Source of the DNA: Asterochloris sp. CNOR1
Taxonomy: Eukaryota > Chlorophyta > Trebouxiophyceae > Trebouxiales > Trebouxiaceae
Assembly (NCBI GenBank): GCA_963969365.1
Contig: OZ017747.1
Span: 496,001 to 560,000, forward strand
Reading direction: 5' to 3'
Length of the DNA: 64,000 bases
In this document: piece after piece, positions 1 through 64,000 of the stretch
Layout: each line of letters begins with the position of its first letter
How positions within the stretch are numbered: position 1 is the stretch's first letter
Position numbers and translations under genes: made by a program
Notes under the pieces: generated by a model
What the model saw: only the letters and a program-made list of their open reading frames with translations
Databases searched by the model: none
What the model was told of the DNA's origin: nothing

Positions 1-140
1 ACACAGTGACCATTTCATGGTGCAAGGAAATTCAGTCAAAGAAATCGAAGAGTACGCAGAGGAAGCCTTCAGCTGACACATCTGACAGCAGTGAACAATG
101 GCGGAAACAGGGCAGATGGAGGTTGTCGAGGGTGCCAGAG

Positions 141-3100
141 TCAGCGCCCATTCTGGGAGTTGAGCTTTTTGTACATGGCGTCTATCTGCCCCTGGTATGC
201 CTTCTGCAGCTGGGGCCTCTTGAGCTGCACAGCAGGAGGCAGTGACTGTGAGAGGGACAGATACAGCCAGATAGGTACTGGGAGAGTGTGAAACTGAGCA
301 GGATCTGAGCATCATACTGCCTGACAGCGCAGCTTGCGGCCCCAACCTTGAAGGTTGGCGTCATGAGCTCATTCTCGACTGAAAACTGTTGCGAGTCCAG
401 GTAGATGGACTTGATCTGCTCAAAGCCCTGCACAGCAGATAGACGCACCCCTGTAATGCTTCTGGGCAGTTGTTGCCTCACAACGTCTGCACTGTGGTAC
501 TGGAGATGTCATGTTGCGCAGGCTGCTCTCAGCATCGTGATTACTACCCACAGCACCTGCCAGCTGCCTGCCACAGCAACACTTACCAAATCAGACTCAT
601 CAGCCAGAAGGAATGTTTGGGTACACTCCGACATAATCTGGTCCACCATTCGAGCACAGCTCAAGAGCCTGGTGGAAGCAGTCCACCTTGAGCCTGCCGG
701 CAAAGCCGTTGCGGTAAGCTGCTCTGCAGACATCTGTTGCGGAGAACACCAAACTTGAAATACCCCACCTCTGCTGCCATGTTCAACCTATCAAAGTTGT
801 GTGCAAACAGCCCATTCCAACTCTGACAAGGCAGCATCTCACCTTGAGCTTGCTCTCCTTGCCTAGCGCATTGAGCACTTGAATAGACTGTGTGCATGGT
901 GCAGTTGAGCAGACTGTGTGCATGGAGTCCTCTAGAAAGCATGCTGGGGTGCAAAGCCACATGACATCTCACAAACAGCCCACCTTTGAGCTTGGCCTCC
1001 TTGTCTGTCGCAGTGAGCTGTTCCAGACACAGCGGACTCCCGCGTTCAAGGAGTCAATCTTTAGACGGACAGCCTAACCAACTGCCAGCAGCCCACCTTG
1101 AGCTTGCCCTCCTTAGCGGTTGTGTTGAGCTCATCCAGCGCCCACTGGCGGGCGCCCTCATCCCGGCACAACTCTGCATAGTCGCCGCCCTTGCCCTTCT
1201 GCTTGCCCCACGCCATCAATTTGTCCTCTGCAGGTCACAGCAGGACATGTGCAATGCACTAGCAGTCAGGCCATGCTTCCAAAAAGCTACTTGGTTGCAT
1301 TTCCTGTGCATGGCAACAAGTGGGGCTGCTGAGTCTTTGGAACCCAATCAAGCATTCGATGCTTTGAAAAGGCCTTGCGAGGCCTTAGCATGTCACTCAC
1401 AAACCTTGAGCTGTTGATCAGGCAGGGTGGAGAGGCGTGGCCGCGTGCACCCTGTATCGGCAGCAAAGCGGGCAGCCATAGCCCAGTGAGGCAGCTGGGC
1501 AGATGCTAAGCGACTTGGGGGCCTGCAAATCCTTGCCCCCAGAGACACCAGAAGAGTTACGGGCAGCCAGCTGTGCACCCTTTCTCACACCCTGATGTGC
1601 TGCTGGCTGCTGCTGCTGCAAGCAGGCCTGGCAACTGCCTTGAACAAGACAGGACAGCAGGCCTGCGCCTCTGTAAGCTTTCAAGCCCATCGGGACAATG
1701 ACAGGCTCAGCCTCTCACTGGTGAGGCTTGGCAAACCTTGCCCACTGCACAAATTGATTCCGCCAGACGCAGCTGCACTTGGGGCTCACATTGGCACCAG
1801 GATGGCCACCAGGGTGCTTTCCATGCTGTTCTACACCAGATTTAAGTCGATAACACAGAATAGCAGGCCGGCTTGATGCAAGTCCACAGAGACTAGGATG
1901 TGCCAGCTGCGCTTGGGGGTCACCAATGGCCACCAAGATGTTCCCTGTGCTGGCCCTCTTGACTGGGTATATGACTGGGTATATATGTTGGGAGGAAGCA
2001 GGTCGTGTTAGCTTCATGCCTTTTGCTGGAATGTGGCAGCAGCACTGTGACCTTACCGACAGGCACCAAGACGGCCACTAGGGTGCTCTCCATGCTGTTC
2101 CCATACACGAAGATCTGCTCCACCAGGGGGTTCTTCTTGTACACCTCCTCCACCTTCTCCACAGCGATGTACTCCCCTGCAGCCAGAACCGAACAGTCCG
2201 TGAAAGGATGCCTCGAGTCCCTGGAAAGCTTGCAGGAAGGCTCCCAGGTTATCAACTTGCTCTGCAAGCAAGTGAGATAGCTGCAAAAGCGCAGGGCACT
2301 CTCTCCAAAACAATAAACTCCGCTGCAGCCTTGACGAGGGAGCAGTGTTGTATCAATCCTCTGACGCAGCAGCCCTATTCCGGCTGATAGCAACCAGCAA
2401 AATCAAGCTTGCCACCAGAAAGTAATAGGAATGATAGGTCGACGTCGAGGTGCCACACGACTCCATCAATGATGACGAGGGGGCTGGACTGGCGAAATGG
2501 GCTGATCAGCTGGCTGCCTGAGGCGTGTGGACCTTGCAAAGGCTGCAATCAGCAGACTAGCCATGCACCACACCAGGCCTCAGCTCAGCATGAGGTGACA
2601 GGGCAGGGAGAGCTACCTGTGCCAAGATGAGAGTTGCCTGCCTCTACACAGATGACATGCAGGCCTAGGCAGGGCAACCAGGTGGTCAAGCCAGACAGGA
2701 AACTGGCCTCGCCCTGCCTGCCCACCTTGTGCCAGCTTGAAGATGTTTTTCTTGCGGTCAAAGATGCGCAAGGCGCCGCCCGGCGTGATCTCGCCAATGT
2801 CTCCACTGTGGAACCAGCCATCCTTGTCCAGCACCTGCAGCGTGGCAGGTCAGCACAAACTGATTCAGCCTCAGCAGTGCATCCTGGATTGACGTCAGCA
2901 CAACCCAGGATAGGTGCCCACAGTAACACTGTGGGCACCTATCAGACTGGGGCCCCTCTACATTCCCGCTGGAAGTGATGCGTGGGTCAGCAAAGCGTGC
3001 TATGGTCCACTTTCCGCATCTAAGGTCAGCACCCATTGTGGGGCAGCACACAGTGCAGCATCCCTTGTACTGCTCTCTGCTTTAATCTGGCTTCGCACTT

Positions 3101-6100
3101 GTTTGTGGAGCTTCACATGCTGTGGCCCACCTTCCATCTTTTGGGCTATTGTCAAACGCTGCATGCACTACTCTGAACAGGTCGTGCTTGTGTTTGATAC
3201 AGGTGGGGGTCAAACAGGAGGCAGCTGCACTCTGTGTGCAGTCTGACAGGCAGATGCACATGGCAGGCTTGGCTGGAATGCAGCAGTTCTGCCATTGCCT
3301 CCTACTGGTTTCAAGGTGTCTACATGCCCTGCTTCAGCCAGAACCAGTGAGCATCTGTGAGCCCCTGGCAAGTACCGGAGTATGATGGTATCTAGGCTAC
3401 AACACATGACAGCCGAGCTTGCAAGCTGCCCACGCTTGACAGACTGCTGCATGATTCCCAAGTGCATAAAGACACACAGGCATGTGTAGCGTACTCAGCA
3501 ATTGCTGCACTTCCACTCGAGCCCCACATGACCTCTGTGTCTCACCTCGTCTGTCTTTTCCTTCTGCTTGTAGTACCCTGAGAACAGGGTCTCCCCTCTG
3601 AAGCAGATTTCGCCCCGCGGGGGGTTGTCGGTGGGCAGGTAGTTCATGTCAGGCACAGCTTCCAGCCGTAGCTCTGTTGAGGGCAGTGGCGGGCCCACAG
3701 TGCCTGACATGTCCTGCAGCATGCAGCAGAGGTGGCCTGACACCTGCTGCATTCACATGAGGGGCACACATCAAACGAGTGCTGACATAATCCCAGCTGC
3801 TCGCAGTCCCGGTGCTGGGTCTCCTGCTGACTGCACTGCTTCACGCATAGCCACAGCCTGTCTTTACAAAACATCTGGGCAGCCTGCAGAGGGGCAATTT
3901 CCAGGGGTTGAGGGGCAGGCGCAGGTTGACCAGGGTGTCCTGCCCGTCAAAGGCGGCCAGAGAGTGGCGAGCCGCCTTGCGTGCTGTTGCTGGCTACAAT
4001 ACGTACCTCAGGATGCAGGAAGCTTCTTACCAGCTGGTCAGCAAGACAGAGAGAGGCTGTGGGACGCCCCCACAAGGCCCCAGGCAATGCAGGAAGCATC
4101 TTGGAGACATCCCCCAGCTCACCGGTTGGTCGGGCCAGGCGATGCAGGACGCGGCGCAGGTCTCAGTAAGGCCGTAGCCCTGCACCACAGGCGCGCACAT
4201 GGCCACCTTGAGGAACTCCTCTGTGTGGGAGGCCAGGGGGGCCCCGCCGGTCACGATGATACGCACACGACCCCCCAGGCGCCCCTTGATCTTGTTGAAC
4301 ACCAGGCGGTCAAAGAAGGGAGAGGCCTGCAGAGGGCAGGGCATGAAGGTTGAAGACGTCAAGCAAAAGCAGTCCTGTCAAACACCAGCCGCCAGTCAAA
4401 GGCCAGGCAGGCCTCCAGAAGGAAGGGCCTGCATTTGAGAAACACCAACAGCAGGCAGCATTGAGCCTGTGGAGACCTGCCTTGTCACAGCGGAGGCCTC
4501 CAGGGAGGAGGGCAGATCATGAGGGAGCTTCAGATACAAGGATACTTGCGACGCCAGCGCGGCTCTAGCTGGCTATACCTGTTTGGTCCCAGTCTGTCAA
4601 AGAAGGGGAGCATTGCCTGAGCTGTGTTTGACAAGCCGTTCAAATGCACCCCATCAGATGTGCGTGCTCAACATCAGGTAAGCTCAGAAAGGCAGAAACC
4701 TGCAGGGCTGACATCTGAGGCAATGCTTAACGAATGAAGGACGCAGGAGCGCTGCACCTCGACGTGGAAACCTGGAGCAGGTCAGCTCATTTCAGCTGCC
4801 TTTGCAGGTCTTGGTGGTGCGCCTGCCAGGCTGCTCTGTCAAAGATTGGGCACACAGCAGCAGATGACATGCTCACAGTGAGATGTTTGTTTGAGCAGGA
4901 AAGCCAGGCTCGCCAAGGGCCTGTGTCTATCTGTGCAGAGGCCAAGGCAAGATTTTCCTGCTGGACTGTGGGCACTGACCACAAAAGTGCCCACACTAAT
5001 TGGATGGACTGATCCAGGGCTGTGCGTGCATCAGTATGCATCTCCAAGGTCTTGCGGGCCTGCCCTGCAGCTTGAGACCCGCGCTGAATGCCCCACATGA
5101 CTCCTGTACCCACAGAAGGTTCCCTCACCCTCTGATGAGCAAGAAACCCCTGCTGAAGGCGAATCAAAACAACTCAGGGCAGGCCTAAGATCCGCTGCAC
5201 AGCACATCCTCCCGCACCTTGTCGTGGGGAAACCCCTGCTTGAGGAAGTGGGACTTGCGCTTGTAGCCCCAGTCAAAGAGGAACTTCTTGAGGCCGCCGG
5301 CTTCTTGCACCTTGCCCAGGACGCCTGTGTAGATCCGGTCGAACACGCGGGGGACGCCAATGAATAGTGTGGGTTTCAGAGCACCTGCAGGGCAGAACAG
5401 CATTTCACAAACAGCACAGGTTGACAGCCTGTGATGTGAGCAGGTGCACATGTGCCCTGTCAAAGACGCAGGGCACACCAGTGAACAGGGTGGGCTTCGG
5501 GGCGCGCCCCGAAGACAGCAGCCAGGAGGCTTGCAGGCACCCGCTGCACCCATGTTGTTGGTGTTGTCCCAACACACTGGGGGCGCCAATGGACAGGGCA
5601 GGTTCGAAGCCGTTTGATCAAGTCACAGGTGTGCTCATGAGATGGACTGCTGCAAATGCAGTTTCGAGGCAGGCAGCTAATGGCATCCCAGATTCCTGCA
5701 AGCGGGACCGCCTGCACTCCTCCTGCTGGATGCGCTGGAAGGACACCATCCCATCATGTGGCCACCCACCGATATCGTCCACCAGTCCCTTGATGTCGCC
5801 TCGCCAGTACCCAATCCTTGCCCCCATGTAGATGAACATCTCCTCAGATGTCCTGCAGGGTGTGGACTGGGGGCGGTTTGCTGTCTGCCACAGCTCCCCA
5901 AGAGATGCAGAAAACTGCTTGAAGGGCTGGCAGGCTTTGATGATGGTCTGAAAGTGGTCATGTTGCCTTTGACAGACATGGCTGGTGCAAAAGCAGACCT
6001 GCAGGCTGCCCCACGCTGTCCAGGACTGCAGGTACAGGCCACCTGCAGGCCCTGACTTTCCCCCAAGGCAAAGACGGTGGCTGCTGCAGGCAGGCTGCCA

Positions 6101-8868
6101 GAACTGCACCTATGAGGCGCACCAGGCTGCGGTGCCCTGTGCATCCACTGCAGGTAGGCGATGTGGCAGTCATCTCACAAACACTGTGTGCAGCCCCTGG
6201 GAACAGCCATCTCGGAGCCTCCTGTGCATGCGCGTCACCCCCTCCTGTCAACAATGTGTGCCAGGGGGGAGTGGGACATCTGGCAGTCACCTCAAAAACC
6301 CAATTGGCAGCCCCATCAAGAAGCATTTGAGAGCCGCATGTGTGTACCCACCTGTCAAAGATGTGTGCCAGGGGCAGGTAGGATAGCATGACATCTTCAC
6401 AGCCCAGCTTGGCTCCCACCACCTCCAGGAAGTCGTAGATGCCCGCACAGGTGGCCACAACCGCCTTGTGGGTGATCAGCACGCCCTGCAGGTGCGAACT
6501 GCCTGAAGTTGAGTGGTTGGATCTACTGCACGGTGTGAGCTGGTGAGCGCGAGCACAGCAGGCGCAGCTACAGGGCAAGCTGGCTGGCAGTGACAACCTG
6601 TGAATAGCATCACTGGTACAGCTTCTGAAGTGAGGGGCTCTTCCAGCACGGGAACTCAACTCACGCCTGCTTAGAGATTGGCTACAGCCTGGCAAAGCTA
6701 CGCATGCAGCAGTGCCTACCTTGGGGTCGCCAGTGGTGCCAGAAGTGTACCTGAAGGAAGCAGGCACCCAGCCGTCAGCAACATGCAAAAGGAATGCAGT
6801 CAGCTCCTGACTCCTTTCAAGCACCTCGCAGGCAGCCCTCCATAGGCATTCACAGGCAAGCAGCCAGCTCACATGATGGTGCACAGGTCATCTGGCTTGG
6901 GCGGGGTTGGGGGCGCTGGGTTCTGCTCCCCCAGGGCGAGAAACTCGCTATAGGTGTAAAGCTTGATGCCAGCCTCCTGCATGGCCTGCAGGACAGAGGA
7001 CAGCTATTGCAGACAGATGCAATCAGAGAGCGCGCGAAATAGGTAAATTATCCTGCCGCCACTACATGGCTGGCCACTGCAGTGCCCTCTTATGTCCAGC
7101 ATAGGCAGAATCTGCTCCTCAAGAGCACGTCATCGTGGCGGCCCCTACCATGGTGGGTGGTCAAAGTGCAGAAGCATGGTAGGGGCCTCCAAGATGACGC
7201 AGCAGCAAACCATAAAGTTGTAAGGACGAAGTGCAGGAGCAGGCAGGAGCTGCTGTGCACACCCCACATTCCAGAGTTGCAGTGACTTTGGTGGCAGGCC
7301 TTCACAATGTCCCAGCCTCGTACCAATTTTGGCTGTCCATGCCCCAGTGGGCAGCTGCACCCCGAAGGCCCCTGCCTCAGATGCCCAGCAAGAGGCGAAT
7401 CAACGATGGGCACACTGCTGCCAGTGTGCCAGATCAGACCCACCTGAATGGAGGCCGCATCTGCAGTCCCCCAGTAGACAACCACCTTGAGGGTGTCCTT
7501 GATCATGGGTATGGCTTTGACCAGCTGGGGCATCTTGTCGCCCGCAGCACAGACCAGAGACACCTCGGCCTGGTGGATAATGAACTCGATGGCATTCTCC
7601 CCCAGGGAGTCGTACAGGGGCACGCAGTACACTGTGTGCCTGTTGCACGCCTGCACAGCGCCAGACAGGCTTTGCCTTATGACTGTTGTGCAATGTGGCG
7701 CCTCGCTGGCATTCTCCCCAACAAAGTCACATGAGGGGGGGAACAATACTGTGTGCCTGTTGCACGCCAGTGGCCAGCCAGCTACTTTGGAATGGTGCAG
7801 CGCAAGTGGCAACCTTAGGACTGCAGCCAAGTCGGGCCCACTGAGGGTAAGTCAGTGCAAGGCATGCCGATTGCAATGCGACGCAAGAGCACACAGCCAG
7901 ACACACAGCATGTTGCATGTCTTCTGTGCATGTCCCCGGCGTCCAAGTTCAGGGCCCTTGTAGGCCTGTCTCAAGCCTGTACAAGGCCGTCCAGGCAGGG
8001 CTGCACCCAGGGGCTGCACTGCACAGCATGCTTGTTGGCTGCCCCTCAGAGTGAGCAAGTGACCGCTGAATGCCGCCTCCAAGAACCAAACTGAGCACCG
8101 GTGGTTTTGCTGCGCGCTTTCAATCTGGTGCGTCAGTCACATGCCTAGACTTAGTGAAGGCTAGCAACGCAACGAGGCGCCCCATGCAGTTGAGGGCAAA
8201 GATGATGCCATAGGGTCCCTCATGCGCAGCAGGCGCTGCTCTTGACAGTGCTACACAGCTCCCTGCAAGATTTGGCTGTGGGGAGTTGCAGCAGCAGCTT
8301 CAACCTCTAAACTAGCTTCCCTGACTCTTGGGTAAGGGGTCAGCATGATGTCATCCTTTTTCAGGTGGAATGCGCCATGCTGCCCAAAAGGTGCGCCCTG
8401 GCATGTTGCCATCCTGCTCAGCAGCTGCATTGCCTGGATCTGCGCCAAGCAATCTTAGCAGTGTTGTGTCGCAGAATCATGGGTACTTCCCAAAGGTCTC
8501 ACCTGCATGACTGTCATCCACTCTGGGCAGTTGGTGCTGAACACGCCGCATCTGCTGTGCTCCTTAAGCCCGACTGCGACCAGAGCTGAGCCAATCTTAG
8601 CCACCTGCTCCTGAGTCTGCCTGTATGTGGTCCACTCATAGGGCCCTGGCTTGCCATCATGCATGCTGCGCCAGCCCAGGCACTCGCGGTCTCCATACTT
8701 CTGCACGCTGCTCTGGAACAGATCATAAAGGGTGGTGATATCCTCAAGAGTTGCCATCTTGTCCTTGGCTGATGCTGCCCTGTAGATGGGAGTGGTGGCC
8801 AGCTGGCCATTCTGCGCCTGCTGACCGGGCGACACTTCCACAATCCGATCTCCTCGAACCTGTGGCAT
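141..8868 (-). CDS. LACS: Long-chain acyl-CoA synthetase (plant LACS type), 15 exons
   Basis: Activates long-chain fatty acids to acyl-CoA through an acyl-AMP intermediate (ANL superfamily). Exons read by eye, all in phase: 8503-8868, 7444-7650, 6873-6985, 6720-6750, 6352-6485, 5770-5852, 5218-5384, 4123-4326, 3546-3713, 2726-2834, 2052-2176, 1405-1494, 1097-1225, 347-427 and 141-224, giving 696 aa, the usual LACS length. The AMP-binding P-loop [11 protein letters not shown] spans exons 3-5. [27 protein letters not shown] and the C-terminal [14 protein letters not shown] lysine motif follow in the family order. The ATG at 8868 opens a plant-like N-terminus ([10 protein letters not shown]). 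The last residues, SQNGR, are not a peroxisomal SKL signal, so an ER or plastid-envelope site is inferred. Exon 12 uses a CCCAG acceptor. Five introns carry decayed copies of adjacent exon edges. Confidence 0.95.
677..1150 (-). repeat. Decayed copies of LACS exon 13 end plus donor
   Basis: The exon 13 3' end with its donor (forward CAGCCCACCTTGAGCTTGCC at 1089) recurs in the next intron at about 976 (CAGCCCACCTTTGAGCTTGG), 834 and 677. The similarity continues about 50 bases into the exon for the 976 copy and fades with distance. Confidence 0.75.
1783..2110 (-). repeat. Decayed copies of LACS exon 11 end
   Basis: The exon 11 segment coding [18 protein letters not shown] (2052-2105) is repeated in the following intron at about 1783-1835 and, weaker, at 1917-1960. 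The copies share the core GGCCACCARGGTGCT with the exon but are frameshifted. Confidence 0.7.
2909..2943. repeat. Perfect 15-bp hairpin in a LACS intron
   Basis: GATAGGTGCCCACAG at 2909-2923 is exactly complementary to 2929-2943, with a 5-base loop (TAACA). It lies in the intron between LACS exons 9 and 10, so it would fold in the pre-mRNA. Confidence 0.9.
5330..5625 (-). repeat. Decayed tandem copies of LACS exon 7 start
   Basis: The exon 7 start coding [15 protein letters not shown] (5335-5384) has two upstream copies in the preceding intron. The one at about 5459-5506 still reads [15 protein letters not shown]; the one at about 5565-5615 is weaker. Spacing is about 115 bases. By eye the first copy matches roughly 70 percent. 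Confidence 0.8.
5495..5514. repeat. Perfect 20-bp palindrome
   Basis: CTTCGGGGCGCGCCCCGAAG equals its own reverse complement. It sits at the edge of the first decayed exon 7 copy in the LACS intron. Confidence 0.9.
6153..6426 (-). repeat. Decayed copies of LACS exon 5 end plus donor
   Basis: The exon 5 3' end ([17 protein letters not shown] and donor, 6341-6426) is repeated in the next intron at about 6234-6314, which retains CTGTCAA and ATGTGTGCCAGGGG, and partly at 6153-6200. The copies are out of frame. Confidence 0.75.
7604..7772 (-). repeat. Decayed copy of LACS exon 2 start and acceptor
   Basis: Exon 2 begins [20 protein letters not shown] at 7650. About 116 bases upstream in the intron (7710-7772) a copy starts ACNRHTV and then degenerates. 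ACTGTGTGCCTGTTGCACGC is identical in both. Confidence 0.85.
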
Positions 8869-10549
8869 GTCGCCGGTGGCTGCTTCCCCACAGCAGGCCA
8901 GAGTCAGACTTTGATCTGATATCCCTGGGTCCCCCTCTGATCCACAAAGTACTTGCTAGGTTGACATAAGGCCTATGTCACTCTATGGCTCAATGGTACC
9001 CATCAGCAGCTACCTGACGGAGTACGCAGCTGGCCGACCTGAACTGTTCAGGATCTTCCTTCGTGCAGGCGCGCAGCATGGGCGGTTAATTAGGGCCTGA
9101 CTTGGATTGTCCAGCGCTCCTGGCAGCGACCCTTTGCTGGCTGTTCTCCAACAGTCTGAGATTGAGGCCGCATCTGCGCAGCAGGAGCTAGCGGGATACC
9201 TTGAGCCTGCCAGAAGCTCATGTGCACATTGGCAGAATGGATCGATGTTATCACGTGCTTCAGGGAACAATCACTCTGGGAAGGTCTCCCAACCCTGTCA
9301 ACTTCACGCATCTTTGCATGCATCTGTCCAACTGCATGCACCCGACTAGATTGATGTGATACCCCCTGCATTGACAAAGCTGGCAGTGCCACTCAGCAGT
9401 CAGGACGCTCTGTCCTGACGCAGCTCAATAGCTGTGCTGTGCGGCATCCAAAGATTACTGACCTATGGCGGATTTGCCAGCCCTATCCTGCAGCACCTCA
9501 GTTGGCCACGCTGTGCAGCATTCCGCATTCATTTATCCTGGGGTCTCTGGCATGTCTGCCTGCCCCAGTCTGCCACATTTTAATTGGATGTGCTGTGCAG
9601 CAGCCGAAATATCAATCTTAGTCTTATTGGCAACTCTGCCTGCCCTCTGCTGGAATCAGCCCGGTGCTCACTGACAATGCACTGCTTGGCGGACTCCTTG
9701 ATATGATGAACATGTCAGTCAGAGGACATGATAATCTGCTGGTCACCAATGCACTGCCACATGACCTCTACAGCTTGTGAGGTGTGAGCGTCTCCCCACA
9801 GATTGATCTTGACAGTTTGAAACCTTCGTTCCTGCAGGATCTAAGTGATGCAGACTGCAACGGGCTGAAGCATGCTTGTGAGTGGCCACTGAACCACAGC
9901 TCCATCACCTTCGGAGCAGGACACCATCAGACCAGGGCAACCGACGACTGGCTACTTGCCTTCTTTCTTCTTGCCGCCCTTGCCAGCAGGACATGGAACC
10001 TGCAAGGTGTCCGATCACCGTTGGCTTGAATGGCCCACCGCCATGCTGAGGAGGCCTCTGCTCCAAGCCAATGTCAAGCCACCAGGGGCAGAGGTTTCTG
10101 GCAGTGGTCTGCAGTGTTGTGCTTGTGATACGACTTCATGCCGTGCAAGGTGCGAACCATCAGCTATCAATCAGCCATGCAGCATCAATTGATGTCATGC
10201 ATGAGCCCCAGTTGTCCAACTTCTTGGCATTGATCCCCATTTGATTGTTCCAACAGGAGTTTCTGCGACCAGCACTGATGGCCAAAACCAGGTGGAGGAT
10301 TCAGGTCAGAGGCCACATGACAATGTCTGGCAGGCTCTGCATGAGTGTCTATACAGCAGGCTATGCAGGCTGACCAAGCACTTGCCACCTGCAGGGACTG
10401 CCAGCCGGATCGTGCAGGAGCTCTGTGGAGCAGTGCCTGCCAGGGGCTCCTCATGCCCCCCTCTGTACCAGCGCAGTCAGCCAGTCGAAGCCCTCGGGCT
10501 GCCTGGGCAGCTGCTGCAGCATCCCGACCGCTGTGGGGCCCTCCTGCAG
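8869..10549. other. Divergent intergenic stretch between LACS and the glycosyltransferase
   Basis: No supported gene. LACS leaves to the left and the GT14-like gene to the right, so both promoters, the LACS 5' UTR and probably one or more 5' exons of the glycosyltransferase lie here. Short open frames such as 9784-10029 show no recognisable family. Confidence 0.5.
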
Positions 10550-12886
10550 ATGCCCAAGGTGGCGCTGCTCTTCCTCGTGCAGGGGCCTGTCCCTCATGAG
10601 CGTCTCTGGACTGAGTGGTTCCTGAGCTCTACAGATCGCGTGTCTGCAGCCTGCACTGCCGCAGCCGTTTGCTCTGCAACCGACCCAGGTGATGGCCCTG
10701 GCGCAGGTCGAACCTGCTAGCCGGCTAGTATGCCAAACTTGCACAACATGGCGCCACAGCCAGTCAGCAGCAGCAGCATGACAGTCTTGCGGGTAGCAGC
10801 GTCTGCACACGCAATGACACACCACATGCTACCAGTCAGGTCTGTGCAGTCCAGCTTGGTGCCTGCGCTGCACCATCTGCAGATCATTCTCCACAGCACA
10901 TGTGTCCAGCCTCAGAATGCTGACATCTGGCTTCGTTATGTTTGCCTGCAGACTCCGCAGCGTCTGTTATACTCAATGCATGTTCTCCTGAGGCCACATA
11001 CAATGTACATCACACTCAGCACCTGCTCAGCATTTATGTGCACTCTCCACCTGGCTGGCCAGGCTACCAAGCCAGCAGCCTGTTCCACGGACGGGAGGTG
11101 ACCAACAGGGTGCACACCTCTTGGGCCAGCCACTCTATTGTGGTGGCCACCAAGAGGTGGGCTTGTATGGGCTGCATCTGGTGTGATGATGCAGCCACTC
11201 TGTCGTGGTGGCCACTGAGAGGTGGGCTTGTAAAGGGCTGCCCTCTGGTGTGACAGACCTAAGCATTGAGGGTGTGTGAAGTGGGCACCATCTGCTGGGC
11301 ACATGCTAATTGGCTTTGCACTGACACACAAGCTGGAGTCCGAGTTGCACATGCTTTGTTGATGCCTTGCGTTGGGCACCCTCCACAGGCTGGGTTGCTG
11401 CTTTGCGGTGCTCAATGTCTGGGGTGTCATGACTGTTTCCAGTTGCCTGTGCACTGCAGCTGAGGGGATGCACCAGTCTGATGGGGGCCTGTTGTGCTGC
11501 AGGCTGCTGAGCGCTGCCCTGAAGGACCCATTGAACCAGCGCTTTGTTCTGGTGTCAGAGTCCTGCATCCCCCTGCACTCGCCAGCAGTCATGTGGAGCC
11601 AGCTCATGGCAGACAACAGGAGCAGGATCAATGCCTGCGCTGACTCAGGGCAGGACCTGATGACCTGGAGGTCCGTTACTGACAGCAGGCTGACTGTGCT
11701 AAACCTGAGTGTCAATGGGGTGCTATGTGAGCTTTCCTGGGGACTCTCAGCTGTGCCTGCGACTTCCCGGCTGAGGCAGCATACTTTGCCTGCAGTGCGA
11801 GACATGCTGCTGGGGCTTGTGGGGCATTGGGTAGTGCCTGGCTGGCGGATTGAGACTTGAACATTGGCATTCCAGCCCTGGGAGCACCTTTCCCTGCTGT
11901 GAAGGTGCCTGCAGTACCTGCTGAGCTCAGGGGGTGCGCAGCAGGTTGGTGGTGGATTGTTGCTGAGTCATGGCTCCCAAGCCGGGGTAGCTTTCCAAAT
12001 TTGCTGTACTGAAGCTGCCTACCTGCACTGGCTGCTGGAAACAGGTTCACACTGCTTTGCTGGCAATGAGTATTGGGGCTGATGTGGTATCCAACCATCA
12101 AGGTGGTCAGGGTTGCTCACTGAGTCACCCCTATGAGGATGCCTCTCCACTGCTGTGCAGAACCAATGATGCCCTGTGGCAGAGTGGTTTTAACCTCAGT
12201 CACTGGCGCAAGAGCTGGCAGTGGTGAGGCAGTGGTGGCCATGCAGAGCTCATTCCACATGGTTTGCTGCAGCTGCCATGCATGCACATGCAGCACAGCA
12301 GCTGCTGCTCTGCAAATGGCTGAATGTGCAATTACCTCTGCAGGCCCACATGGAGCTTGTCTGGACTGCAGCCAGAGACTCTGCTGCCTGCAGGTTTGCC
12401 CTGGTGCGCAAGCATGCGGAGCTGGTGGCCCAAGAGGAAGTGCTGGACAGCATCTTTGAACAGCACTGCCAGTCGGCGCAGCTCTGCATGGTGGAGGAGC
12501 ACCTGTTCCCTTCAGTGCTGGCATTCCATGGCCTGGACAGCGAGACAGACTGCAAGGGCACCGTGACGTGGGCTGACTGGGACCACCCACAGGGCGAGGG
12601 TGGTGTGCACCCCAAGTCCTATACCCCAGCTGAGGTCACCTTGGCACAGCTTCAACGCATCAGGGATGGCCCCACTGGCCAGTGCGCCGGCTTATCCGAC
12701 ACAGCAGCTGGTGTGCAGACAGACTTCTGCAGCGCAGCCCAGCTGGCCGCTGGGCCCGGTGCCTGTAGCATGAATGGCACGTCACACCCGAGTGTAGAGG
12801 GCTGCCCCTTGCTGGCCAGAAAATTTCTGCAGGACACTGTGGAGGGCCTGCACAACGTCAAGTCGGGCCTTCTGAGTCTGACGTGA
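10550..12886 (+). CDS. DUF266 / GT14 core-2/I-branching-type glycosyltransferase (5' end unresolved)
   Basis: A plant-type DUF266 protein of the GT14 fold, normally a Golgi type II membrane glycosyltransferase. The ATG at 10550 opens PKVALLFLVQGPVPHERLW, matching the family's PKIAFLFL..GPLP..LW block. It directly follows CTGCAG, so it may be an internal exon with a membrane anchor encoded upstream. Next come SIYVHSPPGWPGY and the FHGREV segment (about 11021-11155), ATKR, LLSAALKDPLNQRFVLVSESCIPL (exon from 11503) and the last exon 12394-12886, with ALVRKHAELV, EEHLFPSVL, TVTWADWDHPQ and a Cys-rich tail before LLARKF. The exon for the usual WRKGSQW block was not located. Family assignment is firm; substrate and exact exon set are not. 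Confidence 0.8.
11121..11255 (+). repeat. Tandem copy of a GT14 exon end plus donor
   Basis: Two units of about 80 bases, each holding an exon end SHS(I/V)VVAT(K/E)R followed by GTGGGCTTGTA. The second copy (from about 11197) reads SHSVVVATER, which joins better to the next exon (LLSAALKDP) than the first (ATKR). Either donor could be used. Confidence 0.8.
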
Positions 12887-13570
12887 CTAATGCCTGTACC
12901 ATACAGTGAACATCACACACAATAAGCAAAGCATGTCAGGCCCTCCTCCAACTGTATAGCTTGACCTTTGCCCAAATCCAGTCAGTGTTTCATTGTGTTT
13001 AGGACACTCATTGTGTTTAGCAGCACACTCAGCTGCATGGGTCACACCCCATCACCCTTGAGATGGGCTCATGGCTCCATGAAAGGTGCAACAAGTCAGT
13101 GCCTTGCAGCTAACAGCCAGTCATTGCCCAACATGACCTTCTATAAGCAAGCTCAGGATCGATATGCACCACATTGTTGGAAAGGCATGCTGGATTCAGC
13201 ACCTGATATCAAGTATGACAGCTGGTGCAGGCGGCCATCTGCTTTCTCTGGAGAGAGACGCGCAGACGCACAGCATCACAGCCCTCAAATGGGCTCAGGC
13301 TCAACAGAGGCCTGTTCCTCCGCTGACATCCTGCCTGTGGCCCTTGTCCATTTTCTGGCAACACCTGTGCCATCAATAGCTACGGCATTGCCTACTGGAA
13401 CGCCACTTGTCAGCCAGCAGCCATTTATGACCCTAGCCCTACGCAAGACCCCAGCCCCTCAGCACAAGCACTGCCCCAGTCATGAGCAGATGTGCAGTGA
13501 TGCATGGAGATTTCGCGATCATGCCGGTCTGGACTACATAGGTCAGATACTGTGAAAGCAGCAATCCTTG

Positions 13571-16500
13571 ATGTTCAACATGCTGCCCAGGAGTCCTCGT
13601 AAGCCAACACCTCTTGATGCTCAGGTAGCTCAGAGGCGAGATCAGCAGTATGCAGCAGCAGCAGAGGCGCATGGGCACCAGTTTGCAGAAGCAGCTGCCA
13701 TCAGCGCAGAGGCGGCTGAGGACATTGGCCCTGCACCCAAGAAGGTATGCCACTGCTGCATTGCTTCTCCGCCCTGACATGTCCATTTTACTCTGCACTG
13801 AGCAATGCATTGCTCGTCTGCAGGTCAAGCCTCTGCGGCTGGGGGCCATGCTGCCCTCAGCCACCTCCGCCTTCTCCTCAGATCAGGCCATGTACTACAG
13901 CCCGGTGCACCCCAACAAGAACTCCGCTCGCAGTGCCAACTCACCACGGCGCTCCCCTCGCCGGCGCCTGGACCTGAGGTGAGATATGTGGGCCTTGCCT
14001 TAACCCAACTCATGCTAGCAGCACAAGGCTGGCAGCCTTTGGAGACGCCTAGACCGGAGGTGCGCCGGGTCGTATGTCTGTGTGAATCTTGCTGGCGTCC
14101 ACGGGCTGTGTCCTCACCGGCGCCTGGACTTCAGGTGCATCCTGCTGCCGCCATGTCCTACAAGAGCCTGCCAGTATCCGCAGCGATGCCCACCTCAGAT
14201 GAAACACCAAAGCACACCACCTGCAGCTGCGGCATTGTTATGCCTGAGGACCTTGCCGGCGCCTGGACCTCCGGTGTGCCTGCTTGTCCCTCCACCAGGC
14301 AGTTGCTGCTGGCATAGATGCCGTTGCAGCAGCCAGGACCTCAGGTAAGCCCTGCTCACCTCGAGTGAACCTGGGGCACTTGCATCAGGGCACAGTGCCA
14401 GGCTGTGCTCAAGACGATGTATGCCTTTTCTGGCAAATGGACCTCAGGTGCGAGCTGTCCCTCTGTTCAGCCTGAACTCCTGCTAGCCTCAGGCAGCTGA
14501 ATGGAAGGCGCCTGGGTTTCAAGCGAGCATGCATCAGGCCAATCTGCACTCCAGGGCTTCCCGTCCATCCTGCTAGCATCAGACAGCTAGCTGAGGTTGA
14601 TAGCGCCTAGGTTGCAAGCTTGCCCCGCTGGCCCATGTCAGAGCAGATCTGCAATACACCACTAAGCAGCTACTAAATTGAGATTCACATCCACTGCCGA
14701 TGGCGGGAGGTGGCCGCCTCTGCATCAGGGAGCAGTGCCAGCCTGCAGCGCTAGCCTGGAGGTGCAGGGAGGCCAATGCCTTTGGTGGCAGTGCGATCCT
14801 GCACCAACATTGCCATGGGCGTCACCATCCATACTCGTTTCTAGCTACGCTGTGCCTTGCACCTGGCATGCAGAACAAGTCTTCACTCTGTTCAGGTCAG
14901 CACTGAGCTGTCAAAGCTGGCATGCAGAGCAAGCCTTTGCTCTGTTGGGATTGGCACCGTGCTGTCCGACACGAGCAGTCTCCAGAAGCGCCCTTCTGCC
15001 TGCAGCTCCCTGTCCCCTATGGGCTCAGGCCTGGCTGCCCCGCCGGGCAGCGTCACCTCCTCGACGCCCCGCTCAGCGCCGCCCACGGACCGCTCAGGCC
15101 ACACCACCCGCACCTTTGGGCCCAGCCTGCAGGCACAGATGAGCCGCCGGGCTCGGCGCTCCACCAGCGTTGGCCGCACAGGCGGAGAAGGGCCCGGCAC
15201 AGGTGCGCCGGGGCGGTCAGGGTCAAGTCTGCCGCAAGTGCGCTAGAATTGACCATTTTTCAGGCTGAAGTGGCAGAGGCGCCGCAACAGTTAAAACGAT
15301 CAGTGGTAACATCCAAACAGGGAACCCAGGAAAACCATGAGCCTACATAGGGAACCAACCAGCATCAGTAACAACTCATCAGGGGGGTCCAGGGGAACCA
15401 GGGGGCTGTCAGGGGAAACCCCTATAACTCTGCTCCTGCTGCACAGACTGCCCACAAGTGCTGCACCCATGGCCGACTTCGGGAGAGATGTAGCTGCCTC
15501 TGCCACAGGCTGCTGCCTCGGTATGGGGTGTTGGGCAACTGCCACCCTGCAGGGCCGGATGGACAGGTCCAGACGGACAGGTTTAGACGGACAGGTCCAG
15601 ACGGACAGGTCCAGACGTACAGAAGTGGCAAGGGAATCCTTTAGCCCTGCTGCAGGGTCTGTGCATGCAGGCAGAGCCTACTGCCCACGCTCCAGGGGCT
15701 TGCAGGTGCTGGTGCCTGGCCACTCGCATGGGAATGCCACCTCCAAGCTGCTTGCTGCCCATGCAGTGCTGAGAAAGCAGGAATGGCAGGGGGATCCATT
15801 TGCCTCCGGGCGCCTGCTGGTGTCATGGGGAGGCAGCACAGCTGCGCAGGAGTTCATGGAGAACCTGCAGAGCCGCAATGCTGCAGCTGCCACAGGCGTC
15901 AAGCAGTACCAGGTGGGTCATCCTCAAAGGTCTGCATGATCTGGTCTGGTGAGTAGCACTGCAGCCACAATGGCCACAGCTGAATTGTGCACCAGCTGGG
16001 GGAAATGAACTGAGTTGCAGCGCTGCAGCTGCTGGAGGAGTCGAGCTGTACCAAGTGCTTGCGGTGTCCCTCCAGCAGGGGTGTTTGCAGACAATATGGA
16101 TGCAGGCAATTGGCGCTGGCACCTGAGTCAAGATCTACCGGCTTTGGGAAAATATCTGTTTGAGTGCAGTGAGCTGCAAAGCTGCAGACATCGTGGGTAA
16201 GTTCTCCACCAGACGCCTGTGGTCCTGTTCCAGCTGCAGCCTACCCCAAGCACTGCTGCGTGCAGCATGCCATACAGCATAATGCTTTCATGCATGCCCA
16301 GTGCATGCCATTGTGACATTCATCGGGGTGCCAAACTAGTTGCCAGCTAGGCTTTCCTGTACAGCACTCATTAATCTGCCTGTCCTTGCATTGTATCCTC
16401 ACAAAGCTGCCGCTTCGCATCGCTTTCAGCATTTCTAGGAGTTTTGATGTGACCATTGCAGGTGCAGCTGCCGCCCCGCAAGACCCTCAAGGGTTTTCCC

Positions 16501-19461
16501 ACTGCTGTCCCCGCCTACCTGTCCCAGGCCCCGCGCGGCAGCATCCTGGACACCGCCCGCCAGCAGAAGATCAAGGGCGCCGCCTGCCAGGCACTCGAGG
16601 CGCTCGCTCTCATGGACGAGCCCCCTGCAGGCAGCCCTGCTGCTACAGCAGGGCCTGCAGAGGCTGAGCCGCTGCTGGCAGCGGAGGGGCAAGCTGCCCC
16701 AGGCAGCAGTGGCCTGAAAGGGGCTGCTGGTGGCGCTGATGCTTCATGTGGTGATGGTGCTGCTTTGGGGAGCAGCGGCGGGGATCAGCACGCTGGAGGT
16801 GCGGTGAAACAGCTGCAGTGTGAAGCTGAGGAGCCAGGCGCATCAGTGGGCGATGGTGTGGAAGAGCTGCAGCCGCCCTGGAGTCGGGAGCAGCCCGCAG
16901 CGGGCCTCAGAGCAGGTGCGCAGGTGCGGCTGCTGGGCTGCTGGTCTGTGAGGCTGTGGTGTGGCAGACAGGACAACCCCTGAGCTGCAGCAGACGCACC
17001 AGCCTATGTTATGCACCAGGCCCTGTGCTGCCACAAACGTCCCAGCCCCTGTGCTGCAGCGTATGCACGAGCCCCTGTGTTGCAGCAGACGCACCAGAAT
17101 CTGTGCTGCAGCTGAATCACCAGCCCCTTCAGCAGACGCACCAGCCCCTGCAGCAGACGCACCAGAGTCTGTGTTGCAACTGATGCCCCAGATCTGAATC
17201 AAACGCACCCGATGCAGCAGTGACACAGCTGCCATCTGCTGTGCCTGGGGGATGCATGTGAGCAGTTGCCCTGGTGCCTCTGTCGCTGAAGGCAAGTGCA
17301 CAGCCTGCGCAGTAACAAGGTTCTGCTTCATGTTCCAGGTCAGAGTGCCTCAGTTCAGCGCAGCCCAGCAGCCCCAGCTGACATGTGCACTTGCCTGGTC
17401 TGCACACTGGTGCCATGCCTGTTGGGATGGCATCAGGTATGCCTTGAGCCCTCCTCTCATGCATTGCCTGCACAGGAGTGCCTTGCCTGTCAGGACGGTG
17501 TCAGGTGTGCCAAGGGCGCTCTTTCATGCATCGCCTGCAGGTGTGCAGGACAGCCCCGGGCTGCCAGAAGCTGCCCACCAGGCGCTGCCCGACACCCTCA
17601 CCCGGCACAAGTCCCAGCTGGAGGCGCTGCTGCAGGAGATGGGGGCCCTAAACCCACCCCCAGGCAGCCAGGCCCTGCTGCAGCAGCATGCCCTGCATGC
17701 TCTGGAGGCTGCTGCCGCCAACCTGCACCAGCAGCAGGGAGGCCACGTCTCTCAGCAGCCCTCCAAGCGCCAGCGCGCGGGAAGCCACGCATCTGCGCGG
17801 ATCCAGCGCATGGCAAGCCATGCAGACGCTGCAGCCCTGCACCAACAGCTGCAGGAGCACCACCAGCACCTGCACCGCAACCAGCAGCAGCAGCAGCAGC
17901 AGCTGGACGATCAGCAGCAAGACCTTGCTGGCAGTCAGGAGGCATCTGCTGACCACAGCTGTGTGGCAGGGCAGAGGGATGAATCTGCAGACAGGCCTAC
18001 ATTGTCCCCGGCAGCGGAGCAGCTGCTGTCCTCAAGGAGTGCCACTGGGCACTTGCAGAGTACCAGGAGGTTGGCTTGGTCGCCGTCTGCCTCAGCTGGC
18101 AGCGGCAGTGGCGGTCGCGGTGACACCTCGCAGGACATCGTGCACTCAAAGCACGGCAGCCAACGGCGGCCTGGCCGACCTGGAATTCTCCAGAGCACAC
18201 AAAAGCTGGCAGGCCCCCGATTCAAGACTGGTCGGTCGCATTGCCTCAGGGCCCGTCCGTATAATTCTCACAAAGCTCCATTCACTCACATGGTGCTATG
18301 TGGTATACACAACGAGGTGCCTTGCAGCAATAAGCCTGCATCTTGCATGCGTCAATGCAATCTCCCGAGGTGAGGCTGGCAGTCAGTTCCTGTCCGACGC
18401 CGTGCAGGTGTGTATGCCCTTCCCAGCAACGACACCTTGGAGATCCTGGATAGAGCCGTTCAGGAGCAGCAGTCGGAGGAGGACAATGTTGCATGCTGGT
18501 GAGTTACTGTGAAAGGTGTGATGTCCATTCTGTGCTCAGTATACAAGAGGCTTCTTGCAGGTGTGTCTGCTGGAGTGCTTGCTGGGAAAAGTCCGGAGGG
18601 GGCTGTTCCTGCACGTGCTGATGCAAACATCACCGAGGTCATTGACAGGGTGTCCCCTTCTCCTTGTGTGAGATCGCTAGCATGATGAGGCCTCCGGCAG
18701 CTCTGCCAGCTTGCATGATCAAGGAGATGTTTGCACGCACTTGGGGCTTCTGTGCCCAGCAGCAGCAGTGAGCCGCGGTCAATGATCTCTCCTTGCCTGC
18801 TGCAGCCACGAAGCGAAGAGCGAAGAGGATAGGGTGATTGCTAGGCCCCACCTGCAGACCGAGCAGGCGGGGACAAGGACGGGCATGATCCGCTCCTTTG
18901 TGGAGCAGCTGACCTTTGACGAAAGTCTTGATGGGGGAGCCAAAGGTGCAGGCCTACGCAGGAGCAGTGCCTTGGTCATTGAGCAAGAGCACCTGCTTGA
19001 AGCGAAGTCACAGGCAGAGATGCCCCCACAACTCATTCTGGCAGTAGCCTTCTGTTGCCCTAACTCAGTTGCTTAGAGTGAAGTCTTGGTCACAGGTATT
19101 AACCTGTGACAACTGTGAGGTGCCACCAGCACCACCTGCCTGCACACAATGGCTGGGCAGATGTGCTGCAGCGCCAGTGGCAGCATCTGCTGCTCAGGAT
19201 GGGTTGCTGCTTGAAGCAAAGGGCTGCACATGCAGTGTTGCTTGGTCTGCAGCATTGTTGGATTTCCAGCTGGTGCTGTCTGCAGAGAGGAGGAAGGCAA
19301 TCGACCCCAATTATGCCTTCTTCCTGAGCCTGGCAGCTGGCAATGCCAAGCAGAAGTTCGAGACTGTGGAGTCAGACCTCAGGAATGTGCATCGGCTTCT
19401 CACAGCCAGCGAGCGCCGGCTTTGCCCTGTGAGCCACCAGTGGCGTGTTACAGCTAGATGA
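13571..19461 (+). CDS. Unrecognised multi-exon low-complexity protein
   Basis: I do not recognise this protein. Exon 13571-13744 starts ATG and codes MFNMLPRSPRKPTPLDAQVA then an Ala/Gln-rich stretch. Exon 13824-13978 is basic and Ser/Arg-rich, ending SPRRRLDLR. Later coding blocks are about 14955-15196 (Ser/Thr/Pro-rich), 15705-15912, 16460-16923 (LPPRKTLKGFPTAVPAYLSQ, then Ala/Gly-rich), about 17541-18190 (RHKSQLEALLQEMG, a poly-Gln run, SKRQRAGSH, which looks like a nuclear signal), 18410-18500, 18805-19005 and 19271-19400. Exon joins after 13978 are not certain and the block could be more than one gene. The composition suggests a largely disordered protein with a short coiled-coil. Introns contain many exon-end copies. 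Confidence 0.5.
13955..14640 (+). repeat. Ladder of exon-end/donor copies
   Basis: The end of exon 13824-13978 with its donor, CCGGCGCCTGGACCTGAGGT, recurs as degenerate copies at about 14050, 14115, 14258, 14335, 14432, 14508 and 14605. Most keep GGCGCCTGG or GACCT(C/G)AGGT and several keep a usable GT after AG. Confidence 0.75.
14866..14960 (+). repeat. Tandem 54-bp unit at an exon start
   Basis: TGGCATGCAGARCAAG...CTCTGTT...GCACYGWGCTGTC occurs twice in a row (14867 and 14921). The second unit runs into the coding block GTVLSDTSSLQKR; the first has a CAG acceptor in front of the matching STELSK reading. Confidence 0.75.
15557..15621 (+). repeat. 15-bp minisatellite
   Basis: About four and a half units of GACGGACAGGTCCA with one-base variants. 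If translated in the + frame of the host gene it gives a repeating Asp-Arg-Ser-Arg-Arg-Thr type pattern. Whether it is exonic is uncertain. Confidence 0.85.
16985..17180 (+). repeat. Degenerate CAGCAGACGCACCAGCCCCTGTGCTG repeat
   Basis: Six to eight irregular units of 21 to 28 bases, each with CAGACGCACCAG followed by CCCTG or TCTGTG and GCTGCAG or close variants. They lie between two coding blocks of the unrecognised gene, and many units end in CTGCAG, that is, acceptor-like. Confidence 0.7.
17883..17905 (+). repeat. CAG microsatellite coding poly-Gln
   Basis: Seven consecutive CAG codons in the 17541-18190 coding block of the unrecognised gene, continued by further Gln codons after Leu-Asp-Asp. 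Confidence 0.9.
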
Positions 19462-19647
19462 GAAAGTTTGGTTCAAAGAATGCTATTTCTGTGGTGCCAG
19501 CCAAAGAATTGCAGGTCATACTACACATGTCAGATGTGCCACCTGAGCATCGAGGCAGCAACACAACTAGTTCTGGCTGCAACAAGCAGAAATTAAGATG
19601 TTATACACTTGAAACTTGATACACAACAGGTCATAGAAACAGGCCAA

Positions 19648-22600
19648 CTACTTGTTTGCGGAATAAAAAGCATTGCTCAGGGAGTTTGTGACTGACTTCT
19701 CATCTGTGGGTGATTGCTCCCCAGCGCCGTTGGTTGCCGGCCTGTCCTTAAAAGATTGCAAAATCTCTGCGACAGCCTCCACCACCTGGTGGCACTGCTC
19801 CTTGCTCACATCCTGGTGCGCCACACATCGAATCCCCCCTTGGAAGGGTATCATGCGGATGCCATGATCCTGCTGCAGCGCTGTGAGCATCTCAGGGACG
19901 CTGGGGCCGCCCTGTGGCAGGCGCCAGATGACTATGTTGGTGTGCGTCAAGTCCAGCTGGACAGAGACGCCATCAATGCTGTTGAGGCCTGCAGGCGCAA
20001 TACACCGGTGTTGTCTGAGCAGTGCAGGTGCACTAGAAGCCCCACAAAGCTGTTAAAGCCGTTGGGCATGGTGCCGTAGGTTGATGTTTCAACTGCAGAT
20101 GCACGGGGCAGCGTGGGGGCACAATCAGCTTCACCTCTCGAAGCCAGAGGGGTCTGCTGAAACACACAACACACCCTCTTCAGCATGATGCTGAGAGGGG
20201 TCTGCTGAGTTCCCTTAGGGGCCTCTACAGCCGCTTCAGCACGGTGCTGGGCGGGGTGGCAGCTGTGGTGCAAAATCCCACATGACTGCAGCATTAGTCC
20301 TGACCCTGGCTCGCCTCATGTCAAACATTGCGGGCCCGTGTAGTGGAAAGGCAAGATGCTGCCACCAGCCAAAATTATCAAGGACTGCAGCCACTATGCA
20401 GACCTGTTTAGGGCAATGGCAGGCCCAGCAGGATCTGGATGCGCAGGCATCTCACCTTGCATTTGTGCTGCAGCAGCCTCAATGCTGCTGAGGACTGCAG
20501 GCCAGAAATGATGCACTGGCAGAATACCAGCAGCATACCCAGACGTCTCACCTTCTGCAAGTATTCTGGCATTTTCGTGGTCCTGGGGGATGCGCTTGGG
20601 GGTCTCCTTCAGCGCAATGAGGCCTGCAGCATGCAGCCAGCTCAGTCAGATGGCTTTGAAGCTGAGCAGACAGGTGCCTCAGCTGTACAGGCACAGCCTG
20701 CTGCACCCCCCCCTGCATTTCAGCCTCCAGGGCTTGGTCAGCTGGCGGGCTGCAGCAGCAGTATGGTGCAAGGAGCAGCTACCTCGCATCTGGTGTGCTG
20801 CAGAGGTCAGCTGAGACAGCTGGCACATGGCCACGCCTGGCTGCTGCTCCAGCATCCTGTGTCCACGCCTCATGCAGCCCAGACGCCTGCGTGCCCTCTG
20901 CTAAGAAAGCTGTCAGCCACCCACCAGCGGTTGCCAAACTTATGCTGACGGAACTGATTGCACTAGATTTGCTCGAGCGTAGGTGCTAGACAAGCGGTCA
21001 GCCACCCACCCGGAGCTGCCAGGACGCCTGCCTGGCGCATGCCGCCTCCCAGCATCTTCCGGTGATGGTGCACCTTGGCAATGAAGTCCTTGGGACCAGC
21101 CACAATGCTGCCCACGGGAGCACCCAGACCCTGCGCCGCAGTGAGGGGGTTGGGTGCAAGTATTCCCTCCCAAGCAGAGCGCGGTATAGAAGGCAATAGG
21201 CGAGCACCTGGGCCCCCCCATAGCAAGGCAGGAGGAAGCGATAACCAAATTTGATTTCTCGCAGGCGGACAGCATAAGCCCAGATCTTGCACACCAGTGG
21301 GGTGACTGTGGGATGCGGATGTAAGAGAAGCCCAGCAGGCTTTTTGAGAGAATCTGAGGCTGTAGCAAATCATAGCTGGCATTGTGTAAAATGTGCACAA
21401 AGGCCTTCAGCAGCAAATGACACCCACCTTGGACAGGCAGAACTGGACTGTAGTCACCCTGGCAGCAATCTCCTTGACAGGCACCCCTGCAGGAATGCAA
21501 GGGACACTGTGCACAAGTCACGCACCTGGGCAGGCTGCAGCATCAAAGATGCAGCAGCATTTCAATGCTGGGCCACAGCCAAAGAGACAGCCAGGCAGCA
21601 CCCAACCAAGCAGGCTGCAGCACTGAACTGGTGACATGCAGGCCCACTTTGATGGAATGGAAGACAGCACCCACCAAGGTAGGCTGCAGCATTGAAGATG
21701 CGGGCGCCATCCAGGTGGATGGGCACGCCCTTGGCATCTGCCCACTGCTTGACAGTGTCCATGTACTCCAGGCTCAGTACAGGACCGCCGCACCTGCAGG
21801 ACACAGCAAAAAGGCAGGCCTTGACCTCAATGTTTCCAGAAGCACAGGCAAGGGGTCTGAATTCTGCCAGTGTAACGTGCAAAGTTGCCACACCTGCAGT
21901 GCACAGGATCAGTGCCGAGGAGGGGCGGGGCAGCACCATCGTCATGCTCAGTCATTCAGTCAGTCAGCCTGTGGCTGCATGGCAGCTGTGGGGGTACACT
22001 CCAGCTGCCGCAAGCAGGGAAAGGGCACCATGCTTCGGACACCCCTTTGAGCAATGCAGACCGCAGGCAGGTAGCGCACGCCTGTCTTCTGGGCTATGCT
22101 TGCCAGCCTCAAGTGCAAGACAGACTGCCACACCCACAGTTAGCAGTGCCCCCAGCAGCACAGAAGTATGGCCCACCTGTTGTGGCTGGTCTCCAAGCAC
22201 ACCAGCGCAGTTGGGCTGAAGTGCTGATCCTCACCCCTGCAGCAGACAAGCCGCTGTGAGGCCATAGCACAGCTGGATTGTCTCATGAGGTGGCACAAAC
22301 AGTCATGATGGCTTGCAACATTCAGACTTAGCTCAGCTCTCATGTGCTGCAGGGGCAAGCTTGAGAGGGGTTGAAGCAGCTGCAGCCAGTGCAGGCATGC
22401 AGCAGGGACCAGTTGTCCACTGTCTGCAAGAGGGTACTGCGCCTAGGCAGGTACGTGGCAGTGGGCAAAAGTGTTTGCTTTGTGCCACAGAAGCATCTTG
22501 ATGAGGGGCAGGCATGTGGCAGTGGGCGGCTGTGCCATGCTGCAGAGGGCATGCAGGTGTGGGGCGGGCATGCCTGATCAGGCATGCAGCAGGTACCAGC

Positions 22601-24210
22601 TGTCACTGGCTTCAGCATCTGCTGGGCATGCCAGGCCAGGCGTGCAATAGCCGACAGCGCTGCACATGTGAGGCAGGGACTGACCTCCAGGACCTGTCGA
22701 GATCGGCCACGGGCATCTCCCCACTGGGCCGGTTGACCACTGCAGGCAACACTTTGCAGAATTAGCAGCACTGCAAGCTGCAGATGCTGTAGCAACAGAG
22801 GGGTTTGCAAGCCACCCCCACACACAGCACACAGCTCCCAGGAATGTGCAAGAACAGCATAGCTGCCGGCTTGCACACACAGCACCCAATGACACTGAAA
22901 AACGGCCAGACCAGTGAAGCTGTTTAACGGTGGACACACAGTGGCTTGCACTTCAGACACAAAACTGCCTCCAGAAAAGCCAGGCCAGTAAAGCTATCTG
23001 ATGGGGGCAACAAGCAGCATGCGCCTCAAATACAGCACACAATGCCTGAGACAAGGCAGGGCCAGGGCTGCACAGTGCGGCAAGCACGTATGCCTGGCCG
23101 TGAGGCTGTCCAGCACACGCATCCACAGGTGCCATCAAGCGCTGAAAGGGCCATGCTCGGATGGGCTTGGCCATCAGCTTACACATCTGCACTGGTCTCA
23201 CACACGTCTGCTGGGAGCATGCTGCACAGCCTGCTGGGCTGCAGCAGCTCAGACATCCGTGCAGAGAAAAGCAGCAGGGGCCCACCCAGAGAGTCCATGG
23301 CACAATTCTCACAAAATTGCCAGGCACGACAGGGCTCCATTGTGACACGTGTATCAAGTTAATTGCTGCCTCTGACACTGGTGCAGCAGCACAGCCTCAG
23401 GGACGGCCCAAGACAGTAAGTGACCATGCAGAGCGATTAAACTTGGTCCCAGGCAGCGAGTCTGTCCACACCTGTGCGGTAGATGATGCCACCATACGCA
23501 GATGCACCCCCGCCCTCATAATTCAGAATGTGCGACTCGGAGCCCACAATAACCTGCAGCACACGTGGGGCATTTGGCGGGCACAGCGCCTTCGAGCCGC
23601 TGCGGGCCATTCCCGGTTGACGGACATCCTTCATCAAAGCGGAAGCATCAGCTGACTTGCAATGCATGAGATGCATCAGCATAGCTGTGCACTGTAGACT
23701 GCTGCTACACAAGCTCCCGCATGGCAACTACACGATTACCTCAGTACCTCTCGCGCAGTGGGCCAGCAGGGCACTCAGGTTGCCCTGCGTGCCTGAAGTC
23801 ACAAACAGGGCGGCCTCCTTGCCCATAATGTCAGCTGCATAGTCCTGCAGCTTGTTCACATCTGGATCCTCTCCATACACATCGTCCCCGACCTGCACAA
23901 GGAGCAGGGACTTGTGTCAGAGCAGGCGCCTGCACAGGCATGCTGTGCACAAGCCTCACACAATGGCAAGCTCTGGAATTTGAATTTGCATCAGCAGGGG
24001 TTGATGGCTGCCCACCTCTGCCAGCATCATTGCCTCCCGCATGGCCTGTGTTGGCCTGGTGACTGTGTCTGATCTGAAATCCGCCACATCATGTGCCCTG
24101 CAGCATCCTGACGCATCAGATGGCACTGATGTGAGCCGCAGGACATCAGACGCATGAAACAACCTCACTTTGGAGGAGGAGCCATCTTTTCGGTCTGGTA
24201 GCAGTTGCAA
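19648..24210 (-). CDS. Threonine aldolase (PLP-dependent)
   Basis: Cleaves L-threonine or allo-threonine to glycine and acetaldehyde. Exons in phase: 24016 up to at least 24097 ([20 protein letters not shown]), 23740-23892 ([16 protein letters not shown]), 23472-23553 ([16 protein letters not shown]), 22685-22739, 22177-22236 ([10 protein letters not shown]), 21675-21793 ([18 protein letters not shown]), 21428-21486, 21010-21130, 20552-20623 and 19648-19988 with stop TAG. The PLP lysine is in [12 protein letters not shown], formed across the 21428/21130 junction. The start is unresolved: the open frame runs upstream of 24097 to about 24245 without an ATG, so a first exon, possibly coding a transit peptide, lies further upstream. 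Convergent with the unrecognised + gene (187 bp between stops). Confidence 0.92.
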
Positions 24211-25502
24211 TGCAGCCTTGCAGATCTGCCCGGGTTGTTGTTGTGTTTAAAGGTGCAAGCTGTTGGAATTTTGGCTGTGCGTGACAACATCTCGTGATCA
24301 CATGTTCCCTGCTGCAAATTTAATGTCCTTCGCGGCGAATGAATTCATACATCTCAGTGATCAGAGCTTAGCTACTTCCTAGCAGCAGCCATCATTTGCT
24401 GATTGCTTGCAGGCGCATCAGCAGCCCTCAATGCTGACTGCCTGCAGTGATCGCCAACTAGCATTGTAGATGATGATGCTCATTTACTCCCCACCACCTC
24501 TGAGCTGCCACTGATGGCACCTCCAGCTATTGACATCAACTGCATGACACTCTTTGAGTTGTCCCTCCACCCAACTTCAGGCATCAGTTTTGCTTTTGCT
24601 TTAGATGTTGATGCGCTGCCCTCCATTTCTGTGGCAGGCAAGCCAGCTCAAAATTTTGCAGCAGGGGCCGCTGACAGTTGCGTGCTGCAAGGCCGCCACC
24701 GATGCTGTGCCCTGGGCTCCTGCTGGCCTATTAGGCAGGCTGTTCAGCAGGCTTGCCCCTGGCAAGGCCAGCATTCAATTTGTCCCGCCATAACACATTT
24801 GTCTTCCCTCCAGCTTGCTGCAAGCGCACCAGCAGGCAGCCACCTGGTGTTCACAACGTGCTCACCCATGCAGGGAACAACCATACAGACATGCTTAGCA
24901 GAGTCAGGCCTTGGCTGCCCAGCAGCCACAGCTGAGGTGGTCTACACGTCCAGAGACTGTGCCCTGCTGATGTCCTCCTGACCAGTGCATCACACACCCT
25001 GCAGGATTACAAGCTCAGGCAAATGTATGACGCAGTCAAGGGACCACCTGGATGTTATCCTTACCGAAGTCTCCCATGAAACCTCATCAGGCAACAGCCA
25101 GCACTGTGGACATGTGGGCACCAGCTGAGTGTCTCATGTTGATGCTTCCATATGTCACACCAATGCTTAAGCGCCATTTTGACAAGGCTGTGCATTAGAA
25201 AAGCTGATGAAATGCAAGATACGGGCGGTGACCACAGGCACATCAGTAAACATGTGCACCATTGTGACCCTGAATTGCATCAAGCAGCAGAGGGCATTGA
25301 GGCTGAAGCCAAGGCAAGGTGTCAGAGGGCAACAGCAGCGAAAGGGAGAGTCTGTCAGTGCAGCCTTGATCTGGGTGTCACTTGTTGTTGCAGACATGCC
25401 ACTTTTAGTACCTCCCACTGGGCTGCTACTTGCTCCAAGGCTACATTTTGCGGCCAGCTTGTAGCACATCACACCACACTGCTGAGGTGAGGGCACTCTG
25501 CC
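24211..25502. other. Gap between threonine aldolase and D27-like gene
   Basis: No recognised gene. Both flanking genes are on the minus strand, so this holds the D27-like 3' UTR, the aldolase promoter and probably its missing first exon. A plus-strand open frame at 24514-24981 has no recognisable domain and is not called. Confidence 0.45.
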
Positions 25503-27645
25503 TCATGCCAGCTTGTGGCACCTCCTGCCAGCCTGCTGCCTGCCCTGGGGGCACTCTGCAAAGCAGGGCTGCTGCTGCACTTCATCCTCAGAAATGGCGG
25601 GGGGCGCCTCGCCAAAGACCATATCACAGGAAAAGTCCTCAAAATTGGGCTGCATCACACAGGGAGCATGGTTCAGCTTGTACCTGGTGTCGAGTTGAGC
25701 CCCAGCATAGATGCTCGTCGGAGCTTTAGCTAAAAGTGCACAATTCCTGTGTTTTTGGGGTAGCCCAGGCCTGTGCTAGGTGCAAGGCCATCAATATTCT
25801 GGCGTCCAGGATGGGGAACCCCAGCTGCAATGACATCCGAGGACAAGTGATGACGCATTGATCACCTTCATGGTCAATGGCATGCCGAGCTCCTCTGTAA
25901 AAAATGTTTGAACAGGTGACTTGCAGAGATTTGTGCACATTGCGGCACAGTTAGACTCTGCCAGGTACCTGCAAAACCAGGCAGCCATATGTGCAGGCTG
26001 CTCCTCACATCAGAAAGCACTTCAAGAGGGGCTGGTCAATGAGCCAGCCTGGAGGGGGACTGCATGGTAGGTGCGACAGCAGAGGCTGCAAAGCCATGCA
26101 GCTGCACGCCTCAGCAGCTGCAGGGTGGGCAGCATGAACTGTAGCCAACAGCCATGCTGCGCACTTCAGGGCACCAGGCTGCACGGCTTGACAAGCACAG
26201 AGCTGCGCTGAACCTGCCCCTCCACCTCAAAACACGCCCCAGCCCCAATGCCACCCACAGAGCTGAGCTGCGCTTTCTCCCGCTCTTCCCTGTCGAGTGA
26301 TGCCCCAGCCTCACAGCTACCCACCTGCAGCGCTTGATGTGCACAGAGCTGCGCTGCATCTGGCCCTGCACCTCAGCCTCCTCAATCTGCATGGGTCCCA
26401 CCAGCCATGTGAAGAAGGCTGGCGTGATCTTGGCATTGACCTCGGCGCCCCACCTGCCGGGCAGGTGCAGAGTCAGATACTGCACCAGTTCAGCAGCTGC
26501 CATGCCATGACGCACAGGCACATATGCTGACCGAAAGTCTGTCTGCCTGCCAGGCAGCATGTTGAGCGCTGTGCTGCTGCCACGCGGATGGGAGTGCTCG
26601 CAGCAGCCAGCTTGGCCTCTCACGTGCCTGGCAGAGGTCACAGCAGCCATTGCACAAGACTGCTCCTGTGCAGGTGTGATGGGTCAGGTAGAGCGCACTG
26701 CCCACCTGCTATAGGGAAATGCCTTCCTGCAGGCAGCAACAGCCCTGCCTGACTGCTGGTGCTCGATCTGTTTGTAGACATGCTGCACTCAAAGTCACAG
26801 GCTGCTGTTCCTGGGTTGGCGAAGCACAAGACAAATGCGTATTGGTTTGGACGGTCTTGCTCTGCATGCTATGCAAGCACAGCTTGATGTTTCAGTGAAG
26901 CAATGGCTAGAGATCCTGCACACAGCAGCAGATGCAAACTGTTGGGCAGGGAGATTTGGCAGCATCTCTGAGCATGTTGGGCAAGGCCACCCAAGCTGTG
27001 GCTGTGTCCACCGGTACCCACCTGAACCATGCAGGCACACCAGGGAAGCCTTTGATCACAGCATCTCGTTGCTGCTCTGCCGTCTTGCCCTTCATCAGCG
27101 CTAGGGAGACCTCGACCATGCCCTGGAGGACAAGGACTGCAACAGTGAGAGCCACTCCGGCCTGAGAGAGTCACATGGGTGGGCTGAGGGAGAGGCGCGG
27201 TGAAACGCAGTTGCCATGGCAGCAACTGAGCACGGTCTTTGCTGTGGCAACACCAGCTTCCAAGGAGCTGCAAGGCTCACCTTGTAAGTCTCCTCGCCAT
27301 CCCTCCAGCCCCTGGTAAGGAGAACCAGCGATGTCTGTCAGAATTGGCCCAGGCTGCCACAATGCAGCTAGCACAGGCGAAGCAGGTCAGTCACCTGGGG
27401 CTCTGGTAGTTGGCGAGGCTACCATAGGCACGCCTGCAAAGATTTATGAATTGCACATCGGACCAAGAGTCCTTGTATTCAATCACCTCCCCATCTGCTG
27501 TCACATTCTGCTGCTTGCTGGCATGCAGCAAGGGTGGTCTGAACATCAGGCGTGGCTTTTTGCATGGCCTCAGTTCTATAGGAGAACTTGAGTAGCTGGG
27601 TCTATGCTGCCCCACAAACCTGTCAACGCCAAGCGAGCTCAGCAT
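25503..27645 (-). CDS. D27: DWARF27-like carotenoid isomerase (DUF4033), six exons
   Basis: Plant D27 is a plastid iron protein that isomerises all-trans to 9-cis beta-carotene; algal paralogues may differ in substrate. Exons in phase: 27395-27645, 27281-27311, 27022-27122, 26325-26453, 25866-25968 and 25503-25649. The ATG at 27645 gives a Ser/Arg/Lys-rich start (MLSSLGVDRFVGQHRPSYSS), consistent with a chloroplast transit peptide. Family landmarks follow in order: YKDSWSDVQFINLCRRAYG, TPAFFTWLVGP, SVHIKRCRYLAESNCAAMCT, NLCKSPVQTFF, LGMPLTMKPNFEDFSCDMVF, GEAPPAISED and QQPCF. The conserved Cys residues of the CxxMCxNLCK region and near the C-terminus are present. The product is about 250 aa, near family size. 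Confidence 0.9.
26182..26385 (-). repeat. Decayed copies of D27 exon 4 end
   Basis: The exon 4 end (forward CGCTTGATGTGCACAGAGCT at 26331) recurs in the following intron at about 26185-26240 (CGGCTTGACAAGCACAGAGC) and about 26250-26295 (CACAGAGCTGAGCTGCGCT). Confidence 0.75.
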
Positions 27646-27773
27646 GCGTTTTTCCTGGAGAGTTGAGCAGGAAACTTAGGTCGTGCATTTACAAGCTATG
27701 CGACACCCTGCAAGCTCCAAGACCTATGCCCCAATTCTCAACCTAGAGCGTACAGCTCCATCAACGGGCATGG

Positions 27774-30700
27774 CTACAGTCGGCGTCCTAAGTCACCCGG
27801 GCCAGCAAGGCCCCTGGCAAGCAAACTGTCTAGACCAGATGTGGACGTGCCAGGAAGTGATTGATCCACCGCCTCGAAACACAGGTGAGCTATGGCACCT
27901 AGGCAGTCACTGTGTGGGGTTAGTACAAAAGCCATAGCACTACAATTGATTGCAGTGCCCCACTGAACAAATAGATACATGCAGGAGACCCACGAGTCAG
28001 TATCACAAGTGCAGTGGGTGCACGGCAGAGGTGGCTGCTTCAACGCCAAAGCCTAGGAAGAAAGAAAGCATTGGCTTGCAGCACTTGCCAAAAAATTCAA
28101 GGTAGAAGCATACGAGCGGGCCTTGACTGCTCCAGGTCACATTCAACCTGGAGGGCATCAATCTGGTGGGCTGAAGACGTCACCAGGGTGTCATAAGGGA
28201 GCCTGGCACAGGTGAAGTACAGTCTAGCTAGACTGGGAGATTTGACGATGGGTTTGGGTGCAAGGTTCGTGCATCCTAGCCTGCTGCTGCGACCGGAACT
28301 GTGAGAATTGGCATGTTGCACATGGAGCTGGACATGCCATTGGCTGCCTGGCACCTGGCCTGAACCATGGACATCACGGCGGTGCTGCCGCTGGCAATGG
28401 CGAAGGCATAGCTGCGGAGCAGGGCACAAGCACGTCAGACAGTGCTGTCAAGATGTGAGGAGCAACTGACATCCCTCAATGGTGGGAGGCAGTGTATTGC
28501 AGGAGCAGCTGCGCAGCATGCTGAGCTCCCCTGACATGCTGAGGAGGAGTGGCTGGCTTACCCATCATCAAAAGGCGCCTCAGGTTCAGCCTCAGCATCA
28601 CTCCAGCCCACAGCAGTCTCAGCAACTGGTGGCACGAGAAGGTCTGAACATGCCCTCACAATGGTCGCTGGGATCTGCATGACAGGTCTGGGGCTGCGTT
28701 TTGCATCTGCTCACAGTGGCACATCCAAGTCCAGCCAGACTGTGCGGCGCTCTTGGCAGGGTCCTTCAACCTGTCTCCTGAGTTGTATGCCATGCAACAG
28801 CTGTTGAGGGGTGACAGCAGGCAGCAGGGGCATGCCAGCTGATGGAGACTCACCGCTTCAGCAGGCCCAACCGCAGTGTTGTACAGCTCCAGCGCTTGCA
28901 GGAAGCCGACGCTCTCCTGTACCATGAAATCCTTGTTTCAAAAGCAATCATGCACGGCTGGAGCTGCTACCAGCGTGTGATGAATAGGTCAGTGCTCAGC
29001 AAAGGTCTTGCTGTGGTTCAGTTTGCCAGCAACTGGAATTTCATGGCAACCAGCCAATCTACATCAACACTGCAGGCCACAAGTCAAGTCAGAATGTCTA
29101 TTGTTCAGCCCCTACTCCCAGTGTTGTTTGTGCTGCCCAGTCACCCACCATTGCATTGGCAACCATGACGTCAGACTGGGTCACAGACCCATCATGAGCA
29201 AGGTTGATGGCCTGCGCCGTGTAGTTGCGGGCCACCATCTCCCAGGGGGCACCAGAGAAGTAGAATTGGGCGTCAGCTGCACGTAGATAACAGCCCTCTT
29301 CTGCATCTCTCACAGGATGGATGTGGGAGGCACAGGATGGGAGGCACAACACTGTGCTGCTTGCTGGCAACAACAGGCTGCCACAGCAGAAACATATATG
29401 CATGACTTAGTCCTTGAGTCTGCTATGAGTTGGCACAATGCAGCATGACGGAGACAATAAGCAGCTCTGGGCAGCTTCTGCTCCCAGGCCTTGTTGCCTG
29501 TGGGGAGGGCATTCTGGGACTTCTAACAGGCAGGCAAGCAACACAAATTTCACCATGAGCACACATGGTGTAGTTGAACGCAACTGGTGCTGCTGCCAGG
29601 TCGAGGTCATACTCGATGCCGGTTCCATTGGCTGTGATTGCCCAGTAGGCTTGCTCATAGGCAGCTACACTGGCTGGCCTGCAGACAGTTGCACAACTTG
29701 ACTAAGCTGCTCATGCTCAAGGCTTGCTAGTGCACATATGTATGGGTGAATGCAAATATACTCATACATCATCATATGATCATCATATGATGATGTATGC
29801 ATGCATGTGAAGATTGCACCAGCCTTAGCAAGTGCAATAATCCACTGTACATATGTGCACCTTGTTACAGCAATAATACAGATGCTGGTGAGCTACACAA
29901 TGACAATGGAGTAGGCCTACTTCATTCTCTCCTAGGAGTGGGACCCTGCAAGACCAGCACACCTGGCTGCATAAGCATTGGCAGGAGCGCTCTCGGCTGC
30001 GGCGATGATTTCGTCGGACAGCACTGTGGAGGCTGCGGTGTGGTTGGTAAAGACGCAGTTCCCTGCACCGGCAGACAACTTGATCGGCAACAGCTTGCAT
30101 CCGTGGTTAGCTCATGCTAGCATCAGGTAAGCGAGTAGGTTGCAGCATAGCAGGCCCCTCAATGCTCTTTTGCACAAGGCTGCAACTGCAACAGCAACAG
30201 CAATGCGATGCATGAGCATGTCAGCAACTGAAAGCCTTCCTCAAGGGTGGCATTCACTTGTGGTCTGAAGTCACGCACACTTGTGTGATGCTCACCAAAC
30301 AAATCACTCTCTGTTGGGCCATCATCTTCGATTGGATAGCTGCAAACACAGCAGCCAGCGTCAGCATCCACACATGGCAGAGCAGGTGCAGCAAGTCAGC
30401 AGCCACACCCCATCAGTGCACTCTGTAGACAATTTGGCAACATGCAGAGGCAATCTGCTTGCAAAGATGTTGATTTGTATCCTCTGCTTACGAGCAAATG
30501 TTGGGGTATGCACCACACTGCTCCTCCCATGATGCCAGCTTGCATGCCCAGTTGATGGCAGTAGGGCTCACGCAGTAGTCGCCAAGGCGGACAATGTCTG
30601 CAGAGCGCCTAACTTGTAAGTCGGGACTTCAGAAGCAGCAGCACAACGTGGGGCAATACAACGGCGGCTCAGCAATGATTGCAGCTGCGACTGGAGATGT

Positions 30701-31715
30701 ACACAAGACCCTGCTGGCCACACAGCAGCATGTACATCTAGGCATCTCACCAGGGCTGGGGTTTGCCTCTTCACAACCCCGCTGTGTATCCAGCACTCCG
30801 CCCACCTGTGAGCTGCACCCTGCTGTGCCCATGAAGATGATCTCTGATATTTGGCTGCATGGACAGGGATCATCTACCATTATGACAGGCGTCCACATCA
30901 AATCTGCTTCAGTACACTGTCTCCGGTTCCCAGTGCATACGTTGTAAGGAACGAGGAGGGTGTTCGAAACATCTCAGGGCGGCTGAAAATAGGCTGAGAG
31001 GAGCGCTCCCAGTGAAAGAAGAAAGCTCACAGGCCAGTCGCTCATATCAGACCCTCACCTGCCGCATTGCAGAAGCTCTGAGACACACAGTGCTGCCTTG
31101 GTAGGCCCAATGCCAGTGCCAACCTGAAGGCAATGACTGCAAAGTGAGCCTGCTTGCAAGCTGCAGTGGTACGCGTCCTGCTGAAACTCCATGACCTCTG
31201 GGGAGTAACCACATTGAACAACAAGGAGAGCATGCTTTGCAGGCTGCAAGCAGCTTGTACACACCAGGATGGTCGGTTGCCCCATCATGAGGCCAGTCTC
31301 GAAGCTGTCACAGTAGATGCTTTGGCCCAGACTGTTTGATCCCTGCAGATTCTGCCCAAAGAAAGTGCCCTCACCTGCAAAGCAGCCGCTGTGTATTGTT
31401 CTGGAGGTGCAGGGTTTTGGAGATGCAGGAGGGGCCATAATTTTGTGGCCTCTTGATGCAAATGACATGCATTACCTACGCCGCTTGCAGCGCCAGCATC
31501 TGCCACAAGCAGAGCCATGACCTGCAGGCACGCAGAAGCAACTGATACGCCTCATGGATCAGCTGCAGCAGCCTTCTTACCTTTGATGGGAAAGCACTGC
31601 AAATGCCTCCCAGCGATGCCTGAGGTGCAGGAGCCTGACCCTTTGCGCCGACTACAGTGACAGTAAGCACTAACAGCCGGAGCAGTCTCATGCCCCGGCC
31701 TGTTTGACCAGCCAT
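27774..31715 (-). CDS. Unrecognised multi-exon secreted or membrane protein
   Basis: The first exon 31581-31715 codes MAGQTGRGMRLLRLLVLTVT..GAKGQ, a clear signal peptide (an in-frame ATG at 31757 is an alternative). Downstream coding blocks, all minus: 31275-31366 (GTFFGQNLQGSNSLGQSIYC), 31060-31124 (VGTGIGPTKAALCVSELLQC), about 30796-30970 (DLMWTPVIMVDDPCPCSQIS), about 30510-30600 (DIVRLGDYCVSPTAINWAC), about 30220-30340 (DDGPTESDLFGEHHTSVRDF), about 29975-30085, about 29158-29320 (ARNYTAQAINLAHDGSVTQS), 28857-28918, 28560-28680, 28345-28410 and 28130-28250. Cys pairs and several N-x-T/S sites suggest an extracellular domain. DIVRLGDYC is faintly like Tweety-type proteins, but I would not assign that. 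The 3' end is uncertain; an open frame reaches 27774. Confidence 0.5.
29763..29799. repeat. Perfect 18-bp AT-rich inverted repeat, 1-base spacer
   Basis: CATACATCATCATATGAT at 29763-29780 is followed by one C and its exact reverse complement at 29782-29799. It lies in an intron of the unrecognised minus-strand gene and would form a cruciform or RNA hairpin. Confidence 0.92.
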
Positions 31716-33382
31716 GCTGGCCGGGGTCGGTGAGTATGTACCACTGCGAGCAGACATGCTGGGAGCGTGGCAATTAAGGTTGGGGACGGGCAAAGTTTGA
31801 GGTTGCAATCCTCCTCCAAAACTCTAAATCATAACACGCATGCCTTGATTGACGTAAAGTTTCGAAGCCGACTGCGGCCTCAACAGGCCAGAATTATACC
31901 TGGTCTAAAGGATTTGCTTCATAGTATAGGAGCCTCAAGAAGCAGCAGGCGTGGTCCTTGAGCCCCCAGTGCTGCCCAACATGATGCTTATAGATGATTA
32001 CAGATGTGGCTCTCTGGCTAGCTATAGGTGATGAAGGGCTGTCAACTACTGCTGCGGCTCAGCAAAGAGGTGGCTGTGAACAATTCTAAGGTCTGCAAGG
32101 CCTGGGGAGTGCAACAATATGTGCTGCTCATCCTCAATGCCACTGGCTGACTTGCAGATGCGGTGGGTCCTGTCCTCCCTGGTAGGCTTGGACAGGAGGT
32201 AGCGCCCTGTCTGGACAAGCAACTGGTGACTGCTGCATCTGATGCTGGCGTAACTTCTTCACAAGTTGAAGCCTCTGGTTTTGGCAAGGTATGGCAGTAG
32301 CTGTGCTGAGACCCTGCATCTGCATGTATGTGGCCACAGCAGTGGCGGCCTGGAATATCTGAAGCGCTGCTCATGACGTTTCCTGCTGGGAGCTGTTTCA
32401 GCGCTGCCATGTGCCTGTAGTGCATCAAATGCAGAGGAGCAGTCGCAGTACAGCCCAGGGCTCCAGGCGCCATCATACATAGCCCACAGTCAGGGCTCCT
32501 CTGTAATCGCTTGGGGTCCCAAATCATGTATGCCAAGCTGTCTGCACAGAGACTGTGCATGCAGAGACTCAGCAGCCTGTGTGTCCGCATCCGTGACAGG
32601 ATGGTTGCCATCTGCGCGGGCGACTGCAACGAGTTGCCATACGTCTGCCAAATGACTTCAGACCTACATGGCCTCTGGCACCATGGCTGAGCAGGCAGCT
32701 CCGCCTGGCAGCATCAGAGGTGCAGTGTTAGCAGAAGGGCGCGACCCCCTGCACTATGACCTAAGCCCAAGCTTTCAACCTAGCGCGCCAAACCAGATCA
32801 ACCATGCACCATTGCCAGGCGCCATCTGCTGAGTACAACAGTGATATTAGTCCATGTCATCAGCCTGGGGCTGGCTGGGACTACATAGCGCAACTGCGTG
32901 GCAGTTGCTCCCCAACAGCCCCCCTTCCCCTCAGAGCGGCTATTGATCAAGCCTGCAGACACCTGTCTGATGTCGTGGCTGATGTGCAGCCAGTGCCGGT
33001 CTCTGCCCCTGGTGTGCACAGGTTGGAGACTTTGGGGCCAGCAGGATGGTGCACCAGTTCGAGACGCAGCAGGTGCTTTGGGAACAGCCATGCCTGTCGC
33101 TCCTGAAGCAAAAGCTCGAATCCTTCGTGCAACCAGATCATCCATGCCCGTTATGGTGCGGCTGAGCCATAGAACATAGTGCAAGCTTAAAGGCACTATG
33201 CCTAGGTGCTGTTGTGGGGCCGGCCTATAAGCTCCACGCTATGTTGCAGGGTGTGATATAGCTGGCTTTAGGTCACATGACAAGCACTTCTTTGCAGGCT
33301 GCAGGCCATTGTGTCGGATCTGCTCTGTGATCTAAGGAATCTAAAGGAACGCATTTCAGCGCTGCAGTCCTTGGCTCAAGGC
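31716..33382. other. Divergent intergenic stretch upstream of NAA50
   Basis: No supported gene. Promoters of the minus-strand secreted-protein gene and of NAA50 must lie here. A 195-codon minus-strand open frame at 32042-32629 has low-complexity, shadow-like composition and no recognised motif, so it is not called. Confidence 0.45.
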
Positions 33383-34180
33383 ATGGGACGGCAGGAGCTC
33401 ATGCTTACCTATGATGGAGTGCGTGATAAGAACCTGGAGCAGCTCAAAACTTTGAGCAGAGCAATTTTCCCTGTCCGCTATCAGGCAGGTGAACACCTGT
33501 CCATGTCATGAAGCCTCTCTCCCCAGATGCAAGGGCATGTGCAGATGGCACCCCTCTCACTGCAGGACAAGGTCTACCAGGAAATCATCAATGCAAAGGA
33601 ATTCAGCAGACTAGGTGTGCAATCAGGCACTGCCTGATGTGATGGCACATATGGGAAGGCCAGCTCCTGATATTGTGAATTGCAGCATACCATAATGATG
33701 TGCTTGTGGGTGCCATTGGCTGTCGGCTTGAGGCGTCAGAGGAGGGGAGCAAAAGATTGTACATCATACTGCTGGGCGTCCTGGCACCCTACAGAGGCAT
33801 GCTCACAGGTGGGTCCTTGTCATGACTACCTGGTGCTGTGCCTGGTCAGCATTGCTGCGTTCCATGCTGACTGACACCTGTGCCTCCATGGCCAGGCACC
33901 AGATTGCTGGAGAAGTCGCTGCACGAGTGCAGCAAGGACAGCAGCATCAAGGAGGTCTACCTCCATGTGCAAAGCAACAATGAGGACGCAGTGCAGGTCA
34001 GAGGCACAGGCTGCTTCTGGACCCTCTGGTGATGCCAAGCGGCTGTGCTATGACGCAAGTTTTGTTGTGCAGTTCTACAAGCGCAATGGCTTTGCGGTGG
34101 GCGACACCATCAAAGGGTACTACAAGCGGCTGACGCCCTCAGATGCCATCGTTCTCAGTAGAAAGCTGGACCAGCTATAA
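33383..34180 (+). CDS. NAA50: N-alpha-acetyltransferase 50 (NatE catalytic subunit), five exons
   Basis: A GNAT-family enzyme that acetylates protein N-termini starting with Met and associates with the NatA complex on ribosomes. Exons: 33383-33484, 33566-33614, 33686-33808, 33896-33996 and 34073-34180, total about 160 aa as in other NAA50s. Landmarks: LEQLKTLSRAIFPVRYQDK, YQEIINAKEFSRLAYHNDV, VGAIGCRLE, KRLYIILLGVLAPYR, EVYLHVQSNNEDAVQFY and GYYKRLTPSDAIVLSRKL. The start at 33383 (MGRQELMLTYDGV) is the best ATG; 33401 is possible. Intron 1 has a GC donor. The acetyl-CoA loop reads RGMLTG instead of the family's RRLGIG, losing one glycine. Convergent with the TMEM209-like gene (141 bp between stops). 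Confidence 0.93.
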
Positions 34181-34321
34181 CTAGCAATTCATTCAATGTC
34201 CTTTGAATTCATTGCGTGTCTGTCTGAAGCGAGGGGTGCAGCAGGCCAGGCTGCGCAGCGGCACATACACAGCTCAAAAAGCAGGCATTAGAAAAAGGCG
34301 CTAGGCAGGCTATCAAGCATG

Positions 34322-37300
34322 TCACCAGAGGCTGAGCAGGGGGCGCATGAAAAGCCCAGCAAAGAAGGGGTCCGCAGGCTTGAGCACACCAGATAGGCGC
34401 AGCAGGTCTAGGCTGCGGCCGCCAAAGTGCCCCCTGTAGTTGAGCTGGGCATAGCGCATGAGCAGTAGGGTCACCCAGAAAACGCCATCATAGTGGCACA
34501 GGGACAGGGTGGCGTCGCCACGCACTAGCATGGTGAACAAAGGCTGCTGGGAGCCCAGGCTGGTGCCCAGCATGGCAAGTGCGCCCCTTGCCTGCAGGAA
34601 GAGGAGCGGGTGGTTGCGTCAGAATGCCTGAAAGTGTTCCACTGGGCTGAAGGCCTTGTGGCAAGCCGGGCTGCATGAAAGCCGTGGGCTATGCTGCCAG
34701 CAGACAGAACACCACAGACCCTACATGTAAATCCTCTTGGCATTCAGCATCCGCGCTGCACTGCACCAAGGGCGACCAGCGACACCAGGCGTACTGCTGG
34801 CCAAGATCATGCACAGCAAGACCCAAATGCTACCCCAGAAGCAATGGGAATGCCTCTCAGCCTGGTTCACCTTCTGCTCTGGGGTGGGTCTGAAGGGCAG
34901 CATGGCACAGTACTCCTCTGGCAGCTTGGTTGGCAGGTGGCCAGTGTACAAGGGCCCACCAATGGACACTGCCAGGTGGGGCTCGTCCAGCATGAACTTC
35001 CACCCTGGGCTCTGCAGGTGCCGCGGGGGACTTTGAGCTGCAGGAGTCACTGCTGGAAGGGCGCTGAAGCACGTGGTGCATTCTGCAGTGCGCAACAAGT
35101 AGTAGCAACCCCTCAAAACAGGGGATGATCAGGGTGCGTCTGATCTAGTGCATGCTTGCCCCCTGTGGAGCCCTGAATAAGAGGTGGGGGTGCAGGTGAC
35201 CAGTCAGGTCAGACCGTGTGACGGGACGGCTGCCTGAAGCTTTTGCTGTTGTCACCTAGCACACACCCACCTCCATGTAGGCAGCCACCAGGTAGAACAC
35301 CAGGTCAGCGTCGCTGGGCAGCTCTGCGCTCCAGGGGCGCCCGTCAAAGCTGCCCCCGCTGTTCCAGGCAAACTCGCGCACGCAGGTGCCCTGCGCCAGC
35401 TCCTCTATGCGCTGGGCCAGGTAGCGGCGCTGCCCTGCGGGCTGCAGCAGGTTGCGGGGCTCCTCCCCTGAGATGAGGGCTGCCAGGTGCTGGTAGCGGT
35501 GCAGAGCCTGCACAGGTGATGAAAGCTGGCCTGAAAATGAAATGATCTGGTCCGGCGCTGCCCCGTGGAGTGGGGCCTGGTCCGGGTAGCCACACTGCAG
35601 GCTGCAGCAGGTCATGGCACCTTGCTGCAATGAGAGCTGCCAGGTGCCAGTAGCATTGCACTGTCCGCAGCCACAACACACATGATGAACCTATAGATGC
35701 TGAAAGAGGTCACGTGGCTCTGGAAGGCACTTAGGGCGCCACCAGCAAGCCTGCTTGCTGTGGGCAGGGCATGCAGGGCAACGAAACCACGCCAACATCT
35801 GCAGGTGTGTGCTGCAAGCAGATGTGGTCTCAAGCGTCCAGTGCAGGTGAGCAGCTGTCAACACCCAAAGTATCAAGGAGGATTGTTCCCGCTGACGTGA
35901 AGTCGAGCTGCCGCTTGCTACCAAAAGACCCTTAGCAGAAGCAACGGCACATGAAAGCATCCACGTACGTCAGCCAGCCCTCTGAATCCAGTGCAGGGGG
36001 GTGCATCCCTTGGCAGCAATCCACGGCAGGCCAGGCAACAATGCCACTGATCATGATGCAGACATGGACAGGCAAATGAGCCAGCAGCTGCCACCGCCAA
36101 CAAGCTCATCAAGCATCAATGGCCTTTTGTGCATGGCCCTAAAATCTATGTACAGTGCATCATAGGAAGATGGCGCACCAGCAGGCAGTTGGCGGCCTCC
36201 TGCTGCTTCTGGGGAGGGAGGCCACTGCTGGTCAACATGCGCTGCACCTGCCCACGCAACTCTGAGGACAGCTGCACCTCATCGACTGCAGCGACCGAGC
36301 CTGCAGAAATTGGCATTTGACGTCAGCTGTCTCTCTTTCAGACGGCAAAGTAAACTGGAGAGGTGCAGGCCAGCAGGACGAAGGTCTGAACACGCGACAG
36401 CTGCGGCCCACAGGTGATTACGACCCCTGATAGCTGCGCACAGACTGTCGTGCCGCTTGTGATCTACCATGCTGCTTGACAACAATAACAAGCCAAAGGC
36501 AGAAAGGGCTTGGGTGTGATGACCAGTCTTTCCTGGTCCCTGCACCCTGCGGCAGGGTGCAAGAGGACTGCAAGGGGGCGCTGGCTACGGCAGGCGAAGA
36601 GTTTGCATGCCCACCAGAACTGCTGTGGCTTGGGACCAGGGAGCCAAATGAGACTGGCACCCAGTTGAGTTGTGCGAATGCTGCATTGACCTCCTGCATA
36701 AAGACATGATCTGGTCAGTCCTTTGAGTCACACCTGCTACCATGGCCATGGCAAGTTTGAGCTGCATCCAGGTCTTCTGCAAAGAAAGAGCAAGGACGCA
36801 GCATGGCCTATCTTGGAGACGGTATTCTGACGCAGCTGGCAGCATTGTCTCGCCGCAAAGCAGTCTTGCTAATTTGAAGCAGGGCTTTAGGGCCGTTTTG
36901 CGTCCGTGCTCATGTTGCAGGTGTGCAAGCTGGTGGCAGCCCTCTGTTTGTGCATGCTGCACATGAGCACCTCCAGAGTGGTGCGCTGAAAGCGGGAGGC
37001 AGTGTCACAGGCTCCCACACATGCCCACAATCAGCATCACCAGGGTGTAGCACCCCCACAATTCAGTTGCGCTAGCACTCATCAGCATGCACGTGGTGCA
37101 CGGTCTGAAACCTACCTCATGGACATGGTGCAGCAGGCGCTGCAGCGGCTTGAACACCTCTGCAGACAGCCACTCGCGGAAGCGCTCGGTCCACACCTAC
37201 AGGTGCGCAACGAGCAGCATGAACCAACATGTGAAGGGTGAAAGATCATCTGGCTGCACAAGCAGCGCACCTCCCATGCTGAGTGGGTGGTAGGACTGGC

Positions 37301-40300
37301 AACAGGTGTGGCCAGAAGAGGGTTGCCAAGCTTTGCTCAGTTGTTGGCTGTCTATAGGCAGCAACATACCATGTTCCCGGCGCACTGCAACTTCTCTGGG
37401 GACTCAGATTGCATGCACAGAGTATAGAGTGGATCTACACTGCTCACCTCCAGCGTGCGACGGTCCATCTTGAGATCCCTCAGAACATCGTCTAGGGCTT
37501 CTGGGGGCGAAGGCTGCAGGCCGCGATCAGTCTGCAGCGCCAAGACCCGCCCCTTGGGAAGCAAGGAGGGCTGGTAGTGGGGTGCGGGCGCACCGATCAT
37601 GTAGGGCTGCTGCATAGAGGACACACCTGCAGCAGGACGACTAAGCTGAGTCTAAGAAAGAGCTGAAGGAGTCTTGCGTGACAGCCTGGCCAGTGGGCTG
37701 CGTGGGTGGCAGCATGCAGGGGTGGCTGCAAGGAATATTCTCAGGGGCAGGCATTGTGTCAGCACATACTTGTGGCATAGGGGCCCACAGATGTCTGCAC
37801 GCCCCTTGCTGTGCATCGTTGTCATGCATCATGCAGACTGTGCCACCTGATCTCTGCATGCCTGCTGCGTAAATTGCATATTGCATGCAGGACCTCTGCC
37901 GCCAAACATATGACTGTAAGGGGCCTGCACTGAGACTGCAACAGACAGAGAAGGCCCCCCAGGAAGACCAGAAACTGCCTGGCAGCCTATCTGATGTGAA
38001 TGTGATTGGTCTGCTTTTTGGGTTGCTGAACACCAGAAGTGCGCACCCCTCACGCTTGCTGCAACAAGAAGAGCTTGATGCCTCCAGCGCGCATGGCGTG
38101 TTTGCAGGCTGACTTCGGTTCTGAACACACCTTGATCGCCAGCAAAGCCTGGGCTGTAGCCTTGCTCCCCAGGTGAGGCGCTGGTGCGCCCAAATTCATC
38201 CTGCAGGACAGCGCAGTCGTATCTTGAAACCACCAAGCTGCAGGCTCTGATCCTTTGCAGGCTCTGATCCTTTGTCAAGCATGGCTGTGCAGATCTGCCG
38301 CTTGCCTGAGACACCCGTGCATCAAAGCACGAACAGTCTTGATTGCTGTCGGCTGCAAGGCATCTACAGCGACCTCTTATGTGCAGGCACGCACCGTGTA
38401 TCTCTTCAGCTGCTCGGGAGTGGTCACCACGCGGCCAGTGCTGTAGCGCGACTGCTTGCGCTGCCAGGGCGCGCTGAGGGGGCTGGGGGCCTGCACTGGC
38501 ACAGCGTCAATCACGGAGAGTGTGTAAGCAGCTACACGCAAAATTTGGGGGGCGCCCCCCATCATCCCCCCCCCAAGTAACGGAGGCTCAGTAGCTTGAG
38601 GGTCAGGTGTGTTGACGGGCTTTGTTGGTCGCCCAGCCAGACCAGCTCAACCGGGCATCATGCAGGTGCTGCCTGCCGTCGTGAACTCCACAACAAACAA
38701 CTGTTGTATGGCAATCAGCAGCTGGGCTGTGAATCAGGAGGGCACTTGCTGCATTTACGTCAGTGCTACGTTTGGCAATCAGCAGCTGGGCTGTGCACCT
38801 GATAGGGACTCTGTCCAGATGCTGAGGACCGTCCAGCGCTCCAGGGCTGGTTATCACTCTGCAAGTGCGGTGGCGGGGTTGGTGCTGGGGACGGCGTGGC
38901 TGGCGTCTGCCCTGTGAGAGGCAATGAGCGCTGCAGGGCACAGACAGGAAGATGGGTCAGCCACACAATGCAGCAGCTTGTGCTGTAGCTAGCATGAGGC
39001 AGGGGGCATCATCAGCAGACTGGCCAGGGCATGACTCTATAGGCAGCTGCCAGGCAGGATAGTCAGCAGCCGAGATGGTACGCAAATTGATGTCAGTGGC
39101 TGCTTTTGTGTGTGCATTTTCCTGGAGCAGGCAACCAGCACAAGCACACGGGAGCAGCACACTGACCTGTGGACTTGGCAGGCGTGGTGCTGTCGCTGTG
39201 CTTCAGGACATCCTCATCAGCAGGCAGACTGGTTTGCCATGCCACATACTGATGCAGGATGGCAAGACACCAGCAAGCAGTCCATGAGGAGGCTGACCTG
39301 CGGAGGTTTGATGGGTGTGGTGCTCCTGCCCTGTGCGGGGGCCCCACCAACAGCTGGCGCTGCAGCCGGGGGAGGGGCAGGCAGCGGGAACAGGCCCCAC
39401 AGCTTGCGCCTGGAGCCATCAAGCTCTGCCTCCCTGCAGCAGAGGAGTTGTTGATGCCAGCAGTATGCTGGGGAACAAGCAGTGGTCTGGTGGGGCACGC
39501 TGGGCTGCAATGCGAGGAGTGAGGCGGCAGCAGTAGAGCCAGCCAGGGGGCACAGCTTTGGGCAGCACTGCAGCAAGGAAGTTGGAACAACATGTGGACG
39601 CCTGCAGTTGGCTGCTGTGTGGCGTGGCAGGTGTCGTGTGTGCAGGACGCTCTGTCACAGCATGATGTCAAGGGATCAGGCGGGGATGTGCAGCAGGAGG
39701 GTCAGCTCAAGAAAGGCCCAGCCGCTCTCATGCCACTGCAGCAGCAGTTACCACAACTGCAGTACCAAGCAGCCAGCACTTTTTGGCAACATCAGCTACA
39801 CTCACAAGAAAGCGCAGCAGGGCAGTTGCCACTCTGAGCTGAGTGACACTGTGCCAGCCATGACCTTGCGGGCTGTGCTTGAAACGATTGCTGTCAACAA
39901 CTTTTTGAGGCAAGCACTGCCTGTGCACTTTGTGCAGGGTGTTCACCAGGCGGACTTCCTGCGCCGAGCCAGCTGACCCAGTGCAGAGACGCCAGCCACT
40001 GCCACCGAGAGCACTGCTGTCCAGGCTGCAGGCACCAGCGCTTGTCACATCTCGTGCGGAGCAAGCGCTTGCTTGGCGCAGCTAGTGAGAAGGTTCCAAT
40101 CAGTCATTGCTATGCTGAAGAGTACACTCATGCAGGTGCAGCATGCTGTACAGGGAGCTCACTTGGTCCAAGGTGGGCATAGGTCTTGACAACAGGTGGC
40201 CTGCAACAAGCACATAAGCCACCTGGCTCCAGCTGCATCAGGGGTGTGGCCTTGCAAAGCGACGCCATAAACAGGCTGCAATGGCCCGACAATCAAGTGC

Positions 40301-40538
40301 AGCTTACATGTAGATGGCAGCCAGCTTGAGGACGAGAGCAGTGATGACCAGCGCAGAGCAGGACCATCCCACCACCTGCAGAACGTGTCTGATATTGCTT
40401 GCTGTGCTTGCAGCTCACAGTATGAGGGTTGATTGCACTATGCCTCACCCTCTTGTAGCTTGTCTGCACCGAGATCGGATGGTGAGGTGGAGGCTGAGTG
40501 AGTGATGTCCTCGCAGCGCTTGGCTTTGGGACCGCCAT
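34322..40538 (-). CDS. TMEM209: TMEM209-like membrane protein
   Basis: TMEM209 is a nuclear-envelope-associated two-pass membrane protein in animals with homologues in algae and plants; its biochemical role is unclear. The ATG at 40538 opens exon 40449-40538. Exon 40308-40375 codes the hydrophobic segment WSCSALVITALVLKLAAIYM. Middle exons 39298-39433, about 38395-38500, 38131-38200 and 37448-37626 are Pro/Ser-rich. Then come 37116-37196 (TERFREWLSAEVFKPLQRLL), 36734-36776, 36179-36300, 35271-35507 (YLAQRIEELAQGTC, FAWNSGGSFDGRPW, ELPSDADLV), 34871-35011 and 34322-34591 with stop TGA. The RI..LA.G.C...F.WN.GG.F.GR.W...LP.D block is the family hallmark. C-terminal exons join in phase; some N-terminal and middle joins are unresolved. 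Confidence 0.85.
35419..35663 (-). repeat. Decayed upstream copy of a TMEM209 exon start
   Basis: The exon start coding LHRYQHLAALISGEEPRNLL (to 35507) has a copy at 35584-35663 in the preceding intron, still reading YWHLAALIAARCHDLLQP on the minus strand. The shift is about 155 bases. Confidence 0.85.
36541..36561. repeat. 10-bp perfect hairpin
   Basis: TGCACCCTGC, one G, then its reverse complement GCAGGGTGCA, inside a TMEM209-like intron. Confidence 0.85.
38547..38576. repeat. G6/C6 palindrome followed by a C9 run
   Basis: GGGGGGCGCCCCCC (38547-38560) is a perfect palindrome, followed after ATCAT by nine C. On the minus (transcribed) strand this gives three G-runs that could form a hairpin or quadruplex in a TMEM209-like intron. 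Confidence 0.85.
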
Positions 40539-40767
40539 TCTGTGTCACCAAAAGTGGCAAGTGCATCATATCTGGCTAGATTCCAATGAAAGATCTGGGC
40601 AGCTCTTCAGGAGGGCCATGACGAGCTCTGTTGAAGACTAGACTGCATTAAGCTGTCAGGTAGGCCTGGTCAATGCAAACAGTGCCCATGCTAGCTTGAC
40701 AGCAGTTCATCTAGCTAAGCCCGAAAGCACAAGTGGAACATGCATTGAAATTCAGCAGCACAAGACA

Positions 40768-41515
40768 TCAGCGTTGTCGGCCCTCCTGTTCAGTCTGCCG
40801 CTGTCTGCGCAGCTCCTGTATTGTACGTGCCCCTGTGGTGGTCCCCGTGCTGTGGGTGCCATAAGATTCACCGTTCAAGGCTGCAGCATATCTCTGGTCC
40901 CCAGGCTGCCTCTCCTGAATCTCCCCTAGAAGAACTGCTAATCGTTCGCGATTTGCTTTGGCCATCACCTGCAGGTCAATGCAGTGCTGGTCGGTGCAGA
41001 ATGGCTGCCCCCCAGGGCTTTGCTTCTGCATCTCACAAGCCACAGCCGCTGTAATATACCCCTCAGCGTATGGTGCATAGCAGGGGCAGCCTACTGAGCA
41101 GGGGTAGCTGTTGCAGGCTGCCTCTTTCTGGAGAGTCACCAACTGGCCATATGGTGACTGTACTGTAAATTTGCGGTCCCTGGCACAGCCACACAGGTAG
41201 CTGGAGCCCGTGTAGCAGTGGTCATGCAGCACAGTATGCAGAAGCACCTCTATGCCCACATGCTGCTGCTGCATTGCACACGGTGTCAGACACCCAGAGC
41301 AGCAGCTCAACCTGATTGTGCACAGTCTGCCTACGCCGCAGCAGCTCCTCCCGCACAGGGTCCACGTCAGGGTTGGTGCCCCACATGACCACCTTGCCCA
41401 GGGCGTAGGGCACCGCAAAGCAGGCCACCCCAAAGCCTGCATAGAACACCGGGGACTCCCGTGTCCTGGCGACAATGCTGCGCCAGAGGGGACTCTTCTC
41501 AAATATCCACGCCAT
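40768..41515 (-). CDS. Small one-TM protein of unknown function, two exons
   Basis: Exons 41312-41515 and 40968-40768 join in phase 0 to give 134 aa. The N-terminal half, MAWIFEKSPLWRSIVARTRE then FYAGFGVACFAVPYALGKVV, contains one hydrophobic segment. The C-terminal half is charged and helical (MAKANRERLAVLLGEIQERQ) and ends RRQRQTEQEGRQR. I do not recognise the family; size and layout resemble small mitochondrial inner-membrane proteins, which is only a guess. Its ATG is 68 bp from the stop of the CX9C gene on the same strand, so the promoter must be very short or overlap that gene. Confidence 0.75.
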
Positions 41516-41583
41516 GCTGGCAGGCTGCTGGACAGCAGCCGGCAGATATGGGATTCTGCGCTGCCCAAAGAGCTGGACGCTTG

Positions 41584-42025
41584 TTACTTGCTTGGTGTGT
41601 TGTCTGTCGCTTGTGACTGCAGCTCTGGAGCCGAGTCCTCAGGGACCAGAGCAAAGTCGATGACTTTCTGCAGCACGACAGACCTGGTGAGAGTTCAGAC
41701 AGTGCTGCATTGCTGGCTGCACCTGTGCAAAGCATTATGTTGTCAGCTTGAACAGTGGCTGCACTGTGATGCTCACCTTCTTCTCGACACAAGCCCTCAG
41801 CTTCTTGAGCAGAGGCAAGCACTTGGCCTCGTTGAATGGGGTGTTGGCTACGCAATTAAGCAGCTCCTGGGCCTCCAAACCGCACTCAAACCCGGTTCTG
41901 GTCTTCTGCTTGGGTTGATCACCCATGGGCTGGACACATTAGAGGTGTGTGCACAGAAGTGCCAGAAAGGGAGGAGAAGTCAAAGCCTGCAGCCCCTCTC
42001 CCCTCACCTGGGAGCTCGCAGCCAT
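41584..42025 (-). CDS. Twin CX9C (CHCH) mitochondrial-type protein, three exons
   Basis: Exons 42008-42025 (MAASSQ), 41777-41929 and 41584-41667 give 84 aa. Two helix pairs carry CGLEAQELLNC and CLPLLKKLRAC, each a C-x9-C motif, the signature of proteins oxidised by the Mia40 system in the mitochondrial intermembrane space. The tail IDFALVPEDSAPELQSQA is acidic. Which CX9C subfamily it belongs to cannot be decided from sequence alone. A shorter start inside exon 2 (MGDQPKQKT at 41926) is possible. The upstream ATG at 42025 is one base from the ATG of the divergent prolyl oligopeptidase gene. Confidence 0.87.
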
Positions 42026-42026
42026 A

Positions 42027-45000
42027 ATGATCGATCAAAGATACATCGCTCTGGTCTCGATCGTGTCCTTGACCGGAGTAGCTGCCGCATTTGCCCTACA
42101 TAGGAGGCCTGGCTCACCGAGGAAAAGCAGAGTACACAGGGCTGTAGCAGCAGCTAGACTTGGAGCTCCACAAGGCCAGCTGCAAGTCCAGCCATCACAG
42201 TACCCAGAGGCAAGTCCAGACTAAACTACATAATGTCTGATATATGCATGATGACTTGCCAGGCATGGTCCTTCATTAGTTGATGTTGGCTGTAGGTGCG
42301 TAGAGATGAGTCCATTGTCGAGAGACTGCATGGCGTGGAAGTGGCCGACCCATACCGCTGGCTGGAGTCTCCTGATGCAGAGGAGACAAAGCAGTGTGAG
42401 GTTCCCGGAATGCAGCACTTCTGACCTGCCTCAGAGCATCGCTTGCTGCCTCTCCACCACTGCCCCAGCTGCTGTAGGATGCTCACATGGGCAATAGTGA
42501 CCGCGATCTGCTGCGCAGCAGGGACTGCATCAGACTGTTGCTGCCCTGGTTATGCAGTTTGTGATGCCCAGAACAAGGTCACCAACAGCCTATTGGAGCA
42601 GTGCACCACCAGGGAGCCCTTTCGGGAGTTGTTGACTGAAATGTATGACTACCCTCGATTCAGGGTGCCCAGCAAGAAAGGCAGCCGTTACTACTACAGG
42701 TGAGCTGCCCCTCAAGCGGAAGCACCACTCCCTGCCACCTTGAATAACGGCTCGCGGCGGTGCCTTTGCTTCTACAGGCAGGCTGTCTGATGATCAATTC
42801 TGCAGCTCGTTGATGGGTGCCGCAGCACTGCCACTCTCTGAGCCTGCAACCCGCTGCAGTCTTTGCCAAGGGCTGTGGCAGGCTGACTCCCACACTGCAC
42901 TTGCTGCACATGCAGGCACAACACAGGATTGCAGAACCAGGACGTGGTGTACACCCAGGCCAGCCTGGATGCAGAGGCTTCTGTGCTGATGGACCCCAAC
43001 AAGTGGTCAGAGGACGGCACTGTGAGCTTGCATGACTTTCTCAGATGTTTGGCCTTAGTTTGCATGGCCTCCAGGATGTCCCAGGCTGCAGCACCAGCTT
43101 TTTGGCACAGCATCACGCAGCAGCTTACCTGATCACAACTTCTGGCAGCCCTGTTGCGCAGCTCTACCCTTTTTTGAGTGGCTCACCTTTTGGGAGCTGT
43201 CACGAGATTGTATTGGTGCTCATGGTGCAATGGATGACTGGAAATGGGTGCTTGTGTTGCATGCTGCCCAACAAATGGCCAGAAGGCGGCACTGTGGGCC
43301 GGTGGTATTGTCGCAGGTGTCTGTCATCATCGTAATGAGCCTCCATGTTCACATTCATGTTGTGCGCCTCAAGCCCTTGGCAGAGCATCATGCAGCAGCT
43401 CATTCAGTCACAGCTGCTACCGGCCATCCAGGCACAGTACTACCCTTCTCGACCTGATCAACCTCGTGGCAGCTGTTACACGACTGCGATTTTGTCATGG
43501 TACTAAAGGTCATTGGGAAGGGTTGCTTGAGCTGCATGCTTCAGACGTGGCAATGGCCGTTCCTGCAGGTATCCCTGAGGACCACACTCTCTGTAGCAGT
43601 GAAGTATTGAGTTTCTGATCTCTGCACATCCTGCGGGTGTTGCTGGGGCCATGGCCTTGGATGAGGCTTTTTGCCTGTAACCTCTGCAGGCAACTCTGGG
43701 TGCCATGGCGTCATGGGAAGCTGGCCTTGTGAGCTTGCAAGTCCTGTTCAGGTCGCTTTGGGGGCCATGGCCTTCTCCAAGGACGGCAACCTGCTGACCT
43801 ACAGCATCAGCAGGGACAGCAGCGACTGGCAGGAGCTCATTGTGTTCTGTCTGATCTGTCTTTGCAGATTACTTTGAGGGCCTTGGCTTCCTTGGTACTT
43901 TGTCGCTTAGTCTCCGCATGTCTCGACCTTTCCAACTTCCAATAGCCTCCTGCAGGTGTCTCTGGGGGCCTTGGCTTTCTCCAAGGACGGCAACCTGCTG
44001 ACCTACAGCATAAGCAAGGGTGGCAGCGACTGGCAGGAACTCAAGATGATGCGCATCGACCAGGGCAGCGGCAAGGCGGAGGAGCTGAAGGATGTGCTGA
44101 AGCATGTCAAGTTTTCCAGCACGGCTTGGACGCATGACCACAAGGTGAGGCGGTCGAGCTCTGGGCTGTAGTGTGTTTGCATCTTCGTCCCACAAGCACA
44201 GGGCAAGGCAGTGGGTAAAGCCCTGAGCCGTGCTGTTTGCTACAACCACAAGCCGATGGCTTGATAGCAGATGCTGGAATGCACTGATCGTGGTGAGCCC
44301 GTGCCAAGGTGGGGGTCAGCACCCCCGGAAACAAGGTGAAGCAGTGAGGAGCCGGGCCCTCAGTTGCCATGGCATGTGTGTCAGGTGCACAGTGACTACA
44401 TGTCTGAGCAACTCAGAGGGCTCCTGAGGGCTTGCTCGGCCATGCTGCCCACAATCCTGGCCACTGTGGGCTTCATGCCTGTGCAGCCGCAGTTCTCGTA
44501 GTATGCGCCAAAGGCTGTTCAACAAACAATCTGCAGGGCTTCTTCTACAACCGCTACCCTGTGGCAGAGACGACTGGGGCAGGCGACCTGGGTACTGAGA
44601 CAGATATCAATGAGAATGTCATGCTGGTCTACCACAGGGTCGGGACTCCCCAGAGCAAGGATGTGGTTGTGCTGGCAGGTGGGCTTGGGTTGTGTGTGGG
44701 TGCTGCCTGCTGTTTTCCCTGTAAGATTTCAGCCACTGATTTGGCAGCTGTAGCAGGGCTATGTTTGTTGCTGGTGGCACATCTGTTGGCACTGTGACCG
44801 CCCCCAGCAGCAGGCTCCTGATGAGGGGTGTGCCATTACTGGCTCAGAGGCGTCTGCTGATTTGCTGCCAATCGAGGCGCTAAGGTAGCCACACTGCCTG
44901 GAGTTGCACGGACTGGAAAAATTGCCAGAGGCTCATGCAGGTCCTGCGTCAGGGCCACTACAGCTGCATGGCCGCAGCTGGAGGGTTGAGCTGAGCACTT

Positions 45001-48000
45001 TTAGCTGCACATTTGTCAAGTGATGCTAAGCAGGTGCCCAGCAGACCTGCTGCAGGCATCTGCTGTGCTAGGGTGCTAGGGTGAGTGTGGTGCAGGTCCT
45101 ATCTCCTTTCAGCAATAAGCCTGCGCTGTGCTTGCACACACAGCTGCAGACGAGCCCGCCCAGCTAGCCTGCTGGCAAGCATTATGATGCGAAGTGCTGC
45201 AAGCAAGGGCTGCCTCTATCCGGGCTGCACTGATTCTGCCTTGGCGGGTGTTTGAGATAGGCTGCACTGCACCAGGCGGGGTCGAAAGCTCGCTGTACTG
45301 CCCCCTGCAGAGCCAGAACATCCAAAGTGGATGCTGAGAGCTGAGGTGTCTGATGATGGCAGGTCAGTTGCTGGATTACCTCCATGCCAGGGGCTGCCGT
45401 GACATGCATGCGCATGCTACAGCATCAATCCTATTTGTCTGCCAAGGCCAGCTGTGTTGAGCAACTGGTGTCACATGGACTGTGCCTGCCAACATCACCT
45501 GCAGTTGGGTCGCAGCCTGCTCAGCAGAGTAGACACCTATCTGCTGGTGCACCGGCCAGCCTCCTTGCCCTGCAAGTGAGTCCTCAACAGCTCTAGTCCT
45601 CTCCTTGGAGCTCCAGTCCTCCCCTTGGAGCTCCAGTCATCTCCTTGGAGCTGTTGAGGACTCACTTGCAGGGCAAGGAGCCAGGCTGGTACTCAGCAGA
45701 CAGGTGTGTAAGACTGGAGCTGCGCATTGGCTGGCCCACTCGTGAATGGCAGGTCATCTGCTTTGCAGGTACATGATGATTAGCGTCAGCGAGGGCACGC
45801 AGCCCTTCAACAGGCTGTGGTATGTGGACTTGTCCCAGCTGCCAAAAGCAAGTGGCGCCCTGGACTTGGCAGCCTTTGACTTCCACAAGGTGCGGCATGC
45901 CAGACGTGGTATCTGTTGAGGACTGTGCCCCAAGTAAGGGACAACATGACACCACACAGACCACAAACACCCATCTGCGCTGCATCGCCTTTGCATCTGA
46001 GTTTGGGTCCGTCAGCCAAACATACTATTTGACAGGGCCACTCGGATGGTGCCCAGTGTCATGCTTACTGCAGCAGCATTCCCGAAATACGTGTCAACGC
46101 CAGGAGGGGTGTCTCTGGGCTCTCCAGAGCAGCGCTCTTCACCCAGGCTGGTCGCCTGGCTGTTAGCTGATGTCAGGAGGAAGTTTGGCAGCTTATGACC
46201 ATGCAGGGCTCCAAGAAGCTGCTTCATGACCATGCAGGGCTCCAAGAAGCTGCCTGTGGTGAAGCTAGTGGACAGCTTGGAGGCCTCCTGGGACTATGTG
46301 GCCAACGAGGGCACCACCTTCACGCTCCAGACCAACTACAAGGCCCCGCGATGCAGGTGTGTCTGCTCTGCTGCCGCTGTTGCTGTTGATGTTGATGTTG
46401 CTGTTTGTGCAGCATGGTCAGCCAGGTCCTGCTGGCAGGCTGGGAAGCAATCTGCCATGGACTGGCGGTGGCTTGTAGTGCTTACTGGGGCCTGGCAGAG
46501 CTTGGGTCGCCCCGGCAGTCAGGTAGGGGCTGGCACTGGCATGTAGCGTTGACCAAAGCATGGTGAAGCTTTGATTCCCACGGCAAGCAGGCTGGGGTTG
46601 GTGCCGGCATGCAGTGTTGAATAGGGCCTGGCAAAACTTTTGCTGCCATGGCAGGCAGGTGGGGCCTGGTGCTGACATGCAGTTTCAAGAGATGCCTGGC
46701 AGAGCAGTGGCTATTGATAGGTGGTGGGGACTGTTCGCTGGCGTGCATCAAACACAGGGGCCTTATGCAGCTCCAATCGCCACGCCAAGCTTCTAGCGGC
46801 TGATGTTGGGCTGGTAGTCTGACAAGTGCCTGGTGGAGGGGTACATGGGGAAGCACAGCACACCATCAGGCTGCTTCTCACCACCTGGTGACAGCTGTCC
46901 CTGCAGCGCAGCGGCCACAGCTGGCATATGGCATACACAGATTTCCAAGCTTTTCTCCTGCAGGATAGTCAAGGTGGACTTGAGCAACCCTGGTCCCCTC
47001 TCTGACTGGCAGGACGTTGTATCGCAGCATGAGAAGGACCTCCTGGAGTGGGCATGCGCCCTCAAGGTCAGCAATCAACAGGCTTCCATTGCAAATGCAG
47101 CCTCTTCTGCGGAATAGGGTGGCTCTTGAAGTCTTCTTCATGGGAATCAGCCCACAGCGGTGACAGTGCCCGCTGCTGCAGCGCTGGAGTCCCCTCCGAC
47201 TGCCGCCCCTTGTGCTATTTTTGCTGGGCCCCTTCAGGGTCGTGCAGCGCAGCCATGCTGCTTGCTGAGGAATACCGCTGCATGAGCTGGTGAAGTCAAG
47301 CTGTACACCGAGAAGTTGCCACAGCTGACTGGGCAGTGGCTGCTAACATCTCATGCTGCGGATACCCTTGCATATGGACATGCTGGCATTCTGGTGCTCT
47401 GGGGCCAGGCCTATGCCGGCAGCTACAAGCCAGCTGCAACAAGTGGGCCGTGCTGCCTGTCTGGTGGCTGGATGAAGTACATGATACGCACCGATTCAAT
47501 ATGTTGTGGTCTGCCACAGAGCCGATGGGGCGTAGCTGTGGAGTCATCACGTCCAAGGTTGCTGACAGCTTTGTTAGTTGTTGTGCCAATGCAAGGGGGC
47601 AACATGTTGAACTGCTATCTTGGAGGGATGTGTTCCCAGCAGTATCGACGCTGCCATGACAGCAAGACTGATACCACGAGCAGTGCTTTATGTGGAGGGG
47701 GCCACCTGATGACCTGCTATCTGATAGTAATGTGCTCCCAGCAGCATTTACACTGCCATCACAGCAGGATTGCCAGCTTGAGCATTGCTTGAGGTGCAGG
47801 GAGACAACATGGTGCATTTGCATCTGGCAGACATGCGTGTCTATGCGCAGCTGCGCTGTCCAAAAGTCAGTGTGCCAGCATGAGCTGTGCTTGATGTGCA
47901 GGGGGACAACCTGGTGACGTGCTACCTGGCAGATGTGCGCTCCCAGCTCCAGCTGCGCAGCCTGGCCACTGGCAGCCTGAAGCAGAGCATCTCCCTGCCA

Positions 48001-51000
48001 GGCATTGGCAGCATCAACAGCTTCTCTGGGCGCCGCGAGGACTCGGAATTCTTCTTCTCCTTCTCCAGCTTTGCAAATCCGGGCGCCATCTACAGGTCGG
48101 CTGCGCGCGCAGCAGAAGCGTGCTGCCTGTGACATCTGCTCATGTGAAGAGGTGCAGAGGCTGGCACTGGCAGGCTGTGACGCTGCCGCATGCTGCCCTT
48201 GCCTCTGGAGCAGGGGCTTGCCCATGAGGCAGCACAGAGTGCGCAAGGTCATCCTGCTGGACAACCTTCAACTAAGTAAAAGCCCTCTTGGCGTCCTGCA
48301 GTGCTGACATTACAACGCCAGGCATGCGCCCTGCATGCATGCTCAGGCAGGAGCAACCTGCCCTGTAGCAGCTTTTTACAGCCACCTGTGAAGCCTATCT
48401 CCCTGCAGATATCAGTACTGTTTCTGCAGGGACAATGCCACAAAACTTGACCCAGTCCCCACCCTGCTTCTGCAAGCCTGGGTTCCCCTTGTCTGGCCTG
48501 ATCTGCATCTGCAGGGTCAATGTCACCAAGCCAAGACAGGTGCCCCACCTCTTCTGCCATTTCATGCAGAGCCTGGGTTGATGCAGGGGATCCAAGTGTA
48601 GAAATCATACATGCCCCTGTGGGGTGGCCCGTAGGGAGCATGGTAGCCCACAGCAGATGTCACTGAGCTCAGCCCCATGCCACTCCCTGCAGGGTTGACG
48701 TCACTGAGGCCAGCCCTGCACCCCATCTGTTCCGTCAGGTCAAGCTCAAGGGCGGCTACAACCCCGAGGATGACTTTGACACCAAGCAGGTCTTTGTCAC
48801 CAGCAAGGATGGCACCAAGGTTGGTGCACACTGAGTCCATCTGGCTCCTTAAAACAAGTGTAGCAATGTTGGTTGCTATGCGAGGGAATTCATTGCTGCA
48901 ATTTAATCTCAGCAACAAGAACTGGTCAGTGCAAGTTGACCTAACAGCTTGTGTACAGCCTACACTGCCACCTTGAGTGAAATAAACACTGCTGCTGCAG
49001 TACTGCATGGTGCCTGCTCGCAAATTAGTGTCTGCTGCTGGCAAGGAATGCTTGGAACACCTTGAGGCTGCATTCCTGCAAGCAATGAATAGCTGCATTA
49101 GTACATTACCGGCTTGCTTGCTAGCAGCTAAATAGCTGCACCACTTCAAACACCACCAAGCTGTGCAGGCAGCTGAGTAGCTGCACTGGTCCAACCACTC
49201 AGCTTTGCCTGCAGGTGCCCATGTTCATCGTCATGCGCAAGGGTACCAAGCTGGATGGCTCCACACCCACCCTCCTATACGGGTGAGTGAGTCGGTGATG
49301 GTTGTAGATTATGTAGCACACATGCAGAGGGACATAGCATGATTCACGTATGAGGTTGCTTGAGAGTCCTCGGTGAGCGGCTATAGACTTGATATAATCT
49401 AGCTTGATTGCTGTTATCATTATGCAGGCTGCTACTCTGCAATGCCTTTGCTGGTATGCAGAGCTGGGAGGTTCCCTGTCACTCTCTATGGGTGCATCTT
49501 CTGGCAGCTGCTTGCTGTGTTGGGTTTGTAGCGGCCCAATTTTGTGAGGCCTTTCTTTACCTGCACAGTTGTTGCATAAGTGTTACTGTTAAAAGCAGCA
49601 GCAGCCCCATCAAGAGGCCGTCTTGGAGATTAGGCTATGAGCGCAGCAGACATACCAGTCCATGCTAATCAAGCACCTCCTATGCTGCAGCACTCTTTCA
49701 TCATGTCTTGCAGTGTCATTACTTTATGCAGACATGGCCCAGTGTGTGTCTATACCCGTCTGCTTGGAATGATTTGCTCTTCAGAACCTTCAGCGTTGTG
49801 AGGGGTGTTCAGGCATATGCGCAGACGCAGCAGGCTCATTTTGATGCTGCAGGTATGGAGGCTTCAACATCAACCTGTCCCCAGGCTTCTCCCCTAGCAG
49901 GTTGTGCTGGATGCTTGGCTATGGCATCTATGCAGTGCCAAATCTGAGGTGAGTGATGAAGCTCCCTGTACATACGTCTTGGCTTCTGAGCCTTGGGCAC
50001 AACTGGGTGCGCAGTGCCACATTTGAGGTGGGCTGAAACTCCCTGTGGTGCCAGCTTGGCCTCTGAGCCTTTGCCAGGCCTCTGAGCCTTTGCCAACCCA
50101 GTGTGCATTGCTAGCTCATGTTTTTCAGAGCTTGAAGCCAAAAATGTCTCAACAGGTATGCAGGCAGGGAAATCGGCAAATGACAGGGCGGTAGCACCAG
50201 AGGCTGGCCCCTTGTCCACTGCACCAGCCCACCCAGAACACGCCTGCTGCTGGATGCCCTTGCCGTCAAGCAGGCAATGCCCTGAAGAGGAACCATTGCT
50301 TCCTGCACAGTACTACGCAAGGTCTTGCATGGCTTTCAGATGTCAGGCACCCTGGCCTAAGCAAAGTGCCAGTGTCTGCAGGGGAGGTGGGGAGTATGGG
50401 CTGGAGTGGCGCCATGCCGGCTCCAACCATAGTAAGCAGAACACCTTTGACGACATGCAGGCGGCAGCTGAGTTTCTCATCAACGAGAAGTACACCTCAG
50501 CTGGCAAGCTGGTCATCCAGGTGGGGACGAGTCTGCACGGCAATGAAGATCTTGCACTTTGTCATTGCAAGGCAGGGAAGTGCAGGAAGAATGTGGCTGT
50601 AGTGCTGCTCATCCACAACAGCATGAGGGAGTCTGTGCAGCATGATCTAGTAGATGTGACTGGGCGTCATGCTGGGCGTCATGCTGGGCATCATGAGCGT
50701 TCCCTAGTGCCAAGAGCACCTCCAAGAGCAGCTGGGGAGCCTGCCCAGGATTGCTCAGCATTCCAGGCTGCCTTCTGGGTCCTGCAGGGCGGTTGCTCTG
50801 CAGCTTTCAGCCAGCCTTCCAGCAAGCAGCAGGCAGCTGCAGCTCATGTCTCCCTGCTGTGTGGCCTGCAGGGTGCCAGCAACGGGGGCCTGCTGGTGGC
50901 GGCCTGCGCCAACCAGCGTCCAGACCTGTTTGGGGCTGTGCTGGCGCAAGTTGGCGTCATGGACATGCTGCGCTTCCACAAGTTCACCATTGGTGGGTGC

Positions 51001-51848
51001 TAGCCACTGGATGGGCTGCTTTTGCTGGTGGGCTGCATCTTGCTTGCAGCTGGGGACATTCAGCGGCTGCTTGGCGCCTGATTGGCTGCTTGAAGGCTGA
51101 GCCACAGACGCTCTGGTGGACGCCTGATTAGCAGCATGCATCTCTGGCCTGCACAAGGGGCATCTGCCTGGCCTTCACTGCAGGGCACGCCTGGACAACC
51201 GACTATGGCAACCCTGACAAGGAGACTGACTTCCACTACATCCTGCGCTACTCCCCCGTGCACAACGTGAGGCAGCCCACCGGCGGCACAAGGCAGTACC
51301 CAGCCATCCTTATCACAACAGGTCAGATCCCCAGGACCGGGGGCTTTGGGTTGGGTGGGTGTGCAGGACAGCACTGCGTCTGGCGCTTTACTGGGCTCCA
51401 CTCCCCAGGTTGAGCAGCATGCCTCTGTCAGGAAGCTTTAGCCAGCCACCACATGTGCCGCAAAGGCCACAACACGAAGTGTAATGCCAGCTGGAGTGCG
51501 CTTGTTGGCTTTGCAGGCGACCATGATGACCGAGTGGTTCCACTGCACAGCCACAAGCTGCTGGCCACTTTGCAACACACCCTTGCTGACTCAGATGACA
51601 GCCCCCAGCGAAACCCACTGGTGGCTCGTATAGAGACCAAGGGTGGTCATGGAGCAGGTGAGCCTCTGTGCTTGTGCTGGTGCCCTTGTTCTAGGCTGTA
51701 GCCTGCAAGCATTGAGTGAACCCTGAGCCATCATGCTCTGACTGCAGGCAAGCCAACTGGAATGATCATTGCTGAAGTGGCAGACATGTATGCCTTCGCT
51801 GCAAAATGCATTGGCGCCCAGTGGATAGGCAAGGCCAACAACCAATGA
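42027..51848 (+). CDS. POP: Prolyl oligopeptidase (S9A) with N-terminal hydrophobic extension, 19 exons
   Basis: A serine peptidase that cleaves after proline in short peptides. Exons: 42027-42209, 42296-42395, 42558-42699, 42916-43021, 43956-44144, 44537-44678, 45311-45362, 45769-45889, 46238-46356, 46964-47066, 47902-48095, 48693-48819, 49215-49282, 49853-49948, 50382-50520, 50872-50992, 51184-51321, 51517-51657 and 51748-51848; all phases close to 793 aa. Beta-propeller landmarks: [47 protein letters not shown]. Hydrolase landmarks: GGGEYG, nucleophile Ser in GASNGG, Asp in GDHDDRV, His in KGGHGAGKP. The 61 residues from exon 1 begin with a hydrophobic stretch ([19 protein letters not shown]) then basic residues, which most cytosolic POPs lack, suggesting a membrane anchor or targeting signal. 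Intron 1 has a GC donor. Confidence 0.95.
42980..43450 (+). repeat. About 280-bp tandem duplication of POP exon 4 end and intron
   Basis: GACCCCAACAAGTGGTCAGA plus GGACGGCACTGTG at the exon 4 end (42991-43022) returns as CTGCCCAACAAATGGCCAGA plus AGGCGGCACTGTG at 43264-43296. Later parts also match: TTGGCACAGCATCACGCAGC (43102) against TTGGCAGAGCATCATGCAGC (43377). Confidence 0.85.
43628..44040 (+). repeat. Five copies of POP exon 5 acceptor and start
   Basis: The acceptor plus GTGTCTCTGGGGGCCTTGGC of exon 5 (43956) has upstream copies at about 43637, 43690, 43751 and 43866. The 43751 copy is nearly intact for 85 bases and in frame ([19 protein letters not shown], then SSDWQEL). The others keep only 25 to 45 bases. 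Confidence 0.9.
45561..45680. repeat. 33-bp perfect inverted repeat flanking a 20-bp tandem repeat
   Basis: The arm 45561-45593 (CTCCTTGCCCTGCAAGTGAG...) is exactly complementary to 45648-45680. The 54-base loop is about 2.6 units of CTCCTTGGAGCTCCAGTCCT. Inside the POP intron before exon 8. The left arm contains a donor-like GCAAGTGAG and the right arm an acceptor-like CTTGCAG. Confidence 0.95.
46194..46256 (+). repeat. 31-bp tandem duplication of POP exon 9 acceptor
   Basis: ATGACCATGCAGGGCTCCAA plus GAAGCTGC occurs at 46195 and again 31 bases later, giving two identical CAG acceptors. The second (exon from 46238) keeps the frame. Confidence 0.9.
46475..46720 (+). repeat. Degenerate 65 to 70-bp tandem repeat in a POP intron
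   Basis: Three to four units of the form GGGCCTGGCARARCTT...CGGCA(G/A)GCAGGTRGGGGYTGGTGC...GGCATGYAG. Each unit carries donor-like GCAG/GTGGGG and acceptor-like ATGCAG sequences. Confidence 0.75.
47598..47990 (+). repeat. Four tandem copies of POP exon 11 acceptor and start
   Basis: The exon 11 start GGGGACAACCTGGTGACGTG (47902) has upstream copies at about 47604 (GGGGGCAACATGTTGAACTG), 47697 and 47802, spaced 93, 105 and 100 bases. Each keeps about 50 to 70 recognisable bases, including TGCTATCT or a variant and TGYGCTCCCAGC. Confidence 0.9.
48420..48740 (+). repeat. Four copies of POP exon 12 acceptor and start
   Basis: CTGCAGGGTTGACGTCACTG at exon 12 (acceptor end 48692) is preceded by CTGCAGGGTCAATGTCACCA (48509), CTGCAGGGACAATGCCACAA (48425) and GCAGATGTCACTGAGCTCAG (48652). 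Confidence 0.85.
49075..49214 (+). repeat. Three copies of the intron end before POP exon 13
   Basis: Units of about 45 bases starting GCARSYRARTAGCTGCA at about 49079, 49125 and 49170. The last ends in the real acceptor CTTTGCCTGCAG; the middle one ends in a decoy AGCTGTGCAG. Confidence 0.75.
49925..50090 (+). repeat. Copy of POP exon 14 end plus donor
   Basis: GCAGTGCCAAATCTGAGGTG (exon 14 end, donor at 49949) recurs as GCAGTGCCACATTTGAGGTG at 50010, followed by matching CTCCCTGT. A further short repeat, CTCTGAGCCTTTGCCA, follows at about 50063 and 50081. Confidence 0.88.
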
Positions 51849-52600
51849 CACCCTTTAGACAGCCCCTCCCTGGAGCAGTTATCTTGTACAACAGCTCAGA
51901 CTCTTGAACGACATGCCGTCCAAGCTTGGACCGTGTGCACTTCTCGGTATCATAATGTTGCCTGCTGGCCTTTTACCATGATGTCAAAAGGTTCAGGTTC
52001 ATTCACACATGCCTGCTGGGTGGTCATGCAGCCACTGCAATGTAGCAATAGCCTGTTGTCTTCTCTCCAGTTTTGTTTGCAGCAGGATTGCCCTTTGCTG
52101 AATGAGTGCCGACTGAGGCCCCAGTGGCACTACAGCCCTGCCCAGTCTGGCAGTGCAGAAGGTAGGAGATTGCCACAGTGTCATGCCAGTGCCAGGAGAG
52201 CACTGCAGGGCTGCCCGCCTACCCCATGTGCAGTAGGATCCTCATAGCTGCACCACATATACCCTAGGTCAGGCACCAAGCCAGTCAGTCCCAGCATGGT
52301 CCACTGTGGAGTTGCCGGCTCAGGTCCTCCAGCCATTATGGGTTTGGCTTTTGCATATTGACTACATTGTGTGGAGTTCACCACCTGATGACATAGGCAC
52401 TCACAGTGAGGCAGCTCGATGTACTGAGATCGATTGCAGAGGTCATACAAATATGCTAAAGGCTGTTCAGAAATGGCCTTTGTCAGATGCGCTTCCAGGT
52501 CAACCCTCAGGATTCTCATCTTGAAAATTTTGCTCTGACCATGCCGCTCACCATGCAACTAATGCACACCAGATCCCAGGGGTGCGAGGTGCAGTGTATA
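51849..52600. other. Intergenic between POP and CYP38-like genes
   Basis: POP 3' UTR and the promoter and 5' UTR of the downstream plus-strand gene. I see no supported coding region or RNA gene here. Confidence 0.5.
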
Positions 52601-55600
52601 ATGTCTCGAGTATCAGCCAGACAATGCCAGCAGACAGCACATCGTGCGTCGAGGCATGGCTGCAGACAGCACATTGTCTCCTGCCGAGCTAATGCGGTCG
52701 AGCCCTCTGACAGGGTGAGGATGCCAATGCAAGTTGTGCTGAGCTGTGTCTCGTAATCTTTTGCAAACGTTTTGCATTGTTGGTCTGCAGAGCCTTCAGG
52801 AGCATGTGGCAAGCTTTGCAATGGCTGTCGCTGCAGCAGCTGCAGTCTCAATGCCCATGGCTGCTCCCCCACAGGTCAGTCCTTGCAAGCTTGTGTTGCC
52901 GTTGAGCTCCACCTTGCTGTGTGATACAATTGCAAACCAAAGGCTGGCTCCACACTAACTGACCTGCGCTGTTGCAGCTGATGCCGCCTGCGGAGGCAAG
53001 GGCGCTGCTGGCCAGGGATCCTGTCAAAAACGCCAGGGCGCTGCTGCGCAATGCCCTGCCTATCAACAATAAGGCAGCCAGGCAGATACAGGCAAGTATT
53101 TGGCGCTGCGTTGGTGCGGCACTGGTTTTGTTCTCAGCCTGCTTTTGTTTAGTTGTGCAGACTATGGCACATGTTTGCTACATCTTTCTGCTCCCATTCA
53201 GCAAGTTCAGCCTCATGGATCACATTGAAACTTGCTAGTCCCCCAGAGACAAGGTCATTATATGATGTGATGGATGCCCTGCAGGCCAGCCTGGAGGGCA
53301 TCAGCGATTCGCTCAGGATTCCTGGCAACAAGTCTCTAGGGCCCATTGCCTCGGTAAGAGCCACTAGCCTGTTCCACGCAAAGCTTCAGGGGCGACTATA
53401 TGGATTGCTGGCACTCCAGCACACAGCTGAGCATGATCAGCAGCCAGCAGGTGCAATTGAGGCGGCATGGCTTTGCTATGACGCACCACAATGATGCTGT
53501 TGAGATGACTGCTGCATGCACTGCTGTACCAGGGCTTGAGCCCAGGATGCAAACAACTGCCCAATGTCCTGTAGGCTGTCAGGCGGGCAGAGAACATCTT
53601 CGGCAAGGAGAAGCAGAAGATGATCACAGACTTCGCGCCCGACAAGAAGGTCAGCTCAGCATTGCTGTCCACAATGTGTCAGGCAGCCTTGCCTGCAGTG
53701 CTGTTCTGCGTGCTGCTGGGCAATGACAAACTCTGGGCCGCCCGTGAACAGCCCTGGCTGCACCGCTCTGTCTTCTTGCAGGAAGGTGCCCCCATATCGC
53801 CGCTGCATAGGTGCCTGCCCCACCCTCCTCCCCCGCCTCCGCCCCATCCCATGCAGCACTGTTATTGGGGGCTGCCCTTCAACATGCCTGCCTGCATCGC
53901 CATCCTGCTTCTGCAGGATGGTGACTAACCACACTGCTGCGCACTTGCAGCACTTTGCGGGAAAGCTGCCTCCAGCTGCAGGAAATATGGCATGCAGGCC
54001 ACAGCAGGCTGAGATGATGAGAATTGCTTCTGCAGTATGAAGCTTTTGTGCTCACCCTTTTTCCCGGACAAATTGCGCATCACACCCCTGCAGGTGGAGG
54101 AGATGCATGCCTGCTGCCCGCTTGTACAGCTCCCCTTCCCGGTCCTCAGAAATTTGTCTGCCATCCAAATACACACATCCCTCCTTCCAACAACCTGCAG
54201 GAGGAGGGCCTGCAGGCCATCGCTGACTTGGAAAATTCCTTCAAGGAGTTTGACCGCGTCTTAGAGACGGGAGACAAGCAGGCGGTGCCCATCCGCCAGC
54301 AGGATGCGCTGGGCTACGTGGGGCAGATAGAGGAGGCCATGGTCAAGGAGTTCCCCTACCAGGTGCCCTCTGAATACGACTACCTGCCCCAACTCAAGGT
54401 GAGCGTGATTTGCTGGCCTTTGCTGATAAGGGCGCCCAGCAGGTGGCCATGCACTTATTGCTCTCCTTGCTCTGAGAAGGGCACTTAGCAAGGGGCCCTG
54501 CAAGGCAAGAATTTGTTGCTTGCCTCCCCATGAAGTGCAACATCTCAGGTCGACTAGCAATGCCTCACAGCAAACATGGGCAGTGCAGCAATAGCTGTTG
54601 TCCCATGTCACTATGCTCAGCACAAGATGGGGTGCCTCACGCCAGCACTTTGGCTGAATGCTGCACCTGCACAATATGACAATCATGCTCAGAAGCATAT
54701 GTTTTTGACTGACGCTGTGCAGCACAGTGCTTATTTTGTGCAGTCAAGGCGCCTCACAGCATGGTGATGTGCAGGGCCGGGCCACAATGGAGATGAAGCT
54801 GACACTGGCAGAGGCGCGTGAGAACGGTGTCAAGTCGGGCCTCATCAAGATTGTGGCAGACGGCTACAATGCCCCTGTGACTGCTGGTGAGAGGGCCAGC
54901 CTCTCCACAGGCTGGCTGCCAAGCATGCTGTGCCATCCGTCAAGGCAGCCGCTTGTTTCTCGTGCCTGCTCCTTACTTGAGGGGATTCTGCAGGCATGCT
55001 GGCTGCAGGCTACTGTGAAATGCATCTCTTGCTTTGCTGCTTGTGTCTTAGGTGCTGGTGGTCAGCTCACTGTTAGGCAGGTGGCCGCTATTTGATTAGA
55101 GAATGGCCCGAAAGTGCCTGCCTCTCATCAAGGCAGCATGTTTGACCCTCCTTGCACTCCTGCAGGCAACTTTGTGGACCTTGTCACCAAAAACTTTTAC
55201 GATGGGATGGACATCCAGCGTGCAGATGGCTTTGTGGTGCAGACCGGCAAGCCAGCAGATGTGAGTTGCACTCCTGGCTGCTCCACTTTGTTGGCTGTGT
55301 CTGTACTGGTGGGCCCACTTTGCAGCCGTACTCCCCTGGCTGCTGCTGGTCAGCAGGCAGCAAGCAGCAGGCGTCCCGCTGGCCACACTCTTGCTGCTGC
55401 ATCCTGTCAGCTCTGCTGCGCCAAGGCTTCACTGCAGACCTCGTGATATGCTGCTGTGTGATCTGTGGGACAGGCGCCAAGCACTCAGCTGTAGCAAATT
55501 TGATGGATTGCCAACTCACCATCCCATTGACTGCCTGTTTGACGCTGCTGCCCCTTGCTGCAGAGAGTTTAAAAAATGTCTCACCAAAAGGGTCCAACCC

Positions 55601-56883
55601 CTGCTGCAGCTATCAGGCAGCAAACCCAATGCCAAAAGCCATTCAACCGCTTGCTTGCATGGTGGCAATGCTATCACTGGTCCCTGCAGGCTGAAGACCT
55701 GTGTACAATCTGAATCAGCAGCCCCAGTGTTGCTTTCTCGAGCCTCAAGCTTCCCCACCTGCAGACAGCTGGCTGCCTGCGATGTCAAATAGACTCCATT
55801 CTCATGGGGCTCACATCATCTGCCCTGCCGCTTGCCAATGGTTGCCCTCTCGCCTGCAAAGCAATGAAGCACTGGGAGCAACACCACGCAGCCTGCCGCA
55901 AGCTGATGGTCTGCTCTGCCTTGCCTTGCCTTGCCTGCAGCGCAGTGCCTGCCTTGCCGCATACTTCAAGCAGCCCAGGAGGGCTGCCCAAGATGCCGGG
56001 CCTGCAGGACTTCCAAGTTGGTGTGCCCTTCTACTCATACTCATGCAAACCTCTTCCAACTTAAAGTGGCCAGCTCTGTCGAATGACAATGTTGTGCAGA
56101 GCGCCGACTGACTGAGGCCTGACACCCAGCAGCTCAGGCTCAGAACTGTCATATCTGCCGCTCATGAGTCGCGCTCCTTGCTCTCAGGGCGACGACTACC
56201 TGGACCCTAATACCAAGCAGCCCCGCAAGATTCCCTTCGAGCTCAAGATGGTCAACGACAAGGTGCCCATCTACGAGGAGACTCTTGAGGACGTAGGCCG
56301 CGTGAATGAGGACCCTGCCCTGCCCTTCAACGCATTTGGCACCCTTGCGCTTGCCCGCCAGGAGTTTGATGCTAACTCGGGGTCCAGCCAGATCTTCTTC
56401 CTCCTCAAGGTGGGTTTGCTGGGTCAGGGGATCTGGCCTTGTGGGTTTTCACATGTGCTCTGGCATCGGCTGTGACGCCAACGAGGGGTCTGGCCACGTC
56501 TTTCTCCCCTTAGGGTGGAGTTATGGTTGATCAGGCGTGCCTCTGATAATTGCCTTCTGGTGGCCTGCTGAGGCAACGCTATGCTGGTGTATTGCTCAGC
56601 GAAGTCATACAAGCGCACTCCTCTGCCACAGCCCGACAAAATGTGCATAACATGCCAACACCTGGCTCACCGCCTGCTGCAGGAGTCAGAGCTCACCCCC
56701 ACAGGCGCCAACCTGCTGGACGGGCGGTATGCTGTGTTTGGGTATGCAGTCGAGGGGGCAGACCTGCTACAGGAGCTGCAGACTGGTGATAAGATTGACT
56801 ACATTAAGGTCACCCAGGGCCTGCAGTACCTGCAGCAGCCAAAGGCCGGTGCCAAGCCTGCTGCACTAGGAGACACTGCATAA
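52601..56883 (+). CDS. CYP38: Thylakoid-lumen cyclophilin CYP38/TLP40-like, 10 exons
   Basis: A lumenal multi-domain immunophilin required for photosystem II assembly in plants; its cyclophilin domain is usually a poor isomerase. Exons in phase: 52601-52714, 52791-52874, 52978-53091, 53285-53353, 53575-53649, 54201-54398, 54775-54886, 55166-55260, 56188-56409 and 56683-56883, 427 aa (Arabidopsis CYP38 is about 437). Exon 1 is a basic, Ser/Gln-rich transit peptide; exon 2 codes the lumen-transfer hydrophobic core [20 protein letters not shown]. The N-terminal helical domain has [16 protein letters not shown] and [86 protein letters not shown] and [11 protein letters not shown] cover the linker and cyclophilin domain. 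Exon 3 ends at a GC donor. Confidence 0.95.
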
Positions 56884-57341
56884 AGTTTGGCAAATTCTCA
56901 AATTTTGGGACTTTTCAGTGAACCAATTTTCCAGTGAATTGCACAGTGGTCCATTGCTGCTCTTTCTGCGCCATGATCTGGCTTCAGCACTTTCAGTGAA
57001 AGACGGGACGAGTGTCAAGCACAGCCTGCAATGTAGCAGAAGGATATGAAGCCCTCCTGGCCATGACAAGAGTGTGGTACTGCTTGCACCCTCAAACAAT
57101 GCTGTTGGAATGCAATACAGAAGCTTCACCCTGACGCTTCAAATTGTTTTGAGCAGTCTGTAAGGCCTATAGATCTCAGTAGTAAGCAAGAGCAGCGCAA
57201 TTCAGGCTGGGTGAGGGTTCATGCATTTCTGGTGTATCAAGCAGCAAAGCACAAAATTCAATTGCAATTCTGGTTGTCTGAGAATGCACAGCCACCACGC
57301 CAGAAAGCATATGCAGCTCAGTCAAAGGGATGTGGGATGGT
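56884..57341. other. Convergent 3' flank
   Basis: Between the CYP38-like stop and the AlkB-like stop on the opposite strand. A TGTAA (57161), the usual green-algal polyadenylation signal, lies about 280 bases after the CYP38-like stop. No other feature is evident. Confidence 0.4.
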
Positions 57342-58834
57342 TTACAGGGATGCGGGTTCCATTTTGCCAGCCTTGCCCAGGCGAAAGACAGGACCAGTGC
57401 CTATGTTGTACCGGTGGTAGTTGTTGGTGCCAGCTGCATTCATTGCTTTTCTGAAGGTGATGTTGATTCTGGGCTGCACAGAGCTCTGACGCTTTGGAAT
57501 AGAGTGCAGCCACTTGCTCTGCGTTGTCCCCTGCGCGTTGCAGCAGGAGGTAAGTCAGCTTCCTTCACTGGGATTCTGCACCGTCCGCTGAATGTGTCCT
57601 GGATGGCCGCACTGGACTCCCTGCAGTCAGTCTGTCACTTGCAGAGCCTTTGAGATTGACACTTACCCTCATCACAATCAAGTTCCCGCTTTCAAGCAGA
57701 AACTTCTCCTTCCGCTGTGCATCCTGCTTGTGTTTGAGCAGAAAGTCGCGCGATCCTCCAAGGCTGAGGGACGCGATGCAGGGCAGGGGCCCGAGGAACT
57801 GCTCGTCGTCTGAGTGGAACGATATGCTGTGCTGCCCATCCTGCACCCATGCAGCAGCAGCATCTGGCCCTGCCAACACAGACTGCGAGCTGTGGCAGGT
57901 GCTGGCACCTATCAAAAGAAGAGCTGGGTGCAATCACAAAGCAGGCAGCTGCAGAAGAGAGCATGGCTGGCAGGGCATTGCAGCACACACCTCATAGTAG
58001 TTCATCAGCAGGAAGTTGTACTCTGCACCAGTAGCTGCCTGCACTACCTCAAGCAGCTCCTGCAGCGGGGCTGGAATCTGGCGTGGGGGCTTCTCGTACA
58101 GCAAGATATTTGAGGTCGGCCCATAGGTGGCATCACACCCAAAGGTGGTCGTGTACCTGCAGGAGCGGTTGTCAGCTGTCAAAGAGGTCCTGGTGGGCCC
58201 TGATGGAGCTGTTCAACATCTGATTGTAAAGCGAGGTCTGGGTGGTGTCCTTGTCCTATAGGGTTCAGAGATGCTGGAGCCAAGCTGTCTGTTGTGGCAT
58301 GCCTGTGGCCAACATGACTTACCTGGGAGTGTTGACCTCCATGTTGCGTGCCCGGTACTGCACCTGCGGGCAGACAGGCAGGCGGCTGCATGCACAGAGC
58401 TCCAGTGCCACTCAGCGATGTCCAAGGCAAGGGTGCCCATTAGAGGCCAGAGGCTGCTGCCGGCACTGTATTCTATGCTCAAGGACAGTAGCAAAGATGC
58501 ACAGCTGATGTTGGTAAGGCTTCACCGCACACCTTGTACCATGGGAGCTCCTGAGCGCACCAAGTGAACAGGCTGCGCGAGCTGCCAGCCTTCACAAAAC
58601 TTTTTATGTAGAGGAGGTCAAGGTCTCCCTTTTGGATGGCCCGCTTGTGAGCTGTGCAAGTGGCCTGCTGCAGGCGCAGGCTGGCAGCACTGATTGGGAA
58701 TGGCGGGCTGGCAAACAGCCTGCCGTCATCATCCGGCTGCACATCAGCTGCCCCGCTCTTAAACTGTACGCGGCGCCTTGACCCAGGTGGGGGTCCTGCT
58801 TGTGCTTTCTGCCTTTTGTTTGGGGGACCAGGTC
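57342..58834 (-). CDS. AlkB-family Fe(II)/2-oxoglutarate dioxygenase (ALKBH2/3-like)
   Basis: Likely a nucleic-acid demethylase that repairs alkylated bases. Exons in phase: 58533-58834, 58323-58363, 57991-58156, 57667-57840 and 57342-57530, about 290 aa. A basic stretch, PPNKRQKAQAG, and SRRRVQFKSG near the N-terminus could be a nuclear signal. Landmarks: SFVKAGSSRSLFTWCAQELP and WYK, YTTTFGCDATYGPTSN, NFLLMNYYEDG, iron ligands His and Asp in SFHSDDE, ASLSLGGSRDF, distal His in SKWLHSIPKR, and 2-oxoglutarate Arg residues in RINITFRK. Exon 58533-58834 starts in phase 1, so a short first exon with the ATG lies upstream and was not found. Divergent from the dynamin gene. Confidence 0.9.
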
Positions 58835-59161
58835 CTGCAAGCGGCAGGCTTTACAGTCTTACCTGATGATGGAGGATCCTGGCAAGCACATCATGTCTGG
58901 GCAATGTCAGGCCGGTACAGAGCACCTCAGATAAGCTGCCCGGCAGCCCGAGGGCACAAGCATGCTGCTACCTGCCTGAAGTAGCATATGAATCCTCAGC
59001 AGGCCTTTTCTTTGCCAGAGAAGGGCTCCTTGTGTCTGCCATTGGCTCCTGATGCAGACGCACAGCTGAATGCCAGCCTCTACACCTGCCGGAAAAGTCA
59101 ACGTGTCTTGCCTTCTTTCGTTGCAATCTCATCGCTGCGGCCTGTGAAGCCATCAGCAGCC
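58835..59161. other. Short divergent promoter region, AlkB-like and DRP5A
   Basis: Only 327 bp separate the resolved AlkB-like coding region from the dynamin ATG. The missing AlkB first exon and both 5' UTRs must fit here or overlap the dynamin 5' end. Confidence 0.5.
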
Positions 59162-62100
59162 ATGGCAGAGGTGGATCTGTATGATAACCCAAGCAGCAAG
59201 CTACGGTTTGAGGCATACAGGTGAACCTACAAGTCCATCTTACAGATGTTATCAGCACTGCCCACTCAAAGCTTTCTGCTTCTGCAGCCGCCTGCAGGCT
59301 GCGGCAGTGGCCCATGGCGAATCCCTGGCCATCCCTGAGGTGCACAATGAAGTTATGCTGCACTCTTCTTGATGCCGGGGCCCGAGCGCCTGTCACAGCG
59401 ATGCTCAATTCCAGGCCCTTTTGCATAATGAATTGTGGGTGCAGATTGTGGCCATTGGCGGGCAGTCAGATGGCAAGTCCTCCCTGCTGGAGGCCTTTCT
59501 GGGCTTCAGGTTCAACATACGGGAGGTGGAGATGGGTACACGCAGGCCCCTCATCTGCCAGATGGTGCACGACAAGACTGGTGAGCCATGCTGCCCTGTG
59601 CTTACTTGCAAACTGCCTTCAGCCATGAATCCGTTGTCAACCTGGCACAACCCTGACATCTGCAAAAGCTGCCCCACACGTTCTTGACAGTACAGCTGAG
59701 GCCTACCCACGGCCTTCACTAGCAAACAGCTCAGGGCATCAGGAAGTCTTCTTCCTGGTGCATTGCAGCCCTGGAGCCCAGGTGTCGAGTTCAGGAGGAA
59801 GACTCTGAGGAGTATGGTCCTCCCATCATGCCTGAGAGTGCCGTGGCGGAGCGCATCAAGGAACGCACTGAGAAGCATTTGAGGGCGCTGGGCACCACCG
59901 TCTCCTCCAAGCCCATTGTGATGCGTGCAGAGTGAGCGGTCGGCCCTGACTGCTTCATTTGACGTCTTGGGCCTCATGGAGTCAAACATCTGCCATGGCT
60001 TGTGTGGCAGCACACAGAACGCGGCCTCCTGCACACAGACTAAACAGCAAGGTTCTGTGTCATTGCAGGTATGCTTTCTGCCCCAATCTGACCATCATTG
60101 ACACCCCTGGCTTCATTTTGAAGGTGAGCATCTGGCCAAGCAATTACACAGACCCTGCCAGAGCCTGCGTGTTTGTCTGTGGCGCCTGTGGCTGAGAGCT
60201 TGTGCACTGCAATGCAAAGCAGAGGCTGTAATGGCTGCATCACAGTTTCAAGAGCCAGCTGACGCTGCAGGCCAGAAAGGGGGAGTCGGACAGCACGCCG
60301 GACGACATTTTGGCCATGGTCAAGGCACAGGCCCAGCCGGCCCACAGGTGTGTTAACAGTTGCCTGCTGAACCAGTGCTGGCTGGTTCGCTCTTGCAGCC
60401 AGCTGTGACAACCAGCACATGCATATTGAAGCCTGGTTGACTGTTCACAGCAGAGAGAGGCTTGCTGCATGTCAGCCATCTCCTGAATGCTTGTGCAGGC
60501 TGGTGCTGTTCCTGCAGCAGAGCAGCGTGGAGTGGTGCAGCAGCCTGTGGATGCATGTGATCCAGGAGGTGGACCCAAACTTCCAGCGTACAGTGAGTCT
60601 GTCTCCGTGGCACCTTTCAGTTTGAGTCTGCACGCCAGCTGCAAGCCAGGACTATCACCAGCATGCTTGTCTACTGCATGTGCCAAGTTCTGAGCCATGC
60701 GTATGTCTGTCAGGGTGGCCTGCAGCAGCTGCGCTTGGTGGAGGTCCCCTGCAGGCGTCATGTTGGCGTGCTGCCTGCTCAGCTGCAGCTCTGTGAGGCT
60801 GCCACTCTTTATGACCGCTGTTGCTGATGACAGAGCCTGCTGATTGTTGTGTGTACTTTGCAACTTGTGACAGCCTCCAACCTTAATGATGGCCTCAAGT
60901 AATTTGCATGGTGCTGGGAGGTTGCAGTGTGCCGGCCTGCCTATGTTGCTGCCTTACCCTGCATTGTTTGTGGCAATTATGTATATTGAAAGCTGCCCAA
61001 AGGACATGAGCGAGCGCTGACAGCTCTTGATCTGCTGCCTGCCCCCCAGCAGGCCTGCAATCCCGGCTGCCATCTGCAGGGGCTTGCAGAACGCTAGCAA
61101 CCTGCAAACAGCTGCTGCCTGCCTCTGTGCAGCCCATGGTAGTCACATAACGAACCTCAGTGAGCGCCGGAAGCCTTCTGAAAGTTGCTGCCTGCCCCTA
61201 TGCAGGTGGTGGTGGCCTCCAAGTTTGACAACCGCCTGAAGGAGTTTGCTGAGCGCTGGGAGGTTGACCGCTACCTGGCTGCCACCGGCTACCTGCACGC
61301 CAACATCAAGCCTTTCTTTGTGGCGCTGCCCAAGGTGCAGCAGCAGCTGCCTACGCATTCCTTCCCATACTGCAAAGGCAGGACTAGGCAGAGACGGCCT
61401 GCTCTGGGCAACTACCTGCCCAGAAGCCACTGTGCTGCCACTTGTTGACTGCCACTCTGCAGTCAGCGGGCTCTCCTTAGCAGAGCACTTACATCTCTGA
61501 GGGGCGCAGCACACTCCTAAAACAGGAGGACTCAATGATTCCTGGTGCCTCAAGTCTCGAAAGGGTCCGGGACATCAAAATTTGCCTTTCCTTGACTTGC
61601 AGGACAGAAATTTGACCAGCAGCAAGGAATGGCGCAGCCACATCCAGCAGGTGGATGCAGCAGTGCTGACCCATCTTCGCACAGAGATTCAGGGAGGGTT
61701 TGATGAGGAGCAGTTTGGCTCCCGCATTGGCTTTGGCAACCTCAAAACGTGAGAGCCATTGCGCTGCTGGATGCTGTGCACATCAGGGCTGGCAACAGGG
61801 TGGCAGCTGCACAGACATGCAGGCAACCTGTCGGACTGCAGCCCTCTCTGTGAGCCCCTGGCTCTGCAGCACCTGCACATTTTGCTGGGCCACTGGGTCT
61901 GCCAAATGTGTCCTTCTTGATCAGATTCAGGCTCTGAATTGGCAATTCTGTCTGTAATGATGCTCATCATGGCCAGCACTGCCCTGCTGTACCCTCACAG
62001 CAGTGGGCAGGTGCAGCCGACATCAGCGCACATGCATGCTTTCCTCACAACCATAGTCCTGGCCTCCTTGCAATCAACCCCAGCACCTCAACTACTACAG

Positions 62101-63692
62101 GTACCTGGAGGAGGAGCTGGCGCGGAGGTACAGGGATGCTGCCCCAGCCACGCTGGCCCTGCTGCAGCAGCGCTGCGAGGCCGTGGCTGGGGATCTGGTG
62201 GCCGCTGAGGCACAGCTGCAGGCCGCTGAGGACGTCACTGCGCTGAGGAGGGCAGGTGGGTCCTGTGGTGCTGCCTGAAGGCTGCCGATTCTGATGGATG
62301 CTTCTTGTTAGGGAAGCAGCCCACCTTTGCAGCACGATTCTCTTTAGCTGCCTTGTTTAGCTTTGCCCATGTGCAACCTCATCTAAAGCCCTCGCTGCAG
62401 GTACGCAGCGCCATAGCTGTTACACTTAGCTGTGTGCAGATAGCTTCCCTCTCAATTCTGCTTTCGCGGCTGCTGCTGCAGGCATGGAACAAGTAGTCTA
62501 TGGCTAGCAGATCGGGGGACCTTGCTGAAGGTCCAGGCAGTCCTGATCACAACACAAGCTCAATCTTGCCAGTTTGTGCTATCATGTGTGGCGCTGCTGC
62601 AGGCACACAGCACTGTGACCTTCAGACTCAGCTCTCAAGCATGCTCCTGTTGCTGTTGCAGGCATGAAGCACATGGCTGCTGTGGCCAGTTGTGTTGCCT
62701 TGCTGGAGGAGCAGAGCGGCCCTGCCATCAGGCCCAGCTTCCAAGCACGCTGTTGCTGCCGTTGCAGGCATGAAGCACGTGGCTGCCGTGGCCAGCCAGG
62801 TGGTTGCCCTGCTGGAGGGGCAGGGCGGCCCCGATCCAGCTCAGCAGGGCCTGACCACAGAGGAGGAACGGAGCAACAGCAGCGCCCCCATGGTGGGGCT
62901 TCACACTTTGGTGCATGGCTGTCTTGTACAAGATTGGCTGCTGCCTTTGTCCTGTGAACTGATGTTTTGCAAGCATTGCTGCATCTCCGGCTCAGAGCAG
63001 TTGCCTGGCACAGCAATGGGGAAGACAGTGCCTGCAGTGCGCTGTCCAGCCCAGTGCATGTGTGCCCTGCTGCCCTGCTCATGAGGCTGGCTGATACTGG
63101 CTGCCACCTTTGTCCTAGCAGTTGGCGAGTGCTCAGATTCCATCCAAGCAGTTTGGCTTGCACAGCAGTAGGGAGTGCAGCGCCATCAGTGTCCCCACAT
63201 GGTGCACTGCCTAAACTGGTGCCAGTGTGCTCTGCTGTCATGCTCACCGCAGTGAAAGGCTTCAGGTCTTGGAAGGGCCTGGATTCAGGTTCAGCTGCTG
63301 CTGCTGTGCGTCAGCAACGTCTGTTTGATGTGCTGCTGGTGTGCTTCAGCAGTGCATCTCAAGCGCTGCCTGTCCTCTCGAGATTGCTCTGCGGTCGGCA
63401 GGAGCATAGCAAACCAGACCTGGTTTGCTCCAGGCACTATGCACTGTGACACCCTGGACAAGGACTTCTGCCTCTGCAGGGTGTGGCGCCCCTTCACATA
63501 CTCCAACCAATGCTCACCCAGAATGTTTGCACTTGAGCTCTCTACCCAGAAATATGTGCTGCTTGCAGTGGCCAGCCGTGCACACACCTCCGCAACCTCA
63601 GAATGGCGCCCTGAAGCTGTATGGAGGTGCCGCATTTGAGCGATGTCTGGCAGAGTTCCAGGAGGCAGCACAGGCCACCAGCTTCCCCCCAG
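59162..63692 (+). CDS. DRP5A: Dynamin-related protein 5A-like GTPase, truncated by window end
   Basis: Plant DRP5A is a large GTPase acting in cytokinesis; the close relative DRP5B/ARC5 divides chloroplasts. Exons in phase: 59162-59220, 59288-59339, 59445-59580, 59769-59931, 60069-60123, 60271-60347, 60499-60592, 61206-61334, 61603-61748, 62101-62255, 62768-62892 and 63569-63692, about 404 aa of a larger protein; it continues past the window. G1 is GGQSDGKSS, G2 region EMGTRRPLICQMVHD, G3 DTPG and G4 SKFD. LEPRCRVQEEDSEEYGPPI, FLQQSSVEWCSSLW, EVDRYLAATGYL, GGFDEEQFGSRIGFG and LKLYGGAAFERCLAEFQ fit DRP5A better than DRP5B from memory. The exon at 62768 is preceded by an open copy of itself. 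After 63692 I see only intron. Confidence 0.93.
62595..62892 (+). repeat. Tandem copies of DRP5A exon 11 acceptor and start
   Basis: GTTGCAGGCATGAAGCACGT (acceptor end 62767) is preceded exactly 106 bases earlier by GTTGCAGGCATGAAGCACAT. That copy stays open for its whole length (MKHMAAVASCVALLEEQSGP). A more decayed unit precedes it at about 62600. Confidence 0.92.
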
Positions 63693-64000
63693 GTATCTGC
63701 AGCTGCTTCCCGTGCTCACTGCTGCACAGCTGACACAGGCCTGAGCGGGAATTGAACCACCCATGAGTGGTGGGGGCCTGGCCCGCACGGTCACATTGGC
63801 ATCTCCCCAGGCAGTGCAGCAGCAGGCAGCCAGATAGCACTGCCAGCTATTTTAATCTGGGTGATCTCCTATGTCGTCCAGAGTGCAGCCTTGGCAGCCG
63901 GGAGGCTTGTTACAGCCTGCTCACGCAAGCCAGCACCAAGCCCGTAGGCTATATACTGTAAGCCTGCCACAAGAGGGTGACAGCCCATTCCAACAGGCCA

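Follow-up and report, generated by a model that had tools for sequence, protein, structure and literature searches.

Exon-edge copies in the introns of Asterochloris sp. CNOR1

In this lichen-alga genome, introns often hold decayed copies of a neighbouring exon's edge. These copies are real, local, derived from their own exon, and neutral in appearance, and they most likely record the lengthening of introns, not a process targeting splice sites. The reading favoured here, with a probability of roughly 0.6, is that they are relics of ordinary, small tandem duplications of DNA that were placed regardless of splice junctions.

Gene models were obtained ab initio after training on the Asterochloris sp. 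CNOR1 genome and provided 491 introns in 314 kb. Each 60-nt exon edge was used as a probe against its own adjacent intron, with a match threshold of p < 0.01. Matches were found for 81 of the 875 edges (about 9 expected), including 42/440 acceptor edges and 39/435 donor edges. Two controls remained near chance at the same threshold, namely the reverse complement (8/440 acceptor and 4/435 donor edges) and the comparison of an edge with the intron on the opposite side of its exon (3/278 and 2/277). The likeness between some 60 bases of exon edge and the adjoining intron, as proposed in a sequence-only reading, is thus borne out against controls. Exon nucleotides 61–120 matched in 9/307 and 6/295 cases. 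Intron-internal probes were also raised against the rest of their intron (17, 14, 10, and 16, each out of 356; 3–5%), and local duplication therefore extends beyond exon edges. The first 60 nt of long exons matched the rest of the same exon at an edge-like rate (4/46, judged against random introns), which counts against the favoured reading, and intergenic probes gave 0/20 and 0/20 in a control set that is too small.

At least one exon-edge match was present in 76 of the 480 introns tested, where a few would be expected by chance. The suggested link to intron growth agrees with the distribution by length, as edge matches occurred in 50/172 introns of at least 400 nt vs. 10/179 introns shorter than 250 nt. 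The signal also holds for the JGI-supported exons of LACS and POP, in which 10/46 edges matched at p < 0.01 and 9/46 at p < 0.001. The density within the 64-kb window (the whole stretch of DNA that was analysed, to which all positions refer) had been regarded as unusual, but the window is not clearly denser (23/174 edges) than the genome elsewhere (58/701; Fisher p = 0.056), and a window-specific process was rejected.

Comparison with the JGI proteins also exposed errors of the gene finder, which called three spurious exons in LACS and at least one in POP. The models also fuse neighbouring genes.

Copies in genes of the 64-kb window

All eight genes named in the sequence-only reading have at least one edge matching its own intron at p < 0.01, although threonine aldolase does so weakly. 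Edges of LACS and POP are defined by JGI-supported exons, and those of the other genes rest on the ab initio models. In LACS (minus strand), intron 1 carries an acceptor-edge copy of exon 7444–7650 at 7708–7767 (p = 4e-07, 21 nt identical), whose intron flank has no significant similarity (p = 0.105). Intron 5 carries a donor-edge copy of exon 6352–6485 at 6245–6302 (p = 1e-04), and here the likeness extends into the intron (p = 0.015). Two acceptor-edge copies of exon 5218–5384 lie in intron 6 at 5456–5503 and 5571–5604 (p = 4e-09 and 4e-06), one donor-edge copy of exon 2057–2176 lies in intron 11 at 1793–1841 (p = 7e-11), and two donor-edge copies of exon 1097–1227 lie in intron 12 at 986–1026 and 843–860 (p = 4e-05 and 4e-03). 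The first of the intron 12 copies was miscalled as an exon (984–1017) by the gene finder and is missing from the JGI protein.

POP (plus strand) contains the strongest copy. The acceptor edge of exon 43956–44144 is repeated within intron 43022–43955 at 43742–43839 with an identity of 0.87 over 98 nt (p = 3e-12), and the intron flank is dissimilar (p = 0.875). The same intron has a donor-edge copy of exon 42916–43021 at 43253–43293 (p = 5e-05). A young tandem duplication of period 31 was detected by TRF across acceptor 46237/46238 (46188–46253, identity 0.94). Intron 47067–47901 holds a TRF array of approximately 102-nt units that reaches into exon 47902–48095 (47594–47958), with an acceptor-edge copy in every unit, three of which have p-values from 2e-05 to 1e-03.

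Junction-spanning duplications also occur on the plus strand in GT14 (Pfam Branch) and a DRP5A-like gene (Dynamin_N). The former has a period of 65 across donor 11156/11157 (11127–11253; TRF, 1.9 copies) with a similar intron flank (p = 0.005), and the latter a period of 106 across acceptor 62767/62768 (62585–62845; TRF, 2.0 copies; flank p = 0.005), in which divergence is 0.11 in exon/intron columns vs. 0.26 in intron/intron columns. The gene at 13.6–19.5 kb (plus strand) has a donor-edge copy at 14099–14135 in intron 13979–15005 (edge p = 2e-04). Three further genes lie on the minus strand: a D27-like gene with a donor-edge copy of exon 26325–26576 at 26179–26229 in intron 25684–26324 (p = 4e-07, identity 0.82 over 51 nt), a TMEM209-like gene (Pfam CytochromB561_N) with an acceptor-edge copy at 35576–35660 in intron 35508–36178 (edge p = 4e-05), and threonine aldolase (Pfam Beta_elim_lyase) with a weak donor-edge copy at 21528–21580 in intron 21487–21674 (edge p = 1.3e-3; the gene has another edge at p = 4.4e-3).

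State of the copies

The copies look like neutral intron sequence. Among the 46 strong edge copies, offsets ignore the reading frame (16/15/15 modulo 3), 27 contain indels, and differences from the exon amount to 0.17/0.14/0.24 by codon position, the pattern expected of a free copy compared with a constrained exon. Where the junction could be mapped, AG was retained in 6/13 acceptor copies and GT/GC in 16/25 donor copies, against intron backgrounds of 0.07 and 0.17, respectively. Retention of splice signals thus exceeds background but is partial, and it is close to what a copied site would show under simple decay. The expected position was recovered, with 43/46 strong matches in the intron half adjoining their own edge. 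The proposed decay with distance was not, since the nearest copy outscored the farthest in only 5 of 10 multi-copy edges. A test of within-event divergence agreed with prediction in 6/11 events (pooled 0.15 vs. 0.18) and is biased by alignment ends.

It is very unlikely that the copies are in use, either as alternative or mutually exclusive exons or as decoy splice sites under selection. Some do retain TGCAG or GT, and one in LACS was read as an exon by the gene finder. Against this stand the frame-free offsets, the indels, and the incomplete retention of dinucleotides, and the described copies bear a single exon edge. Moreover, they are missing from the JGI LACS protein and, over the aligned exons, from the JGI POP protein. 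Expressed exons were accordingly rejected.

Origin of the copies

Local repeat matches numbered 109 vs. none in three shuffles. Tandem arrays identified by TRF show no preference for junctions, as 10 of the 71 arrays crossed one, vs. 7.6 or 10.6 expected at random placement; one of the ten (45589) rests on a spurious exon according to the JGI comparison. Because arrays cross junctions about as often as random placement predicts, a process aimed at junctions is not required by the data. Periods were divisible by three in 12/13 exonic arrays vs. 4/10 junction arrays. The youngest pairs (identity ≥ 0.93) were head-to-tail in 11 of 15 cases (length/offset ≥ 0.9). In 9/13 young tandem pairs the aligned length was at least the period plus 5 nt (chance 0.007), a sign of short homology at the breakpoints that a partial third copy could mimic. 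Offsets were mostly 12–270 nt, 12 being the floor of the scan, and short microhomology was often present. By the author's tally, tandem-type pairs comprise 12 exon-edge and 33 intron-intron cases, a ratio of 0.36 that is close to the 0.29–0.33 obtained by simulation without junction bias.

Under the favoured reading, small tandem duplications would strike the genome without regard to junctions, and one that spans an exon-intron junction would yield two splice sites. If the site adjoining the exon body stays in use, the mRNA would be unchanged, and the other copy, consisting of an exon edge and its splice site, would be turned into intron, lengthen it, and decay neutrally. Exon-internal duplications would mostly be purged unless a multiple of three, while intron-internal ones would persist but, with neither copy under protection, lose their likeness sooner. 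The exon-edge copies that can still be recognised would mostly be old, at approximately 0.26–0.34 substitutions per site. The choice of splice site, the age distribution weighted towards old events, and the molecular step, whether slippage or end joining, are inferred.

The abundance of exon-edge pairs weighs against unbiased duplication at a constant rate. Exon-edge pairs accounted for 31 of all local pairs, vs. 19.6 by rotation, with 0/400 rotations reaching 31. On placement, the proposed junction-specific process thus has a mixed result, with chance level among the TRF arrays and an excess among all local pairs. The excess was 12 vs. 6.7 at identity ≥ 0.88 (P = 0.022), and 10 vs. 6.6 for pairs of at least 30 nt and identity ≥ 0.85 (P = 0.072). 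Duplication at a constant rate with protected exons predicted 12.7–13.6 exon-edge pairs vs. 30 observed (binned range), in a simulation where an int8 overflow warning affected matches with very long exonic parts, and the ratio of edge to intron-end probes was 0.95–1.38 when simulated at a constant rate vs. 2.1–3.0 observed. Exon protection alone was therefore not upheld as the cause; in these models it can yield part of the edge excess, but not all of it unless most events are old. Rescuing unbiased duplication thus requires mostly old events, i.e., a past wave that has no independent date.

Continuation of similarity into the intron flank bears on the same issue. It was seen in 11/42 strong matches vs. 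10/292 non-matches, and the constant-rate simulation predicted 84–90% vs. 11/38 observed. Both this simulation and the age mixtures, which were fitted afterwards, model acceptors only, yet the observations set against them include acceptor and donor edges alike. The best mixtures of old events involved approximately 136–251 events. Matches without flank continuation are largely explicable by age, although age alone leaves the POP copy at 43742–43839, which stops at the junction, without explanation.

Junction-bounded copying, in which exon-edge sequence is copied as far as the splice site (approximately 5 nt beyond) and inserted nearby, e.g., by RNA-templated repair or a splicing-coupled event, appears unlikely overall, though a minority component of this kind may exist. 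It would account for the scarcity of flank continuation, for alignments that start no more than 5 nt from the junction in 38/46 strong matches, and for ungapped identity that is down to background level at around position -6 or -7. Spaced pairs comprise 19 exon-edge vs. 8 intron-intron cases by the author's tally (length/offset < 0.5 in 19/31 exon-edge pairs), the exon-edge excess exceeds both rotation and simulation, and a no-flank component improved the best mixtures by 2.3–3.1 log units with a share of 0.21–0.28 of matches. Old junction-crossing duplications would nevertheless produce a similar picture, match scores cluster close to the threshold, which old events would also show, and donor and acceptor edges are struck equally. 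A spliced-RNA template was rejected, since the partner exon edge that it predicts at the copy flank was found in 3/46 cases at p < 0.05. Copy flanks resembled the other intron end in 11/46 cases at p < 0.05, several of which look like overlap of flank and target in short introns. It is quite improbable that this alga has, or had, edge copying exactly up to the junction into the adjoining intron besides ordinary duplications, coupled to splicing or transcription, and that a past wave of it gave rise to a considerable share of its introns. Gene conversion acting locally from the exon, rather doubtful as well, would keep the exon-derived part similar while the flanks drift, making duplications older than they appear; it would account for similarity ending at the junction and for the flankless, high-identity POP copy, but the indels and lost splice dinucleotides show drift within the copies.

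Introner-like or other dispersed elements, or artefacts of annotation or assembly, are extremely unlikely sources. The spurious exons of the ab initio models favour an artefact, but the signal holds with JGI-supported exons, and the copies are diverged (mean identity 0.78, 38 matches), unlike assembly duplicates. Introner elements were rejected, as no family of related sequence was found across introns of unrelated genes: among the 491 introns, 24 cross-gene pairs occurred at E ≤ 1e-3 with at most three partners per intron, and among the 15 pairs listed, 13 link a pair of paralogous loci or involve two exceptionally long introns. This agrees with the earlier claim that each copy stems from its own exon, as does the specificity for the own intron over the other-side intron and the reverse complement.

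Relation to known systems and implications

Introner elements, known from algae among others, also add sequence to introns, but Asterochloris introns have no common element. In the AGGT model, small tandem duplication likewise reshapes gene structure and is concealed by splicing; there an exon is duplicated and an intron created, whereas the Asterochloris intron pre-exists and grows. Rogers in 1989 and Hellsten in 2011 are cited in this connection in work on the potato RdRp gene (PMC4974935), which describes a genomic tandem duplication spanning the boundary between intron and exon and mentions an 83-bp duplication within an intron of the same gene. The duplicated segment in potato also spans the junction and bears splice signals, but it gave a new intron and an added exon, whereas in Asterochloris the extra copy is absorbed, repeatedly and while decaying, into an existing intron. 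Tandem exon duplication with mutually exclusive exons, as described in PMC9013439, similarly places sequence homologous to an exon in the adjoining intron, but at the level of whole exons and linked to alternative splicing, in contrast to the one-edge, frame-free, decayed copies found here. Among the papers listed by literature searches, none had a title or abstract opening that described exon-edge copies in algal introns, which is not proof of absence.

Exon-edge matches occur in 76/480 introns of a genome for which the published repeat content is low, about 5% in Asterochloris glomerata (PMC6652019). Because exon edges are preserved, they can serve as a reference for dating duplications even when those lying wholly within introns are no longer recognisable, which makes it possible to measure how fast, and at what tempo, introns grow. 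The copies are, in addition, evidence from nature as to the splice site that a cell selects when duplication has left it with two.

Gene Models and Sampled Sequence

The analysis covered the window (C2:496001-560000) of the 56.4 Mb genome (21 contigs), together with control DNA from contig C1 (200 kb) and five other contigs (10 kb each). The gene finder, self-trained on the genome, converged on the donor CAG|GTGAG and the acceptor TGCAG|G and yielded 39 gene models with 491 introns (median 307 nt). The window models carry the Pfam domains AMP-binding, Peptidase_S9 (both parts), CYP38/Pro_isomerase, Dynamin_N, Branch, CytochromB561_N, D27-like, Beta_elim_lyase, and 2OG-FeII_Oxy_2. Two models were compared with proteins of Astpho2, the JGI code for an Asterochloris photobiont. 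All 665 residues of Astpho2/9967 are present unchanged in the LACS model (minus strand), where 14 of 14 JGI-supported exons were recovered and three spurious exons were added. The POP model (plus strand) differs from Astpho2/9877 by two residues across the well-aligned exons, and the remaining 18 mismatches sit where the model leaves the gene; judged by the JGI protein, its first exons are missing and at least one exon is spurious. A 2OG-Fe(II) oxygenase (Pfam PF13532), presumably AlkB-type, is located at 57342-58891, with short introns (86-169 nt) in its model. For the published Asterochloris glomerata genome, an excerpt of the paper (PMC6652019) gives a size of 56 Mb and an intron count of 9 per gene.

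Copies of Exon Edges in Adjacent Introns

Each exon's first 60 nt were aligned locally to the intron upstream of it and its last 60 nt to the intron downstream of it, and scores were converted to p-values with a Gumbel distribution fitted to 300 random, length-matched pieces of introns from other genes. Matches at p < 0.01 were found for 42/440 acceptor and 39/435 donor edges of the self-trained models (39 and 40, respectively, at empirical p ≤ 0.01), well above the controls at p < 0.01: 8/440 and 4/435 for reverse complements, 3/278 and 2/277 for edges against the intron across their exon, and 9/307 and 6/295 for exon nucleotides 61-120. The claim of the sequence-only reading that exon edges are copied in their own adjacent introns is upheld, at a level beyond random pairing. 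Intron-internal probes matched the remainder of their intron in 17, 14, 10, and 16 of 356 cases (four sets), 60-nt probes from the start of long exons matched the remainder of their own exon in 4/46, and intergenic probes gave 0/20 in each of two sets. Together with the controls, the intron and long-exon probes show elevated local self-similarity within introns and within long exons as well, with the maximum at edges.

Edge matches (p < 0.01) occur in 76/480 introns, with 4/79 under 150 nt, 6/100 and 16/129 in successive bins to 400 nt, 35/105 at 400-700 nt, and 15/67 above 700 nt. With JGI-supported exons, 10 of the 46 LACS and POP edges matched at p < 0.01. The CYP38-like peptidyl-prolyl isomerase gene (Pfam; 52978-56883), which follows POP and was fused to it by the gene finder, has edge matches in three introns (p 1.3e-3 to 2.5e-3). 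The window, whose density of copies the sequence-only reading found unusual, is not clearly richer (23/174 edges vs. 58/701 elsewhere, p = 0.056), and the edge-copy observation is sound and genome-wide within the sample taken.

Among the 46 edges with p < 0.001, 43 have their copy in the near half of the intron (median distance about 120 nt), as proposed. The proposed decay with distance was not borne out, as the nearest copy outscored the farthest in only 5 of 10 multi-copy edges, and the AG or GT signals said to be kept are retained in 6/13 acceptor and 16/25 donor copies with a mappable junction and lost in the rest. This partial loss of splice sites, the frame-free offsets (16/15/15 modulo 3), the indels (27/46), and the copy-exon differences by codon position (0.17, 0.14, 0.24) fit neutral decay of the copy against a constrained exon.

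Proposed Junction Specificity and Inferred Age of the Duplications

A diagonal scan at offsets of 12-700 nt identified 109 local direct repeats (0 in three shuffles), or 81 after clustering. Exon-edge to intron pairs numbered 31 vs. 19.6 expected by rotation (0/400 rotations reach 31), intron-intron pairs 41 vs. 45.1, and exon-exon pairs 5 vs. 9.8, under a null that ignores protection of the exon copy. The exon-edge excess persisted at identity ≥ 0.88 (12 vs. 6.7, P = 0.022) and was weaker at length ≥ 30 with identity ≥ 0.85 (10 vs. 6.6, P = 0.072). TRF arrays (period ≥ 12, over 264 kb) crossed a junction in 10/71 cases, where two ways of placing them at random predict 7.6 or 10.6, and one of the ten, at 45589, adjoins an exon later found spurious; periods were divisible by three in 12/13 exonic and 4/10 junction arrays. 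The excess on junctions that the proposed splice-junction-specific process would give is seen over all local pairs under the rotation null and not in TRF arrays, which are at about chance level. By hand tally, pairs with aligned length/offset ≥ 0.5 comprise 33 intron-intron and 12 exon-edge pairs, in agreement with the ratio of 0.29-0.33 from an unbiased simulation with conserved exons, and those below 0.5 comprise 8 and 19.

Two further patterns were observed. Among the clustered repeats of all sampled sequence, the 57 offsets of 40-280 nt concentrate around 62-75 nt and around 91-108 nt and are absent from 76-90 nt; the best period is 34.25 nt (P = 0.056 by global jitter), a pattern found after looking. 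In the unrecognised gene (13.6-19.5 kb, plus strand), an array of ~26-nt units at 16960-17191, upstream of exon 17541, is purely intronic in the model.

Most strong copies stop sharply at the junction: the alignment starts within 5 nt of it in 38/46, ungapped identity beyond it has fallen to the background level around position -6 or -7, and the intron flank is similar (p < 0.05) in 11/42 strong matches vs. 10/292 non-matches. A constant-rate model with conserved exons, taking its periods from the offsets of all intron-intron pairs, predicts 12.7-13.6 exon-edge pairs vs. 30 observed and an edge/intron-end probe ratio of 0.95-1.38 vs. 2.1-3.0. For flank continuation, constant-rate duplication predicts 84-90% vs. 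11/38 observed. Simulated junction-crossing duplications aged 0.25-0.30 substitutions per site give a similar mix, with 17-57% continuing and exon identity of 0.74-0.76 vs. an observed mean of 0.78. When ages were left free in a mixture fit to 32 matches (score ≥ 97), most weight fell at 0.26-0.34, with a log-likelihood of about -91 vs. -125 to -131 for uniform ages, and an added no-flank component gains 2.3-3.1 units at a share of 0.21-0.28. The simulations and the fit indicate that junction-crossing duplications of old age almost account for the data on their own. A minority of copies is possibly bounded by the junction, the best candidate being the POP copy (43742..43839, from the acceptor edge of exon 43956-44144; identity 0.87 over 98 nt). 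A junction-specific process is not required, and may play a minority role.

Head-to-tail geometry in 11/15 young pairs and breakpoint homology of at least 5 nt in 9/13 point to duplication by slippage or a microhomology-mediated step. The exon-proximal splice site is the one used, based on gene models and on JGI proteins for LACS and most of POP, and exon definition may select this site.

Intron Similarity Between Loci

Introns of one C1 gene model have stretches of ~140 and ~57 nt in common with the 3.5-kb model "intron" at 30855-34325, and those of a second model have ~53 nt in common with it; this "intron" is perhaps an unannotated gene or repeat. Successive introns of C1 models g10-g11 (L012-L013; about 109-114 kb of the joined stretch, numbering assumed unchanged) and L025 (C14:700001-710000) are alike at 73-92% identity, perhaps because a gene or a segment was duplicated and its short introns stayed conserved, which would be of use for dating intron decay.

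Relation to Known Duplications and Significance

In excerpts of the respective papers, a duplication across an intron-exon boundary is recorded as intron gain in potato (PMC4974935), tandem duplication is regarded as a genuine intron-gain route (PMC3443670), and human, fly, and worm sequences homologous to neighboring exons are covered by a survey that treats them as exon duplications (PMC9013439); the excerpt of the Coccomyxa genome paper has no mention of exon-edge copies. In contrast to the published duplication cases, the outcome in Asterochloris is intron lengthening, and the number also differs. The edge copies represent a fossil record from which intron growth can be read, one that shows an age skew and an abrupt stop at junctions.
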